A stretch of 64,000 bases of DNA from Pontederia crassipes. Taxonomy: Eukaryota > Streptophyta > Magnoliopsida > Commelinales > Pontederiaceae. A program made the translations under genes and the position numbers. The notes under the pieces are model-generated. The model ran no database searches. It saw only the letters and a program-made list of their open reading frames with translations, and was not told the origin of the DNA. How positions within the stretch are numbered: position 1 is the stretch's first letter; every line of letters starts with the position of its first letter. The DNA is taken from positions 73,988,139 through 74,052,138 of the forward strand of contig CM060196.1 in the NCBI GenBank assembly GCA_030549335.1, written 5' to 3'. This document shows, piece by piece, positions 1 through 64,000 of the stretch.

Positions 1-2281
1 CCACCATCGACGAGATCTCCGCGAGTGCGACCGCGTCCGTCGAGCCCAGATCTGCACGAGAACGACCGCCGGCGAGATCTTCGCATCTACGACCGCATCC
101 GACCAGGGCCGCCGACCAGATTTGTGCCTCGGTGACCTCGTCCGCCTAGATCCACATGGAGCCGACATGATTTGAACCTTGGCAACTGTCACCAACGAGA
201 TCTGCGTCTCCAAAAGTGCCTTCTCCTTCTTCTTTCATAGTGTTTTTTCCACTTTCTTCCTCGGTCCGGCCATATCTCCTCACCTCTAGGAAGTCGCGAC
301 TCCCCACCTCGGACGGGCCGCCGCTGACCGCCGATCTCCAAGTGTCACTGCGCCCGCCTCTGAGCTACGTCGTTGTGCGCCGCCTCCGAACTCCGCCAAC
401 CTACCCGAAGACCCCTCCGACATCGAGCACGCCACGACCCCCGCCGATCTCCGTGTGTCGTTGTGCCCACCTTCGAGCTTTGTCGCCGACCTCGAGCACG
501 CTGCGCCCCTTGCCGATCTCTGTGTCGCCACCGACCTCGAACACGTCGTGACTCCCGCAGATCTCCGGTGTCGCCGCGCCCTCCGCCGCCGCCGCTGATC
601 TCGCGCACCGCCGCCGAGCTCGCCCACCCCGCCGCTGCCGAGCTCGTGCACCGCCACCGCCGAGTTCGCCCGCCCAGCCTTATCTCACTGTTAATCCATC
701 CTTCACCCTATAAATTTTTATTGTTTAATCTTTTAAACTAGTTATACTTTTGTTAATCCATCCGTGATTAGTTACACTTTTATATTTTTTTGTTAATCCA
801 TGTTGTAAATTAATTAAAAACATCGCAGATCGAACATCAAAATGTCTTTTGTAATTTTTTTTGTTAATTCATGTTGTAAGTTAATTAAGAACATCGCATA
901 TGGAACATAAAAATGTGTTTTTATCAATGAGGGGATCTTTTAGATATCAAATAGTGCTTCTCTTTCTCTCTACATTCTCGTCTTCCATCTCTATCTCATC
1001 TCACTTTCGGACATACTGCTTGTTAAATAATTAAAATAGTGGGTTAAAAAAGCATTAGGTGAGGGAGGATTCATTAACAAGTTCACCTAAGTGATTAAGA
1101 AAAGTAACCGAAAGAGGAGCATGAAGTATATGGTCAATTGTTCCCCATGTTTAACAATGAGATATGCGGACAAAGTGCGTAATTGCCACAAAATACGACA
1201 ATGATTTACAAGAGATCCATTACATAGCACATACATTACATTACAAATAAAATTACAAGGTTAGCATATCTAAAACATGATTCAACGGTGTGAGGGGTCG
1301 GCGGCGTTCGGCATGGCTGATCGGAGATGATTGGTGGTGGATCTCGGCAGGGGAGCGGCGGCGGGGGGCGCGGGGGCCGGTGGCGCTCGACAAGCTGTTC
1401 ATCAGCGCTTGGTGGCGAAACTCGACGGGGGAGTGGCGATGGACAGGGAGGCAGGGTGCGCAAGGGTCAGCGGCGCTCAGCAGGGCTGTTCATCAGCACT
1501 TGGTGGCGGAGCTCGGTGGGCGAGTGGCGTCGGATAGGGAGGCAGGGTACGAAGGGTCCGACAGTGCTTTGAGGGGCTGATCATCGGTGCTAGGAGGGGG
1601 AGTGTTGGCGGACAGGGGGTGCGCGAGGATCAGCAACACTCGGCGGGTCGGTGAGTGGCAGTCGTGCGGGGCCGGATGGGCTCGGAGATCCACTCCTCTT
1701 CACGCGGGCATCGACGGCGAGCATATCAGCGTGCTCGAGGGAGGGTCGCGGCTTCCTGGAGGCGAGGAGATCTGTCGATTGTCAGATCTGCCTGGATGGG
1801 GTTGCAAACGAGCAGATCTACCGGGACGAGGTCGCGCGGAGGTCACAAGCGGTCACTGAGGTGCATATCTCGGCGGTGGCGAGCAGATATGTTCGGACGC
1901 GGTCGCCGAGGCACAAATCTCATCGGCGGCCCACAGATCTGGATGGACGAGCTCGCCGAGGCGCAAATCTCGTTGGCGGCGGGCGGATCTCGACGGCGGC
2001 GGCGGCCTGGTCTCCAATGGCAAAGTCGCGAGAGGAGAGGGGCATACGCTAGCCCGGTCTCCGTCGTCGAGTCACGCGAGAGAGAGAGAGAGTAAGAATG
2101 GTGATATTTTTACCCTGCGTGCATTTGTACCTCGAGATTAGACCGGACAGCGATCGAATTTTTTCTTCTCGAACCATAGTCGACCGCCTGATTTTGGCTT
2201 TCATCTACGCCCGTCTGATGCGCATTGGACGGATGCCGGTTAATGGGGGAGTGTCAACCCATTTAAGTTGGGGGGACACCC
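1..2281. mobile_element. GC-rich DNA transposon with long inverted arms, left end outside the window
   Basis: The right end is a 24-bp motif at 2258-2281 whose reverse complement is identical to 63167-63190, where a second copy begins. Just inside it the reverse complement of about 1680-2080 resembles 63700-64000, and the direct strand at 1-90 resembles 63571-63660, so the two arms are inverted copies of each other. The arms are rich in the GAGATCTGC/CAGATCTG word and a (GA)n run sits at about 2079-2092. The centre (about 700-1270) is AT-rich. Open frames here are compositional and match no transposase I know. Long arms suggest a Mutator-like or foldback element; the target-site duplication cannot be tested because the left end is missing. 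Confidence 0.6.
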
Positions 2282-2832
2282 ATTATTCCCTTTATTTAAC
2301 TAGCACAAAAGTTGAGTTAATGTGAAGAAATTGACTGATATAAACTTTATTTTGAAACATGTCTCTAAACTTTTGGGATTTCAATAACATACAAATACAA
2401 TATTTCCAACCTTTTGGGACCATTTTCGGATCGCAGAGTCCTGATTTTTAAAAGTGATGTCGACGTCTCAACTCGTGTGGCACTAACGATTATGCGTACT
2501 GTTCATGCACCAGAGATTCCTAATCAATTCGTAAGATTATCTTGCATTGCGTACCTGATAGAGACTTTTAACCAAAAAAATTATATTTAAAAATTTTTGA
2601 ACTCTAGATTTAATCAAGTGAGAAGGAGCTTACCAGTCCACCCTACTTAAATGTTGGCATAACCAATGGGTACTAGCCTTTGAAGATGCTTTGCAGCAGA
2701 CATGTTTCCTTTCACCAACTACCATCATTCTCTTAACATACGACATGAATAATTAGTATGATTGTAATTTCTGGATTCATCGATGTTCTTATATTGTTAA
2801 TACACCTTCTGCGACATTTTGAATCATTGCCT
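2282..2832. other. Intergenic, no gene seen
   Basis: AT-rich sequence between the transposon end and the 3' side of the NLR gene. I see no convincing ORF, RNA or repeat here. Confidence 0.5.
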
Positions 2833-3894
2833 TTAGAATTGCTCCGACATCAACGGCAATTTCTTCTTCGCATCCCAAATGTTGGACTTCACGTGTAGCT
2901 TATTTTCGCCATTGTCGTTCTCGAGCTTCTGACTAACCTTCTTCGAGTTGCCTTGGACAAAAAAAATCATTTGACCTATGAAACAGCAGTGGAAACATTT
3001 CCTTTTCAGTTTCTTAAAACGAAAAATGAATTATAAATGCTGCTATTTATCTGCATACTAAAAAAATTGCAAGAAAAAAGAAGCATGTGCCAGTTTAATG
3101 AACCAGAGATAATTACAGAATGATTCTCCCATGGGAAAACAAAATATACCTTCACAATATAATTTGCTCAAAATGTCAATAACAGTGAAAGAAAACAAAA
3201 TGACAGTGAGCAAGTATACCTGACAAGCATTGGCTTTTTCATGAAAATCAGGTGGGCACCAGGTGCTGAGCAAGGAACAGCTCTGATGAATGTCGACAAC
3301 TTCAAGTGTCCTTGGCAGCTCACTCAGATCCAGGTCAAGAACAGGGCACTTATCCAACTTGATCTCTCTCATACTTCTGGAGTACCTGAAACCCAGCAGT
3401 GACGAGAGCTGACTGCAGTTCTTCAGCTCCAGTTTATTGATTGAAAGCAGTCCGTCTGGTAGCATGAAGGCCGCTATGTTGTGGAACCCTTCAACACTCA
3501 AAGATGTCAGGGATGGCAGGTGTCCGAAGCTCGGCACTATGGCACCACCATGGATTGAAAGTTCGACCAGTTCACCAAAACATGGTAAATTCGACAGCTT
3601 GAAACACCTGCTGATGGACAGACTGCGGAGGAGAGGAAAATCTTCACCTTCCACTTCAAACCATTCCTCCCAATTATACATGTCCCAGATCTTTAAGGTC
3701 TCCAGTGATGGAAATGCCTGCATTCCGACTTGTCCAAAACCCAGGAACTCTTTGCCCACGCTTTGCACAGAATCCATTCTTATTATGAACAGATGCTTGA
3801 GAGATGGGATGCGGCCAAGTGGTGGGAATTTCTTGCACCACCTGCAATTGTCGAGCGTTATGGAGATTAAGTTGTCGAACAAAGGATACGAAGG
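2833..3894 (-). CDS. NLR resistance gene, C-terminal LRR fragment
   Basis: The minus strand encodes typical C-terminal leucine-rich repeats of a CC-NB-LRR (RGA-type) receptor, including LFDNLISITLDNC, PPLGRIPSLKHL and ELPRTLEVVDI. Homology begins near 3890 at YPLFDNL. An exon appears to end at 3220, where CAG is followed by GTATAC. A possible last exon lies at 2833-2940, in phase if the acceptor is the AG before AAGGTT; it would add about 35 residues ending MSEQF and a stop. This is the continuation of the NB-ARC fragment at 5435-7355. The few residues normally joining the two (around a GYGG..FPSWLGD segment) are missing, and foreign DNA lies between, so the receptor is probably non-functional unless the insert is spliced out. 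Confidence 0.7.
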
Positions 3895-4306
3895 AATTGG
3901 TACAAATAAACAGAGGGTATTATAGGAATACCTCACAGCGGAAAACTGATCATCAAAGTTTTTTCTACGTTGTTTCTGTATCGTTGTTGGGAACTCAATC
4001 ACGAACGGAAAGAGAACACTTATTTACAATACAAGGACCTTAGGACGACATCGGAATCGCGATGAGAGTATGACAAACTCTTGTTGTTCATCGGACAGCA
4101 CCACATACGAGAAGCCATGTCCAAACACGCATGGCTCTTACATATTTATAGAGAGCCCAATGACTGCACTAATGTGTAGTTACTTCAACTGCCTACATAT
4201 GCAGTTAATGCACACGTGACAATGGGCCCAATATGGGCGTATGTCCAATAGGATCTCCAATCCATACAGGAAACTTGTCACTAGAATAATCCCTCACGAC
4301 AAGTTC
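3895..4306. other. Foreign insert inside the NLR gene, unassigned
   Basis: This stretch separates the LRR fragment from the foldback element. It does not read as NLR coding sequence and shows no useful ORF. It could be a fragment of another repeat, or the remains of the outer left end of the foldback element after rearrangement. I could not identify it. Confidence 0.4.
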
Positions 4307-5434
4307 TTTGAGTCGATTTTCAACTGGTCCTCCAACTTCAATTTATAACCAGAACGTCCTTCATCTTTTATTTTCTTGCACGATTAGTCATCTTGACCGG
4401 TGATAGTGGGTTTTTCGGTTTCCTTGCATACTTGGCCGACACATCAGCCGTTTCTCTCTCATCCACGTCATTTAAGTCATCCACGTCATTTAACGCTCCA
4501 ATTCAGGTAAATTACATGGATCGTCCCCCAACTTTGAATCAATTTTTAAACAGTTCTCCAACTTTGATATTATTGCATGATTCATCCACTTGACCGGTAA
4601 GAAATAACCGTTCGATTATCTTGTGACATGACATAATAAAATATAATAAAAAAATTTAATTAACTGACATCATACAATAAAAAATATTACAAAAATTTAA
4701 GGACACGGACGAGATGATAGAGGGGGAGTGTCGGGCCTCCTCTTTAAGCTCGCCCTTTGGCGAGTTGGCATAGGGGGCACCAACCCCCCTCTCCAAGCTC
4801 GTTCACTAGCGAGCTTCACACAAGAGACGACAATGCTCCTCGCGAGCTCGTCAGCGACCCTAAATGACTCAAAGTTGAGAGACTATAAAAAATAAAAATG
4901 ATAAGAGCGTCGACGAACTCGCGAGGGGGCGTTAGCATCCCTTGTGCAAAGCTCGTCAGTGGGCGAGTTTGGAGAGGGGGGCCGACACCCCTCCTCTGCC
5001 AGCTCGTTCGCATCTTAAAATTTTTATGATATTTTTTATTATGTGATGTCAGCTAATTAAAATTTTTTATTATATTTTATTATGTCACGTCACAAAATAA
5101 TCGGAAGACTGTTTCTTACCAATCAAGTGGATGAATCGTGCAATAATATCAAAGTTGGGGGACCGTATAGAAATCGATTCAAAGTTGAGGGATGATCCGT
5201 GTAATTTACCTAGTTTTGAGCATTAAATAACGGGATGACTTAAATGACGTGGATGAGAGAGAAACGGTCGACATGTCGGCCACGTATATAAGGCAACCAA
5301 AAAATCCACTATCACCGGTCAAGAGGACTAATCGTGCAAGAAAATAAAAGATGAAGGACGTTCTGGTTATAAATTAAAGTTGGAGGACTAATTGAAAATC
5401 GACTCAAAATTAAGGGACCTTCTTGTGATTTACC
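4307..5434. mobile_element. Foldback (long inverted repeat) DNA element in the NLR gene
   Basis: The whole segment is a near-palindrome. The left arm (about 4307-4865) matches the reverse complement of the right arm (about 4890-5430), with a short AT-rich centre. Matching words include GAGTCGATTTTCAA / TTGAAAATCGACTC, CTTGACCGGTGATAGTGG and its complement, and CTCGCGAG near the centre. The right terminus falls directly in the NLR reading frame (GGGTAAATCACAAG, read on minus, follows the codons for HKNL). The outermost left terminus is absent, so no target-site duplication can be read. There is no transposase. A degenerate arm of the same family lies at about 27598-27778. Confidence 0.7.
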
Positions 5435-7355
5435 CTAGGTTTTTGTGTGGTTTCAAGTTCCAAAACACTTCACTTGCATTTGCATCCATCTCATCACTTT
5501 CTGCTTCTCTGCCACTTATTGGCCATTGGAATATTAGGCTCTCGAGCCCTTCTTTGTTATTGAGGTTTGCTTGAGCTGTTTCCTTTCCACTGATCACATT
5601 CTTCAGTCCTCCATTGCAGAGATCTCCTCTCAGGTTCGCCAAGCTGTTTAGCTCGCCAATACCTGAGTTCCATTCATCTTCTTCTACGACACTAAATGCA
5701 GATAAAGTTTGGAGATCAGTTAATTGCCCGATCCCATGGGGTATTGCGACGTAACCTGATACCCTCCGGGTGTTGAGATGTCGAAGGTTAAATAGTTTCC
5801 TAAGTTCCTTGGGCAAATTCTGCAGATAAGCACAATCTTGGAGTTCTAGTGTTTGTAGATTGTATAGGCTGCAAAGAGACGAAGGAAGTCTTCTGACATT
5901 GGTATAGTTCAAACCAAGATACCGCAAATTCTTCAATCTCCAAATTGAATCAAGCAACTCCTTCAAGTCAGAGAAGCTCAAATCCAACGCTCTCAACTGC
6001 AGAAGATTCTCAAGGAGATCTGACAGGATCTTCGGGCTCAGAATTTGGATTCTCTTTCTTCCGCAATCCATCTGATGCCTGTCTGTCAGCAGCATTGAAT
6101 GCAAATCTCGACACTCCCTCAATGCTTCGAAATTGACGGCATGTGCTGATCTTTCAGGAACAGATGACACATTATGAATCTTATCAAAATCCTTCACCTG
6201 AAATGTGCTGATCACAGAAACTCGCACTGCCTCATAAACAAAATCGTGCATTTTATAACACTGTTTCTTGATACTGTAAATTGGTGAAAGTTGGAAAAAC
6301 GACCTGGCGACCAACTCATCCAGATACTCGCACCCTATGTCTTCTTCTTCCCTTCCATCTTGAGGCTTAATATAACCTTGTGCCATCCACAGTCGGATCA
6401 AATAGTTTTTCTCAAATATGTGACATTTAGGAAACAAAGAGCAGTAAAATAAACATTTTTGGAGAAACTCCGGCAGGAAGCCGAAACTCAATTTGAGAAC
6501 TGAGAAAATGGCATTCTTCTTTGGCTCCCCAAAGTCGTAGTCCCTGACTCCACTGCCCAATTGATCAGTTGAGATTGAGCGTAGAAGGCCCCCAAATGCT
6601 CTGGCATTTAAGGGCAAGCCCTTGCATCTGGGCACCATGCTTTTGCCAAATTTAATAAGGTCTGGATAAGCATTCTGATCTTTGTCATGGAATGCGCATT
6701 CCTGCAAGATCAACCAGCAATCCTTCTCGGACAGACCACTTATTTGGAAGGACTTCGTCATCCACTGGTTCGTATCAACAACGAATTCTTTCCTTGTTGT
6801 TACCAAGATCTTGCTTCCATTTGCACCAAACCTCAAAGGGTTTAACAAGTAGCTTCCGAAGATTTGACTGCCATAGTCTGGGAGTAAATTGTCTAATACA
6901 AGCAAGAACTTCCTGCTCATCACTTCCTCTTTCACTATTTGTCTTAGTTCAGAAAATTCAGATAGATCGCAAGGAGTTGCAGTAAGAGATTTTATAATTG
7001 CTCTAAGAAGATTTTTGACATTGTCAATTCGGGACAAACAAACCCATGAGCGAAGTTCAAAAGTGTCGAGTATCATGGGGTTATCATAGACAAGATGAGC
7101 AAGGGTTGTCTTCCCCGCACCTCCAACGCCCACAATGGGAATAATAGAGACATTATGTTCCGGACCGGAATCTGATTGCAACAATTGAAGAATTTTCTCC
7201 ATGTCCTCTTCCCTACCATAAAAGGAATCATGGAACTTCAACATTTTCGCTAGCTTCACTTTGTTTAGTTGATGATGGAATTCTTCGGAGCAATCAGATG
7301 ATGTAGGCTTAGGATGTTCAGTAATTCCTGTCGGTTCAGAACTTGAATATTTAAA
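5435..7355 (-). CDS. NLR resistance gene, NB-ARC plus N-terminal LRR fragment
   Basis: This is an intracellular immune receptor of the CC-NB-LRR class, which binds ADP/ATP and triggers effector-triggered immunity. Numbered from the codon at 7259, motifs come in order: P-loop GVGGAGKTT (about residues 44-52), RNBS-A (RSWVCLS), kinase-2 (KFLLVLDNL), RNBS-B (GSKILVTTR), GLPL (CKGLPLN), RNBS-D (CLFYCSLFP), MHD (YKMHDFV), then LRRs. The frame has no ATG at its upstream end; it opens at a good acceptor (CTGATACAG, exon from 7355), so a coiled-coil exon should lie upstream, but I found none between 7356 and 9490. Kinase-2 reads LDNL instead of the usual LDDVW. Coding ends abruptly at the foldback element, so the gene is likely a pseudogene. 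Confidence 0.8.
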
Positions 7356-9494
7356 CTGTATCAGATAACAGAGTCACAGATTCAAAGAAAAATTAAAAGC
7401 TAAGCATTCAACTCCATCAGAACTATACTTTTGTGATGGTTTTGCTACTGCAGTATATGAAATTTCAACGTCAAAGATGGATGCTTTCTGGTTTCGTCTT
7501 TGTTACGAATGCAGCTGAAACTTCTGCTGCCAGCAGTTGTGAGTTCCAAGAGAGTTCACGCAAGAATCAACTAAAATTAGATGCACGTATCATTTTAGCA
7601 CAAACAAAAATAAGAAAACATATTAGAAGCACGGTCACGTTGCTAAGAACTCAATTGATTGCAATGCATCAATAAAAACAAATAAAGGCCAAAGTCTGAT
7701 TTAAGCTGAGGGTTTGGAATTGCAAACCTGAACAGGGAGTCAAGATGATGAGAATGACGCAATCAGCAAGCCAACAGATTTGTCCGGGTGCAGGAGGAAG
7801 AACAGATGTAGATTTTGTTTGCATACGAATTCCACTTTCTTTGGTATTTGCAAGTTTGCAACTCGAACAGCAATTATATTCTTGATTTGGCCGTCATCTC
7901 ATTTAATATCTTCATTTGGAAAAAAAATACACTGATCTTGTGTCAGAAAATTTTTCACTTGATTTTTTTAATAAAAAAACAAAGTAACTATTCAAGAAAG
8001 CTACAGGAAGAGTACAATAAGTTATCTTTTAAAAAGGATTATGACCTTAAACTGTAAATTATTCTGGAAATTCGGATATCATAGAACATTTTTTCATTCA
8101 ATCCAACAATTATAATTTTGAAATTCAATCTTGAGATCTAAGATCAATAGTATACCATAATTCATTATCCAAATATATTTTTGTATTGTTTATCCATATT
8201 AAATAGAATACTTAACCTAGCTACTAGACAGTTGCACTCTTTGACGTTTGTCGATCATATATTGAACTAGTACGAAAGGTAATTATTTATGACTTACTTG
8301 AAGCAAAAGTCTGAAAATTCTTGGACATATGCCACTTAGTGTATATGATTATACAGATCTCAAATCTGATTTCTTCTCTGAAATTTTGCTGTCAAACTTA
8401 TCATTAGTTGACCAAATCTGGTACTGAATCAGCTATTTTGCAAGTTAAAGTAAGCCCCTGAAGAAAGTTAAATGGATTCATCAATTGGCTTCTAATTAGT
8501 GGTTACTGGTTAGGAATCTATTATAATATTGTCCTCGTTATCTGACAACATATGAAACTCCATATTCTATGTGCCTGACATATTCAACGCTTGCAGCAAT
8601 ATGTTATCAAAATATAAGAGTTAGCTGAACTGAAAAAAATACGGCGTTAACATCGAATCTCGAAAATATCAAAAAGGAAAAACTAAGATAGACATGGTGG
8701 GTGGTGAAAATCGATCAGCTGAAAATAAAATATATATATATAGCATATTCGTACCATATTGGCTTAAGTCATGATTTCATAAAACAAATGTTAATATCCA
8801 AATAATATGATAGCTTAGATGACATATCTTTGATGATTATTATGTGTTTTGACTCCTCAACTAGGCAAATTAATTTATGAAACTCTGATTTATGAGTTGG
8901 AAAACAACAGATGTGGCGAAAAAGTAGTTAATATTAATACATAGATTACAAATCGTTTGTTTTTAGCACAAGTGCTCGCTTCTCTGCTGACGAAACGGAA
9001 ACCTTCCGGGATGGGACTTTCTAGTTTTTAAAGACCCGACTATCATCATTTAAAGCTCCATCATCTTCAACTAGATCTGAGCTACTGATAAGCAAAATAT
9101 ATCGGATCCTCTGTCAACGAATTACAAGACAGAGGGGACTGAATATTAGTCAATATTATCCACATGCATCCAGATATAACTTGTACATCTAAGAACTTCA
9201 TGATATTTGATACAAACGTTTTGAGGTTTTTTTTATATATATACTAGGAATACTAAACGTCAAGAAACTTTCAACTCATATCTACATTTGTAACTTTGTA
9301 ACATGTTCCAGGCTTGTCCAACCAGTTGCATCGGAAATGATGAAATTAATATGCGCTACATGCTCATTAGCCCTAAAATCTTTCTACAGCTCCTTACCTT
9401 GGTGCTTATCGAAAGAAATCTGCTATTATAAAAGCCATTCATTGGTCTAAGAAACATGATCATGCAGATCGCAATCTGAATTGCAGAAAAGTGT
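7356..9494. other. Intergenic or intron, no gene seen
   Basis: AT-rich DNA upstream of the NLR fragment and downstream of the DUF641 gene. The expected coiled-coil exon of the NLR is not recognisable on either strand. Short ORFs here look random. Confidence 0.5.
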
Positions 9495-10760
9495 TCATTC
9501 AGCACATTTGACTCCTGAAAGGTAAACCTGTGAGCGTATGACACTACTTCCAATCATGAAACCAGGCATCACCATCAGCCCAACCTTGGGTCTCAAATCC
9601 CCTTCAAGAAGAAGGTTCTTTACCACACTTTCCATATAGACCTCCGAGAACTCTGTTCCTTTCTTCACCTGGAAAACCTTGATCTGGGGCTCGAAGGAGT
9701 ACGTCAGCCTGTGCAGCAGCCAAATTGATTTTGCGAGTTTCAGAAAAGCCTGGTAGAATGGTGTCCTCGGGTGCCCACCGCCCACTATATAATTCCTCTG
9801 ATCCAAGTTACCAAAGAAAGATGATTCCATTTTTGGATGCACAATAGATAGATACTTTTTCCTGGAAAATTTTCCAAAAAGCGAATCTGGATTTTGACTC
9901 AATATATCTAAAGGATCCATAGCTCTTATTGCAAGAAACTGATGGAAAAAACCCTCATTAGAAACGGTTATATTGCCTGCATCAACAGAAAAGCTTTCTT
10001 CCTGAAATCCACTGAACATTCGCTGACAAATATATAATTCAAATGCATACTTCTTGTGAACCCTCTTAGCATAGACAACAGCAGGTTCAATTGAATTTGC
10101 TGCAGCATCAAGATCCCATCCTGCTGCTTTCATCATGTTAATCAGCGGCTTTGCAAAATCATGAATGGACTTGTATGCCACATCAACTGCAGTTGAAAAA
10201 AGATTAGGAGTCAATTCAATAGAGAAGAAGTTATTTTCTTCCTCTTCATTCTCTGCTTCTTTAGAAAGCAAGCCCCTCTGTTTAAGTTTCTTCTCAAGTT
10301 TCGCCTTTCTCTGGCCTGACTCTTGAATTTGCTGATTCAGTTGAGCAATCTCAGTTTCTCTGTTTTGAATTTGAGACTGGAATTTCTTCACCATGACTTC
10401 ATACGTTTTCAGTAAGTTCTGTTGCTGTTGGATCTCTGCAAGTAAACGTGAATCTTTAGGAGACGCTGATGTGAGTTTTGGGTTCTTATCTCTGTAAGAA
10501 TGCTTGAGCTCCGAAAGCTTCATAAGCTCCTCTATAACAAGTTTATCGGCAGCATGAATCTTATCTGGATCATATGGAGTATGAGCCTCCTGAAGCTGAA
10601 TGTATGCTGCCTTCAGAGAGGAAATGTTGCTGAAAATCTTGGATATCATGGTATCCATGCTTTCCTTGTTTTGATTTACAGTTTCATCAATTGGTTGAGG
10701 ATAAACTTTCTGATTATTGTTGTCATGATTTTGTGTTTCCTTATGTCCTGCTCGTATCAT
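9495..10760 (-). CDS. DUF641 protein, GIL1/IRKI-like
   Basis: A 421-codon uninterrupted frame encodes a plant-specific DUF641 protein related to GIL1 (gravitropic in the light) and IRKI (IRK-interacting protein). The N-terminal DUF641 block (about residues 30-95; SNISSLKAAYIQLQEAHTPY) is followed by a Gln/Lys/Glu-rich coiled coil (about 105-165), an acidic linker (AENEEEENN), and the conserved C-terminal domain ending KVGLMVMPGFMIGSSVI...VYLSGVK, where the family normally ends. The ATG at 10760 lies about 50 nt inside an exon that begins after the acceptor CTGCAG at 10814-10819, so the leader is probably spliced. Family members act in gravitropism and growth signalling; the role here is inferred from the family only. 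No breaks are seen. Confidence 0.88.
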   Translation of the reverse strand: MIRAGHKETQNHDNNNQKVYPQPIDETVNQNKESMDTMISKIFSNISSLKAAYIQLQEAHTPYDPDKIHAADKLVIEELMKLSELKHSYRDKNPKLTSASPKDSRLLAEIQQQQNLLKTYEVMVKKFQSQIQNRETEIAQLNQQIQESGQRKAKLEKKLKQRGLLSKEAENEEEENNFFSIELTPNLFSTAVDVAYKSIHDFAKPLINMMKAAGWDLDAAANSIEPAVVYAKRVHKKYAFELYICQRMFSGFQEESFSVDAGNITVSNEGFFHQFLAIRAMDPLDILSQNPDSLFGKFSRKKYLSIVHPKMESSFFGNLDQRNYIVGGGHPRTPFYQAFLKLAKSIWLLHRLTYSFEPQIKVFQVKKGTEFSEVYMESVVKNLLLEGDLRPKVGLMVMPGFMIGSSVIRSQVYLSGVKCAE

Positions 10761-10813
10761 TGGTCTTCCCTAGAAGAAGCAACTCTAACTCCTTAATTAT
10801 CGAGTAATCAGAC

Positions 10814-13031
10814 CTGCAGAGCTTCAATAAAATGTTGAGGTTATTCTGCATGGACATAATCCAAGGCTTAATATGAAAGACATACTATCATTATCAGCAT
10901 GTTCTCAGACATCATTTCATCTTGACAAAGTTACAAATGTACGTCAATAAATTTTTTTAAGAAACTTGTACGTTATTAAAGCTGCTGAATACAGTGAGTG
11001 AAAGAACAACAAATCCAGAAAAGAGAAATGTGTCAGTCATATACACCAGAAACATCATTTGAGAGGAAGGAAAAAGGTGATTAGGCACGTGGATTATAAT
11101 TGCAAACATCAATTTAATATATGGTCCTTTGCTCATATGTTCTAATTAGAAAGATATCAAGATTGCTGGGAGACAGATACAGGTACTTCATTATTGCCTC
11201 TTTCTGGCTACTATGAGTTTTTTTTCTCTTTTTCTGGGTGGTAGTGGTGGTGGAGTGATTCTAGAAGAAATTAAATACTCAATAATAGGAACAATATTCC
11301 TGTCATAATTGAACATTCTCATCAACATATATGGAAACAAAGAATGATATAGTAATGTCCTGACTCCAGCGTAATTTCTTTCAAACAGGATCAATAGAGT
11401 CAATCAACTGGTTTTCATTTATCTTTCATGGATCCTTGTACATCACAAGAAGTATAAGTGTAGTGCCTTCTGAAACCATGTAATCTTAGTCATTATTATG
11501 ACGTAATCTCCAAAATGAAACAGTCAGATGAACCACAATGAGGTCATGTATTCTACTAAATGTATAATGCATGCGGAGATATTCATATGAATATGTATAC
11601 ATGTCACATGTATTAAAAATTTCCAAAGCTAAAAAACTCGTTACCTTTTAGCATAAATAAGACAGTCATATTTTTTTATCGTAAGACAGCCATAGATTAT
11701 CTAAACTAAGAGACTAAAGTCATCAGCATATTAAAAAATCGAAGTATGGAGCATACTTAAAGTGAAAATGATGCTTGGTCACCTAGAGTTTATCTTTTAC
11801 TTTTGAGGTACAAAGAAGAGATGTTAGTTTGCAACCCTTGAACGAAACTTGCAAGAAGAGCATGTGACAATTCACCAAATTATGGTAGATGGTCAAGTGA
11901 TCTGAATACATTCAATGTTCCGGAACCAAGATAAATGAGGCCCACATATCTATTTTTATTGTCTTGCAATTTTTGTAATTTACTTTAATATCGTTTTAGG
12001 AAATCTATCAAAAAAAATTCTGCCACTTCTACCATCAATGCAACCATTTTGAAACTTCCAAATAAAAGTGAATGGCAATAAGTGCATGTGTGTAATGCCA
12101 TGCATGTTGATGGGTCACCATTCATACATAGAATTGCAAAAACGTTTCCACATTCCAAACCATCATTTAAAAAAAAACAAAGTCCACCAAAAGGCCACTA
12201 TTGTTCTTATAATTGGATCAAATATGCAGTTAAAGCCCTCTAAAAGAATGCATGAAAGAAATTTAAAAAATTATTTGGTATAAACAACAAATTATCTTCT
12301 TTTTACAAGGAACATTGCCTTTGTAGGTAACTCTTTTCATCATTTTCATATTGCTTTTTAAAAATAAGTTGAGCACTTCCAGCCTACGCAGCTTCAAACA
12401 GATAATTATAAGAGGTTTATCTTTTCTCTCAATCAATATCTTCTTCTAATTGCACAAGGATGCATGCCTTAGTTATCATATCCCAGACTCCTACTGAACT
12501 CGCATGTTTCCATAAATTACAACATTTGCAACTTTACACAGGAAGTCCCACATTAATAGTTCAAGTAGTCACATTTTCTCTTCTATATTCATCAGGAAAC
12601 CAAATTCATATAATTTAAAGCTTGCTCTTGCAAATCATACATTTCAACATGTCTCCAAACGAAATCAAAGTATGAAGTAGAAATTTAACAAACTAAAGGG
12701 TAATCACACGAGTTACACGACCACGCCCATCTCAACCCTGATGTAGCTCTAACTGGTGAAATCAACTCAATAAACAACAACAAATACAAAAAGATCCTCT
12801 TTGCAACTGCGATCTCCTGATGAGAAAGGGGATGTTAAGAAAAACTAGAAGAAGCTTCCTAACGATGACCTTAAACAACTCCAAAGACAGGATCAAAGAG
12901 TAGACGATCGAACAAACAAGAGAAACAAAGAAAGATCCAAGCAATCAGGAAACAAGGATTTATCGTTCAAAAACAACGATTCGCATATTGAGGTCCGACA
13001 GAACGGAAAAGGGGAACGGTAGCGGAGAAAC
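10814..13031 (-). other. Probable leader intron of the DUF641 gene
   Basis: The 2.2-kb AT-rich interval is bounded on the minus strand by a plausible donor (GGATCAG, then GTTTCTCC) and acceptor (CTGCAG, then GTCTG). I see no coding exon inside. The extent is inferred, not proven. Confidence 0.5.
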
Positions 13032-13250
13032 CTGATCCAGGCAAGTGTGCGATCGAGAATCAAATCCAGCCAAGATCCAGGAAGTTGCAGGATCAAATGC
13101 TGAGGAAAGTTTGTTCTCTTGATGGTTCTCGGAAATGGCGGGGGAGGATGAGAAATTAGGGTTTAGTTTGGGACAGGACAAGGAGAAATGAATTGGGGGA
13201 AGGAGAAGTGAGGACAGAGTGGGTGCTCAGCGGTGGTGGTGGACACCACA
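13032..13250 (-). promoter_or_regulatory. Probable first (leader) exon and promoter edge of the DUF641 gene
   Basis: Read on the minus strand this is a CT-rich leader typical of plant promoters, with a telo-box (AAACCCTAA, 13156-13164). A short upstream frame (ending near 12960) may act as a uORF or may be noise. The AT-rich DNA resumes beyond 13250. Confidence 0.5.
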
Positions 13251-13599
13251 CTTTTATGTGTCTGTCCTTTCATTTTTTTTTTCTTTTATTTAAAAGCTCT
13301 AAATTTTAGGAGACACATCATTATTTTTTATATTATCAATCTTAACGTATTATTTTTAAGAATGATATTGATAATTTAATCATCCTCTAATGGTAATAAT
13401 TTTGAAAGGATCATCTTTTATGTAAATTAGATTTTTTTTAGTTATGTATGTCAAAAGTCAAACAATTATCAAACGTTTTATGCTGACTTTTTAATAGATG
13501 TAATTAAATACGACTGGTTATGCACAATCATAATTGATTATATGGATCATGCAATTATGAAGCCATAATGAATTTTTAAATTCTATATTTGATTCAAGA

Positions 13600-14404
13600 G
13601 CTATTTGCGGATGATATAGTACTTTTAGCGGATTCAAGAGAAGAGATTAATACAAAATTGGAAATATGGAGAAATACGTTGGAGTCAAAGGGTTTTCGTT
13701 TAAGTAGGAATAAAACAGAATATATGCATAGCAATTTCACAAATAAACAACTTAGAGACGATTTGAAAGTTAGGTTAGGGGAGGATATAATTCCTCAAGT
13801 GACAAAGTTTAAATATTTAGGATCAATTGTAAGACAAGATGGTGAGATTGATGACGATGTTAATCATAGAATTCAAGCTGGTTGGTGTAAGTGGAGGAAA
13901 GCCACTGGAGTTCTTTGTGATAGAAAAGTACCCAATAAAGTTAAAGGAAAATTCTATCGTACTGCTATAAGGCCAGCAGTGTTATATGGTAGTGAATGTT
14001 GGGCTATGAAGGGACAATATGAACGTAAAGTGGGGGTAGCCGAAATGAGGATGTTGAGATGGATGTGTGGTCATACAAGATTAGATAAGATTAGGAATGA
14101 CCATATACGTGAACGAGTCGGAGTGGCTCCTATTAGTGAGAAAATGGTAGAGAATCGTTTGAGATGGTTTGGTCATGTTCAGAGAAGACCATTAGATGCG
14201 CCAGTAAGAAGAGTAGATCAAATAATCTGGAGTCCGATTAAAAGAGGGAGAGGGAGGTCAAGGCGGACACTTGACGAACTAATAGAGCAAGATCTATTGG
14301 TGAATAATATACCGAAAGGTTTGGTTACTAATAGAGCGGAATGGCGTCGTATGATCCATGTAGCCGACCCCACCTAGTGGGATAAGGCTTTGTTGTTGTT
14401 GTTG
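13600..14404 (+). mobile_element. RTE LINE, 5'-truncated young copy
   Basis: The copy matches the 3' quarter of the full element at 48370-51512, starting at the reverse transcriptase FADD box and running to the (TTG)n tail. I could find only about four base differences in roughly 790 bp, giving three amino-acid changes (H to Y, P to S, G to D), so it inserted very recently. A 12-bp direct repeat TATATTTGATTC flanks it (13584-13595 and 14405-14416), with a few untemplated bases at the 5' junction. The remaining frame (to about 14377) is open but lacks the endonuclease and most of the RT, so it cannot move by itself. Confidence 0.92.
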
Positions 14405-14416
14405 TATATTTGATTC

Positions 14417-15026
14417 GTAAAATCATTTTTCCCATTTAATAATCAGTTTTTATCTAAAGGTAAAGTTGTTTCTACCAAGGAAATAGCAACTATAAATAAT
14501 ATAATGTGTGTACCAAAAGGTGTATCTATTTTGGCGTGTATGATGTATTACATTTGTTACCAGTCTGTCTGTATGATTACGTCGTACTGAAGTTTAAATC
14601 ATTATCAGCTAAAGTAAATAATAATTCAAAATATGTTATATTCACGAATCTTATATATATATATAGTTATAGTTATACAATTGCCTTAAAATAATGAAAT
14701 ATAAAAAGAATGAACTAAATGTTTCACTCACTTTCGCCAAAAAAAGAATTTTGGGTAAACACATAAAACATGTTTTATAGATAATTATTTTGTTAATACT
14801 GATTAGAGTAGTATTTTTTTTCTTTTTCCCTTGGTTTTTGTGTGTTGTCATGGATTGATTGGATGCCACTAACGCAATATTTCTACCTAACTACCTTTTT
14901 TTCTGTAGGAATAATCATAGATCATATATAGTGGCATGATGATGGATTAGTTACATAAATGATTTAACGTTACAATTTGTGCACTCGCTCACGGATAAGA
15001 AGTGACAAGCCAGGTAAGTAATTTTC

Positions 15027-15058
<32 letters not shown>

Positions 15059-16510
15059 GTTTCTGCTGTTGCCGTTGAAAAGAGCAACTGATACCTAACC
15101 AAATAAATTTTATTTCACATATTCCTACTGTGAACATTAAATATACTTTATATTAAAAGGATACCTATAATCTAATTTGAGAAACTCATTTTAAAGAATG
15201 GGTTTATTTAACCATATCTCATTTATATTTGTACTTTGTCTTTAAAAAAAACCACATCGTTTGACCTATAAGACAACCAAGTTAACGAGTATACAAAACC
15301 AACATTAAAATATTTTTTATTTAATTATTATAATTCATATTAGATTACTCATGTACTTAATAGATGAAATAATAAAAGTATTATGTAGTCTAAATAAATT
15401 ATAGCCATTGAATGAATTATATTCATTAAAATGGCTTGATCATAATCATAAAAATAATCAAATGATCTTGATCTCGATTAAATGTACTATTTAACTAATA
15501 AAGTAAATTAATTTATTTTACAAATTTAATAAATAAAAATAGTATTCTGCAAACAAGTACACCCTTTTTATGTTATTTTTCACTTTTTTCCTTTTTCATT
15601 TGTGTTCTATCATGTATTATTATATGAAAACTTAAAAACTTATGCTTAAACCTCTTGCTAAGATTCTTTTCTTTGAAGAATTATAACTGAAAAAATAAAA
15701 TGTGAAATAATAACAAAAAATGGTTGAGCGAAGTGAAAAATAGTTTAGAAGATGTGATTATAATTTTCTTAATTTATAATTAAAGATCAAAAATCATATT
15801 TCAAAGGACATTGACGACCAAAAAAAAAACTCTTAGTCGAGTTATTTGCTTCTTAATATAAAGAAGCTTATAATATGTTTTGTATATCCTAATCACTTTG
15901 TGATTTATCAAGTAACAAGTAAAATGGTTGTGCTGCAATATATGCAATTCAGTCTTTTTTTTCTCTTTTCTTTTTGGCTTTTTTGTGGCGCTAGCATGTC
16001 TGTCGAATTGTCTTGTGGCGAAGGAAAGGAATCCTTCCCCCTTTTCTAATGACTCCAAATTCAAGGTCTCTCTCGCGTGTGGATACTCTCAGATCAGGTC
16101 ATTTTCAAAGAACAGTTCGACAGGAACCTTATTAAAAAAAAAAATTGTCCTTCTGCCATATTGTTTATAATTATTAGCAAGTAGATCTTGGCAGCCTGCA
16201 TGAGAATTACAACCTCAAAAAATTTACCACGGAAAGCATCTGAGAACGTCCAAATGCTTCCCCCACGTTTTATGCTGTCTTAAGTACACGTGAAAAGCTG
16301 ACAACCCCTGTCAGTGGTGAAAAACCATGTAAAACACCTTGCAGTCCTGATCAGGGGAATGAAATAGGCTTCACTGTGATTTCTGAACTTAAATTTTCAG
16401 GAGTCCGGGGATGTGGTGCTCTTCGTTTCATTTTCCTTTCTTTAGAAAGACTGTACTGATGCACATACAAGAATCTAGCATCTATCTTTACCCAAAAATT
16501 TACAGGTTGA
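14417..16510. other. AT-rich intergenic DNA with a (CTTTT)n run
   Basis: No supported gene. A pyrimidine run built of CTTTT units lies at about 15021-15058. Short ORFs in this stretch look like chance frames. Confidence 0.5.
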
Positions 16511-16530
16511 ATGGCTTTGATGTCAATTGC

Positions 16531-16764
16531 TCATTCACAAATGGGCGATCTTGCTGCACAGATCGTCATTCTGGCAAGCCTTAGGCGCAGCTCTATAAGA
16601 TCGTTGGGTTCAATCTCCTGCGCAGAAGTGAGATCAGAGAGTTCCCTCCGATGCCTAATTGCCATGACCGACTCGTACGATGTCAGATCGGCTTGTTCCA
16701 TTAGTTTCTGAGCCCTACTGCGCGATCTGATAGCAGTCTCCAAAGTTCTATAAAGTTGCAGCAT
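16531..16764 (-). CDS. Small ORF of unknown function (77 codons)
   Basis: The frame encodes a Leu/Arg/Glu-rich, helix-forming protein (LQLYRTLETAIRSRSRAQ, SYESVMAIRHRREL, EIEPNDLIELRLRLARM). Its composition is more protein-like than its neighbours and it lies in a modestly GC-richer island. A possible splice acceptor (GATAG) lies a few bases before the ATG, so it could be the last exon of a larger gene, a small peptide gene, or a captured exon. I do not recognise the family. Confidence 0.3.
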   Translation of the reverse strand: MLQLYRTLETAIRSRSRAQKLMEQADLTSYESVMAIRHRRELSDLTSAQEIEPNDLIELRLRLARMTICAARSPICE

Positions 16765-18400
16765 TTTCAGCTATCTTACCCCTTTGCAATGTCTCTTGAT
16801 TATTCTCATGCTACTCATTACCATTATTAGCCAAAGCTGCATATACTATCAAATAGGCAAAAGTTTATATCCAGTGCTTTTCAGGAGATGAGAGAATTGA
16901 ACTAGAACCATGACAGGTAATGTGCGATTTCAGTAGTATCATGAAACGCAACGTGTTGGGGCACAAGAATAACACAATAACTCCGTGCAAAAGAATGTAA
17001 TATTTCTTGCACAAAACAGCTTTCAAATCTTTTTTTTCCTTGAAATGGTATAGTTTTATGAAAAAAATTTAGGTGTTCCTATTTAACTTTGTTTTCTATC
17101 GTTTTCATCATCCGATCTTCATTCTATTCGTGATAAATTATTTGATAGATTCAATGATGAATGATTGGATGAAGATGAAGATGATAGGTGGTAGGAAACT
17201 CTAAAATTTGATTCAAATTTAGTTTTATAATCTTTAAAACCAAGGATGCGTTAGAGGCAAAGCACAAAAGATATTTTACCAAGCGAAAATAAAATTTTGA
17301 TTCAAATATAATACTCTACCAAATTGAGAATATACAGCTACTGTTTGATAATGTTAAAATTAACGATTAACGGTTCAAAAGTTATTTTTTTATAAATGAC
17401 ATTAATAAGTAGAGTTTAATGTTTCAATAAAAATATAATTACATTTAGCGTTTAAAGGTTAAAGATTTATATTTTCCTGATTTTCAAATGTATTATTTCT
17501 TTTTCAACCTATCTTTTTCAATTTTTATTTTATCATCATTCAACTGTAATTTTTTTATATTCATACTTAATTAATTATAAAATATTATTTACCTATAATG
17601 AATAAAAAATTTAAATTACTAATTAATTTTATATCATTTATGCACTATATAAATTTTATGTATTTCAACATAAAATAGTTTTGGAATTTTATTTATTTGA
17701 TTGAAATATAAATCATTTATTTATTACATTATAATAAAACTTGTATAGTGCTTGAATTGAATAATCTATCATATATCCAAATATGTTATTTTATATTTAT
17801 ATTTATCAAACATTTATTTTTTAATATTCTAAATGAATAATTAACCTCTGTTCATCATTTTAAATCCACTATTTGTTAATTAAATCACCATTCCCTATCA
17901 AATATTATTAAGGCACAACACGATTGAACTATAAAGAAAATTTGTTAATAATTAAGAAGGCTAGAGTTGAGAAAAAACAATAATTAATTTAAAGGTATAA
18001 TGTGAACAAAAAGAATAAAATGAAATACAATCTTGACGACAAATTCAAAAGAACACTTCTCCACCTTTTCTATGACATCAGTAGCATTGTGAGTCCAAAT
18101 ATATGCATTTTTTTTCTGCATGCACTAGAATTACCTTCTTTCCACACAATAAAAAACTATTTTTTTAGCAATTTCCTTACCAAGATTATGTCTATAAAGT
18201 GAACACATGATAATTACACGGCACAAGCCATCGCCCTTAACCATATGCATGCATGGATGTAATCTTTTTTATGTAAATTTTAATATACAATGTGCAGTTG
18301 ATTAATTTGATTTTACACGAAAAACTAGAAGAAAATGTGGTTTTACGACGGGTTGATATCCTTCGTAATTTCAAATTTTATGACGAAAAAAAAGAATCAT
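16765..18400. other. AT-rich intergenic DNA
   Basis: No supported gene. The part at about 17330-17900 begins and ends with imperfectly inverted words (CTACTGTTTGATAATG; GATTTAATTAACAAATAGTGG on the other strand) and may be an old MITE, but I could not find a clear target-site duplication. Confidence 0.4.
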
Positions 18401-18403
18401 TCT

Positions 18404-19932
18404 CACTACAAGAAAATCGCGATTTTCCGACGGATAATTTCCGACAGTTCTAAATCCGTCGCAATTTGCCACGGATTTTTCGACGATTATGACCGTCGGA
18501 AATAATTTATATTATTATTTAATTTTTCGACGATTAGGAACGTCGATATTTCCGACGGATATCCATCCGTCGCAATTTCCGACGACTTTTTCGACGGTTA
18601 CGACCGTCGGAAATAAAAAAATTAAATTATATATTTTTTATATTATTATTAAATTTTTTCGACGGATCGGAAATAAAAAATTAACTATATAATTTATTAT
18701 ATTATTATTTAATTTTTGACGATTAGGAACGTCGATATTTTCGACGGATATCCATCTGTCGCAAAATTCGCCGCAATTTCCGAAGGTCGTAACCGTCGGT
18801 AAATGTATAATAATATCATATAAAAAGTATTTTATTAATATAACTAGCGACGGTCCAAACCGTCGCAATTACCGACGGTTTTGACCATCGGTAACGATTA
18901 CCGACGGTTCAAACCGTCGGTAAAATAAAAAATAAACATTATATATAACTAAATATATTTTCGACAGTCACAATCGTCGGTAATTATAAAAATATTTAAT
19001 ATTTACCTTTTCGATGGTCGAAACCGTCGGTAATTAAAATTTCGTTATCCCGCTTTTTTTCCCTTTTCCCGCTTTCTTTTCACTTTTTCCCTTTATATAT
19101 ATTCCTCCTCCCTCTTCTCTCTCTCCCTCCTCCCTCCACTCCTCTCCTCTCTCTCTCTCCCGGCCGCGAGCACACTCTCTCGCGCCGGACTCCGGCGACC
19201 CTCCCACGCCGGATGTCGGCGACCCTCTCCCGCACCGGCGACCCTCTCCCGCGCCGGCGTCTCTCTCTCTTTCTCTCTCCCGCTCCGCGCCGGCGTCTCT
19301 CTCTCTCTCCGGCCAAAGGCCGCTGTCAGCCGGATCCGGTCGTGACCGTTCGGATCCGGCCCCCAACGGCCGATCGGCCACCGGGCATTCGGATCCGGTC
19401 GCTGGCGACGGATCCGGCCTCCAGTGGCCGGATCCGGTCGCCGGGCGTTCGGATCCGGCCGCTGGCGGCGGATCCGGCCTCCAGCGATCGGATCCGACCG
19501 CTAGTTTTTTTATATTTAAAAAATTATTTGCGACGGTTGCGACCGTCAAAAGATCGACGGTTGCGATGCCCGTCCAAAGTTTCGACAGTTGTGACCGTCG
19601 AAAAGTTACGACGGCTCGAACCGTTAGCCTTTTCTGGCGGTTGCAACCGTCGGAAATTTCGATGGTTCGGACTGCCGGTCTTTTTCGGCGGTTGCAACCG
19701 TCGAAAATTTTGACGGTTGCAACCGTCGGAAAATTTCGACGGTTCGAACCGCCGGGGACTGTTCCGACGGTCAGAACCGTCGATATTTTCGACAATTTTT
19801 TTTCAACCGTCGCAAATCCGTTTGCGATGAGAATTTTTCCTTCGGATCGATTCCGACTGAAAAACCGTCAGTAATTGCGTTACCGACGGTTTTCGGGCTG
19901 ATTACCGATGGTCCGACGTTTTTCTAGTAGTG
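18404..19932. mobile_element. Non-autonomous CACTA (En/Spm) transposon
   Basis: The element begins CACTACAAGAAAA and ends TTTTTCTAGTAGTG, the diagnostic CACTA terminal inverted repeats, and is flanked by a perfect 3-bp duplication TCT (18401-18403 and 19933-19935). Both subterminal regions are packed with direct and inverted copies of CGACGGTT/AACCGTCG, the expected transposase-binding arrays. No transposase is encoded. The interior (about 19050-19500) is CT- then GC-rich, with a TATATATA motif at 19094-19101 followed by a CT-rich stretch, and looks like a captured host promoter and leader. A 253-codon minus frame across it is Arg/Asp-repetitive and compositional. Confidence 0.93.
19332..19495. 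repeat. Degenerate tandem array of GGATCCGG words inside the CACTA element
   Basis: Eight GGATCC sites, nearly all extended to GGATCCGG, fall within about 165 bp, alternating with CGCTGGCG and CCTCCAG words. The unit is roughly 20-30 bp and irregular. Confidence 0.75.
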
Positions 19933-20116
19933 TCTCATGTCAGAAAAAATTATTGTCAGTTCGATTTCCTTTTCAAACAACAACGGAGGTGCATAATTTG
20001 AATTTATTACAATAATAATAAGATAAATATGAATATTTTAATATTTGTTTTTTTACTATCGGAGCCGTCCAAAGTATCGACGGACAAATAGAAGTCCATC
20101 AGAAACATTAATTTAT

Positions 20117-20307
20117 GGGAATAAGGATGGTGAGGGGAAAAAAGTGACCCATATATATGGGATATCGTTGGAGTGTGATCTGACGGTCCACATATATGCA
20201 CTTATTTGTAAAAAATTTGAGGGTGCTTATTTATGAGCTGTCGGATGATGATCCAATGATAATTCATATATATGGGTAATATTTTGCCCCATACCATCCT
20301 TATCCCC
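20117..20307. mobile_element. Mutator-type MITE
   Basis: A 191-bp element with matching ends: GGGAATAAGGATGGT at the left and GGGGATAAGGATGGT as the reverse complement of the right. The inverted match continues inward through CCCATATATATG. A 9-bp duplication flanks it (TTAATTTAT at 20108-20116, TTAATTTAA at 20308-20316, one mismatch), as expected for Mutator transposition. It is non-coding. Confidence 0.8.
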
Positions 20308-22173
20308 TTAATTTAATTTGTGCACGCTCTCCACTCTCTCCCTTTCTCTCCATCTCTCGCTTTCCCTCACTCTCTTCCCATCACTATGTAACGTCCTCAA
20401 AATTCACCCTCCGACGTGTCGCGAGCGGGTCCTAGAGCATGTTACACAATGGACAATACGATGGTTGACTTCAAATCAACAAAACACATGGCCATAATAA
20501 ATGAAAATAATTAAAAATTATTCTACCTGAAAACATAACGAAAGCGATAGGACAAAATGGACCATATAGCACTAAGCTCAATAAAATAAAAGCATACATG
20601 GCGGATAACCCAAATACAAAGAGACTCAAAGTCCATAACATAATTACCCATAAACGTTCCTCACATGAGGACATACAACATTAGCCATAATAAAGGCCTT
20701 TAGGCCGACTCATACATAATTGATGGACGATGTGAAATACTATGGCCTAAACAATGGTCGACACCATGTGCAATCCACCGTCATGAGCTCGCCACCGACA
20801 CCTATTCTTCCATACATGCACAAACTCGAATGCAGGGAAGCCCACCTCCCATTAGTTGTATGTATGGGCCATAAAATAAACAATTAAATAATCCATAAAG
20901 CATATCGATTAAAATGATAATCAATACACAATAAAAATATTAAAATAGATCATGAAAGTTGATCCTCAATTTACAATCTCATTCCATAAATTCATGGCAT
21001 TAATAATATTTAATGCCCAATTATCCATATCCATAGTGGCTAAGATCATTCAATCGCATTTACTCTTCGAAATGTCCATTTATAATGTTATTCATATGTT
21101 CTTGCCGCTTAACCTAAATTCAAGATTAAGTTATCAATCAATCATTAATGAATCTTTACCAATACGTTGAGGTACTTCATAATTCTTGCTCCCATAGACT
21201 AGCCAAGACTCGACACCCCGAAGTCGTATAATTTCCATTTTTCACATATATATCCATTCAACAAGGATCAAGTATTATGCCTCACGTGTCATTTCAATAA
21301 TTCATTTTAATCCTATGGCTTAGCATGCATTTCGAAGGCAAGGTGAGTCAATCAATAACATGATAATCATACAATAACAGTAGTAAACATGGCATGGAGT
21401 AGCATAATATCAACTGACAATCAATAATAATTTCCAAATACAACTTTTGGCCGGTCGACCGATATAGTACGACCAAATTAATAAGTGGCCACTGATCGAT
21501 GTTTTAACTATTGGATCGGTCGACCGCTTATGGATTGGTCAATCAATTTAATGCAGTCGGTCCATCGCCCGGTCGAGCTGAAGCTTCATCCGATCTAAAT
21601 AGTAGCATCCACGGAAGGAACAACTAATGGACCAGTCGATCGATCGACCCACCATCCAATTAAAAGAGAAGCAATCATGCATATGAAAAATCATAGATCG
21701 TTTGACCAATACTTTGTCCGATTAAAATAGTAGCGTTCGTACGATGGAAACTTATATACCAGTCGACCAATTCGCACGACCGGTCGATCAATTTTATCGA
21801 AAAGTCACATAGCTGTCCGTTTTGATTCATCACTCTCAATCCAAATCACATATCCACTTCTCCTTGGATTACCTATACTTTTCTAGCATCTTTAGATTCA
21901 TAAAACATCAACCAAAACTAGAGAAACAATTCAAGCCGCCAATCACGACATACATTTTCAAACCCTTAAAACAATCAACAAGCGCATCACAAATCGAATC
22001 GAATCCATTCGGAAGAGTTAGTCATTCCAAGAACAATAGAATGAGAGAGGTGTGGGTTCACCCATTACATACCTTAATCTCTAAACGTTTCTAGCGACCT
22101 TTCCCCCAACCGAGTTCTCCTCCGATGCCTTGACCTCTCTACTCCTCTCCGGCACCTAGAACACCATGAACAT

Positions 22174-25100
22174 TGATGCGTGTAGAATTGATAGTAAACG
22201 CTATCAAGTGCACTAGTCGCTCAAGTAATAAAGTGAATGAGTAGAGTTATCATTCCCACGAGAACGGTTAATAATTTAAATTTTATTTTAATCTTGTTAA
22301 TTGAGAAATTAAGAAAAATATATTGTTTCAGATGTGAATAAAAAGAAAATGATAAAAATAAAAGAAATGTTCACATGAAGAAATAATGATTTGATGATTA
22401 GAGCACCTAATTATCACCACTAAAATATAATGAATTTTTCTTAACTTAAAATTAATTGAATCAATAATAAAGTGACTTTCCAAAATTAGTTAACCAATAT
22501 TTCAGACTTTAACTACTATATTATGAATAACTAGAATAAATTAATCCTTTCAATTTTTAATTTACTTAATTAATCATAAGATGCATTAAACTATAATTAA
22601 TATTAAGGGCTTTCACAAGTCACCTTAATAACTTCACAGATTAGGTCTCTTTCGATTTCGCTAATTGTGGCATGCAATAAATAAGGTCAATCCTAGAAAC
22701 TATTATGAAAATAATCACTTCTTCTCATATAGCAATCAAATCATAAATCATGGAATCAAAGGAAAGTATTAAACATGAAATTGCAATTCTATTAAAGATT
22801 CAAATTAAACTAATATTAAGAAAGACTTCAAAACATAAATAGGGTTCAACTAAGATGACCCTAATGAAAGAATAAATCTGAGAATAATAACATCAAATCT
22901 AATATAAAAGATTGAGAAAAGAAAACAAAGAACTCTGACAGCCATGGTGCACGTGCTCTCGCGAGTTTCGAAAGTGCATCCGCCAGGTCTCTTTCGGCAT
23001 GATTTGGACTTCTGCATTTTCAGAATTGTCAAGGTTTACATGGGTACGGCCGTGACAGAGGCGTTGGCGCCCAATAAAATAGGCACGACCGTGAGATGTA
23101 GGCACAGCCGTGATCGTGTCCTCCTGGAGCAATCTCAATTTAAACAAATTTTAATGTTAACTAAAAGAATCCAATACTAATGCTAAACTAAAAACTAAGA
23201 GGACAAAAGTTTAAAAGTATAGTTCAAAGTTATAATCTTTAACTTGACTTTTATCCTTTTGTTACCTCAAATATCTGGAAGGTACTCAAAGTGATCTTTT
23301 TCCATCTTACCTCTAATATAATGCTTAAGGCATTGTCCCTCTATTTTAAAAGCATTACCTACATCTTGTGGAGTTTGATTCTTGGACTTTCAATGCATAA
23401 AATTTTGTGATGTCTGAGGTGATGATGGTGTGTTTCCTTCTACCAATGAATGATTTGGAGGTAATGGTAAGATGATTGTTGGACTTTCTGAAGGTGGATT
23501 TCTTCTTCGCACTTGTCCATCTTCCATAATATATTCACTTGTCTCCTTGATCCTCCATTAAGTAGTTCATATTTTCTGATAATAATTCTTCTTCGATCGT
23601 CTTCTTTCTAGATTAAAATATTACAAGTGACATGGACATATAATAGGTATAGATTTATCCACAATATTATCCCCCGAGGCATAAGTAATCTAAGAAGACA
23701 ACTCTATTTTCTTTTCTAATGCTTGAAATTTTGCCTGCATAATATCAAACTTAACATTAAAAATCGGGGATTGAGGAGGAGAAGAAATAATAATCGATTG
23801 TTGGCCCTTCAACTGTGTCAAATATGATTGTAGATTGCTAATTAGTTGATCTTGTAGGATAAATTTTTTCTCTATAACTCCAATCAATTGGCACAACTTT
23901 TTTTTTATGTTAGAATTTGACTCTGACTGGGTGGATGGAAGAACACCATTTTTCATTTGAATCTTAACTTCCAATTGCTCTACTTGTCTCAGCAACTTCA
24001 TAAAGACTTTTCCTTGAAGTTAAAATTTTTCTTCAGCCATTGTCATAAACTTTAACATCATGCCTTCAATTATAGAATTTTCTTGTACCATGTGAATGAG
24101 TAGGATACTGTTATTTGCAAGTTGTGATATTTGTACTTCATGATCCTCAAGCATCTTTCTTTGTTCTTCTAAATAATAATCTCTCATAGTTTTTTATTTT
24201 GTTGTCATACTAACTGTCTCAAAGATATCTTCTGGTTACACAAAATAAAGAAATGTGAAAGTATGCGAATTAATAAGAATATATGGAATTTAATAGAAAA
24301 ATAAAAGCTCTCAAATAACAAGTAAAATAAAAATAAAAGTTAATAAACACCGTCCCCGGCAACGGCGCCAAAAACTTAATGTGTGTAGAATTGATAGTAA
24401 ACTCTAGCAAGTGTACTAGTCGCTCAAGTAATAAAGTGAATGAGTAGAGTTATCGTTCTTACGAGGATGATTAATAACTTAAATTTATTTTAACCTTGTT
24501 AATTGAGATATTAAGAAAATATATGATTTCAGATGTGAATAAAAAAATAATAAAAGTAAAGAAAATGATCATCTGAAGAAATAATGATTTGATAATTAGA
24601 GCACTAATTATCACTAGTAAAATATAATGAATTTTTCTTAACTTAGAATTAATTGAATCAATAATAAAGTGAATTCTCAAAATTAATTAACCAATATTTC
24701 AAACTTTAACTACTATCTTATGAATAACTAGAATAAATTAATCCTTTCAATTTTTAATTTACTTAATTAATCATAAGATGCATTAAACTAGAATTAATAT
24801 TAAGAGTTTTCACAAGTCACCTTAATAACTTCACAAATTAGGTCTCTTTTGATTTTCTTAATTGTGGCATGCAATAAATAAGATCAATCTTAAAAACTAT
24901 TATGAAAATAATCATTTTTTCTCATATAGCAATCAAATCGCAAATCATGAAATCAAAGGAAAACATTAAACATGAAATTGCAATACTATTAAAGATTCAA
25001 ATTAAACTAATATTAAGAAAAACTTTAAAAATAAATAAGGTTCAACTAAGATGACCCTAATGAAAGAATAAATCTGTGAATAACAACATCAAATTTAATA

Positions 25101-25753
25101 TAAAAGATTGGGAAAAGAAAATAAAAAACTTTGGCAGCCATGGTGCGCGTGCTCTCGCGAGTTTTCGACAGAGCTTCGCTATTGTTCTTGATCTTCTCCT
25201 CTTTGTAGGCTTCAAATCTATGTTCTAGGGATGCTTTTCCAAGCCCTCTTCTGCCTTCTTTTATAGATTTTATCATCCCTCAAAGAAAAAAAAATAAAAC
25301 ATTTATTCAAAAAGTAAATAAAATTGGCTTTAAAACTGTCTAACCGTCTACCATCACAGCCGTGAAAGGCTTTGTCACATCCGTGACAGAAGGCTGTCAA
25401 GACTGAAAAGTACTTAGCCAATTTTTTACTTAAAATCTCTCTGTCACGACCATGACAAAAAATGTCACGGTAGTGAGTGACTTAGTCAATTTTTTGATTA
25501 TTGCATCTTTATATCACGGCCATAAAACTAATTGTCACGGTTATGACAGTCTTCTGAACTATTTTAGAATATTTTCTTGTCTTGATTTCAATATTTTCTC
25601 ATATCCTGTCATGAATAATTTGCATATTTAGGTAAAAATCAAATATAAAGGAAATTGTATAAAAGTAAATCAAAACTCCTCTTTTCTAAACATAAACAAT
25701 ATTTAAAATGTTAATGAAATGACCTAAACTAATGCATGATATTTCGTCCATCA
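22174..25753 (-). mobile_element. LTR retroelement fossil, gypsy-like, short internal region, nested
   Basis: Two long direct repeats begin at 22174 and 24377; the right LTR runs to 25753 (about 1.4 kb) and the left ends near 23210. Next to the right LTR, on the minus strand, is a primer-binding site (about 24353-24370) of the TGGCGCCGTTGCCGGGGA type used by Athila/Tat-like gypsy elements, so the element points leftward. The internal region is only about 1.2 kb with one short gag-like coiled-coil stretch, so it is a non-autonomous, broken element. Five-bp flanks (AACAT, AACAC) nearly agree. The LTRs have clearly diverged, so it is not recent. Confidence 0.75.
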
Positions 25754-25758
25754 AACAC

Positions 25759-26488
25759 CATGGACGGACCTAAACGGTCTTCTATGGGGTCAATTGACCC
25801 CATATATTTTGATAATATTTATTCTTATCCATGTGACCATATACTAAAAATTATTAGACATACAAATTAAATAAATTATCACCTTCGAAATTGCCCAAAA
25901 ATATGAATTTTTAAATAGTTTTGCATATCCCCACCTCAAGTAGATAATCAATCCATATGGGGATTTTTGTTTTTTTATAATGCGTCTCTTTAAAAAATCA
26001 TTTATCTATTTTTATACAAGAAAAAAATTGCTGAAAAGAAGTATCGGATCATAAAATTATTGTGCATTAACAAATTCTTCTAAGCCTATTTTTGTATATT
26101 TATTTCCATTAGACTCATTAACTTATATTTTTAGAAATTCATCATTATTTTTAGGAAAAAAATTCAATCCTATTAATTTATTAATGCTAACTTCAAGAGT
26201 TCATAATCTATGAATCCTTACAAAATCCTTTAACTGATTAGATAATTAAATTAAAATAATAATTTATAGGCACATGAAATAAAATTCTTTAATCGATACC
26301 ATATTTCATTTTAGATGATTTGATTATTGAATACAATAAACAATTCATTGATTTTTAAACTTTTTTATAGCTCATAATTATTATATTTTAAAACCTTATT
26401 TTTGGATGTTTTATATTTTGATATTATTATAAAAATTAAGTAGTTATAATTTGCATCCATATGCGGTAGGGTCCTGGGTCCACCCCTG
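25759..26488. mobile_element. hAT-like MITE
   Basis: The ends are CATGGACGGACCTA at the left and CAGGGGTGGACCCA (reverse complement) at the right, alignable as a terminal inverted repeat. The 8-bp flanks TCAAACAC and ATGAACAC agree at six positions. The interior is AT-rich and non-coding. It sits exactly at the right edge of the nested LTR element. Confidence 0.5.
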
Positions 26489-26742
26489 ATGAACACCCTT
26501 CTTGAGTTCTTAGGGAAGTTATACCTGAGTTGGAAGAGAAATGAAAGAGGAAAAAGAGGGTTTTAGGGTTTTTTTCCTCCTCTACGTATTTTTTATCATA
26601 TGATAGGTTTGCCCCTTCGCTAATTTCACTTTTGAGGTCATATTGGTCCACTTTTTGCTATTTGGTCCAAAAGCATAATCTGCCACAAAGCTTCGTTTAT
26701 TTTGAAGCTAAGTTGGTCTAATGGAAAATTAATAATGTTACA

Positions 26743-28136
26743 CACCCTCCCTCTTTCCCTCGGTCGATCGCCCTATCTCTCTCTCCTTCACTCTCTTCCC
26801 TCTCGTCAACTCCTCACTCTCTCGTGACTCCAACGACATTCGACTGCAACCTACTCCCACAAGCATCGACTTTGGTGACGACCATCCTCTCCCTCACTCT
26901 CACTTTCTCATCAAATTCTGCTGCCAAATCTGGTCGCAATCGCTTGCACTGGGCGGATTTGGCCTACGCCGGCAATTTGATATTTTATATTCAAACCAAC
27001 CCGTCAATAACTGCTATAAAATTTAACCCCAGCATATTACCATGTTAGTTAAACTTTAATTGTTCTATTTTTCATGATTATTCCTTTTTAGTGTATTTGT
27101 ATTCTTGGTCATCCAAAATGATGGAATCCTGCGCGTTGCATGCATAGTAAATTTTACTTTTCTTTTTTAGAAAAAATATGAAATATAAAAATATTCCGCT
27201 AAGTTCAATGATGAATTACCTCCTTTGATTATTCGAAGATTAATTTCATCTAATTGTTTCTTTTGATATTTTTAAAATTGTCAAGTTAAATTATGAAAAA
27301 AAATATATCGTTATACTGGTTTAGTTAACACCGAGTTCGTCGTAATTTTTAGTCTCACAACCTTCCGCTAAGTTGCCTTTGAATTTGCCTCCGTCACCTT
27401 GTTGGAAATATCATAGTGATGTCTTCTCATCATCTCCGGCAGTGCATAGTCGTCATCATCCGAGAAGCTGGTGCAGGATAGTGGTCGTTTTACTTTTGCA
27501 GAGTTATTAGTTGTGTAATGTTGTTACGTATATTATAGTTCCGATTTAGTCTTGGTTCCATTTTAGTATAAATAGACATTTAAGGTAATCATTTTCTGGA
27601 TGAGAGAGAAAATTGGCCATATAAGTAAAGCAATCGAAAAATTTGTGATCATCGATCAAGAGGACTAAGCGTGCAAAAAAATAAAAAAATGTAAGACATT
27701 CTGTTTATAAATTAAAATTAAAGGACCAATTAAAAATTAATTTAAAGTTAAAAGACCATTCATATAATTTATCCTAACTTATTTCCAATTGCTTCTTCCA
27801 TATTCTTGCTCTCATTCTTTCTTCTTTGCATCTTCTTAAACTTTCTTCCTTGTCTCTCGGCAACCTCTCTCCAGCGGCAGCACACACCAGGTGTAACCAA
27901 TTTAACCCTCAAAATTAATTATTTATGTCGACAATATGTTTACCCCAAGGACAGTTGATTTAATTAAAAATATTTGCACTTTCCATTCATGTAGTGATTT
28001 CAATTCATCTCATTTTCGTTAACAGCTGGGCGCTATTTAAATTTGATTTTTTTTAAAAAAAAATTGACACAATTTTATGAGAAGTTTAAAATTGAATAAT
28101 GTTTTCGTTTTGAAATGATGAAAGTGTATTATAAAT
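26743..28136. other. Intergenic; CT-rich leader-like stretch and a foldback-arm relic
   Basis: About 26745-26830 is strongly CT-rich, as is 20320-20386 on the other side of the old LTR, so the two may once have been contiguous. About 27598-27778 resembles the right arm of the foldback element at 4307-5434 (GGATGAGAGAGAAA, ATCAAGAGGACTAA, GTGCAAAAAAATAAAA) and is a degenerate relic. No gene is supported. Confidence 0.5.
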
Positions 28137-28590
28137 GTAAGACTATTTAGCTAAACTTATAAGTCACTCAAAATGATTTATAAATAGTTTTGAAGATTTT
28201 TTTCTATTTGGTAGTTGAAAAAAAATTAATAAGCACTTATTTTACCTGTTTATAAGTCAGAAAAAATAAGTCGATGAATCTTAACTTAAGATTCCTTGAC
28301 TTATTTTGTGTGAAAAAAATTAATCGATTGATAAATTAATATATTATTTTGTTCTTATAATATACATATTTTTTTTCATATATTTCATCTATTATTATAA
28401 TATTAAGAATTTTTTTATCATTTGACTAAAATGATGACTTATAAATTTTTTTATTATCAAATATGTAATTGCTTATTTTAAAAAAATCAACTTCAACCAT
28501 TAAATTACTTATCAATATTTTAACTTATCAACTATTTTATATACTTTAACTTATCAGCTATTTTATATTAGCTAAACCAAATGACCTTTA
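28137..28590. mobile_element. Possible AT-rich MITE
   Basis: The left edge (TATTTAGCTAAACTTATAAGTC) and the reverse complement of the right edge (CATTTGGTTTAGCTAATA) resemble each other, and the interior repeats ATAAGTC/GACTTAT words. I could not define the target-site duplication, so the call is tentative. Confidence 0.35.
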
Positions 28591-29097
28591 GTAGATCTGG
28601 ACATCGGACCATATTAAAAAAAATGTTATTAGAAACAATAATGTATAGGATCTTCTTTTAACAAAAAAAACTACCACACGTACAATTATTGAAAACTTAA
28701 CGAATTATTAAAATTTAAATCACAAATATAATATGATTTATCAGAATAATTCACAAGTCTATGGCATACAAGAATACATGACATCCATGATGAAAAGTTA
28801 TGACTGAGACGAGCAAAAGTCCACCACAAATTGAATCAATTATGACATGACATCTTAGATTTTTGTTTTTTATATGGATTTTTGTTTTTTACTGAAAACG
28901 TTGTGAAGAATTGGTGATGAAATATTTAGTGATGAATCGATTACGATATTTTTCGTGAGTCTAAAAATCGAGAGGATTTTATCACAATTTTTATTAAAAT
29001 TTGTATCACCACAAATCATCATAGTTTTGAGATACATCAGCCATGAAAAAAAAATACAACAAAAGATTGAATTGTAAAATTTTATAGTACCATGCAT

Positions 29098-29697
29098 CAA
29101 TGTTGTAAGACCCGATCCGGCCATCGACCCGGATTGTCTAACGGATCAGGTCGGACTGATTGGATCGGGTCGAATCGAATGATCGGACCGGATAATATAA
29201 ATTAATAAAAAATAAAATAAGTTCAAGTGACTATTAGAATATAATTAATATGTAAGATATTATTTAGCAAAAATATCATGTAATATAATAAAATAACTCA
29301 GATCAATAATATAATAAAGTAAACATAAATTAAATCATCAATTGAATATTTTTTAAATAAAAAAAATCTTGTAATTATAAAAAAATAAAGATATTAATTA
29401 AATGTTATTTATGTGATAAAGAAGAATATTGAAATATAACTTTCAAGTATATATATATATATGATATTCTAAAATTTTTAATAATTTTTATACATTTTAA
29501 ATTTTTTTATATTTTTCAATTTGACCCGGCCGGATCGGCCAAACCCATCGGGTCGGCCGGTTGAACTCGAGTTTTGACCGAATTTGACCGGGTCAAAGCG
29601 GGTCAACTCCGCGACCGAGTTTTGAACGACCCGCGGACTATTTCAGTGCCCGGACAGCTGTCCGACCGATCCGGCCGGGCCGGGTCTGACAAGGCTG
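29098..29697. mobile_element. hAT MITE with GC-rich ends
   Basis: A perfect 8-bp duplication CCATGCAT flanks the element (29090-29097 and 29698-29705). The ends CAATGTTGTAAGACCCG and CAGCCTTGTCAGACCCG (right end, reverse complement) form the terminal inverted repeat. GC-rich subterminal blocks built of CCGGATCGG and GGGTCGG words enclose an AT-rich centre. No ORF is present. Confidence 0.88.
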
Positions 29698-29705
29698 CCA
29701 TGCAT

Positions 29706-32700
29706 TTCAAGAAGTATCATACCATAGAATAAAACTGTTCAAGAATTTCAGTTTTTTTTTCTTTCCACTCGTACAAGTCGCGACTAATAGGAAAAATTAC
29801 GGAAGCATCAACTTATAATTTTTTTGCACTATTTTGAATTGAAAACCATGGTTTTAAATCCAACAAAAGTGACATCCAAACGTTCACTAGTAATTTTTCA
29901 CCAGTAATTTTTAATGAGATAGGAAAAGATACTATGATTTTTATCATTTCGTTAATTTCCCAACACTTCCAAACAGGTCCTGAATATACTTGTGAGAAGA
30001 TAATTCATTGGCATATATTTGTTCTAGTAATTTATCATAAATATTTGCATGTTCAGTGTTAAAATTTATGTACGGAAGAAATTATGTATCGACAACTTAT
30101 ATTGAGAACTTAAGTCGGCACAAAATTTTATTAAATAAAACTAGAAGAGAATTACAAATCAAATTATTTTTAATTCTTAAGAAGTTTATTAAATAGGAAT
30201 TGGGATTAGTCGCGCGGTGTGTAATTGATTCCGTAATTCTTGCATAGAGTCTCAAACGTGACATGACAATCCACACAAAAAAACATCCGTTTGTTCACAA
30301 ATGTCTCAATCGAAATGTTCGTTCGGGACCGATGTCTCAAAAATCATGCCATTTGGCAAGTCGCAAAATAAACTTCTGCAAATTGCATACAAAATATCGA
30401 GCATATTTAAACGTCAGACACGTTTAAACGTTGCACGAATCCCATGTCACTAGTCCATTTTTCTTTACTATAGGGTTAAAATCATTGCCATTTGATAAGC
30501 TACAAAATAAGCTTCCGGAATGCGCACATGAATCGATAGGATCCCGTGTAACTAATCCATTTTTCTTTACTATAGCGTTTTGACTGTTCACTATAATATT
30601 TTGATTCAATTATTATATACCGTTGAACTGTAGTTGTGATATTATATGGATCGACTTAGTAGTTAGAAATTGACACATAAGCCACTCATTTCGATTCCTT
30701 TTTCTCTTTCGGTCCTATTTATGTTTTAAGGTGGATTCTTAAATCAAAATATTTTCAACGTTTCTTAACTTAATTTATTTTCTTAAAACATATATTTAAT
30801 GAATTATTGCCGTGTGTAATGCAGTCAATTAATAATACGCAAATGCTAAGTAATGATCAATCAAACGTCATCTTTTGCATCATCAAATGTGCAGTTGGCG
30901 TATTAACGAAAAAGAAGGAAAATGTTTATTTGAGTCATACTAACATTGTCTTTATTTTAAAGATGATTTGAACTACTTACTTTAAAACCAATATGTCCCA
31001 TTAGGTACTGATATAGATATTTGGCATTAATGTACTATGCAGAAAGGAAGTTGATAATTTGATAAGTACTTTTGTTGACCTTTGGAAATTGGAATCTTGT
31101 TATGCCTTGCTTGTAAAAGAGAATTTAGAGTATGGTGTTCCAAAACAAATTATAAAATTGTTATGATGGAGGTCTTAAGTAACATTATAAAGGAGGTGTA
31201 GCATTATAGATCATCGTAAACATGTTATGGATTCGTTTGACAATTAGAAGCAGGTGAAATCAAGGGTCAAATACGACTAATCGATTTAATTCCCAGGATA
31301 CAAACGAAATTCTGGGTCATAAAATCAGGAGTCAGGTGACTTTGATTTTAATGATCTAATTCCACTTTTTGATAGAACTAGACCACCTTAATCGGTTTTA
31401 TTCTTTTTTTTTAAATTTTTTTTTGACCTGACAGCATCCAGCTCTTTTCAATGCTTTGTTTCTTTTTTTTTCTCCTTATTTTGACTTTCTTGTCTCTCAC
31501 ATAATAAATTATTTATTAAATGCAATATATTTATTATAAAATAGTTAATATAATAGTATTTATTACTGGTCATTTCATAAGTTTTTTAATATTTTGTTAA
31601 AGATAATTTATTACATTTATATAATATATTTTAACTTTTTTATTGAAAATTAATTTAGACTATTTTTTATTATTTATAAAAAATATGTTTTATATTCATA
31701 ATATATATTTATTTAAATACCTACTAAAATTAGTTTACTATATCTACTTTTTTGTATCAAATTAACTTTTTAATTTTTTGCAAATCGAATTAATTGATCA
31801 ATTCAACTATTCATTCACGTGTAACTCAAAAGAATCGTAATTTCACTACTCAAACACACTCTCTAGCATCGAAAAGGGAATAATAAATAAGATTAGAGAA
31901 ATTTCATTAATTTTTGTTGGTACAATTTGTACATCATCACTCTTTTTACTAAATTCAGCATCATATTATAGATCATTTAGGTACTATATAATAATGAATA
32001 TTGATAAAAAAGATCATATTTTATAAATCATGGCGGGTCCGGATGTTTTATCTTTTCTCAATCTACCTAAGTCGACCGTATTTTTTTTCATTATTTTACT
32101 CAATAATTTGTTGTAAAGGCATATCTCGATATTGAGGCAAAAAATATGATTCATGTATGCATGCATACACTCTGAATTAGTGGAAATTAATGTCCGGCTA
32201 TTACAAATTTAGTTTCATTCCTTTTTTTCAACTTAGGTTTTATTCTGTAAATAGAAAATTAATATGAAAATGTCACCATGTTGCACAACCTAACTGAGCA
32301 AAAAAGAATAATAATAATAATAATAAAATGATTAAGGTCAAGAATGTTCCCATGTGATGATGTTAATTGTTTTTAATTAATTCATTTCAGGGTGATCATT
32401 AGGTGGAAACTCTAATCAACGCATACATACATAAACATATATAGTCGTCTCGACTCGGACTTAAAAGATTTTTCAAATTTCGTCTCAGAATGATAACTTC
32501 AAAATCCGGACGAATCAAGAGAAGAAACATATGATATTAAATTATTATTTTTGGAAATAATATTAACTTCTTATAATTTTTTTGGAGAATGTAACTGTTT
32601 TTAACCTAGGTGTTACGTTTATTACATATATCGATTTTGAAAGGATCAGCTCACCAAGTCCTGCACCAGAGTGTAACTTAGACCTGATCAGGACTCGTGT

Positions 32701-33035
32701 CCATCGAAATAAGAACAATTTTGTGGGGTCCAAACTTGGTTACTTACGTTCATCCTTATTTGCACCAATAGTTCTTCGTCAGGTACGTCATAAATTTTTC
32801 ATCATGCAATCGGATATAGCCAGTGCAAACTTGTCACAGTTGGACCAAGGAAACACTATTAGACGAGGTTTCACTCGATCTGAAAGAAAAAAAAAATCAG
32901 GAAAAAAAAAGATTTATGTTCCATGATCATCATGCCAGCACCTTCTCCGTTGACAACTTTGCATATATACAATTAATTGTAGCATGTTCGAATGAAAGAT
33001 CCAGGGTGTTCAAAATCATCTTGCCCTCTGTATCT
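29706..33035. other. AT-rich intergenic DNA
   Basis: No supported gene. At about 30348-30580 a unit of roughly 130 bp is duplicated in tandem with divergence (shared words CCATTTG, CAAAATAA, TCCATTTTTCTTTACTATAG). An (AAT)n run sits at about 32308-32327. About 31215-31870 could be an old MITE but its ends are not clear. Confidence 0.5.
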
Positions 33036-33039
33036 ATTT

Positions 33040-33049
33040 CTATATATAT
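33040..33049 (+). promoter_or_regulatory. TATA box of the lipid-transfer protein gene
   Basis: CTATATATAT lies 60-69 bp before the ATG at 33109, which would place transcription start near 33070-33080 and give a leader of about 30-40 nt. Confidence 0.6.
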
Positions 33050-33108
33050 GCGACCTTGGCTATCGTACTGCTTTCAACTACACAAAGTTTTCTCTACATA
33101 CGGCGACG

Positions 33109-33827
33109 ATGGAGGGAGACAGGAACACTAAGGCGGCAGCGACGATGACGACGGTCTTGTTGGTGGCCGTCGCGGTGGTCGCGGTGGCGCCGGCGCCGGC
33201 GGAGGGGCAGCCGAAGCCGTTCTGCGGCTCGGCCTTACTGCCGTGCTTGAAATACTTCAACTCCTCGAGCTCGAGCAAGCCGCCGGAGACGTGCTGCTCG
33301 CCGCTCCGGCAGGCGGCCGCTGACAACATGCCGTGCCTCTGCGTCATCTTCAACAGCACGACGACGATGAGGGTCTACAACGGCACCACCGACGACGCGT
33401 TCCGGCTCGCCAGATCCTGCGGCGTCTCCACCGCCAATCTCGGCTCTTGTTCGACCCTTCGTACGTGTATTCTTACGTTCATATAAGACGTTCCCTGACG
33501 GTGCCATGCATGCATAATTCAGAATTCTTTTTAAAAAAACTGAATACCAATAATTCAGAATATATACTTTTTAGTAAGAATCTTTACTCGATGTATGAAC
33601 TTAGAGTCTCCCGATCATGCTGTAATGGCAGCAACAATTCCTAATTGTTCTTGGTCGTGTCTTCTTGTGTTTGAATGCATGCAGCGCCGCCGGCACGCGC
33701 ATGGTGGGGAGACGTTCTTCCGCCGCCGCCGCCGAATTCGGTGGATGCATCTCATCGCACAAGCTGGACAAAGATATGGAGCTTCATGATGAGCGTGCTT
33801 TTTCTCTGGTGGTCGCTCATGGCGTAG
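33109..33827 (+). CDS. GPI-anchored non-specific lipid-transfer protein (LTPG type)
   Basis: Two exons, 33109-33460 and 33685-33827, give 164 codons. The protein would be secreted and tethered to the outer plasma membrane, where LTPGs help export cuticle lipids. A signal peptide (hydrophobic run from TVLLVAVAVVAV to about residue 33) is followed by the eight-cysteine fold: C39, C46, C62-C63, C76-x-C78, C104 and C114. Exon 2 adds a Pro-rich linker (LPPPPP) and a hydrophobic tail (WSFMMSVLFLWWSLM) ending at the stop, typical of a GPI signal. The donor falls three codons after the last Cys, where this family usually has its intron. Met13 (33145) is an alternative start giving a tighter signal peptide. 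The first exon is very GC-rich compared with its surroundings. Confidence 0.85.
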
Positions 33828-33881
33828 GAGCACTCCACGCTTCAGTTTAGTTTACAGTTTACTTACCAAGTGCAAGTGGTG

Positions 33882-33887
33882 AATAAA
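33882..33887 (+). promoter_or_regulatory. Poly(A) signal of the LTPG gene
   Basis: AATAAA lies 55 bp after the stop codon, in AT-rich DNA. Confidence 0.5.
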
Positions 33888-34241
33888 AAAGTTGCTCCGT
33901 ATGTGCATCTTGAGGGTTGTGGTCAATGTCCACTAAATAATCGAATAACATCGTTGTATGATTATTGGATACTTTTCCATCCATGTAATCGCCGGCTGTA
34001 ATGAATGGTTCCTTTTACTTGATTTCTTATTTTACTATTAACCTCGAATGTTACATATAGGGCATAGGCATACAATATTTGCTTTTTACAGAGTTAATAG
34101 CTAAAAAAATTGAAATTTTGTGTCATTTGATTGTTTGATAAAAAGATATCCTTGAATTCAATATTTTTAAAAATAAAAATCTCTCGTTCTTATTGTATTT
34201 GGAAGAAAACAAAAAACACGTAAAATGATTATTACATGTTA

Positions 34242-34260
34242 TGGGCTTTGAAAATGGGCT
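34242..34260 (+). promoter_or_regulatory. Paired site II elements in the MIP promoter
   Basis: Two TGGGCT motifs (34242-34247 and 34255-34260) lie about 135-150 bp before the MIP start codon. Paired site II (TGGGCY) motifs, bound by TCP factors, are common in plant genes for mitochondrial proteins. A (CTCTCG)n pyrimidine patch follows at about 34300-34333. Confidence 0.5.
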
Positions 34261-34390
34261 ACTGTAAATTCGGTTACGAACGGATCGGCCTGAAACGGCT
34301 ACTCTCTCGCTCTCGCTCTCGCTCTCTCTCCTCTTTTTTGTGTTCTCACTCTCCCCTTCCAAAACCCTCTCGTCTCCGTTCCCTCCGGTC

Positions 34391-37300
34391 ATGCTTCGTG
34401 TCCTAACGAGGACGAGATCGGCTACCGCGGCCGCACCTTGCCTCCTCTCCGCCAATACCTTCCCCGGTGCCATTCGATGCTTCTCCTCTCGCCGCGATTT
34501 CGATGCCGCATCCATCGCCGACAGCGCCTCCTCCGCCCTTGCGCGCGGCGCTGGGACCGGACTCTACGGCTTCGACGCCCTCAAGACGCCCAAGGGCTTC
34601 CGACGTTTCGTCGACGAAGCCATTGAGAGGTCTTCACGTCGTTTCCTGCCAATTCGCCTTAATACTGCGCATTATGGAGACGGTTTGCCTTCTAGTTGGC
34701 TTCGATCGCCTTATCTTGTGCTCTTTTTTCAGGTCGGCAGAGCTCGTTTCTTACATATCTCAGCTGCCCCCTTCCGAGGAGGTCATCCGGGCCATGGACG
34801 AAATTTCCGACACTGTACACATCTCCCTGACATCTTTTTCTTCGTTCTTAAGTTTCTAGATTTTCTTGGTGCAAGAGCGAGAGGAGATTGAGACATTTCT
34901 ATCTTTTAGGTGTGCTCTGTTATTGATTCTGCGGAACTGTGTCGAAACACGCACCCTGACAGGTGATTGTCAGTGCTTCTCATTTGTGTTACTGTTTATT
35001 TACAATGGTTGTTTTACTCACAGCTTTGCGATTACTTATCAGGGAGTATGTAGATGAGGCAAACTGTGCTGCTATGAGGATGCATGAGCATATTCATGTG
35101 AGTCAAATATAACTGTGAAGATGACGTGTTATCATACTTCTCATGATTGTGTGCATTTTTTTGGTATATAACTATAGCTGAAATCTCAACAACAACAACA
35201 ACAAAGCCTTAGAGGTCGGCTACATGGATCATACGACGCCATTCCGCTCTATTAGTAACCAAACCTTATATTCGTTGATCCATATTCGTTGATCCATGTT
35301 CATAAGATTCGACAGGATTTTACGCTAGCCGTCGGGGCCTAACACAACCCTCCTCCTTCATCCGGGCTTGGGACCAGCTATAAAATATAGGCGGAGTTAG
35401 CTGAAATCTCATAAGTAAAAAATGAAACTTATAAATTGAGGTTTTGTCAATTTTCAAGGTGACAGAAAAACTTATTCTCAAACGAAAATGAACCTTATAA
35501 AGTGAGGTATGAGGGCGTTGCAAGTTTGAACGCGACTTCACTTTGCATTTAGTTTCAATGTGTATGGTTTGACATTTAGTTCTGTGACGCAGGCTGGGTT
35601 AACCCGATATCTGGATTTGGTAGTTTAGTTATCGATTATTATACCTTTCAAAAAGATAGTTACCGACTATTATTTTTTTCCAATGCAGTTTTATATTCTG
35701 TGAACATGATAATCTATAAGATCCTTTTTTTTCTTCTCCAAAGGGGTATAGTTACATCATGTTTGCAATATGTCAGTGTATTATCTATTTTTCTGCAACA
35801 TAAAGGATATTTCAAGTTGATAAGTGGTTAGACTATACTAATGAAATTTATCAAAATTTTCTGTTAATTACGATCCTTTAGGTTTATACCTTCATAGGAT
35901 TTCCTACAGTTTATTGCCTTACAGTTAGACCAGTAGCTGTCACTCATGCAACTTTCTTCTTCTTTTTTTTTGAGAATCCAAAGGATGACAAACTACTTAG
36001 TTCGATATTACAAGTAGACATTGTACAAATAAAATAAAAGGAACACACAGGTACAAAATGTAACACAACCTTAATTCTATATTAAAGGTAAACAATGTAC
36101 AAGTAAAAAAAGAAAGGGATTGCACAAGTACAAATGGTAACACATCTCATACTGTGTCGTCCATACCCAATGTGATGTAGAATATTCACTCTATATCATA
36201 TGGAGGCCAAAAGAATGGTGCTGTTTCACTGGAGTTGGAGAGCCCACAGAACACATGCCTGCATTTCTCATACAACTTTACATCTGTTGCTGTGTTGCAT
36301 CTTCCATTTGTTCTCACTTAAAAATGTAAATTATTTATCTGACATGTCATTGCTGATAATATTTTGCCATGATAGTTTTTTAAAATAATCTGGAGTCCGA
36401 TTAAAAGAGGGAGAGGGAGGCCAAGGCGGACACTTGGCGAACTAATAGAGCAAGATCTATTGGTGAATAATATACCGAAAGGTTTGGTTACTAATAGAGC
36501 GGAATGGCGTCGTATGATCCATGTAGCCGACCCCACCTAGTGGGATAAGGCTTTGTTGTTGTTGTTGTTGTTGTTGTTTGTTGTTGATAGTTTTTTAAAA
36601 CTTTAACTATCGGTTATTCTAACATTTTATGGAAACAATCCCATGCACAATTTACCTCTTTGTTTTTGGCATTGTGGTCATGGACGTAGATTTTATCTCA
36701 ATCAGTGATAGAAATGAGTGATTCATTTTTATGAGGTGTAAGAAAGGAGCTTCTAATATGCTTAGAATAAGTCGGTCCATTTTTGTCTCTTGCTAATAAG
36801 CTTTTGAAATTGACAAATTATTAGACTCCAAGAGTTTACAAAGAATGTAACATTTCTTTTGTAAAAAAAAAGAGAATGTAAAATTTCTACTTGGATTTTA
36901 AGCAGTTGTGAGATGCCATACTAATTGATTTTTGCACTTATAGTTTATAGTCAGAGTGATTATTTTTTGGATAGTTGGTGTATCTATCTTTACCACAATA
37001 CACATACACACACATATATATGTATATATGAGGAGGGATTTCACCAATATATTCGTAAGAATGATAATCACGATTATGAAATAAGGATTCCAATTTGCTT
37101 GCATTGTGGTTTAAATATACATACACACACATATATATGTATATACACACACATATATAAGAAGCTGCAGCCCGAGCGGGTATTGTTATAGAGGAGAAAA
37201 ATTGGCCATCATTTTTCCCCATCATTCATCATGATATTGCGGGCGAGATCCCAATTCATTTGCAGAGATTGCAGTACTTTTCCTTTGCATCATTGTTAGG

Positions 37301-40300
37301 TATTAATGCTTAATTACTCCTGTTAATTTCCCATTTACATTTGTCTGATTTTCTTTCCTAAAAAAAAAGAATAAATATTCCCATTTTCAATGACGATCAA
37401 ATATGCTCAGATTTTGTTATCATGAGAAAATGGATCTATGTACAGGCATACGGTTGAAAATTGATGCTTGTACAAAGGGCGTAACTGATTTGCAAGTAGC
37501 ATTGAATTTCCTTCACATGATAGTTTGACATACATTTTTTTTAGAGGGAAAAGGATGGCCACCAGGTTGTGTGGTTGTCATCCAGTTTGGCCTACATTTT
37601 GAGTTTTACAGCAAGAAAGTTTTCTTGAAAAAGTATGATTTTAATTCTGGCTGGAAAAGGATTTGTCTAGTGGATTTCTGGTTTGGGGCTGAGGCTGATA
37701 TTTTAAGGTTAACAGTTGTAGAAATAGTCACCTTTCTTTTTTCCATTTTTGTGTAACAATTCTGTCAGCCTTTCAATATCTGTCAAAGAAGGGTGGTACC
37801 CTCATGGGCATGCCTCTTTTGGATCCACTTGCTGGACTTCTTGTGTCAGGCATGATATGGAAAGCTGGGTTTGAAACTGGCTATCGTAGGTAACAATTCA
37901 TGTGCTTTAAGTTCAGATAGATGCATAGACTCAAGTATTGATCCTCAAATTTTTTGTTCGATGCAATTCTTATGCTGTATTGCAAATTCCTTGTGTAATG
38001 TTCTTGCTGATCTTCTTTCCTTTTTGCTAAGGCATATCTCAGTTTTTCCATGTACATCGATCAAGTTAATTTGGCATCATGCTCTACTTTTGTTATCATT
38101 GTTTCATCTCACATTAGGAAACTACTTATATTTTTTTATTCTGTGTTTCATATCTCTAACAACTCCGCCTATATTTTATAGCCGGTCCCAAGCCCGGATA
38201 AAGGAAGAGGGTTGTGTTAGGCCCCGACAGCCAGCATAAAATCCTGTCGAATCTTATGAACATGGATCAACGAATAAGAGCGGAATGGCGTCGTATGATC
38301 CATGTAGCCGACCCCACCTAGTGGGATAAGGCTTTGTTGTTGTTGTTGTTTGTTGTTTGTGGTTTTAGTGTTTCCTATTATATGATTTTTCTTCCTAGAA
38401 GTTTCTTCTTATGGGGGTCCATAAAACTAACATGCATTCTCTTTTCGTATTTGATATTCCTAATTTCCTTGCAGTTTCTTAATACCAATTGCAATTTATA
38501 TACTGCAATATTAAGAGCCCAAGATGAAGGTGTGCTGCATACTGCTGAAGCTCAAAGAGCTGCACATGCTTTGCAAGTTGATTTTGAGAAGGGAGGAATC
38601 CATCTTCCTGCAGGTAATGAATCATGGTTGCTGTATCTCTTATTAATATTTTGTTTGTTCCTAACCTTATCTTTTTTGTCCTCAGAGAAATTGGAGCAAG
38701 TCAATAAATTGAATGTGGCAATTGCTCAACTGGGTGCAAAGTATGTATACAATTTTTTTCTCCTAAAAAAGTTCTTTTTTTTTTTTTGAGAAATGTATGT
38801 AAATTCTCAGTCTGCATCTTTTTCATTAGTTATTGTTGTTGGTGCTTATGAATTTGCGTTTTGCTACCATAGCTTCACAATTGATGAATTATGTGCCAAC
38901 AGAGGAAATAAAGCCCAACAAAAATACTTAACATAACAAAGGCGGGAAAAGTCCTGTATAACAAATAAAAACAATCATTCTGGTCAAGATAGTGATTTTG
39001 ATTTTTCTATTAGTGAGGTCTAGACATTAGTAGGATGACAACAAACATTATTTTTGGTACTGGAAAGGGCTTGACATCCTCTAGAGAGGAGTTAAACAGC
39101 ACTGAGTGATTAGCCTTCGTCATCAGCACTAAGTGCCTTCGAAATAGGAGTTAATAAGTTTGACTATGTGACAGACAAGCTGCATTCATGGGTACTTGTT
39201 AGGGTGTAAATGTACAATGTTAATTTCTTATGTCTCTATTCTGTGTTCTTAAATTCTAGACAAGCTGTCATCTTTCATTTCAAATAAGGATTTCTTGCAT
39301 GTCAAGAATCTTGTGCCCATTGCCATTCACGTATTTTGCAGTTGGATAGTTCTAATCCTTATAATTCAATGAGCTTAAGAATATCACAAGACATCACTAG
39401 AAACAAATTTTTATGATATAAAATTAATACAACAACAACAACAACAAAGCCTTATCCCACTAGGTGGGGTCGGCTACATGGATCATACGACTTGATCCAT
39501 GTTCATGAGATTCGACAAAGTAAAAACATGCTTTTTACTTTGTCATTTGTTTCCTTACCAACTTATCACTCATATGTAACCTGCTTCTATGGCTGGCTTG
39601 CTTTGGTCTAGTCTTCCTTTTACCCTAGAACGGTATGTAGCTCGCTTTAAAGATTTTGGTGTACATGGCAACAACTCGTTCTTAAATACATAATTACATG
39701 GTAAAAGTTTTCCAAGTCACTTTCTTGAAGAACATGACCACAAAAGTACTGTTGTTACTTTTTGCCAGGTATCTTTGGTTTTTCGATAGTTAGCTTCTAG
39801 AAGTTTGGATGACTACTCAAATTATGTAGCGACCCTTTCCCCAAAAAACTTCCAGAAGTTCATAACTTTGTGGTTATGACTTTCTGTTTTTTTCAATGTT
39901 AATTTGCTTCTCTATAATTTGATACAAATGGTAAAGATATACAAATTTGTGGAGTTCATTACTTTTGTAAAACTTTTCACTACCAAACTGAACATATCTA
40001 TCAAGTACCTGCTATACTAGAAACCAGAAGACCTATTCTTAGATATTAGCTTATCTTTACTGTTTTTATCAGGTTCAGTGAGAATATTATGATTGATCCA
40101 GGTTGCGTGGATATATTTCCAGCTTCACGAATACCAAGTCATTTGCACCATCATTTTAGGCCAATTTACCGACTAATTCCCAATGGATCTGGCATGTCTC
40201 GAATTTCACATGAAGGGAATAAGGAAAAAGGCTTGCGAATAAGTACTGATTCAAGTACTATGTCCATGGTTTTGAAATGGGTATCAGATGCTGAGGTGAT

Positions 40301-43300
40301 GACTTGTTTTTCTTTGGAAGTAATCATTGATTCACCTGATCTGATTTATTGAAGAAGTTTTTTTAGAGCAAAATTTATTGAAGAAGTCTGTTGAGTGGAA
40401 CCATGAAAATTTACAGGTTAGGAAGCAAATGTACGTAATGGGAAATTCTGTTCCACGGGCTAATCTTGCTGTTCTGGATGATCTTATATGTGCTCGTCAT
40501 GAGCTTGCACAGGTATTTGTTTCAGCTTTCTTTCATGATTTCTACCCAAAATATGAAAAAGATTGAGCAGCTTTTTATTCTACATGATTTCAAAGAAAAG
40601 CATGAATTTTTTTTTGAGAAGAAAAAGGATGACTACCAAATTGTGTGGTTGTCATTCAGGTATATATATATCTGGAAACTGAAGAGATGTACAATTGTGT
40701 GCTCTCGAAGAGAGAGCAGCAAAAATGAAAAAAATTATATCAGCCAAAACCCCACTCCCGAAGCAAAAATAGAGTGTGGTGTACAATATGCTCTATCTGA
40801 CATCGCTCCCCACAAAAAATCACTCGGTTCGCTGAAGCCATATCGCCCAGGAATCTGCCAAAAAAATCGCCACCGGTGCCCGCCATCTCTGACCCTGTCG
40901 GGCCAAACCACGAAGAAGCTGCCACAACGCTGTAGGATCAGAGGGAAAAGGGACCACAAAGGGAATCCGATGCCAGATGCCGCGTGATGTCGCACATGTA
41001 AAGAATAGATGGCCAATGTCCTCCGCCTCACCACAGAGGACGCATGTCGTGTCACTGTGGTGTGCCCACCTCACCCTATATGTCCTGGTGAGAAGTCTAT
41101 CCCGCCGCATGAGCCAAGCAAAAATCTTGACTTTCAGCGGGACACGGGATCTCCAAATAAGTCGACAATCAAATCTGAAATCCTCCGACGTCGTCATGTC
41201 AGGAAGAAAGCGGATGTAGAGACTCCGTGCCGACCAGGCCTTCGATAGCCAAACCCAACCATCATGTCTGGACTGGTCGGGACGGAAGGAGGCAATCCTC
41301 CGGTGAAGAGCAAGAAACTCCATGTAACGCTGATTAGAGAGGGCTGATATGAAAGGTGGGGCCAGGAGCCGGAGCCCGGGCCACCGGGCGTAGACCAGGT
41401 CTCCGCCACCGTCGCGTCAGGATGCACCGCCAGAGCATACAATCGGGGGAAGGCCTCCGCAAATGAGTCCCCGGGGGACCAGCCATGCCGCCAAAAGGAG
41501 AAGTCCGCTTCGGAGCCAAGAGAGGGGGTCATGAGTGAACGCACCCTCGGAATCAGTGCCGCCCCACCACGCCAAAATGATGAAGCTCTGGGAGGCAGCA
41601 TAATCCTCGAATCCCAAAAAAGGTCTCGTCCATAGCATGTGAAGAAGACTGACTGCCATAATCCATCCTCGGGTCCCATGATCCGCCTGACCCACCGAGC
41701 TAGGAGAGCCCAATTGATGTAGCGGAGGTCCAAACCCTTAGTCCGCCCTAAGAGGTGGGGCGGCAAACACTGCTCCAAGTAACAAGGTGGACTCCGCGCC
41801 GATCAGGACCGCCACCCTGCCAAAAGAATCTGCTCAAAGAATCCATACATCTGATAATCTGGGCAGGTGCTTTGAGAACAGTCATATAACATATAGTACA
41901 TTGGGAGTGCCGAGAGAACAGATCGGAGGACAAGACGGCCACCCCGGTATAGGAGACGTGAACTCCAACCCTGGAGCCTCTGCTCCATGTGCTCTAGAAT
42001 TGGAGTTCAACCCCGGGATGTGATGTGGCGGTCGGAGAGAGGTAGGCCCAGATATGTGATCGGCAGTGTACCAATAGGAGTGAAGCTTGGCCGCGCATCT
42101 GTCAGCAACCTCGGAAACCATGCCAAAAGGGATGAATGAAGACTTGGCATGGTTTATCTGAAGACCCATCGTGGCGCCGAATAACTCAACGAGAATGGCC
42201 ACACGTCGAGCTTCCTCCTCCGAACCCTCGATGAAAAACACCGTGTCATTAGCATATTGGAGGAGAGGAACCAAGCCCTCGGCGAAGCCGCTGAAAAGGC
42301 CCGCCGCGCAGGACATCTGAGTGCCTCTGGCCAGCGCATCAACTGCCAGGACGAAGAGCATGGGGGCCAGTAGGCAGCCCTGGCGGACTCCACACTGAGG
42401 CTGAATCCAGTCTCCCAAAATCGCCCCATTGGCCAAGACCGAGAAAGAAGCGGTGGTAACACATCGCTTCATCCAGGCGATCCAAGTCTCCGGGAACCCT
42501 CTGACCTGCAAACAATGCCAAAGGAAAGGCCATGAGACAGTGTCATGCTTTGGAGAAGTCGACCTTCCATAGGAAGGCCTGGCGGCTAGTCCTCCTCCAA
42601 TGAGCTATGATCTCCGAGGCCATGGTATAGCTGTCAGTGATGACCCGCTCCTGAATGAAAGCCGTCTGTGCAGGGTGGATCAAAACTGGCAAGACCTCCC
42701 AAAGACGATTCGCCAATACCCGAGCCACTAAAAGATAGATGGCGATGGATAAGGCGATGGGTCGGAAGTCCTCCACTCGGTCAGCCGGGGTCCGCTTCGG
42801 GAGTAAGAAGAGGAGGAACCGGTTGAGGCGATTAAATCCCCGGTTCTCGCTAGTGAACTCCCGAATGACCGCCAGGACGTTCTCACGCACTATTGTCCAA
42901 AACTCTCGATAGAAGAAAATCGGGAAGCCATCAAGGCCTGGCGTGGCGTCACCGTTGAGGTCCTAGAGGGCCTCGGTGACCTCTTCAGAGATGGCCTGCA
43001 CAAGCAAAGAGAGTGAGACGAGGAATATCCCCTAGGGCCCAACGCCATGGGCTCGGAGACTGTCGTCGGGTCGACGAATGGAAGTAGGAGGTGATGGCCT
43101 CTCCAATGCTATGCTGGCTAGTGAAACGCTGGCCCTGCACCTCAATCTGGTCGATCCTGTTCGCTCTTCTTCGAGAGCTCGCATATAGGTGAAAAAATCG
43201 AGTGTTAGCATCTCCCTCCTGTAGCCAGGTCTGTCGGGAGCGCTGCCTCCATTGGATCTCCACGATCCTATCCTCAAGCTGGATGATCTCCTGAGCCCGT

Positions 43301-46300
43301 CTGCGCTCCAACTCCGTATCAGTAAGTGGGTGGGAGTCCTCTCGCCAGTCTATCCGGGCAATCCTCTCGAGGGCATCGGTCCGACGTTTCTCCATGTCCT
43401 CCTGAATCTGGTGTCTATGTCTGCAGAGGAAGGACCGAAGGCTGGCTAGGCATGATGCTGTGTTTGTGGCCTCCACTCTCTGCCATTGCTCCATCACTAA
43501 TTGACGTCTTCGAGTAGCCAGGAGCGCTCGAAGCGGAAGAGAGAGCGCTGCCTTTGACTATTGTCGGAGCGCCACAACGGGGGGTGTGGTCCGAGAACGG
43601 TCGGTCCATCGCCTGAACCACGGCTAGCCGGTGAGTCTCCGATCCAAGGAAGCGATCAATCCTCGATCTTGTGGTCGGGGTCGCAGTACTCCGCCACGTG
43701 AATCTGCAATTGGAGGGTGGAAAATCGATCAGTGACTCCGAGTCGATGAAATCTCTGAACTCCTTTGCACCAGCATCTCTTCCCCGTCGTCTGATGGGAC
43801 GATCATCCATGTCAAGAGTGACATTGAAGTCTCGCCAATCAGCCATTGTGTGTCCGGGAGGTGGGCACGTGCCCCTCTGAGCTCCTCCCACATGGTGCCA
43901 CGCAAGGATGCTGAACACGGCCCATAGACACATGAGATAAGATAGTTGCCACACCCTCGTAGGTGAGCCATCATTGAGAAGCGGGCCATCCAAGAGTTCA
44001 CCAAGGAGAAGAGATCCTCCCTCCAGCCAATAATGCATCCACCCGACTGCCCCACCGCATGAAGGGAGAGATGCCCTATCATCCTCGGGCCCCCAATCTG
44101 TGTTCATATCCCAGAACTACAGTGAGGAGGGCCATATCCACCTCCCACTTCATGAGATAGCGGCCCAGGGTCCGACCGACGCCTCCCTGCGACTCTTAGG
44201 CCTCTGACATTCCATGTGAGCACCTTCATGGGGCCACTGGAGTGTTCACCTATGTTTCCGAACTGTTGCTGGACGCCGAGCGCCTCCTTTGGCTGTGGGC
44301 AAGGAGCCTCCGAAATGGTCGATGTAGACCCATCCTAATTGCCATTCCGGCCTTTGGCGTGTCTGGCGACGGGTATGGCGAATGCCAGCAGCCTCAGCCA
44401 CCAGAAGAACCTCCTCATCTGCCCTCCCGTTGAGGAGGGGTTCCCCGGCGATCACATGCTGGTCGGCGATGACTGGCGGAGGAGGTGTCCCCTCGGCGGC
44501 ATCAGGCGATAGAGGCATCGTTTCGACCTGCGTCGTCTCAGGTTGCCGAGGTGGAGGAGGCCTGTCAACGTGGACCGGGTGGCGGCGTTGATAACGGCGG
44601 GGGGCGGAGTCGAGCTGCCGGCGGGGGGCGGAGTCGAGGTGCCGGCGGGGAGCATCGCAGACGCTGGATGGCGGTCGGCGACAGAGGTGGGCTTGGAGGG
44701 CAGCGTGAGCCGGGTCTGGGACGACAGAGATGGGGTCAAGGTTGGGACATGGGTGTGGTGTTGGCGGTGGATTTGAGGTGGCGATGTTGCTCGGTCACTA
44801 AAGGATTGCCGGCGGCCGGATCAGGTCGGGCTTGGAGGAGAAGGTGAGTGAAGTGGGGCTGGGTCGTGTTCGAGGTCGTTGGCGGGTGCGCGCTGGCTCG
44901 GATCGGACGTGGGTATGGGCGGAGTCAGAGGAAGGTGAGATTAGGTCGGAGGGGGATTCGTGTTGCAGGGGGGTTGAGTCCGCTAGCTGGATCCGGGTGA
45001 TCCAGGCTCGCGGGCAGCGGGTTGGCGGGTTTGTAACGGGTTCGGAATTTTAAAAGGGGTATGGGTGTCACGTGTTGCCCTCGCGTGCTCTGTCGCGCCA
45101 GACTGGCCTGCAGCTGCAGGTGTCCTTGCTGCTGACTGTCGCGGCGACGGAGGGTGTCGGCCGGCAACCACCTCCGCCCACGACGCCATGTTGCCGGGGT
45201 ATTGCAGCCGGAGGATGAAACTGTCAGTCCCGGCGCAGAGGATGACTGACTGTGGGAGGGCGCCACCCTCACGTATCTCCACCACGACAAACGTGGTAGA
45301 CAGATCCGGCGACCCGAGGGGGGGAAGAACTACCGAAATAGGGTCTTTCTTTTTGAGAACAAAAGCATGAAAGATATCGTGTTGGAGGTGTATTTGAGAA
45401 AATCTTCAGAGATAAGGAACTTCACCCATATTACAACTTTGTCCTCATGTCTTTTATCTGCACGCCCAACAAGTAATATCACTCAGTGGAAATAGGTTAA
45501 AAGGCAGAGCAATTTTTTGTTTGAGGAGAGAAAGGATGACCACTCGATGTTGTCATCCATATATACATATACATATACATATACATGTACATGTACATGT
45601 ACATGTACATGTAGTACATGTACATGTAGTACATGTACATGTACATGTACTACATGTACATGTACATGTACTACATGTACATGTACATATACATATACAT
45701 GTACATATACATGTACTACATGTACATGTACATATACATATACATGTACATATACATGTACATATACTTATGTATAGCTATAAAATGAGGATCATGTGCA
45801 AGTGTGTGCTCTCATGAAGAAACCGAATGGACGTCTTGTGACACTCAGCTGCCAAACCTCTCGTGATATTGGGTACTCAAAAGAAGAAGTGAGTGGTGTC
45901 CTCCTCCGTCTCGCCGCTTAAGATGCATGATGTGTCAGAATGAGCTGCCCGCCTTATATTCTCTGGTGAGAAGCTTGTTGAGCCCCCAAGTGACCTTTCC
46001 TCCAGCCCCGTGATCCGCCCCAGCCACTGGACAAGAAGAGTCCAGTCGGCACAGCAAAATCCGCATGATCATAGAGAAACGTTGTCGCTCCCTCGAGGAG
46101 TTGGACCCCTGCTCATGGCCGAAGTCCTCCTATGGCCGGTGCGCGAATGTGCTAGCAGCCGCTGAAGTGGCCGCCACAACCAAGGCGCCCTCGTCATCAA
46201 ATCTTCCGGCAAGGAGACAGTTGTCCTGTGCTGACTGCTCCTCATCGGTGAGTCCATCTCGTGGTGATAATCGAGTGGAGCTGCTTGCCATAAACTGCTG

Positions 46301-49300
46301 AAAGCTTACATCACTATTTTTTGCTGATTTTGCATCACTCACCCGCTGTTACTTTTGAGGAGAAAAAGGATGACCACCAGGGTTGTGATTATCATCCATC
46401 TATATATATATCTTGCTCAATCAATCACTGACTCGCTGTTATTATCCCACTGTCAGTGTGATGAGGACAGAATCTGGGGGACCAGGTGAGGAAGGAGTGG
46501 AAGATAGAAATATGGGACAAGGGATGGGAACACTGGAGGGAACAGATTCATGGAGCAAGAGATAAAAGGCACGGGAATTGGGGATAACCTTGTGTATGAA
46601 GGGGAGAGAGAGGAAAGGGAATGGGTGGTCAAAAGTCAGAATGCATGATTATTTCTGTGAGAGGCATAAATTATAACAAAAGTTCTTAATTTTTTTTACC
46701 TTCATAATTCTATTTTCGCAATCATATTATGTTTCAATTTTTTTTTTGAGGAGTGTTTCAATTTACTTTTTCCGATTTATTATTTGTGATTTCAATAATT
46801 CTTATCACAGATTTAGTCCATTGAACTGATGTTGATTCCATTATGCCAACATGACCAATTGTGTCTCCAACTCCCCATTTTAATGCTTCTTTGGTCAATT
46901 CACTAGGTTTTTTTATCCTAAAAAAATCACTAGGTTTCTAAGCAAAACTTATAGAAATTGCTGGAATTTGATGGTCTATATATTAGTCATATTTATCATC
47001 TTCAATAAGTAATAAATATCCCACTAATATGTGTATATATATTTAATTTAAACTTAAGAGAGAAACTGTATGCAGCTATGTGTGTCATGACCGCTTGAAA
47101 AAACTATCACAAGCATGTAAATATTTGGATTGACAGAATACATGCTTACTACAAATGTAACTTGCTTTACATTACCTAAACCCTAAAACCTAAATCCTAA
47201 ATCCTATAAAGCAGTGTCCATCCACATCCTCAATCAGCCCGCTTTCTTTAGCATTTTTGTTTGCATATCTTCACCTTCAATTAGTATTTCGACAGAAAAT
47301 GAAAGGCTACTCAAAGGATGTCTTCATCCTAAACTATCTAAAAGAAAGAACTCATGGTAGATATGTATTTACTTTAGGTTTTGTCTGTTACTCTTTAATG
47401 AAGAATGTTGGATACAGATAATGGATTGCAAGTCCTATTCTGAGTTTGCAGTTCGCTCAAATGTTGCAGCTTCACCTGATGTTGTCATGTCTTTCCTGTT
47501 AGACATGAGTAGAACTGTCAGATCCAAGGCTGATAAGGTGTGGAATGATGAGTTTTTTTTATCCTTTGTATAGAGGATCTTGATTTTGCTTTTGCCTTTT
47601 CCTGTTGAGGACTTTCTTGATTTTGAGTTTCTTCTGTTATAGGAGTTTGAAACTGTACGACAATTTAAAAGGAAAGCCTTGAATCAAAACTTTGCAGATC
47701 TAGATCCATGGGATGAAAGTTATTTCACAGCAATGATGACATCTTCTGAATATGATTTGGATTCATCAGTAAGTGGTTCAGGATCAATACTTCTTTTTGA
47801 ATAAAACTTCTTTGTTGTGACGTAGAAATTGTAATAATTATAGTCATCAAGAATCCATCAATTTCTTCCATCATCATTGTTCCTTTCTATAAAATATCAT
47901 CACAATTTTTATGCTTGGATTCAGACATTCATCTTGTCCTTAAATTCATTTTGTGCATGGCAACAGGTTATTGCATCATATTTTTCGTTACGACAGTGCC
48001 TTGAGGGGTTAAAAATTCTAGTTGAGTCATTATTTGGCGCGACATTCCATCAAATCTCAGTACAATCTGGAGAAACTTGGCATCCGGATGTTATAAAGTT
48101 GTCTCTTCATCATCCTTGTGAGGTACAACTGCAAACACATATGAATGACTTCTGGGATGCATCTATTTCAAAACATTCTTTTACTGGTTTCCGTGGATTG
48201 ATTTGCTTTATCTTATGAATTATGAAGCAATTCAAGATCACTCTCAACAGAAAATATGAAGTGGCCCAAGATACTTGAACTTTGTAATGACAGTTGTAAC
48301 TTGGACATTAGCAAGAGGCGCACTTTGAACACAACTAATATTTTTCTCTGATATTCTGATCACCCTTGCCCGGATAAAGGAGGAGGGTTGTGTTAGGCCC
48401 CGACAGCCAACATAAAATCATGTCGAATCTTATGAACATGGATCAACGAATATATTGTGTTAATGCTAGGTCGTTACCCGTAAGTAACGCGCTGTACAGC
48501 TCGGGTACAGTGATAAGAGAGCAAGAGCCGCTGCATCCTCGCCTGAATGCAGTGTTAAATGAGCAAGGGCTACCGCACTCTAATGGACGGAGGCGGTTAA
48601 AGAAGCTAGTTCATGAGACTAAGGTCAGATTAGGTTCTTGGAACATTGGGACGTTGAATGGGAAGCGTCTCGAGGTGGCACAAGTAATGGACCAGCGTAA
48701 GATTAGTATCTTATGCTTGCAAGAAACTAGATGGGTAGGAGAGGGAAGTAAAGAGATTAGGTTAAATGGTTCCAAACTTTGGTACACAGGTAAGGTAAAT
48801 GGAAGGAATGGTGTTGGTATTATCGCGGATGCAGAATGGAGGAAGAATGTTGTGGAAGTTAAAAGGATTGATGATCGAATCATATCCGTGAAAGTAATTG
48901 TTGGAAAGGAGACTATGAACATTATTAGTGCATATGCACCCCAAGTAGGGGCAGAATCACATCTCAAGGAGAAGTTTTGGGCAGATATGGAGGGTTTGAT
49001 TGAAAGTATACCAACAACCGAGAAAGTTTATATTGGGGGAGACCTTAATGGACATGTTGGTAAAGAGGCAGGACCACATGCAAGGGTTCATGGTGGTTTT
49101 GGTTTTGGGGAGTTGAATGAGGAAGGACAAACTATTATTGATTTTTCTTTAGCATACGACCTTAAGATTATCAACACTTGTTTTAGGAAGAGAGAGGAAC
49201 ATTTAATCACATACAAAAGTGGAACTCATAGGTCTCAAATCGATTTTTTCTTGATAAGAAATACGGATAAAAGACGTTGCACTAATTGCAAAGTAATTCC

Positions 49301-52300
49301 TGGGCATGGGGTGACTACACAACATAGATTGTTAGTTCTTGATATGCAAATAAAATGTATAAAACCAAAATCCCGAACAGTTTTTGATCGAAAAATCAAG
49401 TGGTGGCAGTTAAAGGGGGAGAAGCGAGAGACTTTTAGAAGTAAGTTATTAGAGGAAAGTGTGTGGGAGTTAGAAGGAGATGCTAGTATCATGTGGAAGA
49501 ATGTGGCAAAAAAGGTTGAAATGGTTGCTAAAGCCATTTTAGGAGAATCAAAAGGTTTTGGACCACGAGATAAGGAGACTTGGTGGTGGAATGAGGAGGT
49601 CCAAGAAAAGGTGCGTAATAAGAAGAATTGTTTCAAGGCGATACACTTGGACAATAGTTCTGACAATTGGGAAAAGTATCGTTTGGCGAAAAGGGAGGCT
49701 AAGAAGGCAGTTAGTGATGCTCGTGCTAAAGCATACGAGGGGTTTTATAAGGAGTTAGGGACAAAGGCGGGTGAACAAAGGATTTACAAGATTGCAAGGA
49801 ACAAAGAGAAGGAGTCGAGAGATTTGGATCAAGTAAGATGCATAAAAAATGAAGTTGGCAAGGTTTTAGTTACTGAAGGAGATATTAAGAACAGATGGGA
49901 AGAGTATTTCTATAAGCTATTTAATGATGGATGTGAAGGTTCGCGTTGTGATTTGGAGGACTTGACAGTTAGCGAATGTGAGCTTAATAGGTCATTTTAT
50001 CGTAGAATTAGAGTCTCGGAGGTTAGCGAAGCTCTTAAGAAAATGGAGAATGGTAAAGCCGTTGGACCGGATGGTATACCGATTGAAGTTTGGAAATGTT
50101 TAGGAGAAAAAGGTGTGTTGTGGTTATGTAAACTATTTAATGAGATTTTACGGTCGAAAAAGATGCCTGATGATTGGAGATTAAGTACATTAGTTCCTAT
50201 TTACAAAAATAAAGGGGATATTCAGAATTGTGCAAATTATAGAGGGATTAAACTTATGAGTCACACTATGAAATTATGGGAAAAAGTGATTGAGCATAGA
50301 TTGAGAATGGAGACTAGTATTTCTGAGAGACAATTTGGGTTCATGCCAGGAAGATCCACTACAGAGGCGATTTATTTACTAAGGGGGATGATGGAGAAGT
50401 ACCGAAGTAGGAGAAGAGACTTACATATGACTTTCATTGACTTAGAGAAGGCGTATGATCGGGTACCAAGGGATGTACTTTGGAAAGCCTTGCAAAAGAA
50501 GAGGGTGAATGTTGCCTACATTAAGGTAATACAAGATATGTACGATGGGGCATTGACTAGGGTTAGGACACTCGGAGGTGAGACAAATGAATTTCCTATA
50601 GGAATTGGCCTACATCAAGGATCAGCTTTAAGCCCGTATCTATTTAACTTAGTTATCGATGCTATAACCGAGAGTATCACAGAGGAGGTACCTAAGTGCA
50701 TGCTATTTGCGGATGATATAGTACTTTTAGCGGATTCAAGAGAAGAGATTAATACAAAATTGGAAATATGGAGAAATACGTTGGAGTCAAAGGGTTTTCG
50801 TTTAAGTAGGAATAAAACAGAATATATGCATAGCAATTTCACAAATAAACAACTTAGAGACGATTTGAAAGTTAGGTTAGGGGAGGATATAATTCCTCAA
50901 GTGACAAAGTTTAAATATTTAGGATCAATTGTAAGACAAGATGGTGAGATTGATGACGATGTTAATCATAGAATTCAAGCTGGTTGGTGTAAGTGGAGGA
51001 AAGCCACTGGAGTTCTTTGTGATAGAAAGGTACCCAATAAAGTTAAAGGAAAATTCTATCGTACTGCTATAAGGCCAGCAGTGTTATATGGTAGTGAATG
51101 TTGGGCTATGAAGGGACAACATGAACGTAAAGTGGGGGTAGCCGAAATGAGGATGTTGAGATGGATGTGTGGTCATACAAGATTAGATAAGATTAGGAAT
51201 GACCATATACGTGAACGAGTCGGAGTGGCTCCTATTAGTGAGAAAATGGTAGAGAATCGTTTGAGATGGTTTGGTCATGTTCAGAGAAGACCATTAGATG
51301 CGCCAGTAAGAAGAGTAGATCAAATAATCTGGAGTCCGATTAAAAGAGGGAGAGGGAGGCCAAGGCGGACACTTGGCGAACTAATAGAGCAAGATCTATT
51401 GGTGAATAATATACCGAAAGGTTTGGTTACTAATAGAGCGGAATGGCGTCGTATGATCCATGTAGCCGACCCCACCTAGTGGGATAAGGCTTTGTTGTTG
51501 TTGTTGTTGTTGTATTCTGATCACCCTTGCTATTTTCTATTGTCTAATATTCTAGGACTTGTTTTTTCGTTCTCTAAACAAGTAATCTAGGAAGTTATCG
51601 CTAAAACAAAACTAATCTAGGAAGTGATGATCTAAATGCAAATTTTCACGGTTCATAGGATTGCTAAACTTCCAAATTCTTGGAATGTGGAGAACGAGAT
51701 GCATCATGAAACTGTTTGACACTCTGTTTGCCTCTTTTCCTAATTAATAAAGAACTTGTTTTTTCCTTCTCTTTTGCCTCGTCATGCACAAACTTTCTTG
51801 GTGAGGATTTTGTTGAAAAAGTAGATTTTTTTTGAGGGAAAAGAGCATACTATTATATGAACAATGATTCTCATTTCCTTTTCTATCCTCAAAGAAAAAA
51901 AATATAAATAATTCTGTATAACTGGGAAGGTGTTTTTTTCTCTCTTGTGATATGTGTCAATTGTATTGTACCTTTGATAGCCAATCTTGACGTCAGAGTT
52001 TCTGATATTTTTATATTTATGGCTTACTGTGAAATATATTGTGTTTTCTTTTCAGTGAAAGAAGTATATCATTCAACCTTACAAATATTGAAATGATTAT
52101 TGCTACAATAGTTAATTAGCTTGTGGTACCCCTGGTAACGCTAATTAATATTCCCTTTTTTCTAATCTTTTAAGTTTATTATGTTGGCCTTTTCTTTTTT
52201 GAAAATGAAAAGGAAGACCACCACACTTGATTCGTCATCCACTTTGTATTAAAGCTATAAATGTGAACCATTTACAAGTGTGTATGAGAGAGATATCTAT

Positions 52301-55300
52301 GTTATTCACATAACACTGCTCACCCTCGAAAAGAATGGTTCTGCAGCTTCTGCTGGAGCCATATGGCACATGCGACCAGCACTACTTCCCTCATAGAAGC
52401 CTTCAAACATGTTCCCCTGTGCACAAGTGTTCACAATGATCTCTATAGTGTGTCCGGTGTGGTGGCATTAATTCCGCCCAGTGCATCCGTCGCCAGATTG
52501 ATTGTATTATAATTATCAGTGTAGAGCATAGGGAAGCTTACAAGCTTGATTGTATTATGAGAAAGTATACAAGGAGAAAAATAATTTGTCAATGCCAATG
52601 GCATCACATTCCCTTTTTACCTGGCACAATTTTATTATTATTTTTCGTAAGTGAATTTTGGTTGCACTTTGCATTGCTCATTATTGAACTCTGGTCACAC
52701 AGAAGTTAAGAGACATTTTGCTTGAGCATTGACTTTATTTCATTGTACACTGAATTGAAAAAAGAAAAACTCTTCAGGTAGATCATGCAAAAACCTTCCA
52801 TAATTTTTGTTTGTTTATTAGTTACAAATTTGCATTATCATTTCACTGAATCTTTCAGCTTTCTAGAATGAAGGTATCTTCTCTCTAAAAAAAAAAGGTG
52901 GTTATCGACTTCTATGTGATTGTGCGTGATATATGCAATTTCCATGAGTTGAAAATGCATTGTTGAATATTATGCAATTTCCATGCTTTGTATTATTTCA
53001 CTTCAAACTCCGCCTATGTTTTATAGCCGGTCCCAAGCTCGGATAAAGGAGGAGGGTTGTGTTAGGCCTCGACAGTCAGCGTAAAATCCTGTCGAATCTC
53101 ATGAATATGGATCAACGAGGCGTCGTATGATCCATGTAGCCGACCCCACCTAGTGGGATAAGGCTTTGTTATTGTTGTTGCATCCGTCGCCAGATTGACG
53201 GTGCCTGATGTGATGGAGTTAAAGTTGTCAAGATCTTGATTTAGATATTAAGATTTTACGATTTTACGATCTTACTACTTCTTAGTGATCTCAGATCTTA
53301 TCTTGAGAATCTTATGTGTAAGATCTTAATACGATTTTAATTTTGTTCATGCGATCTTACAATCTTATCCGATCCTATACGATCTCATATGATTAATATA
53401 ATTATTTAAATATTAATTAAAAATATATTTATGATAATAAGAATTAATTTAGATAAAGTTTAATACATTTTCTTCATTTTTAATATGTTTTGATATAATT
53501 TGACTTAAGAATCAGTAAAAAAAGACTTAATAGGATGTAAGTTAATATTTAAATGCGGAAAATTTATGAAATATATATATATTTATTAATAGGTAGGATT
53601 TTACGATCTTCGATGTAATGACCCTCCTTCGATCTTATGTAAGATCCCGATTTTGACAACCTTGGATGGAGCACTCATGGAAAAGGTGGTTCTCCGATGA
53701 TCCACACACTAGGAGTCCATCTCACCCTTTAAGCCCACTTCAATACTTTACCACGTCGCATAAGTCAAACAAAGATCTTGATCTTAAAGGGCACCTTGAC
53801 CTCCAAATATGGCAACAAGTAGCTAGAAGTCGTCAGATTCCGAGCTGATGAGCAGCAAATGCATGTCAACAACCCGAGCACAGAAACAACCGGAGGGCCA
53901 CACCCAACCACCCCCTTGACCCACTTCTAAAATCTTGTAATTGTGAATACATGGGACTTTCAGTGCCACTTAGGCACTTATAACTATTAAGATCTGTTTA
54001 CATTCTTAATCTAGCTAAGTATTGAATTATGATATTTTCATCTCTAAGAAAGTTGATTGATTCTTTCAAAAACGAAAGCTGATTGATTATATCATTACTG
54101 TCTATTTGATTTTCCTGCTGACTTAGTATGATTTTTCTGTTTTTATCTGTGCATTTTGTGCTTCGTACATTCCAAGTCCCGCTCTTATTTGTGAAAAAAA
54201 CAGGGCGATTTGGGATTCCTCTATCTTGATCTTTATGCTAGGAAGGGGAAGTATCCAGGCTGTGCTCATTTTGCAGTTAGAGGTGGACGGAGGTTATCTG
54301 AGACAGAGTACCAACTTCCAGTACGCACTAACTTTATTGGTGCTATTTACATGCATTTTCTATGTTATTTTACAGCACTGCTAAAAGATACCAAGAGAGC
54401 AACTTTCTTTGTGTTTGACAATTGTATTATTCTTGCATAATTCTGAAAATTTCTTTTAAACTCATTATGACAAGTCGAATCTTCGGCGATTTACATCTTT
54501 TTTTCTGTTTCTCGGTATCTTGACTTCCTAGAAACTATCATCTGTTTGTCTTGCCCCTTAAAAGCAAATCATCTGATTGTCTTAAATAACATATTATCTT
54601 TGGTGTTGGGTCAGCTGATCGCCATGACATTTTAGTTACTTGTCTGCATATATCTGTTTTGAGAAAAACTCATCTGTATGTATAACATCATCATTGATTA
54701 GACAGTACCAAAAAAAATTTTTCTCGAATGTCATCTATATTTATATTGCTCTTGTTTGTCACATATCACACTCAAATGTTACTCATTTTTCTTTATGAGT
54801 GTTGGTATGTAGGATGCTTGCTGACTCCCAACTAGTTCAGTACGCGAGTGCAAGTGTCAATTTTTACTTCCTCCCAACAAATTTGCTTCCTGGAATTCAA
54901 TCACATGGCCTCTGATGGAGTTTTAAGACTATTTTAATCAAGAACTTGTTTGTAATCGACGTAACTTCTTTCATATGTCACTCTTGGTCCATAATTTCTA
55001 TACTAGTACAGCAACCATTCTCTTTTAACCCTTGAGTCACCAATTCCTCATGCCACAAACTATGAGTATTTTAATTACCACTCCAAAATTTTTAATGCCA
55101 CTTCTTTTAGAACAGTTCTACTCATTGGCATTAATAATCAATCTTTTGACGATATATAAAATATATAATATAATGAAAATACAGTCAAAAGAAATAAGGT
55201 TACTCTTGTTTCTTTTACCATTAGTTTTTGCATCTCAATTTGAGACCCCTTGCCGGCTGCATAGAGTTCCATAACATAGTACTCTATAGTCCTGTGTTCT

Positions 55301-58300
55301 GTCTTCCAACATCCTCGAGTGGCATAAAGCTACTGAAGGCAAGCCAATCTGAGCAAGGATCTGAGAGAAATGTCATCAAGAAATTGCTTACTTCTTGATT
55401 TGCCTTGCTCTCTTTGATGCCACAGAGCCTTTGAATGAATGCACTAATCTGATCTTTGTTTTTGTGTACAAGTTATGACTAATTAGATATAACTTCTAAC
55501 ATTAACAAAAAAGGCCTTGCTGTACAGGTTGTCGCTTTAGTTTGCAACTTTGCAGGATCAAGTGCATCAAGTTCGTGTTTAAGCCACTCAGATCTGGAAA
55601 CCCTTTTTCATGAGTTTGGCCATGCGCTTCATTCTCTCCTTTCTAGAACGGTAACAAATTTCTGCTTAATGATTTGTTAACTGTTTTTTCCTTGTATGTG
55701 TGCATTAAAATTATTTTGCTATATGTTCTCAGGAGTATCAGCACTTCTCAGGTACTAGAGTTGTTCTTGATATAGCTGAGATACCTTCTAACCTTTTTGA
55801 GTAAGTTCTTGTTTTTTGCCTGGTAGATCATTCGATAGCTTCTGATGTTTTTCATCTGGATTAGAATATTGCTAGAGTACAATGATATAAATGTATTCAT
55901 TAATATGTACAAATTTCTTCTATGTTTCTATATTTTCTTATAAGCCGACCCCACCTAGTGGGATAAGGCTTTGTTGTTGTTGTTGTTCTATATTTTCCTA
56001 TAGTTTGTCACATTGAGATCTAGCTAACTAACCTGCATGAACCTATGAAGAGATGAACTCATATATTCAAGCATTAAAGACAGTAAAGCATTAAAGAGAT
56101 AAACTCACATATTCACAAGGTTTAGGCACAGCCTGCCCCTCTGAATTAGTTAACGCTGTGACAACTCAAGGTTCAAACCAAGGAAAGGAATAAAATTGAC
56201 ATGTTTTAATCATTGCAAAGGAAGAAATTTATGTCCTTCTGAACACAGCATACACACATGCATGGATCATTTTCTCTTGAATCCCATTTTTACTGGAGTA
56301 CTTTATTTGATTTCATTTAGACACCATGCTTGCTTTTTGTTTCGAAATCTTGCCCCATTCTAGCAATGTATAAACCCCTTTTCATCTGCAGTATGTGATA
56401 AGATACCACTTTGTATTAGTTAGTGGCTGGTTAATTAAGTTGTGGGTAGTTAGAAGTTGTATGAGTCAGTGGCTGGTCAAGAAAGTAGCAGGTAGTTATA
56501 TTTGTATTTGCATGTTATAAATACATGCATGTAGGTAGTTATATTTGTATTTGCATGTTATAAATACATGCATGAGTTTTAGATTTAGGATAGCCTTGGA
56601 AAATGTGTTGATCAATTATGTAATTGGAGTTTCGTCCACTCCATACAAACTTATGGAGATTTGTCATATCGAATTGACAAGTTATTAGTAGTAATTGTGT
56701 TTAAGATTCGTGCACTTTTACTATTAATAATAGTTATCCCACTTTTAATCAGTCATTTGTAGTTGTATTTTCAGTTTGTAAGTGAAAGCTCATTTCATAA
56801 GAAGAAAAGCTGGAAGTTCATATTGGTTCAAAAGTTTATCTCTTGGCTCAAAGATGGAGTTAATCAAGTTTGGAGCCTTCAACTGCACCTGCAGAATATT
56901 ATTATTAATATTCTTTTCTCCGCCTTGAGGACAAGGCAAAATTTTAGGAGTGTACTGATAAGATACCACTTTGTATTAGTTAGTGATTGATAATTAAGTA
57001 GTGGGTAGTTAGAAGTTGTATGAGTTAGTGGCTGGTTAAGAAAGTAGTGGGTAGTTATATTTGTATTTGCATGTTATAAATACATGCATGGGTTTTAGTT
57101 TTAGGATAACTTTTGGAAATGTGTTTATCACTTATGTAATTGGAGTTTAGTCCACTCCACACGGATTTATGGAGTTTTGTCATCTCGAATTGACAAGTTA
57201 TTAGTAGTAATTGTATCAGTATGTATAAAAGAAATATGTGGGATGCATAATTTTTGAAAGGGGATGCATTTATGGCTTTACTGAGAAAGTATTAAAATGT
57301 ACCTGATGATTGTTATTGCAAATTGTAGAGGCAGATATCACTTTAGTTTTCAGAGCATAGTGGAGATCTCTTTTTTTTAGGGGAGAAAATTTGATTACGG
57401 ATATAGTGTAGTCATCCATGTATTTTATATTAGAAACAGCTAGCAATTGTTGTAAGAGATAGGAAACAAAAATGTAATTACCAGTATATCCTTCCCTAAA
57501 AAAAACAATATATCAAAACAAGAGTGTACATGAGAGGGAAATGAACTTCAAAGACAACAAGTGGCAGAACCCTATGCTGGCTTGAGTGCAATAGATGAGG
57601 TAGCCCAGTCCTGCTTCACCACCTTTGATATTCCTCAAGAATCCCCTTGAGGTGCTGAATGATATACAGTCACAACCAACTGCCTTCCAGACAGCCTTGC
57701 CTTTCTGCCATATCCTGGCAAAGGTTAAAATATTGGGACAGGTCTGTAGGGTGATTTCCTAGAAAAGATGGAAGTGCTTTGTCTAGAGAAAAAAATGTTA
57801 GTGTTGCCAGTCTGCATTATCCACATATAGTGCATATTGGTTAGCTGCCGATCGGGCACAAGGATATCGCTGAGTTCTGTTCTGTTTGGTTTCTTCTTGT
57901 CCCTTTATCAAACATATCTCAACTGTCATGAATTTGTTTGCCCCTCAAAAAAAAAAAAAAGGACAAAAAAAGAAAAAACACAATCCTCTACTGGTTGTGG
58001 AGCTTTTTTTCCTCAGTTGAGGGAATTGAATTGCCGAGTCTCGGATGTAGATTTTTTTCTTTGCAGACTCGGGATCTAGAGGGACCTGATATAAAAACAA
58101 TCCTTGGGCATTTCAAAATCCATATTTTCGTCCAATATCTTTTTTGAGTGAGATTATTAACACAAGCCTTATATTAGGTACTATGCATGGGATTATCGTG
58201 TTCTAAGGATGTTTGCTAGACATCACACCTCTGGTGATGTGATACCAGAAAAGTTGGTAAAAATGATGAATTGTGCACGGACCAAGTTTGCTGCAACGGA

Positions 58301-59950
58301 GCTTCAGCGACAGGTAATTGGTTCAGAACAGTATCCTATTGGTTGAATGTTCAAATTGATAGAGTTTGTTTTTCTTTTTAAAAATATCGCTAAATTTATA
58401 CATGTTGGGAGTGGGGATTAAATGAGCCATAAGTTTATTATTGATATCCAAATCTAATATTAGCCGTTCCCACCCCCACCCACCCACCTCTGGCCCCACC
58501 ACCACCACCTACCCCAACCATCACCCACACCCACACACAAGGAAAAAACACTAGGTTGATGTTTTATTTTCAAATAACGAGTTGTTTCTTTTACAAATGA
58601 CAAAATCCGGGGATTAAATGAGCCAAAAGTTGAATAATGGTATCTAAACTAATCTGACATCTGATTATTTTTTTATCATGAAAATTTTTAGTCAGAATGT
58701 TTCTTTCACAACTTAGGGCTGGACACGTAGGCCAAGCTAGGCTTCCATCTAAATAGTCCAAGCCTGGCACAAATTAAAATATTTAAGCCTGGCACAAATT
58801 AAAATATTTAAGCCTGGCGCAAATTAAAATATTTAACCCTGGCCTATAACATGTAACAAGCCTGTCAAGCCAAATAAGCTAGCCTAGCTTGTTTGATTAA
58901 TTTTTAATACCTGATTTAGCTTGTTAGCTTGTCAAGCCAAATATATATTTTTATGATATACTAGATTAAATATAATAAATATTATTTATTAAAAAAACAA
59001 TAAATATGAGCTAAATAAAAGAGACACCACTAGTGTAATTTTTCTGAATATATAATAAAAATAATAGCTTTGAACTCAAAATTGAAATTTTAAAAGGTGA
59101 AGGAACATTTTTTATTTTTTAAAAATTATACATATAATATAATATATTAATAAATCTTGGCATGTTAGGCTATAAGGCTAGGCCAATTATTAAGATGATA
59201 AGCCTCTTTAAAAAAATAGGTTTTTTTTAAAAAATTTTGAGCCTGACTTATTTTAATAATAGGCAAAGCCGAGCTAGGCCAAAAATAGGCCGAGTCACGA
59301 GGATTATTTTCAGCCCTATGAATCACAATTAACATAAAGCATGCACAATTTTTTCCTTTGCTTTTAAATATTTTATTTCAGTGAGCATTTTAGATTAGCA
59401 TGCTTTTCCTTACTCTTTCTATTTTGACAATTTAACGAAGTTGCTAATATAATTTTGCCCTCCAGATATTTTATTCCTTGTTAGATTTAACGTTCCATGG
59501 TGAACAACATACTACATCAAGAGATACAGTCTCAGTGTTTGCTGACTTGAAAAGAACTCACACGAGCTGGGGTCATGTAGAGGGAACTCATTGGCATACT
59601 CGTTTTAGCCACCTCATAAATTATGGTGCTGGTAAGTGATAATGTTCATGTAGTTTTCTAAGTGCTTTCTAAGTTTTCCTGATGAAACAACCATAATCGT
59701 GACTCTGAGTACAGGTTACTATACATACCTATATGCAAGGTGTTTTGCTGCAACCATATGGAAGGAAATATGCCAAGAGGAGCCTTTATCCCCTAGCACT
59801 GGATCTGAGCTTCGAGAAAGACTTTTTAGGCATGGTGGAGCTAAAGACCCTGTTCATTTGTTGAAGGATCTTATGGGCAATAAAATTAGAAGTTGCAATG
59901 GTGGGATCATCCCTGATATTACGTGCCTTTCACAAGAGTTGGGTTTGTGA
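34391..59950 (+). CDS. MIP: Mitochondrial intermediate peptidase (octapeptidyl peptidase, M3 family)
   Basis: Seventeen exons join in frame to 729 codons: 34391-34629, 34733-34814, 34910-34962, 35043-35097, 38475-38613, 38686-38740, 40073-40295, 40417-40512, 47418-47537, 47643-47768, 47967-48122, 54204-54320, 55528-55650, 55733-55800, 58178-58313, 59466-59631, 59715-59950. All introns are GT-AG. The product is a zinc endopeptidase of the matrix that trims octapeptides from imported precursors after the main processing peptidase. The start has an Arg/Ser/Ala-rich targeting sequence ([10 protein letters not shown]). The zinc site is HEFGH (residues 515-519, exon 13) with the third ligand Glu544 in AEIPS (exon 14), spaced as in thimet-type enzymes. 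Length matches plant MIP. Introns 4, 6, 8, 11, 14 and 15 are swollen by transposons, but no coding break is seen. Confidence 0.95.
35189..35397 (-). mobile_element. Miniature RTE derivative (internally deleted LINE)
   Basis: Read on minus, a 5' module (from AACTCCGCC to GATCAACGAATA) is joined to the LINE 3' tail from GGTTTGG onward, ending in (TTG)n. The end of the 5' module (ATGGATCAACGAATA) is present twice at the junction. A 14-bp duplication TAGCTGAAATCTCA flanks it (35175-35188 and 35398-35411). It lies in MIP intron 4, antisense to the gene. Confidence 0.9.
36386..36585 (+). mobile_element. RTE LINE, severely 5'-truncated young copy
   Basis: The body is identical, as far as I can see, to the last 165 bp of the full element before the tail (51329-51493), then continues into (TTG)n. 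A 15-bp duplication GATAGTTTTTTAAAA flanks it (36371-36385 and 36586-36600). It lies in MIP intron 4. Confidence 0.92.
36988..37160. repeat. Paired (AC)n/(TA)n microsatellites
   Basis: Two similar blocks (CACACACATATATATGTATATA) at about 37007-37029 and 37122-37160 flank about 90 bp of unique DNA and abut the SCAMP-like exon fragment on its left side. Confidence 0.7.
37161..37299 (+). pseudogene. Captured exon of a SCAMP gene
   Basis: One open stretch encodes [30 protein letters not shown] and [13 protein letters not shown], which I recognise as the conserved segment of secretory carrier-associated membrane proteins just before the first membrane span. It ends TTGTTAG followed by GTATTA, a valid donor at the place where SCAMP genes have an intron. 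The fragment therefore came from genomic DNA, not from a spliced mRNA. No neighbouring SCAMP exon follows. It lies within MIP intron 4 in the same orientation and should be spliced out. Confidence 0.75.
37769..37889 (+). pseudogene. Captured exon of a cation-diffusion (metal tolerance protein) gene
   Basis: From 37792 the frame encodes [20 protein letters not shown] and then [12 protein letters not shown], the motif of organelle-type plant metal tolerance proteins of the cation diffusion facilitator family. It ends TCGTAG before GTAACA, a usable donor. The preceding bases after an AG at 37767-37768 do not match the family, so the 5' part of the exon is replaced or diverged. Only one exon is present, within MIP intron 4, same orientation as the SCAMP fragment 470 bp upstream. 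Confidence 0.7.
38161..38352 (+). mobile_element. Miniature RTE derivative
   Basis: The 5' module (AACTCCGCC to ATCAACGAATA) is joined to the LINE tail at AGAGCGGAATGG, ending in (TTG)n grading into TTTG repeats. The target-site duplication is not clear. MIP intron 4, sense. Confidence 0.85.
39430..39517 (-). mobile_element. Miniature RTE derivative, 5'-truncated
   Basis: Read on minus it starts TGTCGAATC, reaches ATGGATCAA, and joins the tail directly at GTCGTATGATCC, ending in (TTG)n. The junction creates an 8-bp stem (ATGGATCA/TGATCCAT) with a 7-nt loop. MIP intron 6, antisense. Confidence 0.85.
40607..45360 (-). mobile_element. L1-type LINE, near full length, broken
   Basis: A 4.75-kb insertion in MIP intron 8, antisense to the gene, with an 11-bp duplication AAAAGCATGAA (40596-40606 and 45361-45371) and a short poly(A) (poly(T) on plus) at 40606-40615. 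Along the minus strand come a GC-rich leader and ORF1-like region (about 45285-44250), an AP endonuclease (about 44100-43580; [23 protein letters not shown]), the linker [13 protein letters not shown] (about 43200), reverse transcriptase (about 42890-41900; [25 protein letters not shown]) and a zinc-finger RVT domain (about 41150-40950). The RT catalytic box reads YAND, not YADD, and the frame is broken into several pieces, so it is inactive. Confidence 0.88.
45512..46340 (-). mobile_element. L1-type LINE relic
   Basis: The left edge (GAGGAGAGAAAGGATGACCAC) resembles the 3' end of the L1 at 40607. After the microsatellite, 45890-46040 matches its zinc-finger region (CTGGTGAGAAG) and then skips to the part near 41670-41715 (GTGATCCGCC), so it is a degenerate, internally deleted relative. 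A further 3'-end-like snippet is at about 46352-46420. Antisense to MIP, in intron 8. Confidence 0.6.
45559..45772. repeat. Self-complementary (TACATG)n / (TATACA)n microsatellite
   Basis: More than 200 bp of TACATG and TATACA units, broken by TAGTACATG and TACTACATG phase changes. Because TACATGTA is a palindrome the array can fold on itself. The frames it opens are repeats of Thr-Tyr-Cys-Thr or Val-His and are not genes. Confidence 0.9.
47174..47210. repeat. Short telomere-like run
   Basis: Degenerate tandem copies of the plant telomere heptamer (CCTAAACCCTAAAACCTAAA and related) inside MIP intron 8. Confidence 0.6.
48370..51512 (+). mobile_element. RTE-clade LINE, apparently intact and recent
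   Basis: A 3.14-kb insertion in MIP intron 11, sense to the gene. A perfect 18-bp duplication TATTCTGATCACCCTTGC flanks it (48352-48369 and 51513-51530). It has one long ORF, no poly(A), and a (TTG)n tail right after the stop, as in RTE elements. Compared with the miniature copies it lacks about 35 bp at the 5' end (AACTCCGCC to AAGC), so it may be missing part of its promoter although the ORF is whole. Confidence 0.95.
48420..51479 (+). CDS. RTE LINE endonuclease-reverse transcriptase polyprotein
   Basis: An uninterrupted 1019-codon frame. The apurinic-type endonuclease comes first ([50 protein letters not shown]), then the reverse transcriptase ([50 protein letters not shown], and [11 protein letters not shown] with FADD at 50706-50717), then KYLGSIV and a C-terminal region ending IHVADPT. 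All catalytic residues I can check are present. The first ATG (48420) exists only in this copy; related copies have CTG there, so the family start is more likely the ATG at 48432 or 48438. The enzyme would nick target DNA and prime reverse transcription on the element RNA. Confidence 0.93.
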   Translation: MSNLMNMDQRIYCVNARSLPVSNALYSSGTVIREQEPLHPRLNAVLNEQGLPHSNGRRRLKKLVHETKVRLGSWNIGTLNGKRLEVAQVMDQRKISILCLQETRWVGEGSKEIRLNGSKLWYTGKVNGRNGVGIIADAEWRKNVVEVKRIDDRIISVKVIVGKETMNIISAYAPQVGAESHLKEKFWADMEGLIESIPTTEKVYIGGDLNGHVGKEAGPHARVHGGFGFGELNEEGQTIIDFSLAYDLKIINTCFRKREEHLITYKSGTHRSQIDFFLIRNTDKRRCTNCKVIPGHGVTTQHRLLVLDMQIKCIKPKSRTVFDRKIKWWQLKGEKRETFRSKLLEESVWELEGDASIMWKNVAKKVEMVAKAILGESKGFGPRDKETWWWNEEVQEKVRNKKNCFKAIHLDNSSDNWEKYRLAKREAKKAVSDARAKAYEGFYKELGTKAGEQRIYKIARNKEKESRDLDQVRCIKNEVGKVLVTEGDIKNRWEEYFYKLFNDGCEGSRCDLEDLTVSECELNRSFYRRIRVSEVSEALKKMENGKAVGPDGIPIEVWKCLGEKGVLWLCKLFNEILRSKKMPDDWRLSTLVPIYKNKGDIQNCANYRGIKLMSHTMKLWEKVIEHRLRMETSISERQFGFMPGRSTTEAIYLLRGMMEKYRSRRRDLHMTFIDLEKAYDRVPRDVLWKALQKKRVNVAYIKVIQDMYDGALTRVRTLGGETNEFPIGIGLHQGSALSPYLFNLVIDAITESITEEVPKCMLFADDIVLLADSREEINTKLEIWRNTLESKGFRLSRNKTEYMHSNFTNKQLRDDLKVRLGEDIIPQVTKFKYLGSIVRQDGEIDDDVNHRIQAGWCKWRKATGVLCDRKVPNKVKGKFYRTAIRPAVLYGSECWAMKGQHERKVGVAEMRMLRWMCGHTRLDKIRNDHIRERVGVAPISEKMVENRLRWFGHVQRRPLDAPVRRVDQIIWSPIKRGRGRPRRTLGELIEQDLLVNNIPKGLVTNRAEWRRMIHVADPT
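52502..53179 (+). mobile_element. Miniature RTE derivative with about 500 bp of extra 5' DNA
   Basis: A perfect 19-bp duplication GCATCCGTCGCCAGATTGA (52483-52501 and 53180-53198) encloses 678 bp. The right 174 bp (53006-53179) are a miniature RTE: 5' module to GATCAACGAG, then the tail from GCGTCGTATGATCC, ending in TTG repeats next to the right duplication. The left 504 bp are not LINE sequence. This looks like an RTE insertion that carried upstream flanking DNA (5' transduction). Confidence 0.7.
53220..53664. mobile_element. hAT MITE
   Basis: The ends are TAAAGTTGTCAAGATC and, reverse-complemented from the right, CAAGGTTGTCAAAATC. The 8-bp flanks GATGGAGT (53212-53219) and GATGGAGC (53665-53672) differ at one base. 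The interior is AT-rich with many TACGATCTTA-type words. It sits inside the old L1 relic. Confidence 0.8.
55943..55986 (+). mobile_element. RTE LINE tail only (44 bp)
   Basis: Only AGCCGACCCCACCTAGTGGG, ATAAGGCTTTG and the TTG tail are present, flanked by a 16-bp duplication with one mismatch (55927-55942 and 55987-56002; TCTATATTTTCTTATA). An extremely 5'-truncated insertion in MIP intron 14. Confidence 0.9.
56396..57218 (+). mobile_element. TRIM-like miniature LTR retroelement fossil
   Basis: Two short direct LTRs (about 56396-56700 and 56956-57218) start TGATAAGATACC and end in TATCA-type bases, around an internal part of only about 260 bp. A perfect 5-bp duplication GTATG flanks the whole. 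The internal end carries the CTTGAGGACAAGGC motif commonly found before the 3' LTR of plant LTR elements. The left LTR contains a tandem duplication of about 45 bp. It is non-coding and non-autonomous, of moderate age from LTR divergence. MIP intron 14. Confidence 0.82.
57371..57835 (-). mobile_element. Possible L1 3'-end relic
   Basis: A run of T followed by AGGGGAGAAAATTTGATTAC and GTAGTCATCCATG resembles the antisense 3' ends of the other L1 copies. The rest does not align by eye. Tentative. MIP intron 14. Confidence 0.35.
58714..59318. mobile_element. hAT-like MITE with internal tandem repeat
   Basis: The ends TAGGGCTGGACA and, on the other strand from the right, TAGGGCTGAAAAT form a hAT-type terminal inverted repeat. 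The interior repeats AAGCCTGGC and TAGGCC words, including three tandem 25-bp units at about 58769-58843. The flanking 8 bp do not give a clean duplication. MIP intron 15. Confidence 0.6.
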
Positions 59951-60829
59951 TAGAAGTATGCGTCACTCAAAGTTCCCCCCAAAGGAAAACCAATAGACGC
60001 CCAAAAGTTGGAGCACCTTCGGCAGTGCATTTATGTTATGGTTGAGGTGCAGCTGACTATGGAACATTGGATTGATCTCTTCCCCAATGGGAGAAACTAT
60101 ACTTCATCAATGGTGTATACTACCGTTCCTTTGTTTTGAGACTTACAGTTTAAACTAATTCATTGATGGAGCTGGAAGCTTTTTATCATATTTTTCTCTT
60201 GATGTTATACGTCGTGTTAAGAAAATTTGATGCAATGATTCATTTATTCATGCATTTCAGCTTCATCTGGACATTTGTATTGTACAAATATCATACAACT
60301 TCAAGCACAGAACTTTTTGGTAATCCTTGTGGCCATTATGAGATATCATATTTTACTCTTGTTTCTCATGTTCGGTGCCTTTCATTTTGTCATGTTTTGT
60401 AGCCAAGTACCGGACTTGCTCTCCTTTTCTTTTCCTTTATAAAAGAAACTGGACGAATTTGCTTCATTTCAATTTCATTGTGACTCGATGCGGTTTGATC
60501 TAGAACACTAGAGGCCATCTAATTGGGGAAGTTGATTCAAGTTTTCGAATGGCTTCGATCGGAAGTCATTATTTGGATCTTCCGGCTTCCCAATTGCATA
60601 CAGAGAGAGGATCTGTAGAATTCCATAACATACTTCCTCTTGCCTTAATTTTTTCAAATCTACATTAAATGCTTTCTCAGTTGGTCGCTTGCTTATGGTC
60701 TTTTTGAGTATTCAGATATAGTAACAAGCTAGCATTCACAAAATATTATTTGAAATGATTATCCAACTGAATTATCATTTTCTATTCTATCATCAAACTA
60801 TATTTTCCTGATTAATCTTTTACTTATGA
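59951..60829 (+). other. MIP 3' untranslated region and downstream DNA
   Basis: Follows the MIP stop codon. The first few hundred bases are presumably 3' UTR; I see no strong AATAAA and cannot fix the end. No other gene is visible. Confidence 0.5.
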
Positions 60830-60838
60830 TTATCTTAA

Positions 60839-61711
60839 AAATTTAATGCCCGTCCGTCCAAGTCGTACTCGGCGGACGGATTGTTTTGTCCACTTCGAGG
60901 CATGTAGAATGTGCGGTGATGGGAGGAATGGCGCAGAGATAGCCCACTTTGTGGAGTTCTACTGGCCGGTTCGTCGAGTTCTACCGGGGATGCATGCAGC
61001 GGGAGTTTTACTTTTTGCACTTTGGGGACGATGAGGCTAGCCAGAGGGAGGAAAGTTGCAGGGGACGACGGCAAGTGGACGCGACTCTAGGCGTCTCCGG
61101 TACCGACGATGGCAGCAACAGGAGGAGGTGCGGTCCGCACTGGGGGAGAACAAGGTGGTGGTGCACATCTCTGCCGGGAGCAATGGGGACGATGGGAGGA
61201 CGGATGTGGCCACGACGACACTAGAAGGGGCGGTGCTGGTGTATTACATGCCTGGCGGCGAGTGGAGCAGAGGGCCAGACCTATCGGCAGGGCTCCGACG
61301 GGTGGCACTCATCTATGTCGAGTGTTGACTTGGCCCACCCAAAAGCGTGCGGAGGAGTTGAGGTTGGTTGGGCTGCGAGCGCCGAATGCCAGTAGAGGGG
61401 TGATTGCCACACAAATTTTTTGTCGATTGTCCGTAGCGGAGGGGGAGCCCAAGTTCGTGCTGACGGCATTGTTTACTCACTAGGGCAGAACAGACATGGA
61501 GCTAATGGAGTAATGGGGTCACGGGGCTTCGTTTCTTCAAATGGCTCACGGGTGAATTGGCGGGGGCAAACATTGTGCAGCGTGACACGACATAGTGAAT
61601 TGGCTCCTTGACGTGCCTTCTCCCCGTCGATGCACGATCCCCATCCAATGGTGCGCGTCGGATGGAAGGATCATCTGCCCAGCACGACTTGGGCGGTCGT
61701 GCATTATATCC
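60839..61711. mobile_element. Pack-MULE-like Mutator element
   Basis: An 873-bp element with a perfect 9-bp duplication TTATCTTAA (60830-60838 and 61712-61720). Terminal inverted repeats of about 35 bp read AATGCCCGTCCGTCCAAGTC at the left and AATGCACGACCGCCCAAGTC at the right (reverse complement). The interior is sharply GC-rich against AT-rich flanks, as in Pack-MULEs that carry host gene pieces. The frames inside (for example 61109-61483) do not match a family I know, so the captured source is unidentified. No transposase. Confidence 0.8.
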
Positions 61712-61720
61712 TTATCTTAA

Positions 61721-62347
61721 TCGACGATAGAAGATTTGTTGAGATTCACCTTAATATTTTCTCTCTTTTATATTTAATTTAAAATGAATAAAATAAAAGA
61801 GAGAAAGCAACCATTTATGATCCCTCGTCGAGGTGAAGAGGAGGAAGAAACATGCATCACGAGAGAGGAGAGGGCGCCACCCCTCCCTCTCTCCCTAAAA
61901 GAAGGGGGCACACTTCACTCTCCCCCTCTCACCTATGTCGTGCTTGTGATATAGGAAAGAGGTGAAGAGCAGCGATCTGTCCAACCACCGTCACCCTACA
62001 TCTCTGACCATGGGTGCCAAAGAAGACAAAGAAAGGGGCGGTGTCTATTCTCAATTGTGCCCTCTTTTTAGTATTTTATGATTAATTTTAAAGTTGGCCT
62101 AGACAAGGGAGAAAATATTGATAAGAATATAACATTGTTATTTTAAACATAAATATTTTATAACCGACAAGGATAATCATAACTACAAAACTATAAAAGT
62201 TAATGTTCATCATTTTAAAAAAATAATGTTCAATGACCAAAATCAGAATGAGAATAGTGTCTCATTATCCCTTAAATGAGCAGATAACACTCAATCATCT
62301 CACAAAATTGTACTTGACATCACTTAACATGACTAACAAAAAATTAA
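61721..62347. other. Intergenic, no gene seen
   Basis: Mixed AT-rich and CT-rich DNA without a supported ORF or element. Confidence 0.5.
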
Positions 62348-62364
62348 GAATGACACCCACTAGA

Positions 62365-62547
62365 ACTCCGCCTATGTTTTATAGCCGGTCCCAAGCTCAG
62401 ATAAAGGAGGAGGGTTGTGTTAGGCCCCGACAGTCAGCGTAAAATCTTGTCGAATCTTATGAACATAGATCAACGAATCAGAATGGCGTCGTATGATCCA
62501 TGTAGTCGACCCCACCTAGTAGGATAAGGCTTTATTGTTGTTGTTGT
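62365..62547 (+). mobile_element. Miniature RTE derivative (183 bp)
   Basis: The 5' module (ACTCCGCC to ATCAACGAATC) is joined to the LINE tail at AGAATGGCGTCG, ending in (TTG)n. A 14-bp duplication TGACACCCACTAGA flanks it (62351-62364 and 62548-62561). The cleanest example of the miniature family here, and outside the MIP gene. Confidence 0.92.
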
Positions 62548-62561
62548 TGACACCCACTAGA

Positions 62562-63166
62562 TCTAATACACAATAATGTATATATTAGGTAGATAGAAAC
62601 GCTTACACAAAGCTATGAAAATCATTATAATTCTTTTGAACTCGTATGTCATCTCATGATTCAGAGCATCACAACAAGCGTATCTTCCAACAATTATTTG
62701 TAGATTCATTCAAGATTATAATAATGTGAACCTCGCGACCACTCAACAAGACATAAACTAATGATCCTTTAGAAATTTTGCACATGATGCAAATTGCTCC
62801 ACACACATCATTTAGAAGAATTCATAATCTTCTTAAATGATTGCTACAATATTCCTAATAGTTTCGAAAGATCACCCATAGGGAGCGAAGCAAAATTTGT
62901 GATCATTTTTTAAAGAGAACTAAATTATCTATTAATTAATATTAATAATATAAAATCATTAATATTATTTTTTTAATGATTTAAGCATTTAGAAAAATTG
63001 ATCAGTACATCAATTTCAACAATTAAGCCTTCATAAGAGTCAAAATACATCTGTTGAAGGAGCCTGGGAGGTGAGGCTTCATCCCAAAAGAATTTAGCAA
63101 AATGTGATCGTACAAACATTCATGGTCATAATAATCATCAACACACAATATATTTAAGGATTTAAC
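62562..63166. other. AT-rich intergenic DNA
   Basis: No supported gene or repeat before the start of the long-TIR element at 63167. Confidence 0.5.
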
Positions 63167-64000
63167 GGGTGTCCCCCCAACTTAAATGGGGGGACTTTCC
63201 ACCCATTAAATCCGGCCCGTCCGATCGGAATCGGACGGGCGCTCATCTGAGTCGGCCTCCACACTTCTACGGTTCGTGTCCCCGAAGAAAACCGGCACCG
63301 GCCTCACTCTCTCTCACCCGAAAAAAACTGGGTATAAAAGTGTGTGGGTAAAAATTTTTTACCCTTTCGCCGGCCTCACTTTCTCTCACCCGCTTCGTTC
63401 TCGCGCTCTCCCCCTTCAACGACGACATGGAGATCTGCCGCCGACGGGGTTATTTGGTCGGCCGCCGAGGAAGATCCGCCCTCCGAGGGGCCCTCCGACC
63501 AGATCCGCATCCAGACTCGCCCCAAGTACCGCCCGCCGGCCAGATCATTCGTGGCTGTCGTCTCCGTTGCCGACGAGATCTTCGCGAGTGCGGCCGCGTC
63601 CGTCGGAGCCCAGTTCTGCACAGGGAACGACCGCCGGCCACACGCTTTGCTGACAGATCTGACGCCTTGCCGACTAGATCTGCGCCTCGCGGGGTCGCAA
63701 GCGTTCGCTGAGGCGCAGATCTCGTCGGCGACGAGCACATCTGTTCGAACGCGTTCATGAAGCCTCAGCGACCGCCGACGAGATCTGCTCCCCCCGTGCG
63801 ACCTCGTCCCGGCAGATCTGCCCTCTTGCGCCCCCGTCTCGGCAGATCTGCCCGCCTGCGCCCTCGTCCCGACAAATCTGCCTGCCCGTCCCGGCAAATC
63901 TGGCCGCCGACATATCTCACCTCCAGGAAGCCGCGACAGTCCCTTGATCTGCCCGCCGTCGACACCCGCGCGAAGAGGAGCGGAGATCCGAGCCCGTCTG
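63167..64000. mobile_element. GC-rich DNA transposon with long inverted arms, right end outside the window
   Basis: Starts with the same 24-bp terminus as the element at 1-2281 (63167-63190). A TATAAAAG box (63333-63340) lies in the terminal arm, so the arm may act as a promoter. From about 63420 the sequence is GC-rich and repeats CAGATCTG and GAGATCT words, matching both arms of the first element. Overlapping frames on both strands reflect composition; none resembles a transposase. Confidence 0.65.

Follow-up and report, generated by a model that had tools for sequence, protein, structure and literature searches.

An RTE-type LINE and five mini-elements at the locus

The window, which is the whole 64-kb stretch of Pontederia crassipes DNA that was analysed, contains five mini-elements in which a 5' module is joined to the 3' tail of a ~3.1-kb RTE-type LINE. 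One long LINE is present in the window, together with shorter copies:

48368..51512, plus strand: RTE-type LINE copy, the sole long LINE in the window, without the first ~31 nt of the 5' module; (TTG)n end; 18-bp target-site duplication (TSD) TATTCTGATCACCCTTGC
48390..51479, plus strand: uninterrupted LINE ORF, 1029 aa from GTG, likely start ATG at 48432
13601..14404, plus strand: 5'-truncated LINE copy, with the LINE tail carrying the 3' arm of the panhandle described below at 14347
36387..36586, plus strand: 5'-truncated LINE copy with a 16-bp TSD
55941..55987, plus strand: tail-only insertion of 43 matching nt, with a 17-bp TSD containing one mismatch

Two Pfam families were tested against the LINE ORF, revealing an endonuclease (Exo_endo_phos, 1.3e-7) and a reverse transcriptase (RVT_1, 1.8e-37); in this two-family test no RNase H domain was found. 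A single ORF with endonuclease and reverse transcriptase is a trait of the RTE clade, as is the short tandem repeat, here (TTG)n, at the end of the element. All seven flowering-plant RTE families described in PMC3747384 end in (TTG)n or (TTGATG)n.

The mini-elements were located as follows:

35189..35398, minus strand: m35, complete 5' module, 14-nt repeat of the 5' arm, junction and a tail without the hairpin; 14-bp TSD TAGCTGAAATCTCA
38161..38354, plus strand: m38, complete 5' module and 3' tail
39430..39517, minus strand: m39, 5' truncated, last 26 nt of the 5' module and 3' tail
53006..53180, plus strand: m53, complete 5' module and 3' tail
62364..62549, plus strand: m62, complete 5' module and 3' tail; 14-bp TSD TGACACCCACTAGA

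The initial annotation had reported five short copies that keep the LINE 5' end. All five are present where it placed them, with the orientation of those at 35189 and 39430 corrected to the minus strand. Retention of the 5' end holds for the four copies with a complete module (m35, m38, m53 and m62); the copy at 39430 has only its last 26 nt. Because ~31 nt at the start of the module are missing from the LINE copy, assignment of the module to the LINE 5' end relies on 84 shared nt that are 97.6% identical, and the extreme head of the module is visible in the mini-elements only. Their tail and (TTG)n end are the same as those of the LINE. Clear TSDs flank two of the five (m35 and m62). None was found for m39 or m53, and the best candidate for m38, 11 bp with one mismatch, is not adjacent to the element.

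The four complete copies align over 113 module positions with zero indels. m38 is the mini-element nearest to the LINE, with 3 differences over 82 positions of the shared stretch. Three substitutions are common to m53 and m62, and one to m39 and m53. m35 has two extra rearrangements: ATGGATCAACGAAT forms a 14-nt tandem repeat, and the tail lacks the CCCACCTAGTGGG hairpin. Both are located at stem sequences.

Searches of viral contig, genome contig, plasmid and phage collections returned no further copies of the mini-element family. They yielded two RTE relatives (L001 and L003), a twister in a viral contig (L002), group II intron reverse transcriptases and other weak matches.

The 5' module begins with a predicted twister ribozyme

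The 5' module carries a predicted twister ribozyme, a feature overlooked by the initial annotation. The matches to the Rfam type-P1 twister model RF03160 have E-values of 1.4e-10 to 4e-9, and at 52.2-57.3 bits all four lie below the gathering score of 67.2:

35344..35403, minus strand: twister-P1 match at the head of m35, 53.5 bits, E 1.7e-9
38156..38215, plus strand: twister-P1 match at the head of m38, 57.3 bits, E 1.4e-10
53001..53060, plus strand: twister-P1 match at the head of m53, 52.2 bits, E 4e-9
62359..62418, plus strand: twister-P1 match at the head of m62, 52.6 bits, E 3.2e-9

All four complete mini-elements begin at the predicted cleavage site: by the alignments or hit ranges, the first A of the element is the first nucleotide after the scissile bond. 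The model has U immediately before this site; of the four copies m35 alone has the matching T, with C in m38, A in m53 and G in m62. There is no consistent stem P1 in these matches, as its 5' strand would be host flank, which differs in each copy; one of the P1 pairs aligned in m38 is non-standard. P1 has been reported to be dispensable for twister cleavage (PMC6154101). Within the ribozyme, the conserved UAAA is altered in m35, and other copies carry changes in stems. The mini-element transcripts may self-cleave before the first A of the element. The distant relative L001 (54% amino acid identity) also has a twister, at 63.9 bits; L003 gave no Rfam match at E 0.05.

An Rfam search of window positions 34000-64000 at E-values up to 5 revealed no Pol III gene head (tRNA, 5S or 7SL), and the mini-elements are not SINEs in the strict sense, which have such a head. 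In window positions 1-34500 Rfam returned two matches, neither of them a twister.

The LINE ends are predicted to form a panhandle

Near its two ends the LINE carries complementary segments, ACATGGATCA-ACGA and TCGTA-TGATCCATGT:

48436..48449, plus strand: panhandle 5' arm, ACATGGATCAACGA
51449..51463, plus strand: panhandle 3' arm, TCGTATGATCCATGT, 13 nt before the stop codon

Complementary 8-mers had been proposed previously; the complementarity is present, and its actual length is 14 bp with one bulge. The panhandle suggested on that basis does form in the computed fold of the LINE copy, where the 10-bp core of the stem has pair probabilities of 0.93-1.0. A duplex-energy test of the stem was uninformative (730 of 1000 shuffles were at least as low), after which the stem was judged by run length and then by gapped complementarity. 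The exact 10-nt run alone is only mildly unusual, occurring in 55 of 2000 shuffles. A gapped score as high as that of the stem occurred in 2 of 1000 Markov shuffles, in none of 41 other LINE pieces, and in 2 of 131 pieces of window positions 1-34000, a region that includes the LINE tail with the 3' arm at 14347. m62 carries a mutated 5' arm (ATAGATCA). L003, another plant-type RTE, the 5' end of which is missing, has not retained the 3' arm.

Each mini-element has a different junction

The five mini-elements have five different junctions, all bounded by the panhandle stem (slashes mark the joins):

m35: ACGAATATA/AAGGTTTGG, 1 nt shared
m38: ACGAATA/AGAGCGG
m62: ACGAAT/CA/GAATGG, two unmatched nt, perhaps CGGAATGG with one G-to-A change
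m53: ACGA/GGCGTCG
m39: GGATCAA/GTCGTATG

As first described, the upstream break point is nearly constant, the five cuts falling within 9 nt, and the re-entry points differ; in these copies they are distinct in every case, spread over 31 nt and all 5' of TGATCCAT. A single master with one fixed junction is thus excluded for these five copies. No copy keeps more than 5 nt beyond the 5' arm. Given the absence of indels in the aligned modules, the junction varies far more than its flanks. Overlap at the joins is 0-1 nt, and a microhomology-driven deletion was rejected on this ground; an alternative reading of the m38 join gives a 4-nt overlap (AATA) plus one extra A, which would upset the rank order described below. 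Separate DNA deletions after insertion were likewise rejected, as five 2.9-kb deletions ending at one place appear implausible.

The near-fixed upstream point resembles a splice donor site, and removal of the internal 2.9 kb as an intron followed by reverse transcription of the spliced LINE RNA would yield elements of this kind. However, the LINE reads ATATTG at this point rather than GT, and each of the five copies has its own sequence on either side of the join. We therefore regard splicing as very improbable.

Upstream cuts and re-entry points follow an identical rank order, forming one nested series (1 of 120 orders). Such a series would result if a single founding mini-element arose by one internal deletion and spread, and its hairpin loop was later shortened repeatedly in sublineages. 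The shared substitutions fit this history, since they link m39, m53 and m62, the copies with the shorter loops, as does the precedent of the R2 SIDEs of D. willistoni, of which the copies (about 70 reads) diverge by less than 3% and share one structure (PMC3414825). A single founder would, however, require at least four later loop deletions, yet the module positions of the four complete copies contain no indel, and the loop of m38, which is nearest to the LINE over the shared stretch, is among the longer ones. A deletion that removes a loop and spares its stem is of an unusual type. On balance, one founder with later loop shortening is a possible but less probable account, and we tentatively favor repeated founding at the mouth of the panhandle. 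The nested order would also result from loop shortening within one lineage. Some mini-elements may descend from a single mini-element, as the substitutions common to m53 and m62, and to m39 and m53, suggest.

A model for the origin of the mini-elements

Having a 5' ribozyme and a LINE tail, the mini-elements are SIDE-like. They carry the 5' end of the parent including its ribozyme, over the shared 84 nt and with a twister match in four of the five, and all five have the parent 3' end without the internal part. We tentatively propose, as an explanation that falls somewhat short of probable, that they are SIDE-like derivatives of a plant RTE-type LINE that are cut by a twister, mobilised by the LINE and founded repeatedly by an end-to-end jump on a broken panhandle. 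Transcripts would probably come from host promoter read-through and be cut by the twister at the first nucleotide of the element, so that each complete copy would carry its own 5' processing signal. The LINE protein would recognise the tail hairpin and the (TTG)n end, and insert the copy via target-primed reverse transcription (TPRT). New mini-elements would arise when the ends of the LINE RNA are held by the 14-bp panhandle between the start-codon and stop-codon regions and the 2.9-kb loop breaks or is cut back in the direction of the stem. The LINE reverse transcriptase could then run off the trimmed 3' fragment and jump end to end onto the trimmed 5' fragment; alternatively, the two trimmed fragments might be ligated first. 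Junctions formed in this way would vary in the loop and the stem would be kept. The sample that bears on this proposal is small, consisting of just five copies.

The initial annotation had suggested recurrent strand transfer across the stem. The five junctions, the near-fixed upstream point and the computed panhandle agree with recurrence, but literal transfer across the stem is doubtful because a reverse transcriptase that starts at the 3' end can arrive at the re-entry points only after it has opened the stem. Furthermore, copying the 3' arm yields cDNA in the sense of the 5' arm, which therefore cannot anneal to that arm. A jump between the ends of a broken panhandle appears to fit better. 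Template jumping by the R2 reverse transcriptase occurs both in vitro and in vivo; for the R2 SIDEs, the authors considered DNA recombination more likely than a template jump (PMC3414825).

A different constraint could also position the junctions. If templates were switched at many places and only products with all essential 5' and 3' sequence were mobilised, the stem would be incidental or itself essential. The mini-elements do retain the twister, the start region and the tail hairpin, and their boundaries coincide with the ends of conserved parts. Such a minimum requirement leaves unexplained why all five copies keep so few nucleotides beyond the 5' arm, and we consider this selection unlikely. 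Returning to the panhandle jump, a stronger form would hold that twister-processed, uncapped LINE RNA with a start-to-stop panhandle steadily gives rise to ribozyme-headed mini-elements, most of them first-generation products of separate panhandle-guided jumps and not descendants of a master, and that the panhandle itself may have a role in cap-independent translation or template recognition; we regard this form as rather doubtful.

If the junctions are made afresh, non-autonomous elements would be a steady by-product of the fold of a LINE RNA, as opposed to rare accidents that are later amplified, and the scatter of junctions would be a record of template jumps by a reverse transcriptase in vivo. 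The proposal would also tie a plant mini-retroelement to a twister ribozyme and would predict contact between the 5' and 3' regions of the RNA, testable by altering one arm.

Comparison with known systems

Truncated, competent twisters at the 5' ends of RTEs are already mentioned in print (PMC7761336). Among the literature matches listed, comprising titles and the starts of abstracts with preprints outside the scope, we recognised no published twister-headed RTE mini-element save for that sentence, and the tail sequence was not found as text in the literature searched. The ribozymes in PMC7761336 resemble those described here in being P1-less and at the head of an RTE; they belong to RTE retrotransposons, whereas ours head internally deleted mini-elements.

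The closest parallels in architecture are the R2 SIDEs of Drosophila (PMC3414825), which combine a 5' self-cleaving ribozyme with the 3' end of the parent LINE, have an internal deletion and are proposed to use the TPRT machinery of the parent. They differ in having an HDV-like ribozyme and an rDNA target, where the Pontederia mini-elements have a predicted twister and dispersed sites, and their copies share one structure, whereas all five junctions differ here. In the mammalian SINEs RTESINE1, MAR4, Bov-A2 and RTE1-N1_LA, both head and tail derive from an RTE-type LINE, as in our elements, but the hosts are mammals, and their listing mentions neither ribozymes nor junction variation (PMC3747384). 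The tobacco TS SINE and its RTE partner share with our elements a plant host and an RTE-type tail ending in (TTG)n; TS is not listed with an RTE head in that account (PMC3747384), whereas the head of the Pontederia mini-elements comes from the LINE. Plant retrozymes (PMC4918200) are likewise small non-autonomous plant retrotransposons with self-cleaving ribozymes, but they carry hammerheads and propagate through circular RNA, in contrast to the predicted twister and LINE tail of the mini-elements.

Mini-elements and their junctions

All five mini-elements described in the initial annotation, in which the 5' module of an RTE-type LINE is joined to its 3' tail, were recovered by sequence matches in the window. 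Retention of the LINE 5' end holds for four of them, which carry the complete module, but not for m39, which has only its last 26 nt.

Mini-elements and LINE copies in the window
35189-35398, minus strand: mini-element m35, complete 5' module
38161-38354, plus strand: mini-element m38, complete 5' module
39430-39517, minus strand: mini-element m39, last 26 nt of the 5' module
53006-53180, plus strand: mini-element m53, complete 5' module
62364-62549, plus strand: mini-element m62, complete 5' module
48368-51512, plus strand: the sole long LINE, 18-bp TSD
13601-14404, plus strand: further tail copy, 89/89 nt match to the tail query
36387-36586, plus strand: further tail copy, 89/89 nt match
55941-55987, plus strand: tail-only insertion, 43/43 nt match, 17-bp TSD with one mismatch

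In the long LINE, an unbroken ORF encodes endonuclease and reverse transcriptase domains; the 5' module is missing its first ~31 nt there. The long LINE also matches the tail query over 89/89 nt. As the tail copies match the query without a difference over their aligned lengths, the junction differences do not stem from variation among these tails. Searches of viral, genome, plasmid and phage contig collections returned no further copies of the family.

Alignment to the LINE revealed five distinct junctions, in agreement with the differing re-entry points noted previously. The last module position retained is 118 in m35, 116 in m38, 115 in m62, 113 in m53 and 110 in m39, and re-entry into the tail occurs 95, 78, 72, 68 and 65 nt from the LINE end, respectively (74 nt for m62 if one G-to-A change is allowed). 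The five copies rank identically at the two break points, a single order out of 120 possible. The joined parts share 0-1 nt, and m62 has two unmatched nucleotides; for m38, an alternative reading gives a 4-nt overlap plus one extra A. One identical junction, which the initial annotation had set against its own model, was not seen in this sample (5/5 differ), and a single fixed junction is excluded for these five copies. With just five junction types at equal frequency, the chance of drawing five copies without a repeat would be 0.038 (120/3125).

Distinct junctions favor separate founding over one master, but m53 and m62 have three substitutions in common, and m39 and m53 have one; these three copies are also the ones with shorter loops. 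A single founding mini-element followed by stepwise loop loss is therefore a serious rival. It requires a loop far more deletion-prone than the flanking modules; in an alignment of the LINE with the four complete modules, 16 columns vary and 113 positions contain no indel.

A predicted start-to-stop panhandle

The suggested complementarity between module end and tail was confirmed. The arms, ACATGGATCA-ACGA and TCGTA-TGATCCATGT, form 14 pairs with one bulged base. Their gapped complementarity score was reached by 2/1000 Markov shuffles, 0/41 other LINE stretches and 2/131 stretches of window 1-34000, a region that contains a LINE tail. The exact 10-nt complementary run alone was reached by 55/2000 shuffles, and a duplex-energy test of the stem was uninformative (730/1000 shuffles). 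The 5' arm is located at a likely start codon, the ATG at 48432, and 13 nt separate the 3' arm from the stop codon. In the computed fold of the LINE copy as it stands, the ten core pairs have probabilities of 0.93-1.0, consistent with the panhandle proposed for the full-length RNA; this is a fold of the native sequence alone, and the method takes no account of folding kinetics or of ribosomes. Computed folds of the five mini-elements place the stem in a local hairpin (m53 whole fold, z -1.97 vs 200 shuffles).

Measured from the loop side of the stem, the upstream cuts fall at -3 to +5 nt and re-entry lies between 1 and 31 nt. In m35, stem sequences are rearranged in two more ways: the 5' arm is tandemly repeated (14 nt), and the tail hairpin CCCACCTAGTGGG is gone. 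Since m35 lacks this conserved hairpin but has a perfect TSD of 14 bp, the loss probably occurred during or after insertion.

The initial annotation had invoked strand transfer across the stem, which faces two difficulties. Reverse transcriptase would have opened the stem by the time it arrived at the re-entry points, and cDNA copied from the 3' arm would match the 5' arm in sense. Both would be avoided if the 2.9-kb panhandle loop were cut or trimmed while the stem kept the two fragments together, so that the enzyme could run off one fragment end and then jump to the other. Trimming would shift both cut points together, as in the observed common rank order. RNA ligation across the stem would be an alternative step with identical products. 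PMC3414825 describes such template jumps for R2 in vitro and in vivo, although its authors regard recombination as a likelier origin of R2 SIDEs (short internally deleted elements) than a template jump.

A predicted twister at the 5' end

The heads of all four complete mini-elements match the Rfam type-P1 twister (52.2-57.3 bits, E 1.4e-10 to 4e-9 in a 30-kb search), below the curators' cut-off of 67.2 bits. No Rfam match anywhere in the window reached its gathering score, and no twister was found in window 1-34500 at E 0.05. The module portion that would hold the twister is missing from the LINE copy. In 4/4 cases the predicted scissile bond precedes the first A of AACTCCGCC, the element's first nucleotide (alignment for m38, hit ranges for the rest); in m35 and m62 this A is common to element and TSD. 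The 5' strand of P1 would come from the host flank. P1 is reported, in a portion of PMC6154101, to be dispensable for twister cleavage, and a passage of PMC7761336 mentions twisters "truncated but catalytically competent" at the RTE retrotransposon 5' end; both count in favor of activity. Counting against it, the model has U immediately before the predicted cut, and only m35 agrees, with T (m38 has C, m53 A and m62 G); several copies also carry core or stem changes.

The common starts at the predicted ribozyme site, the tail hairpin, the (TTG)n end and the TSDs (2/5 mini-elements) fit processing by the element's own predicted twister and insertion by the LINE machinery. The hairpin is also present in NZ_CP104070.1. 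This record, named an Alicyclobacillus fastidiosus plasmid, combines catA1 and an IncFIA replicon with a plant-type RTE (19001-20671) whose tail ends in (TTG)n; it appears to be a misfiled plant BAC clone rather than a bacterial plasmid.

A Breoghania MAG contig (L001) contains a eukaryote-like RTE (76-2822; 54% amino acid identity), probably contamination, with a 5'-end twister match of 63.9 bits. By eye only, its block GGCGTAAAA occupies a place 3' of the twister comparable to that of AGCGTAAAA in m35, m53 and m62. A small stem around the block is part of the minimum-energy folds of m35 and m53, but not of those of m38 and m62. Separately, a viral contig (L002) carries a twister (2812-2874; 70.5 bits) and a twister-sister (5163-5234; 39.2 bits) within 2.5 kb of each other, both above gathering scores. 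Dozens of sub-threshold Rfam matches, to microRNA and other families, lie on both strands of window 45526-45815, which is probably low-complexity sequence.

Relationship to known elements

The LINE is assigned to RTE on domain content and its (TTG)n end, rather than on a tree. No Pol III head was detected in the mini-elements by Rfam search of window 34000-64000. By their anatomy, as read from sequence, they are SIDEs in the Drosophila R2 sense; they differ in having a predicted twister where R2 SIDEs, as described in part of PMC3414825, have an HDV-like ribozyme. They resemble mammalian RTE-headed SINEs, as portrayed in a section of PMC3747384. As far as literature searches go, plant mini-elements headed by a predicted twister and a junction cloud at a predicted start-to-stop panhandle are new.
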